64,000 bases of DNA from Eutreptiella sp. 'Long Island Sound 2002'. Taxonomy: Eukaryota; Euglenozoa; Euglenophyceae; Eutreptiales; Eutreptiaceae. The notes below the pieces were generated by a model, which searched no databases, was not told the DNA's origin, and worked only from the letters and a program-made list of their open reading frames with translations. The stretch lies in contig OZ038380.1 of assembly GCA_964036045.1 (NCBI GenBank), positions 187,624,298 to 187,688,297 on the forward strand. Direction: 5' to 3'. The position numbers and the translations under genes are program-made. Below, piece after piece: positions 1 to 64,000 of the stretch; positions within the stretch are counted from its first letter, which is position 1; each line of letters begins with the position of its first letter.

Positions 1-4
1 CTAA

Positions 5-42
5 AACCTAGTAAAAACAAAAACTTTTTTTTTTACTAGGTT
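5..42. repeat. Hairpin-forming inverted repeat, left bracket of the 85-bp array
   Basis: The 13-nt arms at 5-17 (AACCTAGTAAAAA) and 30-42 are exact reverse complements, separated by a 12-nt A/C then T-rich spacer. The whole 38-bp element recurs without change at 1451-1488, on the other side of the 85-bp minisatellite. Its AT-rich composition contrasts with the GC-rich array it borders. I do not recognise it as a known transposon end. Confidence 0.85.
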
Positions 43-80
43 CCGAAACCCCCACCGCTGCAGAGCGGGGAGCAAAATCA

Positions 81-1440
81 GAAGTGGCCCACAAGTGGGC
101 AAAGTGGCTACCTCACCCCTGCCGTATCGGGGATCCCCTCCGCTTCAGAGCGGGGGGCAGAATCAGAAGTGGCCCACAAGTGGGCAAATTGGCTACCTCA
201 CCCCTGCCGTATCGGGGAGCCCCACCACTGCACAGCGGGAGGCAAAATCAGAAGTGGCCCACAAGTGGGCAAATTGGCTACCTCACCCCTGCCGTATCGG
301 GGAGCCCCACCGCTGCAGAGCGGGGGGCAAAATCAGAAGTGGCCCACAAGAGGGCAAATTGGCTACCTCACCCCTGCCGTATCGGGGAGCCCCACCGCTG
401 CTGAGCGGGGGGCAGAATCAGAAGTGGCCCACAAGTGGGCAAAGTGGCTACCTCACCCCTGCCGTATCGGGGATCCCCACCGCTGCAGAGCGGGGGGCAA
501 AATCAGAAGTGGCCCACAAGTGGGCAAAGTGGCTACCTCACCCCTGCCGTATCGGGGATCCCCACCGCTGCAGAGCGGGGGGCAGAATCAGAAGTGGCCC
601 ACAAGTGGGCAAATTGGCTACCTCACCCCTGCCGTATCGGGGATCCCCTCCGCTTCAGAGCGGGGGGCAAAATCAGAAGTGGCCCACAAGTGGGCAAAGT
701 GGCTACCTCACCCCTGCCGTATCGGGGATCCCCTCCGCTTCAGAGCGGGGGGCAAAATCAGAAGTGGCCCACAAGTGGGCAAAGTGGCTACCTCACCCCT
801 GCCGTATCGGGGATCCCCTCCGCTACAGAGCGGGGGGCAAAATCAGAAGTGGCCCACAAGTGGGCAAAGTGGCTACCTCACCCCTGCCGTATCGGGGATC
901 CCCACCGCTGCAGAGCGGGGGGCAGAATCAGAAGTGGCCCACAAGTGGGCAAAGTGGCTACCTCACCCCTGCCGTATCGGGGATCCCCACCGCTTCAGAG
1001 CGGGGGGCAGAATCAGAAGTGGCCCACAAGTGGGCAAATTGGCTACCTCACCCCTGCCGTATCGGGGATCCCCTCCGCTTCAGAGCGGGGGGCAAAATCA
1101 GAAGTGGCCCACAAGTGGGCAAAGTGGCTACCTCACCCCTGCCGTATCGGGGATCCCCACCGCTGCAGAGCGGGGGGCAAAATCAGAAGTGGCCCACAAG
1201 TGGGCAAAGTGGCTACCTCACCCCTGCCGTATCGGGGAGCCCCACCGCTGCAGAGCGGGGGGCAAAATCAGAAGTGGCCCACAAGTGGGCAAAGTGGCTA
1301 CCTCACCCCTGCCGTATCGGGGATCCCCACCGCTGCAGAGCGGGGGGCAAAATCAGAAGTGGCCCACAAGTGGGCAAAGTGGCTACCTCACCCCTGCCGT
1401 ATCGGGGAGCCCCACCGCTGCAGAGCGGGGGGCAAAATCA
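81..1440. repeat. Minisatellite: 16 head-to-tail copies of an 85-bp unit
   Basis: The phrase GAAGTGGCCCACAAG recurs exactly every 85 bp from 81 to 1356, with partial units on both sides (about 45-80 and 1441-1445). Copies differ at only a few recurring positions, such as GATCCCC versus GAGCCCC, CTGCAGAG versus CTTCAGAG, and AAAGTGG versus AAATTGG. Each unit holds three small self-complementary motifs: GCCCAC-AA-GTGGGC, CCCC-N8-GGGG around TGCCGTAT, and CCGC-N6-GCGG. Because 85 is not a multiple of three and the unit lacks stops, all three plus frames stay open; this is not evidence of a gene. If the large gene continues leftward, the array lies in one of its introns. Confidence 0.95.
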
Positions 1441-1448
1441 GAAGTTCT

Positions 1449-1619
1449 GAAACCTAGTAAAAACAAAAACTTTTTTTTTTACTAGGTTTTGAAACCTAGT
1501 AAAAAAAAGTTTTTTTTTTTACTAGGTTCCCAATACCTAGTAAAAAAACGTGTTACCTAGTAAACTGTTACCTAGTAAAAAAAAAAACTTTTTAAAAAAA
1601 AATTTTTTTTACTAGGTTT
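1449..1619. repeat. Cluster of CCTAGTAAA / TTTACTAGG inverted repeats
   Basis: Three hairpin-capable inverted repeats lie here at about 1451-1488, 1493-1528 and 1569-1619. Each has an ACCTAGTA...TACTAGGT stem and an A-run/T-run interior. Two further half-copies of CCTAGTAAA lie near 1536 and 1556. The first hairpin is identical to the one at 5-42. The cluster looks like a local amplification of one short palindromic element. Confidence 0.85.
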
Positions 1620-2160
1620 CACTACAGACCCGAGTCCTTTCCACTTGGTACAAGAGACCAGCATGACATAGCAGCGAAAGAAAAGAGGTCTTGGACCCAC
1701 AGGCAACACAATGCACCCGGGAAAGCGCGTGTAGACTGTGCAACACAATGCACACAAGTTCAGTACAACGTGTACCGCAACGTGCATGAAAACACCGGAG
1801 GAACACCGTACGGATGGCCCGGAACAGCGTTGGAACAGCGTAAAGCTACATGAGGACCAGCGCTAATAAGACGGCTGGTTTCTGGGACAAAGTAATGCAA
1901 CGGGTTCAGCAACGCGCAACATGGGAACAGGCCATTCTGATCCTTCCCTGGCCTTGGGGGCAGACACGCCGCGAGGGCCCAGCAGGGGAACAGGATTTCG
2001 TGAGGAATCGGCGCCCGTTGATGTGCCGCGCGGCGAGACCCGCTGCTGTCTCATGCGCTCAGTAGGAACAGGGCGCGTCCCGCGTCTGACTGAGTAAGGC
2101 CCAGGGACAGCGTAGAGCTACATGAGGCAAAGTTGGCGGCTTTGGGGGGAGGGAGTGCAC
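1620..2160. other. Non-coding stretch left of the last visible exon
   Basis: I found no convincing exon on either strand. The minus strand begins with the 5' splice site of the intron that follows the exon 2161-2628 (CAG|GTGCAC), so at least its right part is probably intronic. A 21-bp imperfect direct repeat, ACAGCGTARAGCTACATGAGG, occurs near 1835-1855 and 2107-2127. A CTCAG acceptor near 2100 would give a short reading that stops after about a dozen codons, so I did not accept it. Confidence 0.5.
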
Positions 2161-2628
2161 CTGCATCGTGTACGCCATGAGCTCTGGGTCCGGCTGCCCT
2201 TTGCCGCTAAGCCACGCCTGCTCCTGGATCGCGGCATTGCCGCTGACTTTGGAGTAGGACCACCTCCGCTTGAAATACTTTGTGGTCGAGCGGGAGCCTC
2301 GGGCGTCGAGCGTCAGGTTCTGGCACTCGCCGATGTAGCGGGGGGCCAGCAACACCGGGATGGGCGGGGCCACCGGGCAGCACAGCCGCAGGATGCTTTT
2401 GTACGACGTGAAGGTGGGGCACGAGCCCAGGGCGCAGCGCCGCGGCCGCACGTTTGGCGACAGCTGCACGAGCATGCCGGGCATGAGGGTGGCCCCCGGG
2501 CCAAGCTCGATGCGCAGCAGCGTGGGGGTGACCACGGAGCACACCGGCCGCGTTCCGAGCAGCGGGATCATGGCCTCGCTGAGGATCCGCAGGCACTGCG
2601 TCGTCCGGCGGATGTCGGAGGTCTCGAT
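2161..2628 (-). CDS. Exon 7 (last visible) of the giant surface protein gene: REJ-like region
   Basis: This is an internal exon of 156 codons, phase 0 at both ends. The acceptor is GTGCTGCTGCAG|ATC and the donor is ATGCAG|GTGCAC. Its first residues (IETSD) continue smoothly from the previous exon's DVEMAEE, completing what looks like a beta-rich domain with LGTRPVC and LGPGATLMPG motifs. The last third has the pattern typical of a PKD/REJ-like domain start: APPIPVLLAP, then a conserved Cys before NLTLDARGS, then a Trp in RRWSY. In REJ and polycystin-type proteins such regions sit outside the cell, ahead of membrane-spanning parts. No stop is reached, so the gene continues to the left. Naming the REJ domain is by eye; a profile search would settle it. 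Confidence 0.7.
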
Positions 2629-2857
2629 CTGCAGCAGCACGCGAGGGCAGTGGCGTAAGCGGATTGAAGGGGGGGCAGTGCCACAAGATGAAGGGGGGGT
2701 AGCAGCAAATGTGGATAGGTGCAGTAGAACGAGCTACCATGCCTATCACACCACCGATACACACCACACATACCATGCATGCCCACTCTGATGCCTGCCA
2801 CACCACCTATAGACACCACATACCACGCATATGACGCGGGTCAGCGCAGTAACACAC
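2629..2857 (-). other. Intron 6 (229 bp, phase 0) with a small tandem repeat
   Basis: The intron runs from GAAGAG|GTGTGT to a pyrimidine-rich stretch ending CTGCTGCAG. It contains imperfect tandem copies of a unit of about 36 bp built on GGTATGTG, GGTGGTGTG and AGGCAT (about 2735-2835), plus two short poly-C runs just upstream of the acceptor. Translating through it gives a short cysteine-rich read-through ending at a stop at 2807, which does not resemble the flanking domains. Confidence 0.7.
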
Positions 2858-5800
2858 CTCTTCGGCCATCTCAACGTCAACAGTGGCTCCGTCCGAGCCC
2901 ATGCTCGCACTGGCGGCGAAGCGCGGCAGCACCAGCACCGCCGTGTCGTTGGCCGGGGCCGCATCGGGGCTTGCGGACGTGACGTTGGCGACGAAGGCCA
3001 TCTCCGCCCCCGTGTCGGGCCCCGCGAGCAGGCCCGTGAACGTGACGAGCACGCGTGTGCGCGGCGGCAGCGCGGAGGCGTAGCACGTGATGGGCTCAGC
3101 CGTGGCGTTGGACAGGGCCGTGGGGCTGCACCACACGGAGGCCTGCGGGGTCGCCGGCTGGAACTGGGCGTTGACCGTCGCGCCCGCACCGAACACGAGC
3201 TGGTCCGCCGGGAGCGCGACGGAGATGTTCGCGGCGTAGACGAACCCCTCGCCGTCGTTGCGCACGGTGGCGGTGACGGGCACGGGGTCCCCCTCCCCGA
3301 CCCCGAGGCCCCCGGTGCCGTCGGTCCACACGACCGCCGCGTCCGGAACAGCGATCACGGTCGGGAGGCGGGCGGTGCGGTACACCCGGTATTCGGTCGC
3401 GGGCGGCATCGCGCTGAGCAGCGCGGCCTCCACCGCGACGTTCCAGGGGGGGCCCGCGGCCTCCCACCACTCCGCGGCGGTCCGCACCTCGAAGTCCAGC
3501 TCCGTCACGAGCTGCGCCGCCGGCTCGCACTCGACCTCCGCGGGGCCGTAGGCCTGGCACAGCGCGGCGGTCGCGGCGCCCGCGATCCGCAGCTCCGCGG
3601 GGCCGGTGACATTCAGCTGCAGCCGCGTCAGCCCTGGGTCGGTCACCCGTACCCGCAGCGCGTGCGGCACGCCGCTGTACGCGACGCCCGCCGGGGCCCA
3701 GGGCGCCAGCTCCAGCTCGCGCGGCACGACGGTCGACGTCGGGCTGGCGGTGGCAGTGGGGGTGGGGGTGAGGGAGGGGGTGAAGGTGAGCGCCTGCACC
3801 TGGGCCTGGCTGGCGGACGCGGCCCCGTGCACCTGCACGGACACGTACCAGAGGCCCGTGGTGTCCCGCGAGGCCGTGTACACGCACTCCAGCCCTGTCG
3901 CCTGCGCCGACGGGGCGCCGCAGGCGGAGGCGGGGAGCGGCACCGCCGCGTTGAGGCTGTAGACCTTCGCAGTGTCGCACGTCGGGGCAGGACCGAGGGA
4001 GAGGGGCGTGCGGTGCCACACGACGGCGTTGCCGCTGGGGTCGAGAATGTCGAAGTTGGCGCCGATGAGGGTGAGCGGCTGCGTGCTCGAGCAGCCGGCC
4101 GCCGGGCACCCCAGGGCCTCGAAGGTCTCCGGGTGCGGCATCGGCAGCACCGGAAGCGGCGGCACCGCCGCGGCCGGGCTCGGGAGGCCGTGCACCAGCA
4201 CCGTCACGTCCCACGTCCCGGCGCTGGCGACCGGCACCGTCAGCCGGCACTCCAGCCGCCCCGCGGCGGCCGCGACCGGGACGCACGCCGGGGGCGGCCC
4301 GCCGGCGTCGACGCCGCCGAACTGCACGGCGGCGGCGGCGGGGTCAGCGCCCAGGTTGGCGCCGGCGACCGTCAGGACGGTGCCGCCCATGCAGCCCATC
4401 GCGGTCTGCGCGGGGCCGGCCGTCCCGGTGCACTGCAGCCCGTGCACCTCCGGCAACGCCAGCATCAGCACGTTGGGCTCTGAAACCCCGGCCACCCCGG
4501 CCACGACCACCATCGCGCGGTACTCCCCCGTCGCGGGGCCGGGGCGCACGCGGCACGTGAGCACGTCAGCGGCGACCATGAGCAGGTCGCAGTCGACGAC
4601 CGCCCCTTGACCCAGCCCCGGGATCGGGAGGAGCTGGACGGTCGTGGTCGTGCCGTCCCGCCCCAGGTCCTGCCCGACAAGCGTCAGAATGTCGCCGGGA
4701 CGGGCCACATAGAGGTATCCCGTGATCTGCGTCACGACCGGGGCCGGGCGCGGCAGCAGCTCCACCGGGAGCGGGGGCGGGATGTAGCCCCGCACCGTCA
4801 CCTGCACATAGGCGTTGCCAAGCGCCGTGCCGTTCCAGGTGGCGTTGCTGCCCCCGGCCCGCGCGTCGCCGAGGACGCAGTCCAGGCGCCCGGGCTCCAC
4901 CGCGACCACGGCGCACGCGGCGCCGCCCCCGGCCCAAAGGAACACCTGCACGCCGACCTCTGCCGGCGCCCACCCGAAGGCCTCGCCGTACAGCGTCATG
5001 TTGCGTCCGCTGGCGCACAGGGGCACGCCTGAGGCCGGGGCCCCGGCGCACGCGGCGCTGTGGAGCGCCGGGGTCGCGGCAGAGATGCGGAGGGTGCCCG
5101 GGAGCGGCACCGCCGCCTGCCCCACGGCCACAACCACCGCCCACTCCCCGGCCGCTGTGGGGGCCTCCAGGACGCACACCAGCTGCGACTCCGTGACCGC
5201 CCGCGTGGCGCAGCGCGGGGGGTCGCCGCTGGCGCCGGGGGCGGCGATGAAGGAGACCGCGTTGTTGGGCGGGTGGAGCGTGTCGAAGCGCTGCCCGTAG
5301 ACCGTCAGGGCCTCCCCGGACTGACAGCCCCCCACCTCGTCCCAGCAGCTCTCATACCCGTAGACGACCGGCGGCAGCAGCGGCCCCACCGCCACGGCCT
5401 CCGGCTCCGACGCAAGACCGTCCACCTCCACGCGGACATCCCAAACGCCGGTGGCCGCGGGGTACTGCACGTCCAGCGCGCAGTGCAGGACCGTGTCCGT
5501 CACGAGCACCGGGCGGCACTGGGGCATCAGCCACGCGTTGCAGGGCTGTGGCGGCGCCGGCGCCCAGGGCGTCGCCGTCGGGGTGAGGGTTGCGGTTGCG
5601 GTGGCGGTGGCAGTCGCGTTGGTCGCGTTGGGCGCGTCGACCAGGAGCGTCGCGTTGGCCGTCGCGTTGGCCGTCGCGTTGGCCGTCGCGTTGGTCGCGT
5701 TCGTGCCGTTGGTCTCCGCAAACTCGTCAGTCGGCGGCGGGAGGCACTGCGCAGACCACTCCAGAAGACTGGAATTGAACCGCACGGACACCTGCTGGAG

Positions 5801-8800
5801 GCTGTGCCCGAAGTTGCGGCCCCGGATCGTCAACAGCCGCCCGCTGCCGCAGGCCCACGGCACCGTCTCGTTCGGGGCCCGCACGCACGTGCCCTCGTAC
5901 AGCGTGGTGCCGCCGCAGGAGTGGGACAGGACCTCCGGCGGACCGCCCAGCACCGGCACGGGCAGGCGGCTGCTGGAGGCCACGCCGCTCACCTCGAGCC
6001 CCAGCCCCCACACGCCGCTGCTGTTGCCGGGCACCGCCAGCACGCACTCCAGCGCCCCCTCGCACGACACACCGGTGGGGGTGCACGTGGGCGCAGGCCC
6101 CTGCTCCGCCCCCCCAGCGAAGGTCACCGCGTGCTCTGGGAGGGCGAAGGGCACGAGGCCGGCCGCCCGGACCGTGAGCACGGCCCCATCCCGGCAGCCC
6201 GCGGCCCCGCAGCCCGAGACAGACTGCGGGGCGGGCACGGGGGCCGGGCCTACCGAGATCGGGAGGCGCCGGCTCCGCAGTGGCGGGACCACCACCTGCA
6301 GGTCCCACCGCGGCCCCGCGGTGGGGGGGACGAGGAGCTCGCAGTACAGCGCGTCAGGCGTGACGGCCACCGGGCGGCACGAGGGCGCGGGCCCGGCCCC
6401 GACGCTGAAGGCCACTTTGGTGCGGTTCGTGGGGCTGTCGCCGGAGGCGTTGCTGAAGCGGTACCCCAAGACAGTGATGAGGGTGCCACCGGCGCAGATG
6501 GGGCTCGGGGCCCCCGGCACCGGGGGGCACACGACGCGGGTGGCGTTGGGCAGGGCCGCGGCCGGGGCGATGGGGAGCGGCAGCCCGGCGGCCGAGGCCT
6601 GGCCGCTGACGGTGACGGCCACGGTCCAGCCCCCCTCCGCGAGCGCGGGCACCGCAAGGTCACAGACCACCTCCGTGCCGTTGGCCCTGCGCACGCCGCA
6701 CGCCGGGGGCGCCCCGGGGCCTCCGGCGATGGCCACGGCGTTGGCGCCGGGCTGCAGCCCGTCGAAGTTGTCGCCGGTGATGGTCAGACGGTCGCCGTCT
6801 TGGCAGCCCTCGGCCGCGCAGCCCGCGAGGGCCGCCACGACCGGGGGCGGCATGGCCACGACCTGCACGGCCACGGGGCTCAGCAGCGGCTGCAGGTTCA
6901 GCAGCACCGTCAGCTCCCACGAGAACGCGGCCATGCCGGGGTCGCCGACCGCGAGCGCGCACGCGACCGTCGTGTTGTCCGCCAGCAGCGGCGTGCACTC
7001 GGGGGCAGGGCTCTGGGCCCCGCTGCGGAGGCGGACGGTGTACAGGGAGGCGTCGGTGCCGAAGTCGCCGCCCACGACCGTGATCGCGGTGCCGCCGGCG
7101 CAGACGCCCCCGGGGCACCCGGCCACCCCCGTCACGACCGGGAGGGGCGGGGCGAAGAGCACGCCCTCGACGGGGTTGGAGCGCCCGTTGGGGGCCTGGA
7201 CGTACACGTCGTGCAGCCCCGTGGCATTGAGGCTCACCGCCAGCACGCATTCCAGCAACGAGGGGGTCGCGAGGGTCGTGTGGCACGCCGGGGCCGGCCC
7301 CGGCCCCCCTGCGACCTCCACTTCGGTCTCGGGCGCGAGGTGCTGCCCGGCGATGGTGAGGACGTCGCCGGAGCGGCAGCCATCGCCGCCGCCGCCGCAG
7401 CCCCCGAGGCCCTGGAGCAGGGGCAGGGGGGACATGGGGAACTCGACCGTGGCGCGCGCGACCCGCCCCCCCACCGCCAGCTTTACGTCCCAGCGCCCCT
7501 CCGTGCCACGCCCGGCCACCAGGTGGCACTCCACGCGCCGCGGCGTGCTCTGGAGGGAGGCGCACCGCGGCGGCGCCCCGGACCCGTTGACGAAGGCGAG
7601 CGCGAGGTCGGCCGCGGTCCCGAAGTGGCGGCCGTCGAGGGTGAGGGTCTGGCCGTCGCGGCAGAGGGCGGTCGCGTTGTCGTCGGGGGACACGTCCCGC
7701 TCCGGGGCGCAGGCCGTGGCGACCAGCGCCGGGGGGCCCGGTGTCACCGGGACATGGAGCGGGGCCGAGGGCTGCCCCGCGACCCACACCCGCACCGCGA
7801 ACGCGCCCGCCGTGGCGTTGGGGACGGCCAGGGCGCAGACCAGCGCCGCGGGGCCGGCGGCCAGCGGCGCGCAGGCCGGGGCCGGGCCCACAGCCCCGGC
7901 GGCGGGGGCCGCGGTGACGGCGTTGTTGCCGAGGACGTGGGGGTCGAAGTGGGCGCCGTGGAGGGTCAGCAGCGCCCCATCCAGGCACCACTGCCCTGCG
8001 CAGCCGGTGACGCTGTGCAGCTCCGGGGCGGGGGCGGGGGCGACCTCGATGTAGAAGGGGATTTGGCTGCGGCCCTCGCCCACGGGCCGCACGACGGCCA
8101 CGCTGACGTTCCAGACCCCCTCGGTCGAGGGGGGCACGCGGAGGGCGCACTGGAGCCGGGTCACGGTCGCGGAGACCGGCACGCAGACGGGCGTGGGGCC
8201 GTAGCCTCCCGCGCTCAGGAACACGATGTGGACGCTCGATGGGTCCTTCCCGAAGTTGTCACCCTCCAGCGTCAGGAGGTGGCCGCCCGCGCACGCGACG
8301 CCCAGCGACTCGCCGGTACGGCCGGCGCAGTGCGCGGCCCCGATGCAGGGGACCAGGACCCCGCTCTCGGTCATCGTTGCGGTGGGGGGGCTGGCGGAGG
8401 CGGTGTCTGTAAGCGCCTGCGTCCCGGAGCGGGTGGCGGCCAGCAGGAGGGAGCTGGTGGATGAGGGGCTGTGCGAGAGGCTGTCGCCGGGGCTGTCGCT
8501 GGCCGTGAGGGCGTCGGTTGGGGAGGCCGGGTCAGTGCAGGTGGCGCTGGGGGTCAGGGTTGCGGTCAGGCGGCGGGACTCGGTGATGGTGGCGGTGACG
8601 CCCAGGAGGGCGGCGAGGGAGTCGGACGGGGAGTACGTCAGGGTCTGCGTGGGCTTCAGGGTGCACGTCATACTGGACCCCGTGCCCGAGAGCGAGAGCA
8701 GCGACCAGGTCCCGCTGCGGGTGCCGGTCTGCGGGGACGGGGTGCCGGTGGAGCGGGTGCCGGAGGACGACGCGGTCCCGCCGGACCCGGTCGCGCTCGC

Positions 8801-11800
8801 GGTGGACCGCGACACGGTCGCAGAGCGGGACAGGGTGGGCCCGAGGGACTGGCTGCGGGTGAGCGCCGCGGAGCGGGTGGAGACGGTTGGGCTCTGGGTG
8901 GGCGTGAGCGCGTCGGTGTGGGAGGGCGTCGTGGTGCGGGGGTATGTGGGCGTCACGGTGGCGAGCTGCGTGGCCGAGGGGGAGGCCTGCATCGAGGCCG
9001 ACGCGCTGGTGCTGGCTCTTGTGCACGTGGAGTGGGAGGGCGTGCAGGTGGGGGACGTGGAGGCTGTTGCGGACGTGGAGGGGCTGGCGGATTCCGAGGC
9101 CGAGAATGTCGCGGTGGGGTCGGCCGTCGAGGACGCGCTGTCGGTGGGGCTGGGTGAGGCACCCAGCGTGGCAGTGCTGACGGTGTAGTGCGTTGGCGAG
9201 GGGGTGCAGGACACGGGTGACGGGGTGGGAGTTTGCGAGGTTGGGCTGGGCGACGCAGGTGTGGGGGAGAGGGACGTCGAGGCGGTGGAAAAGGTGTGGC
9301 TGAGCGAGACCTCTGGAGAGGCCGTCCCCGACCATGACAGCGTGGGGGCATGCGGAGGGGTGGGCGTCCGGGTGAAGGAGCGCGTGGGGGTCGCGGTGTG
9401 GGACGGTGAAGACGTGGTGGTCGAAGTGGCCGTGGGGGAGACTCGGGCCCACGGAGTGGACGTGAGGGTGGGGCTGACGGGGCGGGATGGCGGCAGCGTC
9501 CGCGTCGCCGTCGCCGACGGCGTGCGGGTGGGCGTGGCAGGTCGTGACCGGGAGCAGGTGTAGATCGGGGAGCGGGACTTTGTGTGCGGCAGCGACGAGG
9601 AGGGGGTGAAGCGTGGGGACAGGCTTGCGGAGGGGGGCGAGGGTGTGAGCGTGAGGGTGGTCGAGTGGGAGAGGCTCCGGTCCGCAGTGACGGTGCAGGT
9701 GCGCACTGCCGAGGCGGTCCAGGACGGCGGCGGCGGGGAGGCCGTCCCCGTGGGCTGTGGGGTGGAGGTGATGGAGGGCACACCGCTGTGGCTCCCAGTG
9801 GGCGTCCGTGACCCGGGCGAGGCGGTCGGGGAGCGCACGCTGAGTGTGAGAGTGGACGGCGTGCGGGAGGGAGTGAGAGAGCCCGTGGGGGTTGGCGGGG
9901 TGCGCGTCGGCTTTGGGGTCACCGTGGGGGTGGCGGCGGCCCCGGCGGTGATGGTGCAGGTCCCTGTGGGCGAGTGGTGATCGGAGCCGGTTGCACTGCA
10001 GGTGGCGGTTGAGGTGGACGTGGGAGGCCGCGTGACGGTGCGGGTGGAGCTGAGGGAGGCCGTCGAGGTGGGGGTGATGGTGGGCGCCGGGGTTCTGGTG
10101 GCAGAGGGGGGGGAGGCGGAGATGGTGCAAGTCGGCGTGCGGGAGGCTGTGCCCGTGCGGCTCACGCCCGCGCTCAGTGACGGAGTCGGTGGGGTCGCGG
10201 TGTGAGTGGGCGTGGGGGTGCGGGAGGGCTTTGAGGGGGAAAGGCTCCGGACGAGCGTCGTAGAGGGAGTGGCGGTGTGGGAGTGGGAGGGCGTGCGGCT
10301 GCGGGTGGGCGGTGACGGGGTGGACGTGGCCGTGGCCCTGGGGGTGGGGGTTTTGGTCAGGGTCTCAGAGGGGCTCCAAGTCGGGGAGGCGGTGCGGGAG
10401 GCGGAGGGAGACGGGGTCCGGGTGATGGTCCGGGTTGGCGGGGTATCGGACCACGTTGTCGTGGGGGGGGCGGTGATGCTACTGGACCCGGTGGGCGTGT
10501 CGTGCCCCGTCGGCGTCGAGGATGGCGCGGGGGTGTGGGTCCCCGTGACGGGGCGGGTGTGCGTACCCGTGACAGCCCTGGTGGCGGACAGTGTGACGGC
10601 GGGCGTCGCGCTCGGAGTGACAGGGGCAGTGAGGCTGGGCGTTGCGGTGGGGGAGACCGAGGGCGTGGGGCTGCGGCTGGTGGGCGTTCCGGTGCACGAG
10701 CGCGTGCGACTCAGGCTCGGACTGGCGGAGCGGGTTGCAGTCTCCGTGGGTCGCGCGGACGGCGTACGCGTGCTGCAGCTGTGACTGAGGCCTGTGGGCG
10801 TCGGCGTGCGGGTGCAGCTGCACGTCCGCGAGCCGGACCCGCTCGAAGACCTCGAGAGGCTGGGGCTGCGGGTACCGGAGACTGAGGGGCTGGAGGCTGA
10901 GGCCGTGCGTGAGGCAGAGGGTGGGCTGGCGGTGTGTGTTGCGGTGGCGGACGCGGTGAGGCTCATAGAGAGGGAGCGGCTGTGGCTGAGGGACGTGGTG
11001 CGGGTGCTGGACGGGGGGGACGCGGAGGCGGAGGGGCTGCGGGTTCGGGTCGTGGTGGGGGCCAGCGTGACGGTGGGGGAGCGGGAGCGGGAGGCGGAGC
11101 GGGTGGCCGCAAGGGACAGGGACGCGGACGGGGACGGAGCGGTGGCGGAGACGGTGCTGGTGGGATGGGAGGTGCACGAGCCGGTCCGGGAGAAGGTGAT
11201 CGTGGGGTGTGGGGTGGCGCTCACGCTGGGGCTGTGCGTCACGGTGGCGGGGGACTCGGTTGGAGCCGCGGTGGGGGTCGCGGTCCACGTGCGGGTGGGG
11301 GCCGCGGTGGCCGACTGTGAAGCGGATGCTGAAGGCGTGGGGCTGCGGGTGCGGGACTGTGGGGCGGTGGTGGTGGGGGTGGGGCTGCTGCTGAGCGTGA
11401 GGCGGGCCGGGGCGCTGGCGGACCGGGAGAGGGAGCGCGTGGTGGCCGTGAGGGTGAAAGTGGGGGATGCGGAGGCGGCGGTGGCGGAGGACAGGGTGCG
11501 GGTCGCGGAGGGCGGCGTAAGGGTGCGCGTGCGCGTCGCGGCGGCGCGGCGCGTCTGCGTAGGCGTGGGGCTGAGGGACTCGGAGGGCGACCGGGAGGGG
11601 GACGGAGTCAGGGACGTGCCGCTAGGGGTGACCGACGGCGTGCCGTAGCGCGTCGCGGTTGCGGTGGCCGGCGGAGAGGAGGTGCGGGTGGCGCTGGTGG
11701 TTCGGGTGGGCCGCGCGGTCGCGGACTCGGTGAGGGTGCGCGTGCGGGTGCGGGTGCTGTCGTAGGTGACGGACTTGCTGATGGTCATAGGGGCGGAGGG

Positions 11801-14800
11801 GGTCACCGAGACTCCGGATGTTGCGGTCGCGGAACGTCCCGGGGACACGGAGGCGGTCCCGGAGCCCGTTTGGGTGCCGAGGCCGAATACCGTTTTGGAG
11901 GGGGTGGGCGTGGGGGTCCCGCTGGCGGTGGGCCTAGCGGTGGTGGTCTGGCTGCGGGTCGGTGTCGTGGTCGCGGTGGCGGTGGGCGGGACGCTGGCGG
12001 TGCGGCTGCGCGACGACAGCGTGAGGGAGGGGGAGCAGCTCCGGGACGCCCACAAGCTCCGCGAGGCCGTCCGGCTGCCGCTTGTGCTGTGGGTGACGGT
12101 GGGGACGGGGGTGACGCTGGGGGAGGGCGTGTCGTCCTTGGATATAGTGCGGCTGCGGGACGGGGAGAAGGTGCCCGTGTAGGTCGGGCTCTGCGTCGGG
12201 GTTGGGTACGCGGTCGCGCTGCAGCTGCGTGTGGGGCTCGCGGTGAGGGTGCGGGCGTGGGAGGGGGAGGCGGTGTGGCTTGAGGAGGGGGTGGGGGACG
12301 GACGCGGGGACAGACTGCCCGAGCGCGTCGCGGTGGGAGACGCGGAGGGGGGCGTGGCGGAGCGCAGAGTGGTGGCGGTCCGACTGGACCCGGCGGAGCG
12401 GCTGAGCGTGACCGTGGTGGTGCAGGAGTACGGGGCGGTGGCTGTGCGGGTGCGGCCAGGGGAGAGGCTGCGGGAGGCGGTTGGGGTGTGCGAGGCGGCA
12501 GTGAGTGTGGCGCGGTGCGAGGCGGAGGGGGTGGGGCTGGCGGACGGGCTGCGGGTCGGGGACGGCGGCGAGGGGGTGAAGGTCTTGGTCGGGAGCGAGG
12601 TCGCGGTGCTGGTGGGGGTGCGGGTGACGGTGAAGGTCAGGGACGTGCGGGTGGCGAACGATTTGGTGAGGGGGCACGACTGCGTGGGCGAGCGCACGGT
12701 GGTGCTGGAGGCGGTGGCGCTGGCGGAGGGGGTGGCCACGCGGCTGGGGGATGCCGTGATGGTGCAGGTGAGGACGGCGGTGCGGGTGTCGGTGCGGTCC
12801 GGGGTCCGGGACCGCGTGGCGGTGGGGGTCGCGGTGCGGGTCGGGACGACGGAGAGCGTGGCGGAGGAGGGGGTGTAGGACTGCGATGGGGTGGGTGGCG
12901 ACCGCGTCGGAGTGGGCACGATGGTGGGGGTCCGCACCGCGGAGTAGGTCGGCGTCGCGCTCTTGCTGACGGTCGGGGTGCCGCTTAGGGACGACGAGGG
13001 GCTGCAGGTGGGCGATGAGGGGGACTGGGAGAGGGGGCTCGGGGTCCGTGTGAGGCTTGGCGAGTGGGTGGGCGAGCGGGAGGGCGTGTGCGAAGGGGCC
13101 TGGGACAGCGATCGGGAGCTGAGGGACCCCGTGGGGCTCGGGGTGCGCGTCAGTGTGGGCGTCGACCGTGTGGCGGTGGAGGAGGCCGTGGGGGTCGGCG
13201 AGCGGGTGGTGCGGGTCAGGGTGGTCGTGGGGTAGCGCGTCAGGGTGGCGCTGGAGCGGGTGCCGGAGGGGAGGCCGGTGCCGGTTGGGGTCTGCGTGGC
13301 TGAAAGGGTGCGGGAGGTGGCGGTCAGAGTGCGGGAGGACTGTGTGAGACTAAGCACCGATGGGCTCCGAGAACGGGAACCGGAGGCGCTGAAGGTGGAG
13401 GTCAGTGCATACGAGTAGGACCCGCTGTGGGTGTGCGATGCGGTGGGGGTCAGGGAGCGGGAGCGGCTGCAGCTGCGCGTAGAGAGACTGAGGGTTGCGG
13501 AGGGAGTTGCGGAGGGGGAGGGTGTCAGGGGCTGAGAGACGGAGGCGGTGGCGGTGGTCGTGGAGGTTAGAGTGAGAAGGGGCGTGGCGGTGAGGGTGCC
13601 GGAACTGCGGGTGTCTGTGCACGACGGCGATAGTGGCCGGGACTCGGTGGGAGTGCCGGAGCGCGTGGAGGTGCGCGTGCGCGTCGCGCGCAGGGACGGC
13701 GTGTTGGTGAGCGACGCCGAAGCGGAGAGGCTTGGGGTGTGGGTCTGGCTGTACCGCGGCGATGGCGAGCCGGTGCATGTGTCTGAGGCGCTGCGACTGG
13801 GGGAGAGGGAGAGGGAGGGCTTGGGACTGAGACTGGCAGTGCGGCTGCCCGAGGCGGTCGGACGGGCGGTGGGGCTTGGAGACCGTGTGCGGCTTTTGAC
13901 GCCGGAGGCAGTGCGAGAAGCAGTCGTGCTCAGGCTCGGGCTGCGTGTCCCTGTGGTGGCGGAGGCCGTCCTGGTCCGTGAGAGGGAGGAGGCGGAAAGG
14001 GTGGGGCTGGCGGTGGGGGTCGGGGCGGAGGGTGTGGCAGTCGTGAGGGACCGCGACAGGGACCGGGGCGTGCCGCTGCGCGAGAACGTGGTCGTGGCCC
14101 GGGGGGTGGCGGTTGCGCTGGGGCTGACGGTGCGGGAGGTGGAGCGGGTGCAGGTGGGCGCGCGCGACGCGGAGCGCGAGGCGGTGGGCGTGCGGGAGGC
14201 GGTCGCCGTCCACGAGGCCCGCAGCGTCATCGTGGTGGGGGTTTGGGACCGTTGGCTGCGGGTGGCGGTACTGAGGGTGGGGGTGGCGATGCACGTCACG
14301 GTGTGTGTGGGCGTGCGGGTCCCCATGAGCGAGCGCGTGCGCGTGAGCGAGGGGGAGGGGGCGGGGGTGACGGTCGGGGACCGGGTCCCGTGGGAGCAGG
14401 TGACGCTGGAGCGGCTGTCGGAGAGGGAGGGCCCCGAGGGGGAGGGGGAGCTGCTGAATGTGCGGGAGGGGGAGCGCGTCGTGGCGGTGCGGGTCGGGGA
14501 CAGGGAGGCAGTGCCCGAGAGGCTCGGGCTGAGGCTGTGGGTCGGGGATCCGGTCCCGCTGGGGCTGCAGTGCGGCGTGGCGGTGAGGGAGGCGGACGGG
14601 GACGGGGACGGGCTGCGGGAGCCGGTGCGGCTGTGCGTCCGCGTGGGTTGCTCCGTCGGGGACAGGCTGGCGGAGAAGCTGAGCGAGGGGGTCCCGGAGG
14701 AGGTCGCGGTGCCGGACGGCGAGGGGGAGGGGCCGGTGCCGGAGGGCGAGACCGTGGGGGTGCCCGACGGGCGGAGGCTCTGCGTGGGGCTGCGGGACGC

Positions 14801-17800
14801 GGTGCCGGTGCGGGTGCGGGAGGGGGTGGCCGTGCGGGACGCCGACGCGGAGCCGGTGGTCGGCGTCGGGGACGGTCCGGTGTGCGAGGGCGAGGGGGAC
14901 GGGGTGGGGGACCGCGACGGGGACGCGGTGGGGCTGGGCGTGCGGGAAGCGCTGCCGGAGGCGGAGGCGCTGCGGGTGGGCGAGAGGCTCGCAGTCCCGC
15001 TGGGGCCGCTGGGGCTGACGGTGGCGCTGGAGAGCGAGGGCGTGGGGCTGTGCGAGCGCCGGGAGAACGTGGGGCTCGAGGACCAGGTGCCCGTCGGGGA
15101 GTATGTCCGGGTCGGCCTCAGGGTCGCGGAGTCGGTGGCAGTGGCGCTGCTGCCGGTGCGGGTGACGCTGCCGGTCGGGGACGGCGTGAGCGAGGGAGAG
15201 CCGCTGCCGCTGCGGGTCCCGCTGGCGCTCCGGGAGCCGGTGGAGAGGCTGAGGGAGAGCCCGGACAGCGTCACGCTGCCGGTGCGGCTGGCGGTGCGGG
15301 ACGGCGTCCGGGTGTGGGACGCCGTGGCGCTGGAGGTGCCGGTCGGGCTCTGCGGCTGCGTCCGGGACAGCGTGTCGGTGGGCGACCAGGTTGTGGTCGG
15401 GATGAGCGTCAGGGTGGCTGAGCTACTGGGGGACGGGGAGAGGCTGGCACTGGGGGTGGGGGTCAGGCTCTGGGTGGAGTTGCACGAGAGGGAGGGTGAG
15501 GCCGTGGGGCTCCGGCTGCGGGAGCCCGTCGTAGTGGCGGTGGACAGGGAGCGGGACGCGGTGCTGCTGGGGCTGCACGTTGGCGTTGATGTGCGGCTGC
15601 GGGTGGAGGGGGTGAGGGACGCAGATGCGGAAGGGGCGGTCACGGACGGCGACGCCAGGGCACTGCCGGTGACTGTGGGAGACAGGCTCGCGGATTGGGT
15701 GGGGCTGTTGGAGGAGGATGGAGTGGCCGTGGGTGTAGGGCTGGCGCTCAGGCTGCGCAGTGCAGTCGCCGACGCTGTCGCGGACGGGCTGCGCGTCGGC
15801 GCCGCAGTGAGTGAAGGCGTAAGAGAAGGGGTTGCGGATGCGGTGCGCAAGGGGCTGGGGGAGAGGGAGGCGGAGGGCGTGGGCGTCGCGGTACCGGACT
15901 TGGAAGGGCTGCGGGGGGATGCGGTGGGGCTGGCGGATGGCGGTGTGGCAGAGGGAGAGCAGGTGGACAGGGTCGCAGTGTGCGACGGCGTCCTCCGTGT
16001 GACCGTGGGCGAGGCGGTCCCCGTAGATTGTGTCGCGGAGAAGGTGCGTGTCGCGGAGGCCGTGCGCGACCGCGCGGACCCGGAGAACGTGCCCGAGGGC
16101 GTCGGGGAGAAGGACAGCGTTGCGGTGGTGGTGAACGAGGCGGTGTGTGTGGGCAGCGAAGGGGACAGGGCCCCGGTGGCCGTGAGGGTGGCGGAGAAAC
16201 TCGTGCCCGTGGCCCGGGAGTGCGAGCCCGAGCAAGACAGGCTCGGGGAGCCGGAGCGCGCGTCGGTGCGCGACGCGCTGGACGTAGCGGACGGGGGGGA
16301 GCCGGACCGACTCGGCGACGGAGAGGCAGAGGCCGGGGACGCGGTGGGTGTGGGGGAGCGCGAGACGGAGGCGGTCGTGGGGGACGGGGTGCAGCTCCGG
16401 GTCCTTCCGGTGGCGGTGGTGCTCAGCGTCAGGGACGGCGTGCAGGTGCGGGACGAGCGCGAGGACGTCAGCGTGCCGGAGGCCGAAGGCCGTGTCCGGG
16501 TCATGGGGTAGGTCTGCGTGCGGGACATCGAGGGGGAGGGACTCGCGGTGTAAGTGGCGGTGAGCTGCGCTGTCTGGCTGCGGGTCGCCGTGGCGGGGGA
16601 CGGCGACACTCCGGGGGACAGGGAGCACGTACTGACGGTGAAGGAGGCGGAACGCGAGGGCCCGGTTGCCGACGGGGTAGACACCGTCACGCTGCTGCTG
16701 CGGGTGCCGGTGGCGCTGCTTGTGACGGTGCGGGTGTGGCTTAGGGTTGGGGTGGGGCTGGGGCTGCCGCTCACGGACGCCGAGCGGGAGGCGGAGGGCA
16801 GCGTGCGGGAGCCGGTGATGGAAGAGGCCGTGAGAGATCTGGTGGCGGTGCCTGAGGCCGACCAGGTGGACGTGGCGACGGGGGTCGCGGAGGTGCTGGG
16901 GCTCTTGGAGTGCGTGCCACTGGCTGCGGGAGAGCCCGAGGCTGTGGTGGACAGGGTGCGTGAGGAGGAGGCCGTGAAGGTGCGCGTGGGGACGAGGGAG
17001 GGAGTGCCGGTGGTCGATGGGCTGCGGGAGCAGGACCTGCTGGCGCTGCCGGAGACGGAGCGGGTGGGGCTGGGGGAGCCCGAGGAGGTTGTGGTGGGCC
17101 TAGGGGTGCCCGTGGGGGTGACGCTGTGCGACACGGTCCGGATGCGGCTCCGGGTGGGGGACGCTGTGGGCGACAGGGAAAGGCTCGGGCTTGGGGAAAG
17201 GCGAGGGCTGTCGGTGGCGCTGGGGGAGGCGGAGAGGGTGGTCCGGGTGCGTGAGGGGGTGGGCGAGGGGGTACGGGTGCCGGATGCGGTGCGCGAGGGG
17301 GACGGGGAGAGGGAGGCGGTGTGCGAGGGAGTGAAAGACGCGGAGACAGATGCCGTGGCAGAGGAAGCGGAGTGTGAGAGGGAGGCGGCGGTGGCGGAGC
17401 GAGTCACGGTGGGGGCTCGGCTGAGGCTCCGCGTCGCAGAGCAGGTCTGGGTTGGCGTGGAGGACGAGGACAGTGTGGGCAGCCGGCTGCCCGACGTCGA
17501 CAGGGAGCCGGAGCCGGTGCGGCTGCCGGACTGCGAGGGGCTCGAGCTGGACGTGCGTGAGCCGGAGTGGGAGAAGGTGGTGGTGGCGACGGGGGTCGCG
17601 GTAGCGGTGAGAGACGCCGAGGGGGACGCCGATGTGGAGTCGGTGCAGGTCGCGTGCACGCTGCGTGTGGGGCTGGGGGTCGGGGATGATGTGCAGCTCT
17701 GCGACACAGACTCAGCCAGAGACGCTGTGGAAGAACCTGTGAGTGACTGTGAAAGGGAGGGGGTGAAGCTGTGCGGTGATACGGTGACGGTGGCAAAGGG

Positions 17801-19626
17801 CGTGGCACTGTGTGAGAAGGATTTGGACGGGGAGGCGGGCGGGGTGCTTGACACGGAGGCTGTGGGGGACAGGCTGGGGCTGCTGCTGGAGGACGGAGAG
17901 GGGCTGCAGGTGCGGCTGCGCGGCGGACTGGCCGTGGGGGATGCGGAGTGACTGCCCGATGGAGTCCAGGTTGTGGTGGCACAGTGCGAAGGAGTGCGCG
18001 TGGGGGTCTGGGAGGCACTTGCACTGAGGGTGTGGGAGGACGTGGGGGACAGGGAGGCGAGGGCGGTGGTGGTGGCAGTATGACTGGGGCTCGCAGGGCT
18101 GGGGCTGGAGGTGCAGGTGGTGCGGCTGCGGCTGGGGCTTGTGGACACACTGGGGGCGGACAGCGACTTCGAAACGGAGTGGCTGCCGGAGGCGGAGGGC
18201 GTGCGGGTGGTCGCGGTGCAGGACATTGTAGGCCGCGAGGGGGAGGGGGTGAAGGACGTGAGCGTAGGCGTGGGCGATGGGGACTGGGAGGGGGACACTG
18301 ACGCAGTGGCCCGGCAGGACGCGCTTCGGGTATATGTGTCCGTGTGGGTGTGGGTGACGCTGCCGGAGGGGGACCAGGACGGGGACCCCGTGAACCCGGT
18401 GGCTGTGGACAGGGTCGGGCTGATGGTGCGGCTCTGGGTCCCGCTGTGGGTGCGGGTGGGGGCTCTGGAGGCGGTGGGTGTGCCGCTGCGGGATGCGCTC
18501 GACGAGTGGGTGTGGGTCGGGGACACGGTGTAGGAGACGGTGCAGGAGATGGTGGCGGATGTGCGGGTACCGCCCGTGACGGTGAGGGAGAGGGACGTGA
18601 AGGAGGGCGTCCTGGACCGCGAGAGCGTGTGGCTGCGGGAGGCGGTGGCAGACGGGCTGCGACTGAAGGTTTGCGTGGGAACGCGGGTGCTCGAGAGGCT
18701 GCAGGTGCGGCTCAGGGACGCGGAGCCCGACCGCACGCAGGACAGCGTGCGGGACTCCGACAGCGAGAAGGAACGCGATGGAGTGCGGCTCCGCGTGCCG
18801 GACGGCGAGGCCGCGGGACTGCGGCTGTCGCTTGCGGTCCCGGTCACAGTGGCCGTGCGGGTCTGGGGATGGCTGAGGGTCGCTGTCCGGCTGCGGCTGC
18901 CGGATGCGCTGGAGGTGGCCGACGGGGTGGTCGTTGGTACAGAGCTGATGGTGGTACTCCGAGACGCGCTTGCGGTACGAGACGAGAGGGTGACCGACTG
19001 CGAGAGAGTACGGGATCCACTGAAGGTGCACGTGGCACGGGGGGTCGGGGTGCCGGATGGGGACAGGGATGGCGTGTGGCTGTGGGATTCTGTGGGGCTG
19101 CATGAGGGGGACAGGGATCGCGTGGGGAGTGAGGGCGTGGCGGAGAGGCTGGGGGTCCGCGAGCAGGTTGCGCTGTGGCTGCTGCTGGGGGTGAATGTGG
19201 AGGTGGGCGATACACTGCGGGACCGCGAGAGCGTGCGGCTTGGGCTGCGTCGGAGGCTTGCGGTACGGGTTGGGGTAGAGCTACAGGACACCGTCGAGGG
19301 CGTGAAACTCCGCGCAGACTCAGAGGGCGAGGCCGGTGTTGCGGTGGAGCACGTGAGGGTCCGCGCGGGCGTCAGGGTTTCCGAGGCACTGGGGCTTGGA
19401 CTCGGTGGGGACAGGGAGGGGCTGGGACTTGGGGGGGACAGGGAGAGGCTGGGGGACCGGCTCGAGGTTGGGCTCGAGGTGACGGTGGCGGTGGGCTGGC
19501 GCGACGGCGTGTTCGTGGGCGTGGCACTGAATGTGGCGGAGTGGAGGGCGGTGCCCGTGAGAGTGGGGCTGGGGCCTGTGCTACTGCAGGTGGGTGACCA
19601 GGCCTGCAAACAAGCGGGAGGCAGTC
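2858..19626 (-). CDS. Exon 6 of the giant surface protein gene: Ser/Thr/Pro-rich, TIG repeats, DUF11-like
   Basis: This exon codes for 5,589 codons plus two leading bases. The chosen acceptor is CTCCTCCTTCTCAG|GACTGCC at 19627, which gives phase 1 like the other exons; the donor is GAAGAG|GTGTGT at 2857. The first 3,750 or so residues (19626 to about 8375) are Ser/Thr/Pro-rich, with Ser or Thr at nearly every second position and Arg, Ala, Gly and scattered Cys between. From about 8370 to 3800 there are 14 repeats of about 100 residues resembling IPT/TIG domains. A short Thr/Pro linker (about 3725-3800) leads to a DUF11/CARDB-like domain (about 2925-3340). The composition suggests a heavily O-glycosylated extracellular stalk carrying globular domains. 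A more downstream acceptor at GTTTGCAG (19606) is possible but would be phase 0. A single gene product is inferred, not shown. Confidence 0.75.
2925..3340 (-). other. DUF11/CARDB-like domain within exon 6
   Basis: The residues here run from VVWTDGTGG through DPVPVTATVRNDGEG to NDTAVLVLP. The pattern of a polar acidic start, VTATVRNDG, a run of alternating hydrophobic residues, and a closing ND-x-A resembles the repeat-type beta-sandwich called DUF11 or CARDB, common in surface proteins. It also contains several N-x-S/T sites. The assignment is by eye only. Confidence 0.45.
3800..8370 (-). other. Array of 14 TIG/IPT-like repeats within exon 6
   Basis: Each repeat is about 100 residues and follows the pattern C-x-x-G-x-C-x-G-x-x-LT-hydrophobic-x-G-x-x-F, then P-x-C about 25 residues on, a conserved L-x-C-x-L, and G-x-W-x-V-x-V-x-V near the end. 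The LT..G cores lie near 8265, 7957, 7634, 7351, 7073, 6780, 6466, 6167, 5823, 5296, 4988, 4675, 4364 and 4065. The steps are close to 300 bp, apart from one of about 530 bp that holds an Asn/Ala/Thr insert. TIG folds are immunoglobulin-like and common in extracellular receptors. The extra paired cysteines suggest disulfide-stabilised repeats, which fits a location outside the cell. Confidence 0.75.
5580..5720 (-). repeat. Asn-Ala-Thr minisatellite encoding clustered N-glycosylation sites
   Basis: Inside the ninth TIG-like repeat the coding strand has a short-period repeat giving NGTNATNATANATANAT and then, after a short break, a second NAT/TAT run. This creates about eight N-x-T sequons within about 35 residues. 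The insert accounts for the longer spacing between TIG cores 9 and 10. It looks like a slippage-expanded loop that would be densely N-glycosylated if the protein passes through the secretory pathway. Confidence 0.8.
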
Positions 19627-20220
19627 CTGAGAAGGAGGAGCAGCTCGACAAAAGGCACGTGGCGGGCGGGCGGGTGGGTATTGGGGATACGGTACGGTCA
19701 TCAGTACATGTCACTCGACACTTGCACCAGCGCACACACACACAATTTGCGAAAGCACAGCACAAAGCGTTGTTGGCTGAGTGAAAATCCTCGTCAGTTG
19801 GTCATCAGACAAGACAAACAGAGCATGTCTGGCGCCTTTCTGCAGTACAGGAAGCGGAGGCAAGGATTCCCAGACCCCGACCCAGACCCCAGCGCGCGCA
19901 CACACACACACACGCACACACACGCACACACACTTTCACTCACTCACTCACTCATTCACTCACTCACTCACTCACTCACTCAAGCCCCCCCACCCCGTGA
20001 GGTAGCACGTGTAGAGTGACTGCACTCAGTACTGTGGACGAGCGCACGTGCACGTGTGTGTGGACTGCTTCGCGACGAGTTCGCGACGAGTGCTTCTGTG
20101 CCTGCTACCACTCGGGTGCACCAAGTCACCACCCGCCAGTAGAAGATATATCCTGCTCCTCAACAGCTGGTTCTTGACAAATCCATCTGTACCCAGTGCT
20201 GTGCCAAGTGCTTGCTTCAC
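19627..20220 (-). other. Intron 5 (594 bp, phase 1) with CA and TGAG microsatellites
   Basis: Its donor is GCAGAGG|GTGAAG and its acceptor TCCTTCTCAG|GA. On the plus strand it holds an (AC)n tract at about 19897-19935, followed directly by a (CTCA)n tract at about 19936-19982. Such repeats are typical of introns and are absent from the flanking exons. No coding potential was seen. Confidence 0.7.
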
Positions 20221-20679
20221 CCTCTGCACGCACTCCGGTCTCCAGACACACCCGTGTAGGGGTCCGTGTCGCTGTGCTGCTGCAGGCCTCTGTGGTCGTC
20301 CTTGAAGCAGTGCCGACAGACACAGACACAGAGCCAGTACTGCGGCTCGGGCTGGCTGTGGCGGTGGAAGTGATACTTGGCGACACGGAAAGCGTTGGGG
20401 TCTTGGTTCCCGAGCAGCTACGGGATGTGCTACTGGAGAGAGAGGAAACCGCAGTACCGGAAGCGGAAGAGGTGCCGCTGTGGGATGTGGTCGTGGTGGG
20501 CCGGCTGGTGCCGGTGCGCGAGAGGGAGAGGGAGGAGGACCCGGTGGGCGACGGGCTTTGGGTTTCGGATGGCGCGTCGGACAGGGTGTGGGAGAGGGAG
20601 CGGCTGGGCCGGGTGCAGGTGATGCTGGTGGGGGTGGCGCTGATGGACAGGGAGCCCGTCGAAGTGGCGGATGGCGTGC
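20221..20679 (-). CDS. Exon 5 of the giant surface protein gene: short Ser/Thr/Pro exon
   Basis: This small exon has exactly 153 codons and is phase 1 at both ends. The acceptor is CCCTCCTTCATTGTAG|GCACG and the donor GAGG|GTGAAG. It encodes the same alternating Ser/Thr pattern as its large neighbours, beginning with GTPSATSTGS and continuing through SLSRTGTSRP and TATASPSRST. It lies alone between two clearly non-coding stretches rich in microsatellites, which is the best evidence that the neighbouring giant open frames are exons of one gene and not separate genes. The last 15 or so residues lose the Ser/Thr pattern, so an earlier donor such as the GTGTGT near 20253 (phase 0) is a possible alternative. 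Confidence 0.7.
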
Positions 20680-22018
20680 CTACAATGAAGGAGGGCATGG
20701 GTCCAGTCCAGTCAGGCGGAGGAAACAGGCATGTCGCCAGGGGTCCATTGCAACTCCAGGGAGGGGGGGGGGGCTTCGAGCCGGTGTGAATCAGGGGAGG
20801 GGCGGTCTGGAAAACAGGCTCAAAGGGCCGAACCTTATTTTTCTCCATTGCCAAAAAAAAAGGTGGTGAACCGGATTTGCCAAGTTTCAGCAATTTCAGA
20901 CGTCCTGCGGTGCTTGTGGTGGGCCGGGCCCTTGGAGCCTCATTAGAGGGGGGGGGGGGTCTGGGAGACAGGCTCAAAGGGCCCCCCTCCCCGGAGTTGC
21001 AGTGGGCCGCGGGCCCGTGGCCGGGGGTTCACGGCGCAAAGCATCGGAAGGTCTTGCAATACATTGTGAAACGGCAAAGGGACCACAACACGGCACGATG
21101 TGCCTTCGTGAAATGGCGCGGTCGGCTGCTCCAAGCCAGGGCTTGCTACGTCGCAGCATTGCCATGATCATCAGCAACACCGGCATCCGCGTCAATATCA
21201 TCATGAATCGTGGATGTGCTTGTCCACGGAGGGGGGGCACCCACCCAGGCCAAACCACCCACCCACCGAAAACCAAAAAGAATTTCCTCTGGGAAGGATT
21301 GCAATTTTAAAGAGAGCCAAAAAAAAAGAGGCCCACTTAAGGCGCACAAACTTTTTTTTTGCCCTCATACGCCCCCCGTCCCATCGGCCAAACACCAAGC
21401 ACAACCCTGATCATGATCATCATCATTATCGTGAGTATCACCGTCATGATCATTCTCAAGCATAGCATCATCATCATTATTCTCACGACATCACCATCGT
21501 CGTCGTCATCGTCATGATCACATCGCCATCGTCATCATGGCGTTCCCATTATCCTCATTTTTGTCCTTATCATTGCCATGGCCATCTTTGTGATGTTGGT
21601 ACACGTAATGCGACTGTTGTCACGCCATACTGCCACAGCACAGGATACCGCAGCAGGGCACGGCATGGCATGGCGCAGCGTGGCATACAGCGTCCTCTCA
21701 CCCCCTGAAGTACCACAGTATCAGTGGCCCAGCACCTCAAAAAATAGAATTAACAAAGCGGGCGTAGCACTCGTATCACCCGGACCCATGAGGGGCTGCA
21801 GCACAGACTTGGCACTAGCGTCTGCCAGGTCACGCGTGATATGAAGGAGCTGGATCCTACTGCGCCGCACAGGGGATGCAGCTTGTTCCTACTGAGTTTT
21901 GGTTGCGACAGCAGCGGATATTACCGAATGGCACATGGGACAGCGCCGATTCCTAACGAAACTGAGGGCCCCTGCCGGACGCTGGTGGCACGTCTGGTGC
22001 AGCATGGAGAGGGCAGAC
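20680..22018 (-). other. Intron 4 (1,339 bp, phase 1), repeat-rich
   Basis: Its donor is CCCAAG|GTCTGC and its acceptor TTCATTGTAG. It contains runs of G (about 20760-20771 and 20947-20958), two copies of ACAGGCTCAAAGGGCC (near 20813 and 20968), A and T homopolymers, and a long ATC/GTC-type imperfect trinucleotide tract at about 21405-21545. No open frame here has the mucin-like composition. I saw no mobile element that I can name. Confidence 0.65.
21405..21545. repeat. Imperfect ATC/CGT trinucleotide microsatellite
   Basis: A run of ATCATC, ATTATC, GTCATG and GTCGTC triplets with interruptions extends through this stretch of intron 4. It is an ordinary simple repeat, listed because it explains the low-complexity short open frames here. 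Confidence 0.85.
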
Positions 22019-25000
22019 CTTGGGTCAGGCTGACGGTACTCCCGGACGCACTGCTCGACCGCGTGCCCGTGCGGGTCCGCGTGCGGGCCAGCGTCCGACT
22101 GGCGGTCGCCGTTGGGGTCTGCGACGCACTGCAGGACCTCGCCCGCGACCCGGACTGCGTGGCCGTGGCGAGGGCGGAGGCCGTGGGCGGCGACCGGGTG
22201 ACGGTTCCCGACGGGGTCACTGATGCGGTGCCCGTGGGGCCGGTGGCCGTCGGGGCGTAGCTGCACGTGCGGCTGCGGGAGGGGGAGGGGGTGCGAGACG
22301 CACTGAAGGGGGTCCGGGTACTGAGGGACGCCGATGGACTGCAGGTGCCCAGGCTCTGGGTCGCAGACACGGAGGGCGTGAACGTGAGGGTTCGTGTCGC
22401 GGACCGGCTGCCGGTCCCACTGAAAGTGGCGGTGTGGAGGGCGCTGAGCGAGCGCGAGGGGGACGCGGAGGGGGAGCGGGACGGGCTCCGCGTCGAGGCG
22501 GTGAGGCTGCGCGGGGAGGCCGTGGCGGAGGCAGAGCGCGGGGAGGCCGTGAGGGTGCGGGTGACGGTGACGGAGGGGGTGAGGGTGGCGCTCTGGGTCG
22601 GCGGACTGTGGCTGGGCCGGAACGTGGGGGTGTGGGTGGGCGAGGCCGAGGGGGAGCCGGTGGGGCTCAGCGAGGGGGTGATGGTCGTAGGAGTCAGGGA
22701 GCCCACGGTGGGGGACGCCGTGACGGTCGCGGTCACCAGAGGCCGTGCAGAGGCCGTGGACGTGGCGGAGCCGGTGGCGGAGGCGGAGAGGCTTCGGGTG
22801 CGGGAGAAGGTGCGGGTTGGGGCACAGGACAGCGACGTTGTGTGGGAGCCGCTGCCGGACAACGATGGGCTGCGGCTGACGGACGCGGTGCTTGAGAAGG
22901 TGGCCGTTGGGGCCTGCGTGACGGTCGCGGTGCGGGACCGGGAGCCCGAGGCACTGCGCGTGCCGCTGCGGCCGGGCGATGCCGTGTCCGAACCGGAGCG
23001 CGTTCCGGAAGCGCTGGGGCTGGGCGAGGGGCTGGGGCTGTGGGACGTGGTCGTCGTGGGAACACGCGACACGGTGCGCGACTGCGAGACGGAGGGGCGG
23101 GGGCTGAAGCTCCTGGAAAGAGTGGGGGACACACTGAGGCTGGGGCTCCGGGAGCGCGACGGTTGCGTGGGGGAGGGCGTGGCCGAGGCGGACGGGCTCG
23201 GGGATGCGGAGGGGCCGGAGGGGGACCGCGTTAGGGAGAGGGTGGTGGACAGGGTCACGCTGGGGCTGTGGCTCTCCGTGCGCGAGCGCGTGCGCGTGTC
23301 CGTCGAGGACGGCGAGGGCGTGTGCGTGGGGGACGGCGTTGGGGAGCGGGTGGGGCTGTGGGTTCGGGTACTTGTGGGCGACGGCGAGGGGGAGCAGGTC
23401 GGGCTGCGGCTCTCGCTGCGGCTGCACGTGAACGAGACAGTGGCGGACGCCCCGCCGGACAGCGACGCGGTGCGGGTCGCGCTCGTCGCACTGCGCGAGA
23501 GCGAGCGGCTCCCTGAGGGCACGCACGACCCGGACGGCGAGCGGGACAGCGACGGCTGCGACGCGGAGGGGGTGGCCGTGCACGTCCCGCTGGTGGTGCG
23601 GCTGACGGAGCGGCTGTGGCTGCGGCTGCGGCTGGCGGACGGGGACGGGCTAGGGGACCCGGTCGGGCTCGGGGGCGAGGCAGTGGGGCTGCAGGTGCGG
23701 GTGAAGCTGAGGGTAATGCTGCGGGTGGGGGTGCGGGTGGTGGTGTAGCCTCGCGAGGCCGTGAGGGACGGCGTGGCGCTGGTCGGGCTGGGGGAGAGGG
23801 AGGCGCTGCGGGAGTCGGAGACGACGCGGCTCCACGTGGGGGTGCGCCTGCGCGTCAGCGACGGCGAGGGGGTGCGGGTGGCGGACGGCGTGGGCGTGGC
23901 GGTGTCCGTGGCGTAGACCGTGGGGCTGGCGGTCCGGCTGAGGGACGCGGTGCGCGTGCGCGAGGGTGTCGCGGTCGCGGACGGAGAGCCCGTGGAACGG
24001 GTCTGCCAGGACCGCGTGAGGCTGAGTGTCCAAGTGCCGCTGCGGCTCCGGGTCTGCGTGGGGACGCCGCTCGGGGTGCGGGAGGGGGTGCGCGAGGGGG
24101 GGGAGGGGCTCCGGGAGGCCGTGGCCGTGCCGGAGCGCGTGGCGCTGGTGCCGGAGGCGCTGCGGGACCCGGAAGGGGGCGAGAGGGTGAAAGACCGCGT
24201 GGGGGCGAAAGTGACCGTCACGGAGGCGGTCCGCGAGAGGGAGGGGGTGTGGCTGGGGCTGGGGGACCCCGAGGCCGGGGAGCGGGTGCGGGTGGCGGTG
24301 GGGGACGCGCGGGGGGTGGGGCTGCGCGACGCGGACGCGGTGGCGGTGCCGCTGGGGCTGCGGGAGCGGGTGCGGGGCGCCGTGAGCGAGGGCGAGGCCG
24401 AGGGGGAGTGCGTGCCGGTGGGCGTCAGCGTGGTCTCGGAGTGGGAGGGCGAGGGGCTGGGGGTGCCGCGGGAGAGGCTGGGGCTCGGAGTTGGGGTGGG
24501 GGAGCGGCTGGGGCTGGCGCTCTGCACCGCCGACCGGGAGACGGTGGTGGATGCGGATTGGCTGGCGGTGGTGGTAGCGGTGAGGGACGGGGTCCGGGTA
24601 CTCACGGTCCCAAAGGTCTGGGACGGGGAGGGGCTGGGGCTGTGGGTGCCGGTGGGGCTCGGGGTGCGGCTGCCGCTGCCGGTGCCGGAGGCGGTGCTTG
24701 TGCGGGACTCTGTGGGGGCGCAGGTGCGGGTGGCGCTGAGGGACGCGGTGCTCGGGGTCGCCCGCGTGGCGGACGGGGACGGCGTCGGTGTGCCGCTGCG
24801 CGAGGCCGTCGGGGAGCGGGTGGCGCTGGAGGGCGTGAAAGCGCTGCCGCTCCGGCTCACAGACGGGGGGCTGACGGTGGCGGAGGTCGCGGTGGCGGTG
24901 GTGGTGGGGGTCGCGGTGTGGCTGCGGGTCGGGGGGCTCGGGGTGCGCGTGGCGGTGGGGGTGTCCAAGGAGGTGCAGGATCGAGTCGGGGTCGGGGAGG

Positions 25001-28000
25001 CGGTGGGGGTGGAGCGCGTCCAGGAGGCGCTGAAGGAGGCGGAGGGCCCGGAGTAGGAGGGGGACACGCTGCGGGTCGTGGTCCGGGACGCGGACGCGGA
25101 CGCGGAGACAGTGCGGGGGCGAGTGGCGGTACTGCAGCTGAGGGACCGGGAGGAGGTGCGGGAGTACGTGTCGCTGAGGCTGCGGGAAGGGGATCTGGTG
25201 CCGCTCTCCGAGGCGGAGCGGGACGTCGTTAGGCACGGCGTGGGCGTCGGCGTGCGCGACAGCGTCGCCGTCCAGGACGGGCTTGGCGATGGGGTCAGCG
25301 TGGGCTGCGAGGGGGTCCGGGTCCCAGTGACGGACCAGATGTGGGTGGCGGAGATGGAGAGGGTGGGTCGGGTGACGGAGGGGGTGGGTGGGGTGCGCGA
25401 TGGGGTCGGGGTGAAGGTCGGGGTGCGGGTCACCGTCAGGCTCGGCGACGTGCACGAGGGCGTGAAGAGGGAGCCGGTGCAGGACGCAGTCCGGGAGGAC
25501 AACGTGGGGCTGAGGGGGCTGAGGGAGGGAGTGGGGCTGGCGGTGGGGGAGCGGGACGAGCTCAGGGAGGGGCTGGGGGAGACGGAGAGGGACGCGGAGG
25601 CTGTGGCTGTGGGGGAGGCGGTGCGGGACGATGCGGAGGCGGATTCGGAGAGGGAGTCCGTGGGGGAGGCCGTGCGGCTGCGGCGCGGGGAGGAGGACGC
25701 TGTCCAGGAGGCGGACGCGGAGGGGGAGCGGGTGGGCGAGGGCGAGGGCGTGCGCGTGATCAGGCCCGAGCGGGTGGGTGTGGGCGTGGGGCTGCCGGGA
25801 CTGAGGGTGAGGGAGTGGGAGGAGAACGAGACGGAGGATGTGCCCGTGGAGGTGGGCTCATCGGTGGGGGTTGGCGGGGAATGTGAGGGGCTGAGGGTGG
25901 GGGACGGGCTGAGGGACGCAGTGGCGCTCCAGCTGAAGCTGGGGGTCGGGGAGCAGGTGGTGGATCGGGATGGGGTGCTCGTGAGACTGGGGGTCGGGGG
26001 TGTGCGGGATGGAGTTGCGGTGCGGTGGGTCGAGGCCGATGGGGAGGAGGAGGGGCTGGGCGAGGCACTGCCCGAGACCGTGCAGCTGGAGGTCGCAGTG
26101 CTGAGGGTGCAGGTGCGCGTTCGTCCCGTGAGACTCGATGTTGGGCTTTGTGAGAGGGACGGGGACGAGGGTGTGACAGTCACAGAGGGGCTACGAGAGC
26201 ACGAGGTGGTGGCAGTAGCTGAGGGGGTGCGCACAGCGGAGAAGGAGCTTGTACGTGATCGGGATGGTGTTCCGGTGTGGGTGCGGCTGACAGAGGGGGT
26301 TGCGGTCATCTCGCTGGACTTCGTGGCAGTCGCGGACGGGGTGGCTGAGCGGGTGGGAGGCGTGCGGGAGGCCGAGGCCGTGTATCTGCCCGACACTGTG
26401 CGAGAGGGGGTGGCGGTGAAGGTGCCGGTCGGGGAGACGGTGCGCAGGACGCTTTTGCTGCCAGTTGGGGTGGTGGAGTGGGTGGACATTGTGCCGGAGG
26501 GGGAGATGGTGGGCGACTGGGTCCCGGAGGGGGGGCTGGGTGTCACGCTGAGCGTGCGAGTGAGGGAGGGGGTGCGGCTGTCCGTAGCAGAGGGCCCGTG
26601 GGAGGGCGAGGGGCTTGCGGAGAGCGACGAGGAGCCCGACGCTGTCCGGCTGGCGGTGCGCGTGGCAGAGGGGACAGGCGACGCTGAGGGGGTCAGCGTG
26701 CGGCTCGGGCTGCACGACAGCGTGGCCGCAGCGGAGGTGGTGGCGGTCGGGCTGCTGCTGCGGGAGCGTGTGGGGGAGTGCGAGGGGGTCGGGGTGTGAC
26801 TACGGGACGGGGCTGAGGCGGACGGTGTGGGCGTGGGGCTCCAGGACCCGGTGGGTGTGGGCAGGGGCGAGGAGGTCGCGGTGCCGGTGCATGAGCCCTC
26901 TGGGCTGAGGGTGGGCGAGTCTGAGAGGGAATGGCTCCGCGTTCCTGGGGACGGTGTTGTGCTGCGCACAGCGCTGACGGAGACGGAGGGGGTGTACGTG
27001 CGGGTACTGGGGGTCAGCGAAAGGGAGGCCTGGCGGGTGAGGGAGGCCGAGCTCGAGAGGGTGCGGCTGCGGCTTGCGGTGGACGTGGGCTGCAGTGTGC
27101 AGGTGTCCGACCGTGTGCAGCTGCCCGTGAGGGACGCCGTTGTGCGGGAGGCGGTCGCGGTGGGCGAGGCACTGCGGGAAGCGCCGGTGGCGGAGGCGGT
27201 CTGACTGGGGGTTGGGGTGGGGCTGCCGGAGGGCGTGTGGGACGCGGACAGACTGGCGGTCGGGGAGGCGGAGCGTGTCGTGGAGTACGGGAGGGTGGCG
27301 GAGCGGCTCGCGCTCGGGGACCGGGTGCGGCTGCGGGTGCGGGTGTGGAACTGGCTGCAGGTGGAGCTGCGGGTGCCGCTGAGGGCCGCGGTGGCGGTGA
27401 AGGTGGGGGACCCGGTGGGCGTAGCGGATCCGGACATCGTGGTCGTGGTGCTGGGGTGAGGGGTCAGGGTGGGCGTGAGGGAGAGCGTGGCGGAGGTGGC
27501 GGAGGGGGTCATGGACGGGCTGGGGGGCGACAGGGTCGCAGAGGCCGACGCCGTTTCGGCGGGGCTCGCAGTGACGGAGGGGGAAGGGGAGCCGCCTGAG
27601 GCGCTCCGCAGGGGGCTGAGGGACAGGGTCTGTGTGGGGCTGCCGCTGCCTGTGGGGGAGGCCACGGGGCTTGCGCTGCGCGAGGCGGTGCTCGAGGGGC
27701 TGTGGCTCGCCGTAGTGATGGTGCACGAGGCGCGTGACGCGGTACTGGCGGAGGGGGTGGCGGTCAGTGTCGGGGTCCCCGAAGCGGTGGGGGAGAACGA
27801 AGGGCTGGGGATGGGGCTGTGCGTGGGGGTGGCGGAGGAGGATGCGGTTGCGGAGGCGGTGTGGCTGAGGCCGACGGTCGGACTGCGCGTCGGCGTTCGG
27901 GAGGGGGAGGAAGAGGGCGAGGGAGTGAGGCTGGGGCTGGGTGGGGAGGGCGAGCGGGTGGGGGATGAAGTGGTGGTGTGGCTGCGCGTGTGGCTGGTGC

Positions 28001-31000
28001 TCGTGGACGGGGTTTGCGTGCCGCTGGCGGTGTGGCTTCGCGTGGCTGACGGCCCAGGGGTCGGCGACAGGGTGTTGGACGGGGAGGGGGAGGGCGAGAG
28101 GGACAGCGTGCGGGAGTGGGTGCTGCTGCGGACGTGGGAGGCCGTTGCAGTCCACGTCGCACTCCACGTCGCAGTCCCCGTCGCGGAGAAGGTGCGACTG
28201 ACGGTGGAGAGGGTGAGGGTGACGAAGGAGGCGGTGGAGGTGGCGGTGGGCGTGAGGGAGCAGGAGCGGGTGGAGCGGGTGAAGGTGCGTGTCTCGGACT
28301 GGCTGGCGGTGCGAGAGGGGGAGGGGGTGGCGGCGGAAGGGGTCAGCGACATGGTCGTGACTGTGAGGGAGGGGGTTCTGCTCGACGTCGGTGTGGGAGG
28401 GGAACCCGTGGGCACCGGCGTGCGGGAGGGCGTGGGGCTGCGGCTGCGCGTGAGGGGCGCGGAGGGCGTGGGGGTGTCCGTAGGGGAGGCGGAGGGCGAC
28501 GCGCTGCTGGAGAGCGTGCGGCTGGACGCGGAGAGGGAGCGCGACGCGGAGCTGGAGGGCGAGGGGGAGCCGGAGCGGGAGCCGGTGAAGTGCGACGGAC
28601 TGCGGGTGGAGGCCGTGTCGGTGCGGGAGGACGTGGGGCTGGGGGTGCGCGTCCCGCTGCACGACGCGGAGCTGCTGGCGGACCGCGAGGCCGTGGGGGA
28701 GAGGGAGGCAAAGGCGCTGCCGCTGGCGGTCACGGAGGGGCTTGGGGTGCGTGTGACGGAGCGGGGGCGGGACGGGGTCGCGCTGGGGCTGAGGGAGCGG
28801 GTCTGGGACGGGGGGCTGCGGCTGGGCGACGGGGAGCACGCGGCCGTGTGGGAGCGGGAGGGCGTCGCGGAGCAGCTGCCGGAGGCCGTGGCCGTGGACC
28901 GCGTCGGGGACGCGGGGGAGGCGGAGGCAGTGCGCGTGGACGCCGTCGCGGAGGGCGACAGCGACGGCAGGGTACCGGTGCGCGACGCGGTCCCGGTCGG
29001 GCCGGAGCCGGAGGCCGACGGCGTGGCGGTGCGGCTGCGCGAGAGGGACGGGGTGGCGGAGTGGCTGGCGGTGGCGCTCAGGGTCACGAGGGGCGAGGCG
29101 GTGGTGCAGGTGAGCGACAGCGTGGGGCTCCGGGAGCGGTGCTGCGTGGCGCTCGCGGTGCGGGTCGCGGTGGCGCTCGGCGTGTGACTGACAGTGGCTG
29201 GGGCGGACAGAGAGCGCGAATGGCTGGCGGAGGGGGAGGCGCTGGGGGAGCTTGAGGGGCCGGAGGGGGAGCCGGACTCGCTGAGGCTGCGGGTGGGGGT
29301 GCGGGTGCGGCTGGGGCTTGAGCTGCGCGTCGTCGTGCGCGTGCGGCTGCCAATCGGCGTGGGGGTCGCGGAGGGCGTCGGGGTCGGGCTCAGGGTGACG
29401 TGCCCCGTGGCAGAGATTGTGAGGGTGGGCCGCAGGGACTGCGACGCGGTCTGGGTCGGGGACCACGTCAGGGACGGGGTCGGGGAGTGCGAGGCGGAGG
29501 CGGAGCTGCTCATGTTGGCGGTGGGGGTGCCGCTGAGGGTGACGGTGCCGGTCGGGGTCCGCGTGTGCGAAGCGGAGTGGCCGGTGGGTGAGGGGGAGGG
29601 CGTCCGGGACGTCACGGACGGGGACGCCGTGCGGGAGGCGGTGCGCGTGGCGGTGCGGGACGCGGTGCGGGAGGGCGGGGAGGCACTGCGGGTGGACAGG
29701 GAGAGGGAGGGGCTGAGGGAAGGGGAGCGGCTGCGCGTCGGGGGGGTCAGGGTCGGGCTTGGGCTGGCGGTTCGGGGGGAGGGCGTCCCGGTGCAGGACC
29801 CCGTTGTCAGGGAGGCGGAGCCCGATGCGCTGCACGTGGCGGAGCCGGTGCTGGTGGGAGTGGGGGCGGGGGACCGCGAGGGGCTGGTGCTGGCGGTCGG
29901 ACTGCGGGTGCGCGTGCGGGACGGTGGGCTGATGGTGCGGGTGATGGACTGGGTCCTGGTGGGGGTGGCCACCGAAGAGGCCGTTCCGGTGGTGGAGCGC
30001 GCGCCGGTGACGGAGGTGGAGAGGGACCACGACGGCGACGCCGTGCTGAGGGTGGGGACGGCGCTGAGGGTGTCTGAGAGGGACCGACTGGGCCTCGTTG
30101 CGGTGGGGCTGAATGTGATGGAGCCGCTGCCGGTGGCCATGGGAGTGGGGGAGCGGGAGGTGCTGAGGGTGTCCGTGGAGCTCAAGGAAGGCGTCGGGCT
30201 GCGGGAGGACGTGTGGCTGACGATGGACTGGGAAAAGGAGGTGATGGTGGGACTGGGGGAGGCGGTGGCGGTGCCGGTCAAGCTCTGCGTCGCGGGGGCT
30301 GATGGTGTGAGGGAGGCAGACGGGCTGCGCATCCGAGACAGGGAGTGGCTGTGGGAGCCCGTGCCTGACCCTGAGGCAGTGCGTGTGAAGGTGCGCGAGG
30401 GTGCCAGTGTGACCGACAGCGACGCGGTTTTGGAGAAGGTCGCGGTGGCAGTGCGGGAGCGGGTCGGGGACTCGCGTCGGGTGACGGACGGCGACAGGGA
30501 GAGGGAGGCCGACTGGGAGGAAGTGCGCCCGGGGCTGTCGGACGCTGTGAGGGTGATCGCGGCGGTGACGGTGGGGGTGCTGGAGGGGGGGGACAGGGAG
30601 GCGGTGCGAGTGCGGGAGCGCGTCGGGGTGTTGGTGGGGGGCGAGGGGGTCGTGCTGAGGGACTGGCTCGAGCTCCACGTCGCGGACGGGGTGGCGGTGC
30701 AAGTACTCGGGGACAGACTCAGAGTCCTTCCGGACGGCGTGCGGCTCAGCGTCCGCGTGGGGGACCGGGTGTCCAGCAGCGATCCGCTGGGCGAAAGGCT
30801 GCGTGACCATGTGGTCGTGGGTGAAGGCGCTGACGGCGTGCCAGTCAGGGAGGAGGACGGGGGGCTGGCGGTGGGGCTGTGGCTGCGAGACGCAGATCCC
30901 GAATGCGTTGCGGTGCCGGTGGAGGTCTGCGTGGTCGGGGTCAGGGAGCCCGGGGTGGCCGTGGAGGGGGTCAGGGACTGTGTCCCGGCCGTGACGGAGC

Positions 31001-31618
31001 GCGAGGGCGAGACGGTGGTGCGGCTGAACGTTGGGGTCACGGTGCCGGAGGCGGAGGGGCGGGTGGGGGAGGGCGTGCCGCTGCCAGTGCGGCTGCCGGT
31101 GACAGTCACGGCGCGGGCCGCGGTTTCGGTGGAGGAGGCGGTGCGCGTCGCACTCCACGAGGCGGACTGGGTGACGGTCGAAGTTGGGGGGGCCGTGGGG
31201 GTATCGGAGGGTGTGGCAGTGCGGCTTGGGGACGGGGTGGCGGAGGGAGGCGTGCGGGAGAGGGACCAGGTGCGGGTGAGGGAGGTGAGCGTGGGGGACT
31301 CGGTCGCACTGGGGCTGGCAGGCACTGAGCGGGTGCGGCTTGGGGTGGGCGTGGGGGTCGGGGACCGGCTGAGGGAAGTGGTGAGCGCGGCGGTGGCAGA
31401 GGCACTGCCGGAGCGGGACGGGCTGACGGTGGCGGACTGCGTGGGGGGTGAGGCGGTGGTGGAGACCGTGCGGGTGCTGCGCGAGGCGGTCCGGGCGGAG
31501 AGGGTCGCGGTGCCGGACGCGGGGCGCGTGGCGGTGGCGGACGGGCTCGGGCTGGAGGTGTGCGTGGGGGGCGTTTGGGTGAGGGAGACGGTGCGCCGAC
31601 GGCTGGCGGTGCCAGAGC
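22019..31618 (-). CDS. Exon 4 of the giant surface protein gene: Ser/Thr/Pro-rich stalk
   Basis: This exon is 9,600 bp, exactly 3,200 codons, phase 1 at both ends. The acceptor is CCCTGCTCTCGTCTCGCAG|GCTCTGG; the donor is ACCCAAG|GTCTGC. A methionine-like GTG at 31325 is not a real start, because the same frame and composition run on for another 97 codons to the acceptor. The whole product is mucin-like: Ser or Thr at almost every second residue, with Pro, Ala, Arg and Gly between, rare Cys and Trp, and almost no Lys, Asp or Glu. No globular domain was seen. The codons are strongly C-rich, giving long but meaningless open frames on the other strand. The role is probably an extended glycosylated spacer outside the cell. 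Confidence 0.8.
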
Positions 31619-33704
31619 CTGCGAGACGAGAGCAGGGGGGCCGATGTAGAGCAGGGGCCCGAGTACGCCTTACCTCACGTCCGCGAGAGTGACGAGGCCC
31701 GGGTATGTCACAACCGATGCGCGAGCCCTACCGGTTGTGATGGTGGTGTGTCCTCACAGACGGACGGATGCATCACAGCAGAACGTTCACGCCTCAGCAA
31801 TGCTGATCAGCCACTACGGTACTGCGGCGAGCACGCCCCCACTACGCTGTGCGGTGCGCACTGCCGCACTCCACTGTGTGCACCTCCACGCGACACTGCG
31901 ATGAGCGCACTGCCATACAACACTGCGGGGAGCGCGCCCCAACACAACACCCCGCGGTTGGTGCCAGTGGCGGTTCACCCCCGCTGGCTACTCGAGACGG
32001 ACCAGTGGCCATCGTCAGTTGGTTGGCTCAGTCGTGACGGCTTCACACAACGACCAGTCGGCTATCCTTCGAAGGGCAGTATTGTCATCCTGTGGGACTA
32101 GGGGGGCAGGCGTGCCCCAGCGATGCCGGTTTAGCTGTCCATTTGGGGTTGCCCTGAGGTGTGGGCACCATGCGAAGTGGGGGCTTGTGGGTGGACTGGG
32201 CGCCCTTGGAATTGGGTCCACCGGAGGCCAAAACCCATTTTCCTCCAGAAACGATACTGGACCCCTGGGGAGGCTCAAACACGTGTTTGTGGCCCTAAGC
32301 CCCCATTGGACCCACTTGGGCCATTGAACACCTGCCGGACTGGGCCGATTTAGGGCCGAAATGGGTCAAGGGCCAAAAAGACGTTTTCCCAGAAAGGGTT
32401 TTGGAGCGCTTGGGGGGGCCAGCACCAACGATTCCGGTCCAGTCTGGGCCCCCTTCGCCCCGTTTGGGCCCATCCCCTGTACCCACATGGCCTACCCTAG
32501 AGCTGTGCTGGGGAGCCAGCAAGCATTACGGAGAGGCAGAACAGAGCATCAAGTTCAAGAGACTGGCTATTGCGCAATGGCCCACCGAGTGTCTTGGGGG
32601 ACCGTCCCGCTTCCTGCCCTTTTGCTTCTTCAAGTGCCAGGTCCACCTGCAGCGGGCAAACAGATGGTCGGACAGGATGCCCTCGAAAACCGACTGACTT
32701 GTCTAAGTGAAATGGCCCACCATCTGGGGCGATGCAGGGGGGGGGGGGGGGCTTCCGGCAGGAGGTGGGACATTGGACAATCATCAAGGCGCTCGGAAAT
32801 CCCCCAAGCCACTCACCTCACCTACTCTCTATCTCCCACTGGAACGGGCTCACAAACACGTCCTTTTGCATTGACCACAAACAGTGTAGTCAAATATGAT
32901 TTTGTCAAATGTGGGGGTCCTTCTGAGCGGGCATCCACCGCTTGTACCACTCATCTGGCCGAAAGACGGCCCGGGTTCTGCCTGTGGCGTCTGCTGGTAA
33001 CAATGTTCCAGGTGACACCGCCACCCACTTCTATTTGCGAGTTGCGACGACTGGGGGCCGGACGCGCCCCAAGAACTGCTTGGCTGTGGGTCGTACGCAG
33101 TTTTTTTGGGGGATTTCGGAGTTGCGCTCGATGACGGTGGCACCAGAGCTCATGAAAATTTGATGTGGCGCTGAAGCGGCCTAACATGTGAAGTGTGGGT
33201 TGCACGCATCACATGTTTCCGTTTAGGATGGATCTGACGTTGTGGCTCCTCGGAAATAATGTATCAAGTGAGCACATGAAACATCCAAAATAGTTAAAAA
33301 TAACCCTATGGGGGCAAACCACATTCAGCAATTCGGCAGATAGAGCGGGACTACTACAGAGAGCATTCCGGAACTTTAGGGGCTCAGTCCCGTCAGAGTG
33401 TGTGCTGTCGCCTGTTTGTGGGTCAGAGGCTGCGACCTGCACACTACTCCTGGGGCTCTTGTTCTACCATGCTTTGGGCCCAGGGAATTGCTGGAAAGGG
33501 GGGGGGGGGGGCAACACTTCTGCCCTGACTCTACCCCAAAGGTAGTCCCCTACCCCAACCGCATTTCCAACCGCCAGTAACTGCCACCCCCTCCATTGTG
33601 ACCGCTCTGTAACCGCTCCCCTAATGCCCCGATCGCCCCCCTCCCCTTCAAGCAAAGCACCCCGTCGCTTCACCAAAAGCACCGCCACACGCCGCAGATG
33701 GCAC
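31619..33704 (-). other. Intron 3 (2,086 bp, phase 1)
   Basis: Its donor is TCATCAG|GTGCCA and its acceptor CTCTCGTCTCGCAG. It includes poly-G runs near 32740-32752 and 33499-33511, a stretch at 32130-32480 with many near-copies of TTGGGCCC / GGGCCCATT, and an 8-bp inverted repeat CACAACCG...CGGTTGTG at 31709-31740. No frame has the exon-type composition and no gene could be supported on either strand. Confidence 0.65.
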
Positions 33705-36700
33705 CTGATGAGCTGGGGGATGCAGACAGACTCCCCGTCGGCGTGAAGGTGTGGCTCACGCTGAGGGACGGGGTTGAGGATGGACTCGGGCTCCTGGGGC
33801 TTGGGGTGGCTGTGGAGGAGAAACTGCAACTTCGGGTGCCCGACCGTGTCCCGGAGGTGGACGCGACGGGACTGTACGTGCAGGTGGGGGTAGCGGAGTC
33901 GCTGCTGCTCCGGGACATTGAGAGGGGCACCGTTGCGCTGGGCGTCGGAGAATGGGAGGGCGGGCTCAGGGTGAAGCTCTCGGTCGTGGAGCGGGTGGGC
34001 AGCACCGTGGGGGTATGGGACTGGGACAGCGTCAGAGTGGAGCGTGTACCGGAGCACGAGTGCGTCAGGGTCCTGGGGCTCGGGGTACGCGTGGACGAGA
34101 CCGTGAAGGAGGACGGCGTTGTGGAGGCCGTGATGGTGGGCGGGGAGATGGTGGGGGACCCGGTGGGGGTCAGGGTCAGAGACGGCGGCGTTGGGGTCTC
34201 GGTGACGGAGTGGGTACTGGGCGTCGGGGTCCCGGTGAAGCCTTGGCTGATGGTGGGGGTGGGGGTGGGAGTGGCGGCCGACGGTGTGGGCGTGCAACTG
34301 AATGAGGTCACGGAGGCCGTGGCGCTGGCCGTGAGGGTGTAGGACACTGCATCGGAGGCGGAAACCGATGGAGTCACGGAGGCCGTCAGCGATGTGGAGG
34401 CTGAGGTGGTGCATGTGGGCCCACGGGACGTTGAAATGGAGGGGGTGACGCTTGCGGTGCATGACCGGGAGGGGGAGGGGCTCTTGGAGGGCGCGGAGGC
34501 CGTGACGGTGTGCGTCAAGGTCGGGGCCTGTGAATAGGTACGGGTGGCGCTCATGGTCCGTGTGCTGCTGTCGGCAGACGAGGCGCTCCGCGTCGCAGAC
34601 ACGGATCCGGAGCGAGAGGCGGAGGCGGACGGAGACGTGGAGGGGGACGGGCTGTGGGTGAGGGACGCTGTGGTGGTGAAGGAGCGGGAGGGTGACCCGG
34701 TGGCTGCGGGGCTGCGGGAGGGGCTGCCCGTGGATGTGCGGGACGCGGACGGGGAGGCCGAGCTGCTGCCGGTCGCGCTGCCGGAGGCGGTGACCGTGCG
34801 GGTCTGGCGGGTCGTGACGGACTCTGACGGGGTCTGTGAGGGCGTGGCGCTGCCCGACCGGGGGACAGTGGCCGATGGGGAGAGGGACCGTGACGGGCTG
34901 TCGGATGGACTCTGGCGGGGGCTGGCGGTGCTGCTGGGGGTCTTGGTGGGTGGGCTGTGGGAGAGGGAGGCGATCCACGTAGCTGACGGCGTTCGAGACG
35001 GGGTGGCCCAAGGGCTGCGGGACTCGGACGTCGTGGGGGTGGCAGTCGTGGAGGGGCTCGCAGAGGGCCGGCTCGGGGTCAGAGTGCAGGAGACGGTACT
35101 GAGACTCGGCGTGCGGCTGCCGCTCCCCGGGCTCTCGGTCACGGTGCGAGACGGCGTGAGTCGCGGAGTGGGGCTCAGGCTCGGGCTGCGGGAGCGCGAC
35201 GGTGTCGGGGTTTGACTGCCGGACTGCGAGGGCGAGACGGGGCTGCCGGAGGGCGATGGAGTGGAGACGGACGCCGAGACGGACGGTGTCTGGGAGCGGG
35301 AGCCCTGGCTGTGTGTCCGGTAGGCGGTCGCGGAGGCGGTCCCGGTGGCGGAAGCGCTGGGGCTTGCGGACGCCGGCGACACCGACACAGACGCGGTCGC
35401 TACGCGGCTGCAGGAGGCGGTTGTGGTGTGGCTGGGGGTCCGGCTGAGGGTGAAGGAGGGGGATGCGGTGGGGGCAGGCGTGGCGGACGGGCTGGGGCTC
35501 GAACTAAGGGATCCGGAGGGACTTGGTGTGGGCGACAGAGAGACAGAGCGGCTGCCCGGGGAGCAGGTCGGGGTGGCGCTGTGGGAGACGCTGTGGGAGA
35601 GACTGAAGGTCGAAGTGACGGATGAAGAGCGGCTGAGGGTCCGAATTGGGGACGGGGAGGGCGTCAGGGAGGGGCTGCGGCTTGGACTTCCGGAGAGGGA
35701 AGGTGGGGTGGCGGAGGCGGAGGCGGAGAGGCCGCGACTTCGTGAGAGGGTGCGGGAGGCGGTGGAGGACGGCGTGTCGCTCACCACGGCGCTGTGCGAG
35801 ACCGTGCGGGTCCGGGAACGAGTCCCCGTGTCGTCACGGGACGGGGTCATCGATGGGGACGGGGACGGGCTGGGCGAGGGAGAGGCGGGGGAGAGCGTGG
35901 CGCTGGACGGCGAGAACAGGGAGTGGGTGGGCGAGGGGGGCGAGGCCGTGCCGGAGCAGCTGAGCGTTTGGGAGGCTGAGGCGCTGCTGGAGCGGGTCGG
36001 CGTGCGCTGTGCAGTGGGGCTGTCACTGAGGCTCCGTGAGAGGCTTGGGGTCGAGCTGAAGGAGCGCGTGGCGGACCAAGGGCTGAGGGTGAGACTGCAG
36101 GTCGTTGCCGACCGGGAGGCGGAGGAGGAGAGCGACGCACTGCGCCTTCGGCTGCAGGTGTCCGACCGACTGCCACTCCGAAGCAGCGTGGCGCTGGGGG
36201 ACGCGGTGCGGCTGCGACTGAAGGTGCGCGTGCGCGAGGCCGAGAGGGACACACTGCGGTCCCGCGTCTGCGAGAGGGAGCGGGAGCCTGTGGGGGGGCT
36301 GAGGCTGAGGGTGACGGCCCGACTGCGGCTCTGGGACGGGGTCGGGCTGCGGCTGCTGGTGGCCGTGAACGACGGCGTGCAGGTGGGGCTTGCCGTGGGG
36401 CTGCGGCTCGGGTGTCCGGTCGCGGACCGTGACTGGGAGGCCAATGAAGCGGACCACGTCGCCGTGGGTGTGGGTGTCACAGACACCGTGGCCGTGGGGG
36501 CCGACGTGGACGTGCGGGAGCGCGTCGGGGAGTAGTGGGCAGTGAGCGTGGGGGTGGGGGACCGCGTGGCGCTCGCGGTGCCGGTGGGGGGCGTGGCGCT
36601 GCCGGTGCGGGTGCCGGAGGCGGAGGCGGAGGCGGTGCCCGTCGGGGTCGGGGCGGCGGTAGGGCTGGCGGACGGGGTCGCCGTGGGGGAGCCCTGGGAC

Positions 36701-39700
36701 GGCGTGGGGGTGAGGGATGTGAGGGACTGCGACGGGGAGGGGGGGCTGGAGGTGGGGGACGGCGTGTCCACGGGGGACGGGGTGCGGGTGATTGTGGACG
36801 TGAGGGCGCGGGATGCGCTGGCGCTTGGTGTCGGGCTGGGGCTGGGGGTGACCGTTGAGCGCGACGCTGAGGGCGTCGGGCTGCCGCTGGGGCTCTCGGT
36901 CACTGTGAACGTGGAGCAGCTGCGGGACAGCGAGCGCTGCGTCATCATCGGGGACTGCGAGAGACTGGGGCTGGGCGTCGCGGTGGAGGTCCCGGACGCA
37001 CTGTGGGTCTGCGTTGGGGCGCCGGAGGGCGTCGCGGTGGTCGTGCCCGTCCCGGACCGGGACTGGGTCGCGCTCCGGGAGCGCGTGCCTGTGCCGCGGG
37101 TCGACGGCGTGGGGGACGAGCTGGCGCTGCAGGACGCGCTCCACGGCGCAGTGGCGGACGGCGTCCGGGAGGACGGGGTCGGCGAGGCGCTGCCGGGGCT
37201 GGGGCTGGCGCTGCGGGACAGGGACGACGCGGTGAGGGAGAGGGGGCTGGGGGTGCGCGTGCAGGAGGGCGAGAGGGGCTGCGAGGCGGTGGGGGTAGGG
37301 GTGCAGGAGCGGGTGCTGGGGGAGGCACTGAGGCGCGTGGCGGTGGGGGTGAGGCTGGGGGGGCTGGGGCGGGGGGTCTGGGTCAGGGTGGGGGTCAGCG
37401 AAAGTGTGGGGGAGGCGCTGCGGGACCAGAGGTCGCTGAGGGTGGCACTCGGAGTTCGGGTGGCGGTACCGGACGTTGAGCCGCTGATCCGGACGGTCGC
37501 GGTGTGCGTGCGGGAGGGGGGGCTGAGGGATGGCGTCGGGGAGCGCGCAGCGCTGGCGGAGGCTGAGAAGGTGACGGTGGACAGGGAGGGACTTCTTGGG
37601 GACGGAGTTGGGGTTTGGGACTGGGTCACGGTGGCCGACGCTGACGCCGTCAGGCCGTAGCTGAGGCTGGGGCTGGGGCTGGGGCTGGGGGACGCGCTAA
37701 CGGAGGGGCTGGCGCTGGGCGTCCGGGAGTGGGAGGGCGCGCGCGACCGCGAGGACGTGGCGGTGAGCGATAGGGAGTAGCTGGGGGACCGGGTGGGGGC
37801 AGGCGTGGGGGAGGCGCTGCAGGTGGGCGTCCGTGTGGGTGTAGCGGTGGCGATGGGCGTGCCGGTGCGCGACAGAGACGGGGACGGGGACCGGGTGGTG
37901 GAGGCAGACGCAGCGGCGCTGGATGAGGGGGTGGGGCTTGGGGAGTCGAGGGCCGTGAAGGTGGCGCTGAGGGTGGGACTGCGGCTTGCGGCCGGCGTTG
38001 CGGAGGCTGTCGCCGTCGTAGTCCAGGAGTGTGTCGTGGTGGTGGAGGGTGTGGCTGACAGGGAGGCCGAGAGCGAACGGGTGGCGCTGTGGGTCTTGCT
38101 CACGAGGGGGGTCCCGGTGTGGCTGCAGGTGCGGGAGGGCGTGAGGGACAGAGTGGCGACGCCGCTCGCGCTGGCGGAGGCCGAGGCCGAGGGCGTGGCC
38201 GAGGGACTGCGGGCGGGGGACCCGGTGGCGGTGGGGGAGCGGGACGGGGAGAGGCAGGGGGTGCGGGACGGGGACGGCGTGCGGGTGGGCGGAGACACGG
38301 TGGCGGTGGAGAGGGTGAGGGAGGGGGACGGTCGGGAGGGGGTGTCGGACGGGGTCGGGGTGTGGCTGGGGCTGGACGTGCGCGTCGGAGGAGAAGGCGT
38401 GACGGAGCCGGAGAGCGTCGGGGAGGGGGACGGGGGACTGGGGGAGTGGGACGGGGTGTAGGAGGCGGTGGGGGTGGCACGCGGAGTGGGCGTGCAGCTG
38501 CGCGACCCCGTAGGCGAAGGGGTGGGCGTGACGCTGCGCAGGGGGGTGGCGGTGGCGGTGCGGGAGGCGGTGGGCGTGAGCCCGGGGGAGGGGGTCGGGG
38601 ACGCGGAGTGGCTGCGACTCCCGGACGGCGTGCGGCTGCCGGACGCGGCCGGGGAGGCGGACGGGGGGGAGGGGGTAGGGGACGGGCTCGGGGGCGTGCC
38701 GGTGCGGGACGATGTGCCGGAGAGGGAGGCCGTGCGGCTCGGGGCAGACCCGGACGGGCTGGCGGTGCGCGTGGCGGAGGCGCTGGTGGTTCGGGGGGGG
38801 CTGCCGGTGGCGGACGGGGTCACGCTCTGCCGCGGCGATCCGCTGCGGGTCGGCGTCAGAGTGCCGGACAGGGACGCGACGCCCGAGCGGCTGCGGGTGA
38901 GCGAGGCAGTGCCAGTGGCGGTGCGGGCCACGAGGGCGGTCCCGGTGCGAGTGGGGCTCGTGGACGCACTGGAGGTCGGGGTCACTGTCGGGACCCTCGA
39001 CGGGGTGCGCGTGGGGGACCCCGGCGACGCGGTGGCGGAGTCCGAGGGGCTGCCCGAAGGCGTGCCTGAGGCCGTGGGGCTGGCGGTACGCGACACCCCA
39101 ATCGTGGGCGAGGCCGTGGCGGTGGGGCTGGGCGACGGGGGGGTCGGCGTGCGGGAGGACCGCGTGCCGGAGGGGGAGGCACTGGCCGGCGAGGGCGTGG
39201 GCGAGGGGGACGGCGGGCTGCGGGTCAGGGACGCTGTCGGGGTGTGCCCCGACGACGGGGTCGGTGTGGGGCTCGGGCTCGGGGGCGTCCCGGACGCGCT
39301 GCCGGTGCGGGACGGCGAGCGGTCCCGCGACCGCGTGGGCGTCGGGGTTGCGGCGGGCGTGCGCAGGAGCGAGGCGCTGAGCGTGCGACTGGAGCTCAGG
39401 GTGCCGGAGCGGGTGCGACTGCCCGGGGGCGTGGAGGTGGGGGTGATGGAGGGGCTGCCGGAGGCGGAGGCGGTGGCGGTGCGGCTGCCGCTGGGCCCCT
39501 CCGACGGGCTGACGGTGGGGCTGCAGGTGGACGCGGAAGGGCTGGCGCTGCCGGAGGCAGAGCGCGTGGGCGTGCCCGAGGCCGTGGCCGGCGCAGAGAG
39601 GGACGCAGTCGCGGAGGGGGTGCGGGAGGCGGAGCCGGAGAGGGACCGGGTCGAGAGGGTGCGGGACTCGGAGGGGGAGACCGAGCGCGGGGCGGTGCGC

Positions 39701-42700
39701 GTCAGAGAGGGCGTGGCGGTGGCGGTCCAGCCGGCGGTGGCAGACGCCGAGGGGGTGCGCGTTACGCTGGGGGAGACCGAGGGGGTGTGGCTGTGGGTGG
39801 CGGTGAGTTGGGGGGTGGGGGTGGGGGACTCGGTGGGGCTGGCGCTGGCACTGAGGGTGTGGGGGCGTGTGGAGGACCCCGACGGGGACCTCGACGATGT
39901 GTCCGTGGGGGAGCAGGACGCGGTTGTGGAGCGTGAGCCTGTGGGCGTGGGACTAAAAGAGGCACTGGGCGCGAGACTGCGGGTGGGACTGGGGGACCGG
40001 GACAGGGAGGACGAGTGTGAGCGACTCGACGTCCGGCTGGTGGATGCCGTTGGGGTGACGAGCGGACTGGCGCTGCCAGTGCAAGACACGGTGGAGCGGG
40101 AGGGGGACAGCGTTGGGGTCGGGGAGGCGCTGCAAAAGCCGGTGCCGGTCGCAGTGGCGGTCTGCGAGGGGCGGGTCGCGGTGGCCGTGCTGAGCGTCGC
40201 GCTCACCGAGGGCGAAGGGGGCGACGCGGAGCCGGACGGGCTGCCGGTGGGGGTGGCGGGGCCGGTGCCGGAGGGGGTCGGGGTCCGGGTCGGCGACAGG
40301 GAGAGGCTCGCGCTCGGGGTGTGCGAGAGGGTACGGGCGGGGGTGCGCGACGCGGACAGGGTCCGGGAGGATGCGGAGGCGGAGGCGGAGGGCGTGAGGG
40401 ACGTGGTGGCGGAGCTGGACAGGGTCCGGGCGGGGGTTTCCGTGGGGCCGGTGCGGGAGAGGGAGAGGGCCCGGGACCGGCTGCCGGTGCCGGTGCGAGT
40501 GAGCGTGCGGGAGAGGGAGAGGGTCGGGGAGGCGACGGGGGTGAGGGAGGCGCTGCGGGACGCCGTGAGGGTGGAGAGCGAGGGGGACGCGGAGGGGCTG
40601 CGGGGGCTGCGCGTGGGAGTACTGGAGAGCGTCGCGGACGCGGCGGGGGACGGGGAGGCAGTCGGCGAGAGCGAGAGGGAGGCCGTGGACGGCGTGGGGG
40701 TGGCCGTCGCGCTGCAGCTCGCCGTCGGGCCGAAGGTGGGCGTGTCGGAGGCCGTGGCGGTGCGCAAGGGGGACGGGGAGAGCGAGGGCGTGCGGCTGCG
40801 CGAGGGCGGCGGGGACCAGGAGGGGGTGGCGGTGCCCGAGAGGGAGGCCGTGGCGGACGGGGATGGGGTGTGCACGCGGGATCGCGTCGCGCTGCGCGTG
40901 CGGGACGGCAGGCTGGCCGTCACGGTGGCGGACAGCGCAGGGGACGGCGACCCGGTGAGCGAGGCACTGACGGACGGCGACCGGACGCGCGATGCGGATG
41001 GGGTTGCGGAGCGCGACGGGGAGCCGGTGGCGCTGAGCGCGCGCGACGCGGTCAAGGACGGGCTGCACGTCGGGCTCGCGGGGCTCGGGGTCCGGGGCCG
41101 CGTTGCGGAGGCGGTGGGGGTGCAGCCCGCGGTCTGGGTCCCGCTGGGCGTGTCCGTCGGGGTGGACGTGGCTGCGGGGGTCGGCGTATCAGTGGCGGTG
41201 CCGGTGAGAGTGCGGGTGGAGCGGGACGGGCTGAGGCTCGTGGACCCGGAGAGAGACTGCGTGCGGCTGAGAGACCCCGTGAACGCCGCAGACGCGGTGC
41301 TCGAGGGCGACGCGCTCTGCGCTGCCGTCAGAGTCGAGGCGGAGAGCGAGCGGCCGCTCGGGGACAGCGATGAGGTGGCGGTGAGGCTGGGGGTTGGGGA
41401 CCACGTCATGGCCTGGGTGACGGACCCGGAGGGCGACGGAGGGCTGGCCGAGCGCGTCCCGGTTGAGTACGAGGGCGTGGGGCTCCGGCTGCCGCTGCGG
41501 GAGCACGACGGGCTGCGGACGGTGCTGGCGGTGGGGGACAGCGTGCGGGTCAGCGACCGGGTGTCGGTGGACGATGCGGTGGCGCTCCAGTGCGGAGTGG
41601 CGGTGCTGGAGAGGGTGCGGGTGAAGGAGGAACTGGCGGTAGGCCTGTTGGTGCCGGTGTCGGAGTGGGTGGGGGTGGGCGACTGGCGGGGGCTAAGGGA
41701 AGCGGACGGGGAGGGCGACAGAGGGTGCGTGGGGGTGCGGGTGCAGGAGAGCGTGGCGCTGCGGTTGAGCGTTGCGCTGAGGCTACTGCTGATGGAGAAG
41801 GAGGGGGTCCCGGAGCACCGCGTGGAGGCCGTGGGGGAGCCGGTGGGGGTGCGCGTGGAAGGGGTCGGGCTCAGGGTACCGCTGGGGCTGCCTGACGCGG
41901 TGCCGCTTGGGCTGAGGGGTGGCGTGGCGGACAAAGTGGCGGAGGGGCTGCGAGATGGCGTGGCTGAGGCCGTCAGCGATGGTGATGTGGCCGTGGCGCT
42001 GGGGGGGGAGCGGGACGCGGTTCGCGTGGGGCTGAGCGCCGCGGAGGCCGTTGGGGTCGGGGTGTGGGGCACTGACCGCGAGGGTGTGGGCGTTGTGGAC
42101 CGGCTGCGGGACTGCGTCGCGGTGCAGCGGCGGGTCGGGGTCACGGAGGTGGTCAGGCTCGGGGACGGGGCCGAGGGGGATGGGGTGAGGGACGCCGACG
42201 CGGTGGCCGACGGGCTGGCGCTCGGCGACGTGCTGTGGCTGCGGGTCAGGGTCACGGTCGGGGTCGGCGGGCTGAGGCTGTGGGACGCGGTGTGGGAGCC
42301 CTGGGCTGTGGGCGAGAGGGAGACGGTGCTCGGCGTCCGCCCACTCGGGCTGAGGGACCGCGAGAGGCTGGCAGAGCGGCTGTGGGACGGGCCTGTGGCT
42401 GACGACGTCGGGGACGGTGAGGGGGTGGGGGTCCAGCTGCGGCTGAGGCTGTTGCTGCGCGTGCCGCTGCCCACGAGAGTGCACGACACTGTGCGCGAGG
42501 CGGAGGGGGAGGGCGGAGTCCGTGAGGGAGTGGGAGAGGCGCTGGGGCTGAGGCTGCGGGTGCGGGTGCAGGAGCCGCTGGGGCTCGGGCTGGCCGTGCG
42601 CGCGGCAGACGGGGTGTCGGAGGGGCTGGCGGTTGCGGGCCCTGTGGAGGTCGGGGAGACGGACAGGCTGCCGCTGCCGCTGAGGGTCGGGGACGGGGGC

Positions 42701-45700
42701 GAGGGGGTGCGGGCGGGTGACGCCGTGCGCGACGGCGACGGCGACGGACCTGTGGTCGGGGTGCGGCTCACGGTCCCGGACGTGGACCGGGTCCGGGCGC
42801 GGCTGCGAGTGGGGCCCGTGGGCGTCAGAGAGGGCGGGTGTGAGACACTGAGTGTGGCGGTGCTGGAAGGCGTCGGAGTTGGGGTGGGGGCGGAGAGGGT
42901 GGCGGAGCGGCTCAGGGAGGAGGCGGGGGTGAGGGAGTCCGTGGCGGAGGGGGAGACGGAGGGGGGGGAGGGGGTCGGCGTTCGGGAGAGCGAGGACCAC
43001 GGGCTGGGGCTGGGGGTGGGGGTGGGGGTTGCGGAGGGGGAGGCGGAAGGAGGACTCGCGGACGGAGTGCACGAGTGGGGGAGGGTTTGGGACAGGGATG
43101 GGGACTGACTGGCGGTCGCTGTGCTGGCGGAGGCGGTGCGCTGACTTGGGGATGCGGTAGCGCTGTAGATGGGCGAGTCCGTAGGGCTGCCTGACAGCGA
43201 CGCCGTAGCGGAGGCGGTCGCGGTGGAGCTGCGGGACGGGCTGCGGGACGGACTGGGCGACCCCGAGCCCGAGACCGTCGCGGTCGGGCCGGAGAGGGAG
43301 AAGGTGGGCGTGAACGTGGGCGAGGCGGTGCCCGTGCCCTCCGGCGTCGGGGTCCGGGTCGAGGTCGGGGAGGCGGTGGGGCTCGCCGAGGGGGTCGCAG
43401 TGGGCGGGGCGCTCGGGGTCGGCCTGGAGGGCGAGGGCGAGGGCGACGCGCTGGCGCTCGCGGTCCGCGAGGAGCACGAGGGCGAGAGGCTGCCGGAGGC
43501 CGAGGCGCTGTGCGAGGGACTGCCGGTCGCGGTCCGGCGGAGAGTGGGCGGCGCGGTGAACGTGGCCGTGGGGCTCGGGCTGCGCGACGCGGTGCCCGAG
43601 GGGGAGGCGGTGCGGGACACGGCGCAGGACGCCGTTGGGGTGGCCGATGTGCTGAGGGTGGCGGTGAGGGACTCCGTGACTGTGGAGGCGGTGGCACTGC
43701 GGGAGGCGGTCGGGGACCAGGTCGCGGGTGTTACGGAGGAGAGGGAGGCGGTGGGCGACGGGGGAGGGGCGGTGCCGGTCCGGGAGGGGGTCGTGGTGCG
43801 GGAGGGGGGCGTGGCGGACCCCGTGGGTGTGGGGCTCGCGGTCGACGCCGTCGCCGTGCGCGACCGGCGCGAGGGCGTGGCGGAGGGCGTGGGTGTGAGG
43901 GTCAGGGCGCGGGACACGGTCCCGGTGCGGGACGGCCCCGACGCGGAGACAGAGGGGGACGGGGAGGCGGCGCGCGTGCGCGTGCGCGTCTGGGAGGTGG
44001 TGAGGCCTGCCGAGGCCGATGGGGACGGGGAGCGCGAGGCGGAGGGGGTCCGCGTGTGCGACGGCGTCAGGCTCCAGCTGCTGGACGGCGGGGACGGCGA
44101 CAGCGACGGCGCCACAGACGAGGAGAGGGTGGCGGACGCGCTGCGGCTGCCGCTCCCGCTCGGGCTCGCGGTCGCGGAGGCCGAGAGGGAGAGCGAAAAG
44201 GTGGCGGTGCGGCTGCCGGTGCGGCTGGGGGACGGCAGTCGCGAGGGGGTGGCACTGTGGCTGCGGGTGGCTGTGGACACCGACTCGGTGCCGCTCCGGG
44301 TGGGCGTCGACGTGAGGGAGGGGGTGCGGGAGGGGCCGACGGTGGGGGTGGTGGTGGGGGTCTCACTGAGGCTCACGGTGCGGGTGTGGGTCGGGATGCC
44401 GGTGGCCGACAGCGAGGCACTGCGGCCGGCGGTCCGTGTGCACGTGGGGGAGGCGCTCGGGGAGAGGGTCGGGGCGCTGGACAGCGAGTGGGTTGGGCTG
44501 TGCGAGCGGGAGCCGGTGGAGGAGAGGGCCATGGTCAGAGATGACGTGCCGGAGGCGGAGCCAGTGAGGCAGGCGGAGGCCGAGCGGGAGGTGGTGCGCG
44601 TGGGAGAGTGGCTGGGCGTGGGGCGCAGCGACGGGGAGTGAGTGCTGGTGGCGCTCGAGGTGCGTGTGGCGGAGGCGGAGGGGGTGGAAGTGCGCGGCCC
44701 GGACCGGGTGGGGGTGGCGCTCGGGCTCCTGGAGGGAGTGGAGCTGCGCAGCGCGGAGGCGGAGGGCGAGGCGGAAGCGGAAGTGGCCGACAGCGAGGCC
44801 GAGAGGGTGAGGGTGGCAGAGCATGTGGAAGACAGGCGTCCGCTGCGAGTCGCGGAGGGTGTGTGTGTCCGGGTCCGCGGGGTGGCAGTCGGGGAGTACA
44901 GTGGGGACGACGACACGGTCGGGGTGGCAGTCCCCGTGTAAGTCCGCGTGCCAGACCGTGTGCGTGCCATACTACTTGAAGGGGAGACGGACGCGGTGTA
45001 GGAGGGAGTGAAGGTGGAGAGAGTGCGGCTGCGGGGGCTTGCGGTACGGGTAGCGGAGGTCACGGAGGGCGAAATGCTGCGGGACCCGGACACCGATGGG
45101 GTTGCGGAGGGCGTGTCGCGCAGCGACGGGGAGGGGCTGCGGCTGCGGCTGGGCGGACTGTGGCTAAGGGACAGGGAGGGGGAGGAGGGGGAGGCGGAGA
45201 AGGAGTCGGAGGCCAACTGGGAGATGGACCGGGTGGGGGAGGCGGAGAGCGTAGGGGAGAGCGAGTGGGTGTCGGTGTGGCTCAGCGTCTGCGTGGGGGC
45301 GGACGGGGAAGCGGTCGGCAGGCATGACTCCGTGCAGGAGGGGCTCGGCGGGGAAGGCGGGCAGGAGGCCGTGAAAGTGGGGGTCGCGGTGGTAAGTGTC
45401 GGAGTCGGGGTTGTGGTACGCGACGCCGACGCGGAGGGCACCGTCGGGGTACGCGGGTAAGTGCGAGTTGGGGTGGGGCTGGGGCCGGAGCCGGAGGGGG
45501 TCGAGGTTGGAGTGACGGTGCGCAGGTCCGAGGGACTGGGGCTGGCGGTCAGCGAGGCAGACGGCGGGGATGGGGTCGAGGAGAGGGACACGGAGACGGA
45601 CGCGCTCTGCACCGGCGATGCGCTGCGGGACTTGGTCCCGGTCGAGAACGAGACACTGTCGGTCTCGGACGGGGGAGGCCTCGTGAACGTGAAGGTCAGG

Positions 45701-48700
45701 GACGCGGACAGCGTCGGAGAGCGCGACCGCCATCCGCTGAGGCTGCGCGTGGGGGACGCGCTGCGCACGGGGCTCAGCGTCTCGGACAGAGTGGCCGTGA
45801 ACGACGACACCGTTGCCTGCGTCGGGGTGACGGGGCGCGTGGGGGTGTGGGTCAGTGTGGCCGATGGCGTGGCAGTCGCGGACAGGCGGAGGGAGGGTGA
45901 GGGGGAAGGGGTCCAGGAGGCGACCGAGGGGGTGGGCGATGTGCCGGTGTGGGAGACGGTGAACAATGAAAACGTCGCCGTCGACACCGTGGCAGTGAAG
46001 GACAAGGACGGAACGGTCCCTGACGGGGTGGGGGTAGGGGTGGGGGTAGGGGTGGGGGTTGGGGTGGGGGTGGGGGTGGGGGTTGGGGTTGTCGAAGCCG
46101 ACGGAGTGAGGCTGGGCGTTGGGGTCCCTGTCGCAGAACGCGACAGCGAGGAGGTCGACGACGGAGTGGCGGAGGCCGACGGGGTAGGGCTAGGGGTGTG
46201 CGTGCCCGTTGCCGTGCGGGTTGCGGTCGAGGTGTGGCTGTAGGTGTCCGTGGTCGTGCGGGTTGGTGTCGGCGTCGGGGTGAAGGTGCCGGTCGGGCTG
46301 CTGGTGCAGGTGGTGGTGGAGCTCGCTGAGGCCGTTGCCGTAGACGTCGGGGACGGAGTGCTGGTGGGGGTGGTCGTATGCGACGGCGTGTTGGTCACCG
46401 TATATGAACCAGTGGCTGTCCGAGTGTTTGTGGGGGTTTCCGACGTCGTCGAACTCGGCGTAGGAGACCGCGACCTCGTTTGCGATAATGTCGGGGTTGA
46501 GGTGTACGTTGGGGTCAGACTGCAGGTGATCGTCTGCGTCCGGGTAACGGTAGGCGTCCAGGTGACGCTGGGCGTCGACGTCGCAGAGGCCGTGGGTGTG
46601 GTGGTCAAAGTGATGGTGATGGTGCCGGTTGGCGTTCTCGTGACGGTGGCGGTCCCAGTGCGGGTGTTGGTTGGCGTCCGGGTGGCAGTGGGAGTTGCAG
46701 TGAAGGTCACGGTGGTTGTCAGGCTTGGGGTCGGGCTCGCGCTCACAGTGACTGTTGAAGTGGCAGAGGTTGTGCGCGAGGGGGTGGGGGTTCGGGTGCC
46801 GGTGGGGGTAGGCGACGAGGTGTAGGTGGGCGTTGTGGAATGGCTTGGGGTTGAAGTCATTGTCTCCGTACCCGTGGCAGTGGGAGTTCTACTGGCGGTG
46901 CTGGTTGGCGTTGCCGTTGAGGTCCTCGTAGGTGACACAGTGGACGTGGAAGTCACACTCGCACTGATGGTTGGAGTTTCAGAAGAAGACGGAGTTGCAC
47001 TAGGGGTGGGTGTAAGAGTGGTGGTGGGGGTGGACGTGGTGGAGGGGGTCGGGGACGCGGAGGTTGTGATAGAGGCGGAGGGGGTGGGGGAAATAGTGGG
47101 GGTGACACTGGCACTTGGTGTGGAGGTCGAAGTGGGGCTGGGACTTTTGGTTATCGTCGCGGTTCTGGAAACTGTATTACTGTATGTCCCGGAGGCGGTG
47201 GGTGAAGTGGTCCCGGACGGAGTGGGAGTCTCGCTGGTGGTTGATGTTGCGGTCGCGGTCCGTGTTGAAGATGCGGATCGAGTAACGGTAGCGGTGCTGG
47301 ATGAAGTGGGGGTGACTGAGGGTGTGGGGGTGAGCGTGGGGGTGGGCGTGTGGCTGGGGGTCGGGGTCGGCGAAGAGGTTACGGAGGCTGTCTGCGTCGG
47401 CGAGGGGCTTGACGTGGGAGTACCGGACTGGGTGGCGGTGATGGTGACGGTGGCCGTGGGGGTATCGGTGAGGGTGATCGTGGTGGAGAGAGAGGGCGTT
47501 CTGGTCAGAGACGCGGTGGGACTGCTCGTGAACGTCAGCGTGAAAGAGGCGGTAGGTGTCAACGTCGGGGTCGGCGTCGGGCTCGCGGTGTGGGTGGGGG
47601 TGGTGGAGCAACTCGGGGTGTAGGAAACAGTAGGGGTCTGCGTCACCGTGATCGACATCGTCCGAGTCACGCTGGGAGTATATGTGATGGACGGGGTGGT
47701 CGTCTCGGAGGGGGTTGACGTGGGGGTTGAAGTCGCGGTGCGGGTGGAGGATGGGGTGGCGGAGGGCGAGGAGGTCTGTGTGGCCGTGCTGGTGCGCGAG
47801 GGGGTGGAGCTGGGCGTCCGCGTGCAGGTCTGCGTTCGGGTGTACGTCGGCGTCGATGTCAGGGTGGACGACGGCGTGGGCGTGGGCGTCCGCGACGGCG
47901 TCGCTGTCGGGGTGGACGTACCTGTGGCCGTTGCACTGCCGGTGGGGGTCGAGGAGGATGTGTAGGTAGGGCTGGCCGTGGAAGTGGAGGTGAGGGACGA
48001 CGTGGATGTCTCAGTGGGGGTTGCAGTCCTGGTGTAGGTGGCCGTTGGGGTCCCGGTCGGCGACGGCGTGGCGGTCACTGTGGGCGTGGGTGTCGGCGAG
48101 AGCGTCGGGGTGGGCGTGCCGGTCGGCGTCGGCGAGGCCGTTGTGGTCGGGCTTGGCGTTGGGGTGCTCGACGGCGTGGCACTGGGCGTAGGGGATAGCG
48201 TGGGGGTGAGGCTGGGCGTGCCCGTCGGGGTTGCGGTTGGCGTCGGCGTGGGGCTTAGGGTCGGGGATGGGGTCTGGGTCGGCGTAGGACTGGGCGTCCC
48301 ACTGGGCGTGACGGTCGCGGTCGGGCTTGAGGTGCCCGTCATGGAGCCGGTCCGGGTCGGGGTCGAGGTTGGCGTGCCGGACAGTGTCTGCGTGGAAGAG
48401 GCCGTCGGGGTGGGGGTCGCGGTGGGCGTAGGCGTGGACGTGAATGTCGCGGTCGCAGAGGGGCTCGGTGTGTAAGTGGCTGTGGAGGTGGGGGAAGCGG
48501 TGGGGGTGTGACTGGTGGTGGCGGTCCGCGTAAAGGTCGGCGTTCTGGACGGGGTTGCGGTGGGCGTCACGGTGGCAGTGCGGGTGAGCGTCGTTGTGGG
48601 CGTTGCGGTTGGGCTCACCGAGTACGTGAACGTCTGTGTTCGCGTGGGGGTGCTGGTGGAGGTTGTGGTCACGGTGGGCGTCCTCGTGGGGGTGACGGTG

Positions 48701-51700
48701 AGGGTGAGGGTGACACTCGGAGTGCACGTGACGGAGGGCGTCGTGGATGCGGTCGGCGTGCACGTGGGGCTGCGGGTCGGCGTCGAGGACACCGACGGAG
48801 TTGTGGTCGCCGACGAGGTGCCGCTGCCGGTTGGAGTAGAGGTTGGTGATGCCGTCACGGTGGATGTTCCACTGGGAGTAGTTGACGCGGTCGAGGTCGA
48901 GGACGGGGTGGGACTGGGAGTCGACGTTGCTGTACGGGACCGCGTGGACGAGGGCGTCATTGTTTCGGAAGGTGTGCCCGTGCTGGATGGGCTCGGGGTT
49001 GGGGTCGAGGTCGCTGTGCGGGTGGCGGATGGGGTGGCCGATCCTGTGCCCGTGCTGGTGGCCGAAGCGGATGGGGTTCGTGTGGGCGATGCGGTGTGCG
49101 TCGCGGTGCGCGTGGTCGTGCGGGTGCCCGTGCGGGTTGGGGTCCCGGTCGGAGTACCGGACACGGTCGGGGTCGTGGTGGTGGTCGGCGTGGGGGATGG
49201 AGTGAGAGTCAAAGTGGGGGTGAGGGTGGGGCTGGCAGTGGCTGTGCCCGTTCGCGTGCTGGTGGGTGAAGGCGTGGCGGATACACTTGGTGTGAGGGTG
49301 GGGGTGGGGGTGGGTGTCGGACTTGGGGTCTGGGAAGGGGTCAGGGTGTGGGACGCCGTAGAGGTCGGGGTGCGCGTAGTTGTTGACGTCCGCGTGGCTG
49401 TGGCGCTTCGCGTGGGAGTGGAGGTGGGGCTTGAACTCACCGTCGGTGTCACGCTGACGGACTGCGTTGGGGTGTGGGAGAGTGTCTGGGTAAGACTGCA
49501 CGTGGGCGTGCCAGTGCTACTTCGTGTCGGGGTTGACGATGGGGTCGGGGTGGCGCTTACGCTCGGGGTCGTGGTCTCCGTCGTCGTGCCCGACTCCGTG
49601 GGGGTTGCAGTGGCCGTGGTGGTGGGACTGACCGTGGCCGAAGGGGTGTCACTGAAAGTGCGGGTGTGAGTGGGCGTGCAAGTTCTGGTGGGCGATTCGG
49701 TCGGGGACGCACTCACCGAGCCGGTGCCCGACGGCGTTTGGCTCTGGCTCGGGGTAGACGTGGGAGTGTCGGTGTGGGAGGCCGTGCGCGTGACCGTCGG
49801 CGAAGCCGTTGGTGAGCCGGTCTGCGAAGGGGTGGCCGTCTCGGTGGACGTTTCCGAAGGGGTGTGGGTGTATGTTGCGGTACCAGTGGGCGTGACAGAC
49901 GGGGTCGGGGTCAGAGTACGTGTGGGGCTCGCGGTCGGGCTGAAGGTTGTGGTCGGACTGACGGTTGTAGTCGGTGTGGGGGACGCGGTCAGCGTGGGGG
50001 TGCCAGTCACCGAGGGAGTGAAAGTTGCAGTGGGAGTCACAGAAAGAGTCGTGGAACGGGTCAGCGTACTTGTCGGCGTTGCAGTTGGGGACAGCGTGGG
50101 GGAAGCAGTTCGCGTGGGCGAGGCTGTCGGCGAGCAAGTGGCTGATGGGGTTGGGGTGAGCGTTTGTGTGGCGCTTCCGGAGAGTGTTGGTGTGAAGGTT
50201 GCCGTGGGGGTAGAGGATGGTGTCACAGTGGCTGTCAAGGTCTGTGTCGCAGAACTACTGGGCGTTGGAGTTGGCGTGGGGCTGGGGGTGAGGGTTGGTG
50301 TCGTGGTCATGGTCATGGAAGGGGTTGCGGTGGAGGTCGCGGTTGAACTCGCGGTAGGGGTAGAGGTCGGCGTGCAGGTGGGTGTCGGTGTCTGACTGGG
50401 GCTGGGGGTGCACGTGGGGGTAGGCGTGGGCGTAGGAGTAGGGCTATGGGTTGAGGTTGGACTGGGGGTCGAGCTCGGAGTCGTGGTCTGGGTAGGGGTA
50501 GGAGATGCAGTCGGAGTGGGCGTAGCCGTGCCGCTGGCGGTGGGCGTAGGGCTTGGTGTTGTTGTTGGTGTGGCAGTGGTGGTGGGGGTAGGAGTCGGGG
50601 TTGATGTTTGGGAGGGTGTGGGAGACCGCGTCGCAGTCATCGTTGAGCTAGGGCTGGGGCTTGCGGTACATGTGGCGGTGGGAGTGGAGGTCGGTGTAAA
50701 TGTAGGCGTAAGCGTAGGCGTTGGTGTCAAGGTGCAAGTTCGGGAAGGACTAGGTGTTGTACTTGGCGTTGGTGTTAGTGTGCGGGAAGGTGAGGGTGTG
50801 GCTGTGGGGCTTGGGGTCCGAGTCGAGGTTGCTGTTACGCTTGGCGTTGTGGTTGCTGTGCGGCTTGGGCTTATGCTGGGTGTTGGAGTCAGGGTAGGAG
50901 TTGGAGTGAGGCTGCGAGTTGGTGTAGATGTTGGACTGAGTGATGTACTAGGTGTTTGTGTATAGGTCGATGAATGGCTGGGCGTAAGTGTAGGGGTTCT
51001 CGTTGGTGATGCTGTTGGTGTTGAGGTGAGAGTCTGGGAACTGCTGGGAGTTGCCGTTGGGGTCAGCGACGGCGTTTCTGTGGTTGTGGCAGTGGAGGTT
51101 GTGGTTGGAGTTGAGGTAGCAGTGAGGGTTGGACTCTCGGTTGAAGATGGGGTAGGGCTAGGTGTTGAGCTTAGTGTTGCACTGGGGGTGGGGCTTGCGG
51201 TTGCGGTCGGCGTTGCCGTTGGCGTCGGTGATGGTGTGCTTGAAAGAGTGGAGGTGGGAGTTTGGCTGGGAGTTGGAGTCAGAGAAGGAGTGAGGGTGCC
51301 AGTGGGCGTCTGTGTTGGGGTTAGTGACGGGGTGGCGGTGGATGTAGCGCTGGTGGTGCTGCTGGGTGTACTCGTTGGAGAAAAGGTTAGGGTAGGGCTC
51401 AGAGACGGTGTCAATGTGGATGATGCTGTTGGTGTGGCTGTCGGGGTGGGTGTCAGGGTGGGTGTAGAGGAAAGAGTCGGCGTAGGGCTAGGGGAAAGAG
51501 TTGGGGTGACACTGCGGGTTGGTGTAGCTGTTGGTGATGTTGTGTGTGTTGAGGTAAAGCTGAGACTTGGGGTTTGCGTTGGGGTTGCGGTCGACGTTGC
51601 CGTTGGCGTCAGTGATAGTGTGCTTGAAAGAGTGGAGGTGGGAGTTTGGCTGGGAGTTGGGGTTGCGGTCGGCGTTGCCGTTGGCGTCGGTGATAGTGTG

Positions 51701-52877
51701 CTTGAAAGAGTGGAGGTGGGAGTTTGGCTGGGAGTTGGGGTTGCGGTCGGCGTTGCCGTTGGCGTCGGTGATAGTGTGCTTGAAAGAGTGGAAGTTGGGG
51801 TTGCGGTCGACGTTGCCGTTGGCGTCAGTGATAGTGTGCTTGAAAGAGTGGAGGTGGGAGTTTGGCTGGGAGTTGGGGTTGCGGTCGGCGTTGCCGTTGG
51901 CGTCAGTGATAGTGTGCTTGAAAGAGTGGAGGTGGGAGTTTGGCTGGGAGTTGGGGTTGCGGTCGGCGTTGCCGTTGGCGTCGGTGATAGTGTGCTTGAA
52001 AGAGTGGAAGTTGGGGTTGCGGTCGGCGTTGCCGTTGGCGTCGGTGATAGTGTGCTTGAAAGAGTGGAGGTGGGAGTTTGGCTGGGAGTTGGGGTTGCGG
52101 TCGGCGTTGCCGTTGGCGTCGGTGATAGTGTGCTTGAAAGAGTGGAAGTTGGGGTTGCGGTCGACGTTGCCGTTGGCGTCAGTGATAGTGTGCTTGAAAG
52201 AGTGGAGGTGGGAGTTTGGCTGGGAGTTGGGGTTGCGGTCGGCGTTGCCGTTGGCGTCAGTGATAGTGTGCTTGAAAGAGTGGAGGTGGGAGTTTGGCTG
52301 GGAGTTGGGGTTGCGGTCGGCGTTGCCGTTGGCGTCGGTGATAGTGTGCTTGAAAGAGTGGAAGTTGGGGTTGCGGTCGGCGTTGCCGTTGGCGTCGGTG
52401 ATAGTGTGCTTGAAAGAGTGGAAGTTGGGGTTGCGGTCGGCGTTGCCGTTGGCGTCGGTGATAGTGTGCTTGAAAGAGTGGAGGTGGGAGACTGGCTGGG
52501 AGTTGGAGTCAGAGAAGGAGTGAGGGTGCCAGTGGGCGTCTGTGTTGGGGTTAGTGACGGGGTGGCGGTGGATGTAGCGCTGGTGGTGCTGCTGGGTGTA
52601 CTCGTTGGAGAAAAGGTTAGGGTAGGGCTCAGAGACGGTGTCAATGTGGATGATGCTGTTGGTGTGGCTGTCGGGGTGGGTGTCAGGGTGGGTGTAGAGG
52701 AAAGAGTCGGCGTAAGGCTAGGGGAAAGAGTTGGGGTGACACTGCTGGTTGGTGTAGCTGTTGGTGATGTTGTGTGTGTTGAGGTAAAGCTGAGACTTGG
52801 GGTTTGCGTTGGGGTTGCGGTCGACGTTGCCGTTGCCGAGGGACTGCTTGTCGTTGTAGCTGTCGGAGTGGTCGTCG
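33705..52877 (-). CDS. Exon 3 of the giant surface protein gene: 6,391-codon Ser/Thr/Pro-rich exon
   Basis: This exon is 19,173 bp, exactly 6,391 codons, phase 1 at both ends and without a stop. The acceptor is a textbook one: TTTCATTTTCTGTTGCAG|CGACGACC. The donor is AGCTCATCAG|GTGCCA. Two zones are visible. From 52877 to about 46100 the protein is Thr/Pro-rich and Arg-poor (TPTATPT and TPSQTPT types), with recent tandem duplications at 51228-52830 and a pure Thr-Pro run at about 46025-46091. From there to 33705 it is the Ser/Thr-alternating, Arg-containing type shared with the next exons. No globular domain or Lys-rich segment was seen. It is probably a very long O-glycosylated stalk. A TTG or other non-ATG start inside it is not credible, because the frame and composition run to the acceptor. 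Confidence 0.8.
46025..46091 (-). repeat. Pure Thr-Pro dipeptide tract; G4-prone on the opposite strand
   Basis: The coding strand reads about eleven consecutive ACC-CC(N) pairs, so the protein has an unbroken (TP)n run. The plus strand is GGGGT/GGGGGT repeated, with many closely spaced runs of at least four guanines. The tract marks the change from the Arg-poor Thr/Pro zone to the Arg-containing Ser/Thr zone of exon 3. Confidence 0.85.
51228..52830 (-). repeat. Nested tandem repeats: 78/60-bp units inside a 1,230-bp duplication
   Basis: The marker GTGATAGTGTGCTTGAAAG on the plus strand occurs 13 times between 51612 and 52458, spaced 78 or 60 bp. The two lengths differ by one 18-bp block that encodes a six-residue TPSQTP step. 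Flanking this, 51228-51600 is repeated nearly letter for letter at 52458-52830, an offset of 1,230 bp (410 codons). All unit lengths are multiples of three, so the frame is kept. The very few mismatches point to recent expansion. Confidence 0.9.
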
Positions 52878-54659
52878 CTGCAACAGAAAATGAAACATAA
52901 AACGTGTCTCACATGGCGGACTGTAAAGGCAACTTATTGGCAAAGCACACCAGACCAAAAAAACCTCTACATCCATATGATCCATTGGAGGCTTTCAAGC
53001 CATTCTCAAGAGAATTCTCAAGAGAATTAACCCTACTCTTGTTGCAATTCTGGCCTCGCCCCACCGCTACCACTTTGCTGCATGTGTCCTTCTGCTATTC
53101 TCCTTTGGCCTGCGGAAACAGCATGGGTGCCCACAATGCAAAAAAAAAAAAACACCCTCTGTTTGAAATACACTTGGCCACAGGAATGCAGCGCGAAGCA
53201 GCGGTCCACCAACAGTGCCTGGCACGTTACTAACAGCAGTTGGCTGGTCACTGACAACAGTTGTTGGTCAAAGCACAGCGGTTGGCGATTGATCGACACT
53301 AACCGACAAAATTGAGCAGGAACAGCCAACAGTTGGCACTTAACTGATAGCATAAACCACCAGGTTGGCTGGCTAACCAAAACGATGCATGTGCAAATAG
53401 GCATTGCACTGGGAGCATCAACACAACGAGCTACAAAGGGGTGTGACGTTGGAGGTGCTGGCATAGGTGCACCGCACCCCGTGCACTGTGAAGCATTTGA
53501 GATGCGTCGTGAGGTCAACATGGAACCTCAACAACACAAAACCCGCGCGGTACCCTGTCTGTGTTTCACTGGCAACTAGCCTCAACTTTATGTTTCACGC
53601 CCCCTAAACCTTGGACGATCACTAGGTTGGCAGTGACACGCTTGTGGCAAGCCTCACACCCCACACACCACAGGGGCTCTAGCTGGGGGTCTTGGACCGC
53701 GCCCTATGAGGTAGTGTGCAGAACAGTGTGTCGACTTGCGCACGCACAACGCACAACGTCAGTGTCATGGCACTGTGGGCATGGCGCCATACACCAAAAA
53801 GAGTTGTACCCAGCCGTGTTCTCCCTTTTCTGGACTTTGCAGCTCTTTACCTGCGATTTAGGCATGCAAATAGCGACAGGGGTCATTGCTTTGCTTCGAT
53901 GCCTAGACGATATCGCGCAAAGCTGGCAAGATGCCCCGATATGGTAGGCTACCCGCATAGCATCAGAATGTATGTCACCTACCCGGATTTCGTGTGGCGT
54001 CTAGGTTAGCGCAAATACACATGTGCACTTTTGAGCCATCATTTCACCAATTTATCAACGGACGGCTTCCTCAAGCGGTCATCTTTCGTGCCCAACATTT
54101 AAAGACAAAGCAGTAAGGGGGTGTTCGTGTCATGGAAAGTGGGTGTTGGCTGTGGCTTGGCCGGCCACCCCACTAGCCACTAATCAACCTTCCAGACGGG
54201 GGGTGGCCGTGAATCTGGCAACTTGGCAGGCGGTTTCCAGCAATCGCCGGCCCGGCCAACCGGTTGGCCAAATCCAGCCATATCTCAACAACACAACAAA
54301 CGAAAGCAGGCGAAAAGCTACTCACATGCACGTTACCCAGCAGTGCAATGTGCCACGAGGAGAGACCACAACTACAGTGAGATGTGAAAAAACACACTTC
54401 TCGTGTTGGGGAGGTCATGGACACTCCGTGTGTGCATGCATATATCCAGCCAACCGCGGCTATAGCTGTGTGTGGGGGTGGGCCGGGGGTGGGGTGGGGG
54501 AGCTCAAAAGCATCTAGCCTTGTCTCCGGAATGCCCTTGAGGTTTGGAAATTTCTTGGCCCAGAACCTCGGTTTCCCTTGTTGTTTCCATTTGTGCCATA
54601 AATGAAACCCCCAATGTGTCATATTCTTCTGATCAACCAACTCACGCGCACACCAAGCC

Positions 54660-55190
54660 CACCCGCAGTGGAGCCAAAGAACACCCCCGTTTGATCCATG
54701 TCCATGGGAATGTGCGCGACAACTTTGCCTATATGCCTTGTTCAAATTGTTCGGATGATGTGTATATGCGAAACGTTGCAGGTGTTCACACGCTCTTCAA
54801 TGCAGTGGTGGATGAGGTCTAGTAGGATGAAGGATTGTTTGCCAACAATCATAATCCCCATTTTCCGTATTTCGTGACTAACTGCAATAGCATGCCCATG
54901 TGCTCAATGGGTGGATCTTTGTCTGATGTACTCTTCAATCCCAAGTACGTAGGCCATGTTTACAAGGTAATAGTGGCCGTGGACCACCTTGGGAATATAG
55001 TATGGATATGTGATCTTATGCCGGGAACGTCGGCAGATGTTATGATTTAGGATCAATGTGGTCCTTCGCAATCACACGGATGGTTCTTTGATTGTGAAGT
55101 AGGTTATCATGATGGCACTTACAAGGGGTGCAGTGGTTGCATGCCATTGCATAGTTGTACTCCACGACACTAAGTGAGATGTTCATAGGT
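54660..55190 (+). pseudogene. Decayed DDE-type transposase fragment
   Basis: One plus-strand frame reads NPKYVGHVYKVIVAVDHLG, then NIVWICDLMPGTSADVMI, a TAG where Trp would be expected, then HGWFFDCEVGYHDGTYKG. This order (K-Y-x-x-H-x-x-K, a VDxxG strand, G-x-S-x-D, and a late DG-x-YKG) resembles the catalytic core of the DDE superfamily of the Harbinger/IS5 kind. A second stop precedes the fragment (near 54820) and others follow it. The expected first catalytic Asp region reads MGGSL, so that site may be lost. No terminal inverted repeats or target duplication were found. It is inactive; the family name is tentative. Confidence 0.5.
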
Positions 55191-56429
55191 ACATTGTGCA
55201 CACAGTGCAAAACCTTTGCCCATGCTTGAAGTAGGTCTTGAATGTAAGAGCCAAGGAGGGGGTCCAAGATGGCAAAGCCATGGTATGAACAATACTGGCG
55301 TGTGTCATGCTTTGACCCTCCCCCTTGCCTTGGCTTTGGGGGATGTGGTAATTGCTTTGAAACTTCTGTCTAAAACTTAGCAACGGCCCACCGGTCAACT
55401 GTCCTACTATCCTACATGGTGGTGTTTCGTGGACTTGGACTTCGCCAAAGAAAAAACGGGTATTGGAAGGTCCTCCCAAGACAACAAACCTTCCACGCCA
55501 TATTTCATACAGGTTTCCTCCGTTGTAATACAATTGACACCAATTAGGTTGACTGGTTTATTCTTTTTCGTTTTTTTTGCTCGGACTCACGTGTGCCTCG
55601 TAAGTGCTCCGTCAGACGGATTGGATCATGTGGATAGTTTAAGTACAGTTAAGTACTATTTGTCCTGTATGAACCACAACTCACATGCCACTTGTGGCGG
55701 TGGGACGTATATTTGGACTCGGGTTTCCTGTCACCTGAGTATGCGACGGTGCATTGCCGCCACACCCTAGGGGCTTGCACGAATGTCGAAAAGGTAGTCA
55801 ACTTGCATTTAGTATGTAGTGCCCTGTCTATCCTATTTGGTGGCTATCGAACGAAGTCTCTGTTGGGTATCTTCATAGGCATGCCCCTTTTCCGTAGAAT
55901 GGCGGATTCCCACTTGTGGGCCTAGTTCGTTTTGTGCCTTGTGGTAGGTTCAACCTGTTGGCCCAAAACTCAGTGACGGTGTGTGTCACTCGGCGGCGCC
56001 ATTCCGTTAGACGTTGTGCCGTGTACTCAAGTGTGGCGTGGGTCGCAGCTACTTGGTATATCAACTCCAGGGTTTCTATGTGGTCTTCGACCCAACATTG
56101 CATCATGCGTGTGCCCTTTGCCCCCCAAAAGATGACTTGGTTGGTTATAGGGCCATGCAGCATTGTGTGGTAGCAATGCGTGGCTCACCGGGCGTAGTTG
56201 GCAAAACAGTGTGTCTGACACTTCATCATGCGCATCAAGTTTCGATGCATGCTACCGTAGTGGTGTCGTTCTTTGAGGAGCTTGTTAGCCACGACTTGCT
56301 GTGTCTCCACGACGTGGGACAATGCCGTGCCCACCTCGGCTAGGAGGGGGGGCGACTTAGGGCTATGCCCCAGGTATCTTTCCAGCTCTAACCACTCCGT
56401 CTAGCAGTGCGGTTATCTGGATGACTTTT

Positions 56430-57800
56430 ACTTTAGTGGCGTGTGCTAGTGGCTTGCTCACTAGGGCATGCACTTTTTTCCGGTGCATGTCGGAAGAGGA
56501 GGGAGGTTGGCTCTTTTCTTGTGCCCCAACGGTTTATAAAAACATTGCTCCCGCAGGTAGGATTGGGTGTGACTCTGTGTGGTTTAAGTTTCGAGTACCA
56601 TGGTGTTTCTCGTTCCTCTACGTGGTTGATTCCCTCCGTCATTGTTCGTGGGGGCTTCGTCAAATCTTTGCGGAATTGTGTGGGCCCCATGAGCATTTGG
56701 TATTGGTGCTATGCCACCCGGTACCGCATGTTCGGCATGTGGTCTCGTGGAATATGGTGTATGAAGGACTGTGGGACTCGCAAATGTCCTATGTGGTGTA
56801 GGTCTTTTGGTTGTGCATCTTCTAGCCACTGTTGTGCATGGGGGCGCCACTCGTCCCATGAGGCCAACCATAGAGCATGGAAGGCCGGCCTCCATGCCGG
56901 GCACCTAGTCAGCCTGTCATGTACGGTCAGTTGATGTGTGTCCCCACATAGCGGGCACAGGCCTTTCTCTTTGCTACATGGTGCTCCACACCCGTCCCAT
57001 TGCACGATTCTCCATAGCCCTTCCAGTCAGTTGGGGTGCCGTCTCCCCTTGAGTGGTAGCCATGACACCCAGCGTGCCCCTGTGAAACACGGCCACACTC
57101 TTCTTTGCACTATCCACTTTTTTGTTGGCGTTGGTGCCGGCCCTCCTCCGACGTGTATTTCTTACACTTCTGTTGGTGGGAGGTTTGGTAATGTGCGAAT
57201 ATGGACGCTTGTCATCATGTGCACCACAACCTTTCCACACCACCGATACCCGCCAACTGGATTGCAGGACACCAAAGCATACGGTCCTCACACACAGCAC
57301 AACACAAGACATACATTAGACGCTACCATGAAGTGGATGGGCTGGCAAAGATGGTGGCAAGCCTCCCACTCCCGCACCGGCTTCATTGCCCGTAGTCCAC
57401 CACCGCTTTATTGTCCAATGTGAGGGAATCGCCCTATGGGGCCCATTTGGTGACCATCACTGATCCTTGTACCTCTACTTGGTATGAGTCCTGCGGGGCA
57501 ATTACCCGGCTTATGATGTGCAGTGGGCCACACATGGCCGCTGGACCTGGTTCGATTGTCAGCCAGTTTGCTGTTGTCAATGTGCCACGATGTGCACCGT
57601 CTTCAGTTTTGGTTGTGGTAAGGATGCCATCGATTACACATGGCATGAAACCCGGCGCCAATATGCCATTCTCAGGCGTGGGTAGCGTGGCATCGGGACA
57701 TATGTCGGTGCTCCCTTCCCGCTGTCTTCTCTTGCACTCTCCACCACAGCAAATTGTTTCAACTCTCTTGATCGAACAAATCGGGTCTCCCACGGGGCTG
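56430..57800 (-). pseudogene. RNase H-like and zinc-knuckle remnant of the same element
   Basis: Following the RT thumb, SYQVEVQG (about 57490-57465) matches the region around the second acidic residue of LINE RNase H domains, and LTLDNKAVVDYG (about 57424-57389) the next Asp-containing strand. CPLCGDTHQLTVHDRLTRC (56957-56895) is a CxxC...H...C knuckle typical of LINE C-termini. After it, one frame continues through a single stop to about 56433 (IPRDHMPNMRYRVA, then MLMGPTQFRKDL). Stops and shifts show it is dead. Confidence 0.6.
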
Positions 57801-57899
57801 CACCCGCTAGCTAGACATGGTCACTGTTGTATATGCCATGAGCGGTTGGATGGCATGCACGTAGTTCCGCAAAGCGGACACACCGTGGGGTATTGGGTG

Positions 57900-59110
57900 C
57901 TAGCTCATCTCTCTGATGGGGCTGGGATATAAGAGAATGTCTTGCATCACTGTGATGTATTGGGCCCTGAAGGCCGAAAAAATTTGATGGATCCCCATCC
58001 CCCCGGAGTTCTTTGGGGATATTGTGTGTGTGATGTTGCATACTTTCTCCATGCCTTTGAACGAGATGACAAATAGCCGACAAACCTTGTCCAATCTTGA
58101 GAAGAGGTGGTCATCGGGAACCAGCAAACTATGATACACTCATTGAGGAATCAATATAGAATTGAGTAGTTGTGCCCTTTCAAAGCTTCAGTGGGAGGTG
58201 CCCATACTGGGCAACATCTGCCTGTGTTCCGGATAGGGTATTTTGTGTGCACCCCTTCCTGAAATGCTAGGTGTGCCATGTAGTGTCCAAGATATTTGAA
58301 GGCTCCTGCTTTCACCTGTATTGTATCCCGCCCCCATTGGAACGTGTTGTGATCTAGCTTGGTGGAACGATGCTACACGTCGGTTTTTTTGCGGTTTACT
58401 CGGAAGCCGATCGCGGAGGAAAGCTCATCAATGCACCGAAATACACGTCGCAATTCGCGCACATTGGGGGCAACAACAGCAATATTGTCAATGTACGCAA
58501 AAAATTGGATATTGGGGAACTCTAATGCTAAAGTCGCATAAAAACTTTCCTACACTAGCACAAACAACAACGGCAATAGGGGGCACCCTTCTTTTATGCC
58601 CCGTGTTAGCTTAGATTGGAGATCTTGGTGTTTGTTGACTCGCTGTCGATGGCGGACACCAACATCTTGATGGAGTGTGGTGGTACAATTAAGTCTAAAG
58701 TGGTATGTAATGCATCTTGTGGTGTGTTTGGAACGGCTTTTGCTCTATCGAGGAGACATATGACCGCCTCATCCCTTGAAAAAAAGCCGGTCATTAACAA
58801 GATCGCCTGCTTGGCGGCTGCCATACTGATGCATTGGCAGTCACCTGTCTAAAGGCTTTTGCACTGCAACCACGATTAGTTTGGCCATCACCACCTAGAG
58901 CGAGTGGTTGACGGATATGGGTCTGTGGTCCATCGCATGGTGTGTTGACCCAAACGGATGCGCGATTGAAGCCATAGCTTCGGGATGTGTCCCGAGCTCC
59001 ACGTGTGCACCACTGCTTGGCATAGATCCCATTGGAGATCTTAGGGTAGGTGGGTGAGGAGGCAAGGGGAGAAACTCTCCAAGCCTGCCGCTTTGTCCTT
59101 TGACTTGTGT
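57900..59110 (-). pseudogene. Reverse transcriptase domain remnant
   Basis: Recognisable RT blocks occur in order: KSKDKAAGLESF (about 59110), a motif-A-like segment LLDRAKAVPNTPQDAL (about 58755-58708), motif B RGIKEGCPLLPLLF (about 58600), motif C FFAYIDNIAVVAP (about 58505-58464), motif E FKYLGHYMAH (about 58300-58272) and a thumb-like segment SGGMGIHQI (about 58010). Motif C has YIDN where active enzymes carry YxDD, so one catalytic Asp is lost. In-frame stops follow motifs B and C. The match to LINE-type RT is clear by order and spacing. Confidence 0.75.
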
Positions 59111-59449
59111 ATGGAGTTGTGTTTATACTGCCCGGGGCTCCTTGGAGTGCCTAGCATAGCACCCATCAATCCACGAAGCCACATCTTTGGGGTCAAGGTC
59201 AAGGCCACACAACATGTTGGAGTCCACAAAAAAAAAATCAACCATCCATCTACAACGAGGATGTGCAAAAAAAAAGGGGGGTTGGAAATGGTGCAAATGG
59301 ACTAAAACAGGTGAAAATGGGTGACAATTCAAAAATGTCACACCCTGAATGCATAAGAATCTTAACAAACGCTATTATGACACAACAACCCTCCGCAAAA
59401 GAGCCAAAACTAGACATACAAAACTTTGCACTGCATGCACGGCATTCGA

Positions 59450-61035
59450 ATGTACTAGGAGAGAGGATTGGATGTTTTAGTATTGCATATGTTTTAGAAG
59501 AGAGAAGGGGGCGGGGAGCAGGCATAAGAAGAGAGGGGGGGGGGTGACATGGTTTAGAAAAAAGGAGAAAGAGGAGGAGCATCGGCCGCAGTGCCTCAAG
59601 GCCCCCCACACTTCGTCTCAATGAGGAGGCCACATGCCGTCATTGCAAGGAGTATATCCTTCCCCGTAGGGGGATGTGAACTAGGGTGTATAAACTTCAG
59701 CCCAATCCACCATGAGTCCTGATTTTGAGTTGGTGCATTGTCCCCCTTCGCCATGTTAGAGCCTCAGGTGAGCGTGGCCCGTTCAATAGACAGGTCTCCT
59801 CATGGCTTCATCACCATCCAGCGAGCCACCATTGGATGTGATTGATTGATTGGGTGAAAAGCTGCTTGGGGCCATGAGCGAGGCCTGCACTGGAATGCAC
59901 TTGGCCAACCCTGTCTACCGACTACGGTGGATGGCGTGGAGACTCCTGCTCTATTGCAGTCTACCATTACACCCGGTTGATTAGTGACAGTGTTGGCACG
60001 ATCCACATAAAGACAAGCCGTTGTGGCATGGGGACTCCCACTCATCAACAGTCTACCCTTGCACCTAGCTGATTGAACGGTGTCGGCATTGTCAACACCC
60101 CTGCACAAGGTGTCCACAACACAATATGGATGGATTGGACCACATGCAGTCCCCACAATGAGACCTCGAATTTTTGGCCCTGAGGAACACCCGGGGGGGG
60201 GGGGATATTCCGTGCGGGGGGGAAATATGATTCTACAAATTCTGGAGCGACAAAATCTGTGCCATTTCTTAAAAGTGAGCGAACAAATTATGTATGGTTC
60301 TCAAAAATTGCTAATGAGAAACAGTCAACACTTGCTGTTATTTCCTAGTGAAGTTTGTTAGATAGTCCCTGGTATTTCCTGGTGGACTCTGGATGGTTGC
60401 TGTCCTTTTCCACAGTCCCTGGTATTTCCTGGTGGACCACCGTTTCGTACTTCAGCACTTCTGCAACTTCCATGGGAAACCAATTATCATTAACCAAATC
60501 ATTCGGCATGGTCGTCAAGTCGCAAAGGCAATGCCTAAAGTACACCTACACAAATCCTTAAAAACACCAAACAAATTGCGGACAAAAATGTCGTACAGAA
60601 TTTGAAATGCAGAAATTCTAGCTTGTATAACCCCCCCCCCCCCCAGTAATGGAGGGGCCATGCTTGAACAACAATGGGTTGTCATGTAAACAAACACAAT
60701 AACGTGGATGATAAATGATGCATGACATGATACACAGCCGTGTGAAGCAAGGCGGAACACCAGGGAGGTGAACTCACATGCTACCATTGAGGGCGAGAGG
60801 ATCCTTGCAGGTCCAAGGGGACGCGAGTTTCGGAGGAGGAGAAGGGCTTCAGAGCCTGGTCTCCAAGGAGAGGGTAAGCATGTATTAGAAGAGAGGAGGG
60901 GAGGGGGAGTCGGGGCAAGCATATATAAGAAGAGTGGAGTGGAGAGGGATAAAGCATTTGTTGGAAGAGACGAGGGGTGGCAGGAATTAGAATTTTGTAC
61001 GCAAGGAGAAGCAGAAGAGAGGAGGGGGGCAGGGG
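59450..61035. repeat. Dispersed copies of a purine-rich AGAAGAGAGG repeat
   Basis: Related blocks of the form GCATNTNTTAGAAGAGAGGNGGGG occur at about 59485-59540 and as about three diverged tandem units of some 40 bp at about 60870-61020. Between them lie a poly-G run (60191-60203), a 23-bp tandem duplication AGTCCCTGGTATTTCCTGG (60363-60386 and 60411-60434) and a poly-C run (60631-60644). No gene is visible. Confidence 0.6.
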
Positions 61036-61270
61036 TCCAAAACCCAAAATTTTGGGTTCCAAAAAATGGCCTACATCAATTTTTCCTTCAGTAAACTCCA
61101 TTTTATGCCACTATGACATCTGGGTCCCAGTGATCCAGGCAAAGGGGGGGGTCCCTCCACCAATGGTTGTCAGCCCGTCTCATACACGCTTGCCCTGCTT
61201 TGATCGGCAAAGGAATCCCTCGGGGGCACAAGAGAGCACAAGCACGAACACATGCATGATGATGGGTCAC

Positions 61271-61480
61271 CTGCCATGAGCTTCCGAAGCTGCAAATGAG
61301 ATTCCACATTCTCGGCTGACTTGACGGGTCGGCGCATGAGATTCAAATCTGGATTTGGGGACAAATATAGGAGCTGTTGAGCAGTACTTGAAACGGGTGG
61401 TATTGTAGCAAGGAGCTTTGAGGGCTTAGCATTCGCATCCTGAGGACTGTTCACAAATTCATTACTACGGACACATTGTA
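61271..61480 (-). CDS. Exon 2 of the giant surface protein gene (proposed)
   Basis: This exon has exactly 70 codons and is phase 1 at both ends. The acceptor is CATGTCTTCTTCTGTGAG|TACAATG; the donor CATGGCAG|GTGACC. The product includes NSPQDANAKPSKLLATIPP and LMRRPVKSAENVESHLQ, an ordinary mixed-composition segment that may be partly helical, with one Cys near its start. I do not recognise a family. It follows the signal-peptide exon after a 60-bp intron. Its outgoing phase fits the acceptor of the 6,391-codon exon, but that join spans 8.4 kb, so other exons could lie between. The GAG acceptor is acceptable but not strong. Confidence 0.5.
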
Positions 61481-61540
61481 CTCACAGAAGAAGACATGAA
61501 GACACACACGGCAGGCAAGCAATTTCACACACAAACATAC
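61481..61540 (-). other. Intron 1 (60 bp, phase 1)
   Basis: It runs from the strong donor ACCACAG|GTATGTTT to CTTCTTCTGTGAG. The interior is pyrimidine-rich (TGCCTGCCGTGTGTGTC). It is short, but all elements are in the expected order. Confidence 0.5.
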
Positions 61541-61727
61541 CTGTGGTTCGCATCAATGTCTGACCGTGCCGTGGAATAGAGACTTGATTGGTTAGATATC
61601 CGTGGCGTGCAGAGCTTGTCGCGTCATGGTTGGAAGGACTTGTTGCATTTTGCGCTACCCCCGCTATTGTGCTGCACAAGCAGCAACCGATGAAAACACA
61701 TAATAGCAAAGGTATCGGCCATCGCAT
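61541..61727 (-). CDS. Exon 1 of the giant surface protein gene (proposed): signal peptide
   Basis: The reading begins MRWPIPLLLCVFIGC, continuing to CLCSTIAGVA and then QNATSPSNHDATSS. This is a classic secretory signal: one basic residue, about 14 hydrophobic residues, small residues at the likely cleavage site near AGVA-QNAT, then a Ser/Asn-rich mature start with an N-glycosylation site. The exon ends after 62 codons and one base at ACCACAG|GTATGT, a near-consensus donor in phase 1. An in-frame ATG 24 codons upstream (61799) would put a polar segment ahead of the hydrophobic core, so the inner Met is preferred. Secretion fits the stalk and TIG exons downstream. The link to them is inferred from strand, phase and logic only. 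Confidence 0.55.
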
Positions 61728-61927
61728 GATTATGCGATGCCAAATGGTAAGGTCACATGAAAAGCGAAGAGCATCCTGCAGGTAGAGAAACGAAGGCATG
61801 CACTATCCATCAGCCAACTTTGTACAAATCCTCCTGAACAGAAGCCTCTGCCTCAACAAGACAAATTGGTCCGAAATTTGTGCAGTTTTCGCAAGGTTCA
61901 ATGAGGCCACGTTATTCAGCAAACCAG

Positions 61928-62213
61928 ACACACAGAGCTACCCAAGAGCGACCCAAGAGCCACCCCAAAGCCACTCAAGAGCCACCCAAGCAAGAGCCAC
62001 CCAACAGCCACCCAGGAGCCATCCAAGAGCCATCCGAAAGCCACCCCAGAGCCACTCAGGAGCCATCCCACTCGAAAGCCACCCATGAGCCACGCAAGAG
62101 CCATCCAACAGCAACCCCAGAGCCATCCAAGAGCAACCCAAGTGCCACCCGGGAGCCACCCAAGATGTCAGCAAAGAGCGACCCAAGAGCCGCACAAGCA
62201 TCCAAGAGCCACC
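61928..62213. repeat. Degenerate 10-11-bp minisatellite (AGAGCCACCCA)
   Basis: About 25 imperfect copies of a unit like CAAGAGCCACC, with variants such as AGCCATCC and AGCAACCC, fill this stretch. It starts about 200 bp upstream of the proposed start codon at 61727 and so may overlap the promoter region. Several plus- and minus-strand open frames here are by-products of the repeat. Confidence 0.85.
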
Positions 62214-63555
62214 ACAGTGTTCAAAAGCAGGTATGGCAGCAAACGCCACGGCAACGCCAGCACAACCGGACAATGATCACACGCCAACCAAACTCTCATT
62301 GAAATTGGAAAGCACACAGCCAATATGCAGCAGGGGCGCTAATATCGAGGCAGGCGGATTTTTTGGCAAACAAATATGACAAGAATGCGCTGGTGAGCAT
62401 GGGTGGTCATTGAGTACGACTACGCATCATGGAAGAAATGGTGTCATACTTACCCCCCCCCCCTTGCGCAAGCACGGCCGCGGTCCCAAAAGTCAGGTCA
62501 AAACGGCGGTTCAACACCCACCCCGTGCTTAGACAAGGCCGTGCATGCGCGTGACACATGTGACAGCAAACGTGTGGGGGCGCCCTCAGATGGGGATGGC
62601 GAGGGGCTGCAAATGGGGAAGAGCACTTTATCAAAAGCGGCATTGCCCATTTCGCATGTACTTGAAATGGATGCAGTTATCCCCATGACGAGAGGGACCA
62701 AAAATATTGGCAGACACATATTCCCCAGTGCTCCGAATGTACGTGACGGCCATGCCGGGAATAACATTGTTAGCCATGGCTGAAAATCACATCAGAACAA
62801 ACAGCATGGGCTTGCAATGTGTGGTACAATGTTGTTATGAACACAATGCACTATCACAAACATGACTGAGCCCCTCTTTCCCTGTACAAATGTTCTACAA
62901 ACACCCAATCCTCCATTCTGGACCACAAAAACAGCGGTCCCAAAATTTCCTCAAAACGGCGGTTCAACACCCACCCCGTCCTTAGACAAGGCCGTGCATG
63001 CGCAAGGGCTTCAATTGGTCAGGTGTGGACCCGCCACTTAGCTCCAGCCGCGCCTGCCTCACGGCCTTCATTGCCAACTCAGTTCCATGATTGTTCGTGT
63101 CACGCTGACAGTGTTTTGCAGTTCTTCCCTTCCCTCCTCCCTGGATGGGGTAAGAGTCGGGCTGCATCTACAGGGTTCAGGGCATTGTTGCCTTTGGACT
63201 GAGTTCGGGGCGTAGCGTGTAATGTGTCCCACTTTGGCGCCCGGCGTTCCACTGGCATGCTTGCGTGTGCTGGCCCCTCTCGGCCACATACCTGTGTTTC
63301 GGGTTTACCAGGTCATGGGGGGTGGGGCGGTCAGAGGTCACCCGTGTGGGCCACTGCCACCGGCCCTGGGCTATTTAGGTCCTTAGGATTTAGAAACCCC
63401 AGTGGGTACTGGCTTTTGTGGAGGTCAACATACAGCCATACAAGGATGAAGGAAGGCGGGCAGCGCCGTGGCGCCTGCATGTGTGGTCTGTGAGTGCGCT
63501 GGTGTGTATGCCAAAAGAGGCCCGGTAGAAAAATTCACAAACCCAAAGATGATGG
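62214..63555. other. Non-coding stretch with a 70-bp direct repeat
   Basis: I found no supported gene on either strand. The clearest feature is a direct repeat, 62481-62550 and 62935-63003, about 454 bp apart. The copies share CGGTCCCAAAA and then a nearly identical block from TCAAAACGGCGGTTCAAC through CCGTGCATGCGC. A poly-C run (62453-62463) and a G-rich stretch near 63310-63330 are also present. The repeat pair could be ends of a small inserted element or two copies of a short interspersed repeat. Confidence 0.6.
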
Positions 63556-63650
63556 GGCCGCCTCCTCCGTCGCCTCCACAGCGGGCATCGAACCTACGCC
63601 CGCGTGACGAGACCCCCGTGCACTACCAGTATGCTACGCTATCGATGTGG
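63556..63650 (-). repeat. tRNA-like element (possible tRNA-derived SINE or pseudogene)
   Basis: The minus strand has TAGCGTAGCATACTGGTAGTGC, close to an RNA polymerase III A box and D arm, then about 30 nt later GTAGGTTCGATGCCC, close to a B box and T arm. CCACA and TGTGG could pair as a partial acceptor stem. The anticodon stem does not form well, so it is not called a functional tRNA. A diverged partner sharing CCGTCGCCTCCAC and CCCCGTGCACT lies at about 63755-63835. Confidence 0.4.
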
Positions 63651-63754
63651 TGTGAAACCCCACCATTACCACCAGCTGCAGGTGACAGGCAAACCTTGGG
63701 GGGGCTTACGAAACACCCCCCCGCCCCACACCAACATCAACACGCTCATCGGGC

Positions 63755-63850
63755 GGCCTGCGCCGTCGCCTCCACGAGCCGCGAAGACGCAGCGCACTGC
63801 GGGGCCGGGCCCCCGTGCACTTTCAGGTATGCTCCTATCCCCTATCCCAT
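63755..63850 (-). repeat. Second, more diverged copy of the tRNA-like element
   Basis: It shares CCGTCGCCTCCAC, CCCCGTGCACT and AGTATGCT/GGTATGCT with the copy at 63556-63650, at similar spacing. The T-arm-like block is no longer recognisable. Two related copies 200 bp apart suggest a repeated element and not a single-copy tRNA gene. Confidence 0.35.
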
Positions 63851-63899
63851 CACCGTCCCCAACAATGACTAGTGCGCTCTGCGTGCCGGGATCCCAAGA

Positions 63900-63969
63900 G
63901 CACCAGCTCCCGGGATCGAACCCCCGCACTGGACGACTGAAGACCAACGCTCTCACTACTGGGCCGTGC
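63900..63969 (-). repeat. Third tRNA-like sequence
   Basis: The minus strand reads GGCCCAGTAGTGAGAGC, resembling the A box and D arm of many tRNAs, and 24 nt on GGGGGTTCGATCCCGG, a B box and T arm. The outer GCAC/GTGC can pair as part of an acceptor stem. The anticodon stem and several acceptor pairs fail, so it is a pseudo-tRNA or a SINE head, and no anticodon is assigned. Confidence 0.35.
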
Positions 63970-64000
63970 CGGTCTCTTTCCCTGTTTGGGGTGTATGTCG

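Follow-up and report, generated by a model that had tools for sequence, protein, structure and literature searches.

The REJ domain (PF02010) is said in the accessible part of PMC1934368 to define the REJ/PKD1 family, whose human member PKD1 is given there as 4,303 residues long. Mastigonemes of Chlamydomonas offer a second point of comparison: the available text of PMC11015965 describes MST3 as a membrane-anchored protein of 8,572 residues that combines contiguous poly-proline repeats with C-type lectin domains and a PKD2-like channel domain; ciliary hair length is proposed there to be set by its extended, O-glycosylated extracellular shaft. In the excerpted text of PMC5552477, alternating Ser-Pro fused to a reporter was glycosylated in Chlamydomonas and raised protease resistance. 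Here, we describe a euglenid gene whose product is probably a REJ/polycystin-1-like giant membrane glycoprotein with an extended stalk, which most likely acts on the surface of the flagellum, where it would form a hair (mastigoneme) or the core of one. It resembles sea urchin SpREJ and human PKD1 in its REJ domain (present in this gene and in two relatives, C13 and P0001), in its large ectodomain and perhaps, judged by eye, in a GPS-like motif ahead of a hydrophobic segment, but differs in its TIG array, in a stalk of more than 13,000 residues and in having roughly four times the length of human PKD1. Like MST3 as far as that source describes it, the protein would be giant, membrane-anchored and extended, a likeness of description, whereas its prolines are non-contiguous, its anchor bears a REJ domain and it is about twice as long. 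The alternating (Ser/Thr)-X design recalls the (SP)n glycomodules of arabinogalactan proteins, as excerpted, except that X here can be many residues.

The gene lies on the minus strand of the window, i.e., the whole 64,000-nt stretch of DNA that we analyzed. Seven GT/AG-bounded segments of 187, 210, 19173, 9600, 459, 16769 and 468 nt join in phase to 46,866 nt, and recomputing this join reproduced the matching phases and the 15,622 codons that the first-pass annotation had reported, with 0 stops. Our corrected model, in which one junction is moved, comprises 46,812 nt or 15,604 codons, with phases 1,1,1,1,0,0. The frame had been noted as still open at the left, and the gene indeed extends at least 16.5 kb beyond the window on that side. 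As read from the sequence, this is one gene of ~78 kb or more, running from 61,727 down past -16,480 (window coordinates), and the full protein probably has ~16,500 residues or more and a membrane anchor. The annotation had called it secreted; most of the chain would indeed be extracellular, but the REJ domain, GPS-like motif and hydrophobic segments found leftward point to anchoring in the membrane instead. Its placing among the largest proteins predicted anywhere is fair, although it is no record, as titin and PKZILLA are larger. The accessible part of PMC12300183 gives no residue number for either of these. Exons 3 to 7 have a GC3 of 0.74-0.92, and the introns (45-59% GC) contain stops in every frame bar one frame of the 60-nt intron. 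The longest sense frames of exons 3, 4 and 6 (6390, 3199 and 5581 codons) exceed the longest in 100 dinucleotide shuffles of each (1406, 2076 and 1381 codons), with a smaller margin for exon 4 and with exon 6 trimmed by two bases for this comparison. No tRNA or Rfam match was found in the window.

Exon 1 (61541..61727, minus strand) would supply the start ATG and a signal-peptide-like N terminus (MRWPIPLLLCVFIGCCLCSTIAG...), with hydropathy peaking at 2.46 over residues 7-25. The 11-kb upstream region contains two signal-peptide-like starts, exon 1 being one of them, compared with a mean of 0.3 and a maximum of 3 in 60 shuffles. Exon 2 (61271..61480, minus) is open and in phase, with a GAG acceptor and a low GC3 of 0.435, and, being a symmetric 210-nt cassette, it could be skipped with the frame unchanged. 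Its inclusion is tentative and suggested by a single likeness: its last residues, LRKLMA, resemble by eye the GRRLLA/T that precedes the tract in two paralogues.

The bulk of the protein is a (Ser/Thr)-X dipeptide tract of ~13,480 residues (~133-13,614) that places Ser or Thr at almost every second residue, encoded on the minus strand by exon 3 (33705..52877; aa 133-6523), exon 4 (22019..31618), exon 5 (20252..20679) and the beginning of exon 6 (2858..19603). All of the opening 1,144 units obey the rule (aa 134-2421, positions 52875-46012 in exon 3), while the longest run in 200 residue shuffles of the tract was at most 25 units. Exon 3 includes a recently duplicated block (51578..52506, minus) of 216/138/60-bp direct repeats, whose copy number may be assembly-dependent. 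Outside this block, 861 of 861 units fit the rule, all four third bases occur in Thr codons (1.83 bits), and the codons differ in 291 of 442 neighboring Thr pairs. Of the possible single substitutions at these codons, 53% would break the rule. From these observations together, we conclude that the dipeptide rule is kept by selection. Pro occupies 36% of X positions in the strict part and 28% overall. The tract is also Arg-rich (pI about 12), which is unusual for a mucin-like stalk; natural arabinogalactan proteins, for their part, are short.

We ranked the junctions within the tract by (S/T)-X continuity, a score that is slightly circular as its residue frequencies came from the corrected tract. 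Two of those proposed in the first-pass annotation came out on top, 33705/31618 as 1st of 39 with a lead of 11.5 units and 22019/20679 as 1st of 59 with a lead of only 1.1 units, and 2858/2628 is spanned by the collinear homologue P0001. The junction 20221/19626, by contrast, was misplaced: It ranked 25th of 66 frame-compatible GT/AG pairs and produced a non-tract stretch (residues 9867-9885), the sole one inside the tract in the first segmentation. The best-scoring replacement, 20252/19603 in phase 0, is the better placement; it shifts the donor of exon 5 from 20221 to 20252 and the acceptor of exon 6 from 19626 to 19603, yielding exons of 428 and 16,746 nt.

The tract ends at ~8360 and is followed in exon 6 by an array of Ig-like IPT/TIG domains (~8344-3794), where PF01833 matched 7 stretches above the Pfam cut-off (6.9e-31) alongside DUF7498 (4.4e-52) and DUF7497 (2.4e-37). 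A short (S/T)-X linker then leads into a DUF11-like region (0.017, under cut-off). Exon 7 (2161..2628, minus) encodes a Cys-containing module directly before the REJ domain, with 34% identity to P0001 over 146 columns (BLASTP); its AlphaFold model (pLDDT 39.8, two-row alignment) was set aside as a basis. Pfam gave no REJ match within the window itself, but to its left PF02010 matched at -5460..-6269 (4e-13; 49.2 bits against a cut-off of 25), the exon there covering positions 15-191 of the 452 in the profile. The gene pieces from -5460 to -16480, whose exon model is a sketch only, contain this REJ domain, the sequence CRTTHLTEF and hydrophobic segments. By eye, CRTTHLTEF and its counterpart CNSTHLTEF in P0001 form a GPS-like C...HLTEF motif, degenerate in C13 (CGAEHTTEF), while the Pfam GPS profile had no match up to E=10 in this gene's pieces, P0001 or C13. 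Hydrophobic stretches were seen by eye in the pieces at -13492 and -16235, and hydropathy peaks at 2785 and 2813 in P0001 and at 9490, 9556, 9583, 10348 and 10385 in C13, where this simple measure also peaks inside the ectodomain. Judged in this way, by hydropathy or by eye, the number of transmembrane segments lies within the 1-11 of the REJ/PKD1 family, and the REJ-side end is probably membrane-anchored. Members of that family carry a GPS cleavage site ahead of their first transmembrane segment and usually, though not always, a PLAT/LH2 domain behind it; here, PLAT/LH2 had no match in P0001, the last 2,565 aa of C13 or four searched pieces of this gene, and the polycystin channel (PF08016) had none in P0001 or C13. 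PKD-repeat profiles matched C13 and this gene only under their cut-offs.

Eight other related loci were found in the genome (E<=1e-3), a result that also supports exon 7, and the tract was present in the flanking DNA of all four that we examined. The paralogue C13 (C13:60052240-60083811) is a single frame of 10,524 codons, from ATG to TAG, with a hydrophobic N terminus, tract, TIG array (4e-23), REJ domain (8.8e-29) and hydrophobic C-terminal segments in this order, which removes most doubt about the splicing. Tract lengths in the three genes measured are 6,479, 11,444 and about 13,480 residues. The homologue P0001 (3168 aa; E=1.7e-158; 40.4% identity across 1831 aligned columns; REJ 1.4e-13) is collinear through the TIG array, (S/T)-X linker, DUF11-like part, exon-7 module, REJ domain and hydrophobic segments; its record begins inside the first TIG repeat, and the comparison thus covers the TIG array onward. 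It was found by words from the TIG part alone. The whole 1,847-aa TIG part as query gave no match among the 7,990 scored candidates sharing most words, even though its length range took in P0001, and we think that P0001 was missed there through low-complexity word crowding; a C-terminal 1,462-aa query likewise gave none, within a length range that left out P0001.

Could the large exons be separate genes in tandem that merely look joinable? The introns of 2,086 and 1,339 bp could conceal gene ends, and an in-frame ATG lies ~7 codons upstream of exon 5. Yet in-frame ATGs are absent from the first 746, 429 and 467 codons of exons 3, 4 and 6, from the open frame immediately upstream of each, and from the whole of exon 5; the frames of exons 3 to 6 run past their donors and meet a stop after 35-130 bases. 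Together with the dipeptide pattern, which continues across the tract joins and puts the two inner junctions retained from the first-pass annotation at the top of their rankings, and with the same order in one frame of C13, this makes tandem genes very unlikely. That one giant protein is encoded here by one gene is well supported, by the scarcity of ATGs, the dipeptide continuity, the homologue across the last join and the single-frame paralogue. Still less credible is that the tract is low-complexity satellite DNA, open by chance, and its protein translated junk. Long antisense frames (1,548 and 1,143 codons; codon shuffles gave P=0.01 and 0.015) do lend this some color, but Tandem Repeats Finder covers just 4-10% of exons 3, 4 and 6, and (S/T)-X runs stay short in other frames, at most 39 units on the minus strand, where they belong to further exons of this gene, and at most 11 on the plus strand. 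Moreover, none of the 1,144 units breaks the rule despite diverse synonymous codons, which are too varied for satellite DNA, and the rule is common to paralogues that are only about 30-35% identical in their TIG part.

We propose a layout of signal peptide, ~13,480-residue stalk, IPT/TIG array, DUF11-like part, REJ domain and GPS-like motif, which would be followed by at least two transmembrane segments and, probably, a tail in the cytoplasm. O-glycans would be added to Ser/Thr (and Pro) in the secretory pathway and would keep the chain extended and protease-resistant. At 0.25-0.34 nm per residue, such a stalk could reach 3.4-4.6 micrometers (also put at 3-5 micrometers), with the REJ/GPS/transmembrane end as an anchor that may transmit pulling force to the membrane. 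By analogy, the site of action is most likely the flagellar surface, as a mastigoneme or its core, where the stalk would determine how long the hair is, the role proposed for MST3. Alternatively, the protein could be a glycoprotein of the body surface or mucilage, or a receptor for gamete or prey adhesion, a serious though less favored possibility: The N termini of two paralogues are F5/8C-like (PF00754 at 3.6e-06 and 1.9e-05, each short of the curated cut-off), whereas the micrometer length and the MST3 precedent favor a hair or bristle, neither of them decisively.

Within the flagellar-hair reading, we suggest more tentatively that members of the family serve as core filaments in the non-tubular flagellar hairs of euglenids, a long hair being essentially a single polypeptide, with tract length as genetic ruler for hair length and a REJ/polycystin-1-like anchor. 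Euglenid hair lengths of about 3 and 1.5 micrometers were reportedly given by Bouck et al. in 1978. The accessible parts of PMC8075587, PMC12423646, PMC8061765 and PMC8277818 state no euglenid hair lengths. If true, hair rulers would have evolved in parallel with Chlamydomonas MST3, and mastigonemes and polycystin-like receptors would be joined in two distant lineages. More broadly, the locus adds a family of giant proteins whose extreme two-residue repeat is maintained by selection and here extends past 13,000 residues, combines REJ/polycystin-1-like anchors with micrometer stalks in a euglenid, and provides candidate genes for euglenid flagellar hairs, making hair composition and hair-length control directly testable. 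It also suggests that gene models of such genomes may miss or split the largest genes.

From titles and abstract openings, we recognized no published work on this gene family. Scans of viral and prokaryote contigs gave no relative, and PDB sequence searches nothing useful, two viral capsid rows (E=0.042) being taken as chance. NCBIfam returned a single row, which at 19.2 bits fell far short of its 200-bit cut-off. In intron 2, where the eye had suggested retroelement remnants, the 10 of 53 listed frames that were scanned gave just two Pfam rows, at E=0.098 and E=0.25. Nothing in the sequence itself points to a flagellum. The 2.28-Gb genome, which we assign to a euglenid, probably a Euglena, contains 39 matches to the paraflagellar-rod profile PF05149 (best 1.2e-105), compared with 0 of 14 control genomes, and 3,283 exact copies of a candidate spliced-leader sequence, which we take to be that of Euglena, against 0 for the reversed control.

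All seven minus-strand segments of the gene proposed in the first-pass annotation, running from position 61727 past the left edge of the window, were recovered: they are bounded by GT and AG and in phase, and their joined translation extends over 15,622 codons without a stop, in DNA that holds no N bases. The longest sense frames of the three large exons (6390 codons in exon 3, 3199 in exon 4, and 5581 in exon 6) exceeded the maxima of 100 dinucleotide shuffles (1406, 2076, and 1381 codons, respectively). Composition too separates exon from intron, with C at 55–69% of second codon positions and a GC3 of 0.74–0.90 in exons 3 to 6, and introns of 45–59% GC. GC3 is ~0.45 in exons 1 and 2 and the first 850 codons and climbs to ~0.9 along 61727–33705; because this gradient begins in exon 1, low GC3 alone is no ground for discarding exons 1 and 2. 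At position 61775, TCTCTACCTGCAG, a candidate spliced-leader acceptor, ends 48 bases ahead of the start ATG and is followed by a short upstream ATG frame. The 2.28-Gb genome contains 3,283 perfect matches to 24 bases that we take to belong to the Euglena spliced leader (reversed control, 0), and the paraflagellar rod family PF05149 gave 39 matches (best, 1.2e-105), with matches in 0 of 14 control genomes. We take the source to be a euglenid, and probably a Euglena.

Most of the product is a tract of (Ser/Thr)-X dipeptides. Between residues 134 and 2421, Ser or Thr occupies each alternate position in all 1,144 units; from there to residue ~13,614 the rule is kept with phase slips (376 per 13,468 residues, and 0 in the first 2,288), such that 94% of on-phase positions in the whole tract are Ser/Thr. 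The X residues are mostly Pro (28%; 36% in the strict part), Ala (18%), Arg (13%), and Leu (10%). When a recently duplicated block was left out, Ser/Thr was still kept in 861 of 861 units, the Thr codons used all four third bases, and the codon differed in 291 of 442 adjacent Thr pairs; the strict run also draws on both Ser codon families (AGY 121, TCN 182). Because the rule is exceptionless in the strict run, the codons are diverse, and Tandem Repeats Finder covers just 4–10% of exons 3, 4, and 6, we read the tract as probably being under protein-level constraint and not as satellite DNA. Antisense open frames lie on the plus strand at 38462–43108 (1,548 codons) and 5033–8464 (1,143 codons). 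These two frames, antisense to exons 3 and 6, are read as a putative by-product of the dipeptide order; they fall in the 1–1.5% tail of codon shuffles, which we count among the contrary results.

The dipeptide rule, with residue frequencies drawn from the corrected tract, also allowed scoring of every frame-compatible GT/AG pair within 150 bases of the three junctions between exons 3 and 6. The originally proposed pairs ranked first of 39 for junction 3/4 (33705/31618) and first of 59, by a margin of only 1.1 units, for junction 4/5 (22019/20679). For junction 5/6, the original 20221/19626 came 25th of 66 and gave way to the top-ranked 20252/19603, which outscored it by 19 units and the runner-up by 4.8. 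This pair removes the one interruption of the tract seen in the first segmentation (residues 9867–9885), and the visible product becomes 15,604 codons, or 1.55 MDa before modification. Exon 5 alone could in principle begin a separate protein, since an in-frame ATG lies ~7 codons upstream of it in open frame; exon 5 itself lacks an in-frame ATG, and exons 3, 4, and 6 run for hundreds of codons without one. The exon 5 frame stops within 130 bases past its donor.

At the end of exon 6, the tract gives way to an IPT/TIG array. Next come a short linker, again of (S/T)-X dipeptides, and a region resembling DUF11 at a score under the cut-off. The only relative turned up in databases, a 3,168-residue protein (P0001), is 40.4% identical over 1,831 aligned columns, shares this linker, contains a REJ domain, and aligns across the exon 6/7 junction up to its residue 1,878 at the end of exon 7. 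When 20 kb of DNA was added to the left of the window (G000:C3:187624298-187688297), residues 1889–2843 of P0001 aligned from −5460 to −16480 in five collinear pieces on the strand of the gene. The first carries REJ (4e-13). In the fourth, CRTTHLTEF precedes a hydrophobic stretch, and more such stretches occur in the fifth (both judged by eye). As the pieces contribute ~850 residues, and by P0001 ~1,290 may lie beyond the window, we infer a complete protein of ~16,450–16,900 residues. Profile searches of P0001, the C-terminal part of the C13 paralogue, and the left pieces gave no match to GPS, PLAT, or channel domains.

A genome search with exon 7, in which all 30 first-look candidates were scored, yielded eight further loci at E ≤ 1e-3, four of which were covered by longer flanking DNA; the two poorest matches have E values of 9.5e-6 and 5.6e-4. 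The C13 locus (exon-7 match, 5.6e-4) is a single frame of 10,524 codons, from an ATG preceded by TGA to a TAG. Its product begins with a hydrophobic segment and an F5/8C-like domain (3.6e-06; 27.6 bits vs a cut-off of 28.2); the tract, 6,479 residues long, comes next, and then a TIG array, a DUF11-like part, REJ (8.8e-29), and a C-terminal region with five hydrophobic peaks. C24 (13,600 codons; tract of 11,444 residues) keeps this order as far as the exon-7 module, C10:10.8 Mb has its tract split over frames of 4,144 (cut at the stretch end) and 10,431 codons, and the 10-kb piece at C22 is open throughout in one frame, with 42–51% Ser/Thr over ~3,250 codons. The remaining four, in stretches of ~3.3 kb, have open frames of 1,286, 7,209, 3,299, and 299 residues. 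The F5/8C-like domain precedes the tract in two paralogues (L021:3096-3875, around C13, and the C24 N terminus), under the curated cut-off, and none was found in exons 1 and 2 of the window gene. Adjoining the C13 gene are frames of 1,036 and 1,688 codons (G000:C13:60089198-60097372 and 60107518-60109935, L021-L023) and a further frame that resembles reverse transcriptase (AYLGFCNYYSGYIK); judged by eye, a retroelement may lie there.

The functional picture starts from what is directly observed, the order of the parts and their conservation. The protein would enter the secretory pathway, and its Ser/Thr, perhaps hydroxyproline too, would be densely O-glycosylated, similar to the (SP)n modules glycosylated in Chlamydomonas (PMC5552477). 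The REJ/transmembrane end would serve as anchor, and the stalk, if extended, would by arithmetic measure 3.4–4.6 micrometres. Euglena mastigonemes are ~3 and 1.5 micrometres long. A proposal for Chlamydomonas has a single chain of MST3, 8,572 residues long, traversing the mastigoneme, linking it with PKD2 in the ciliary membrane, and fixing its length at about 800 nm, as 42 repeats of 19 nm (PMC11015965). Mastigonemes of Euglena appear in the title of Melkonian et al. 1982, cited in PMC8075587. By the MST3 parallel, a flagellar hair or its core is a tentative, somewhat doubtful identity for the product; that it is, more broadly, a surface glycoprotein with a stalk and a membrane anchor is quite likely. 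Listed against are the missing GPS, PLAT, and channel profiles, the strongly basic tract (942 K+R vs 144 D+E), which a glycan-covered hair would not need, and the hydropathy peaks also present within the C13 ectodomain.

Two tRNA-like stretches on the minus strand (~63575–63640 and 63900–63960), with GGTTCGAT-type B-box motifs by eye, gave zero matches with ARAGORN or Rfam (gathering threshold) and are, by eye only, perhaps SINE copies. Within the intron after exon 7, an 85-bp tandem array (50–1445; 16.4 copies, 96% match) adjoins runs of a palindromic, CCTAGTAAAAAAAAACTTTTTTTTTTACTAGG-like unit (1444–1608).
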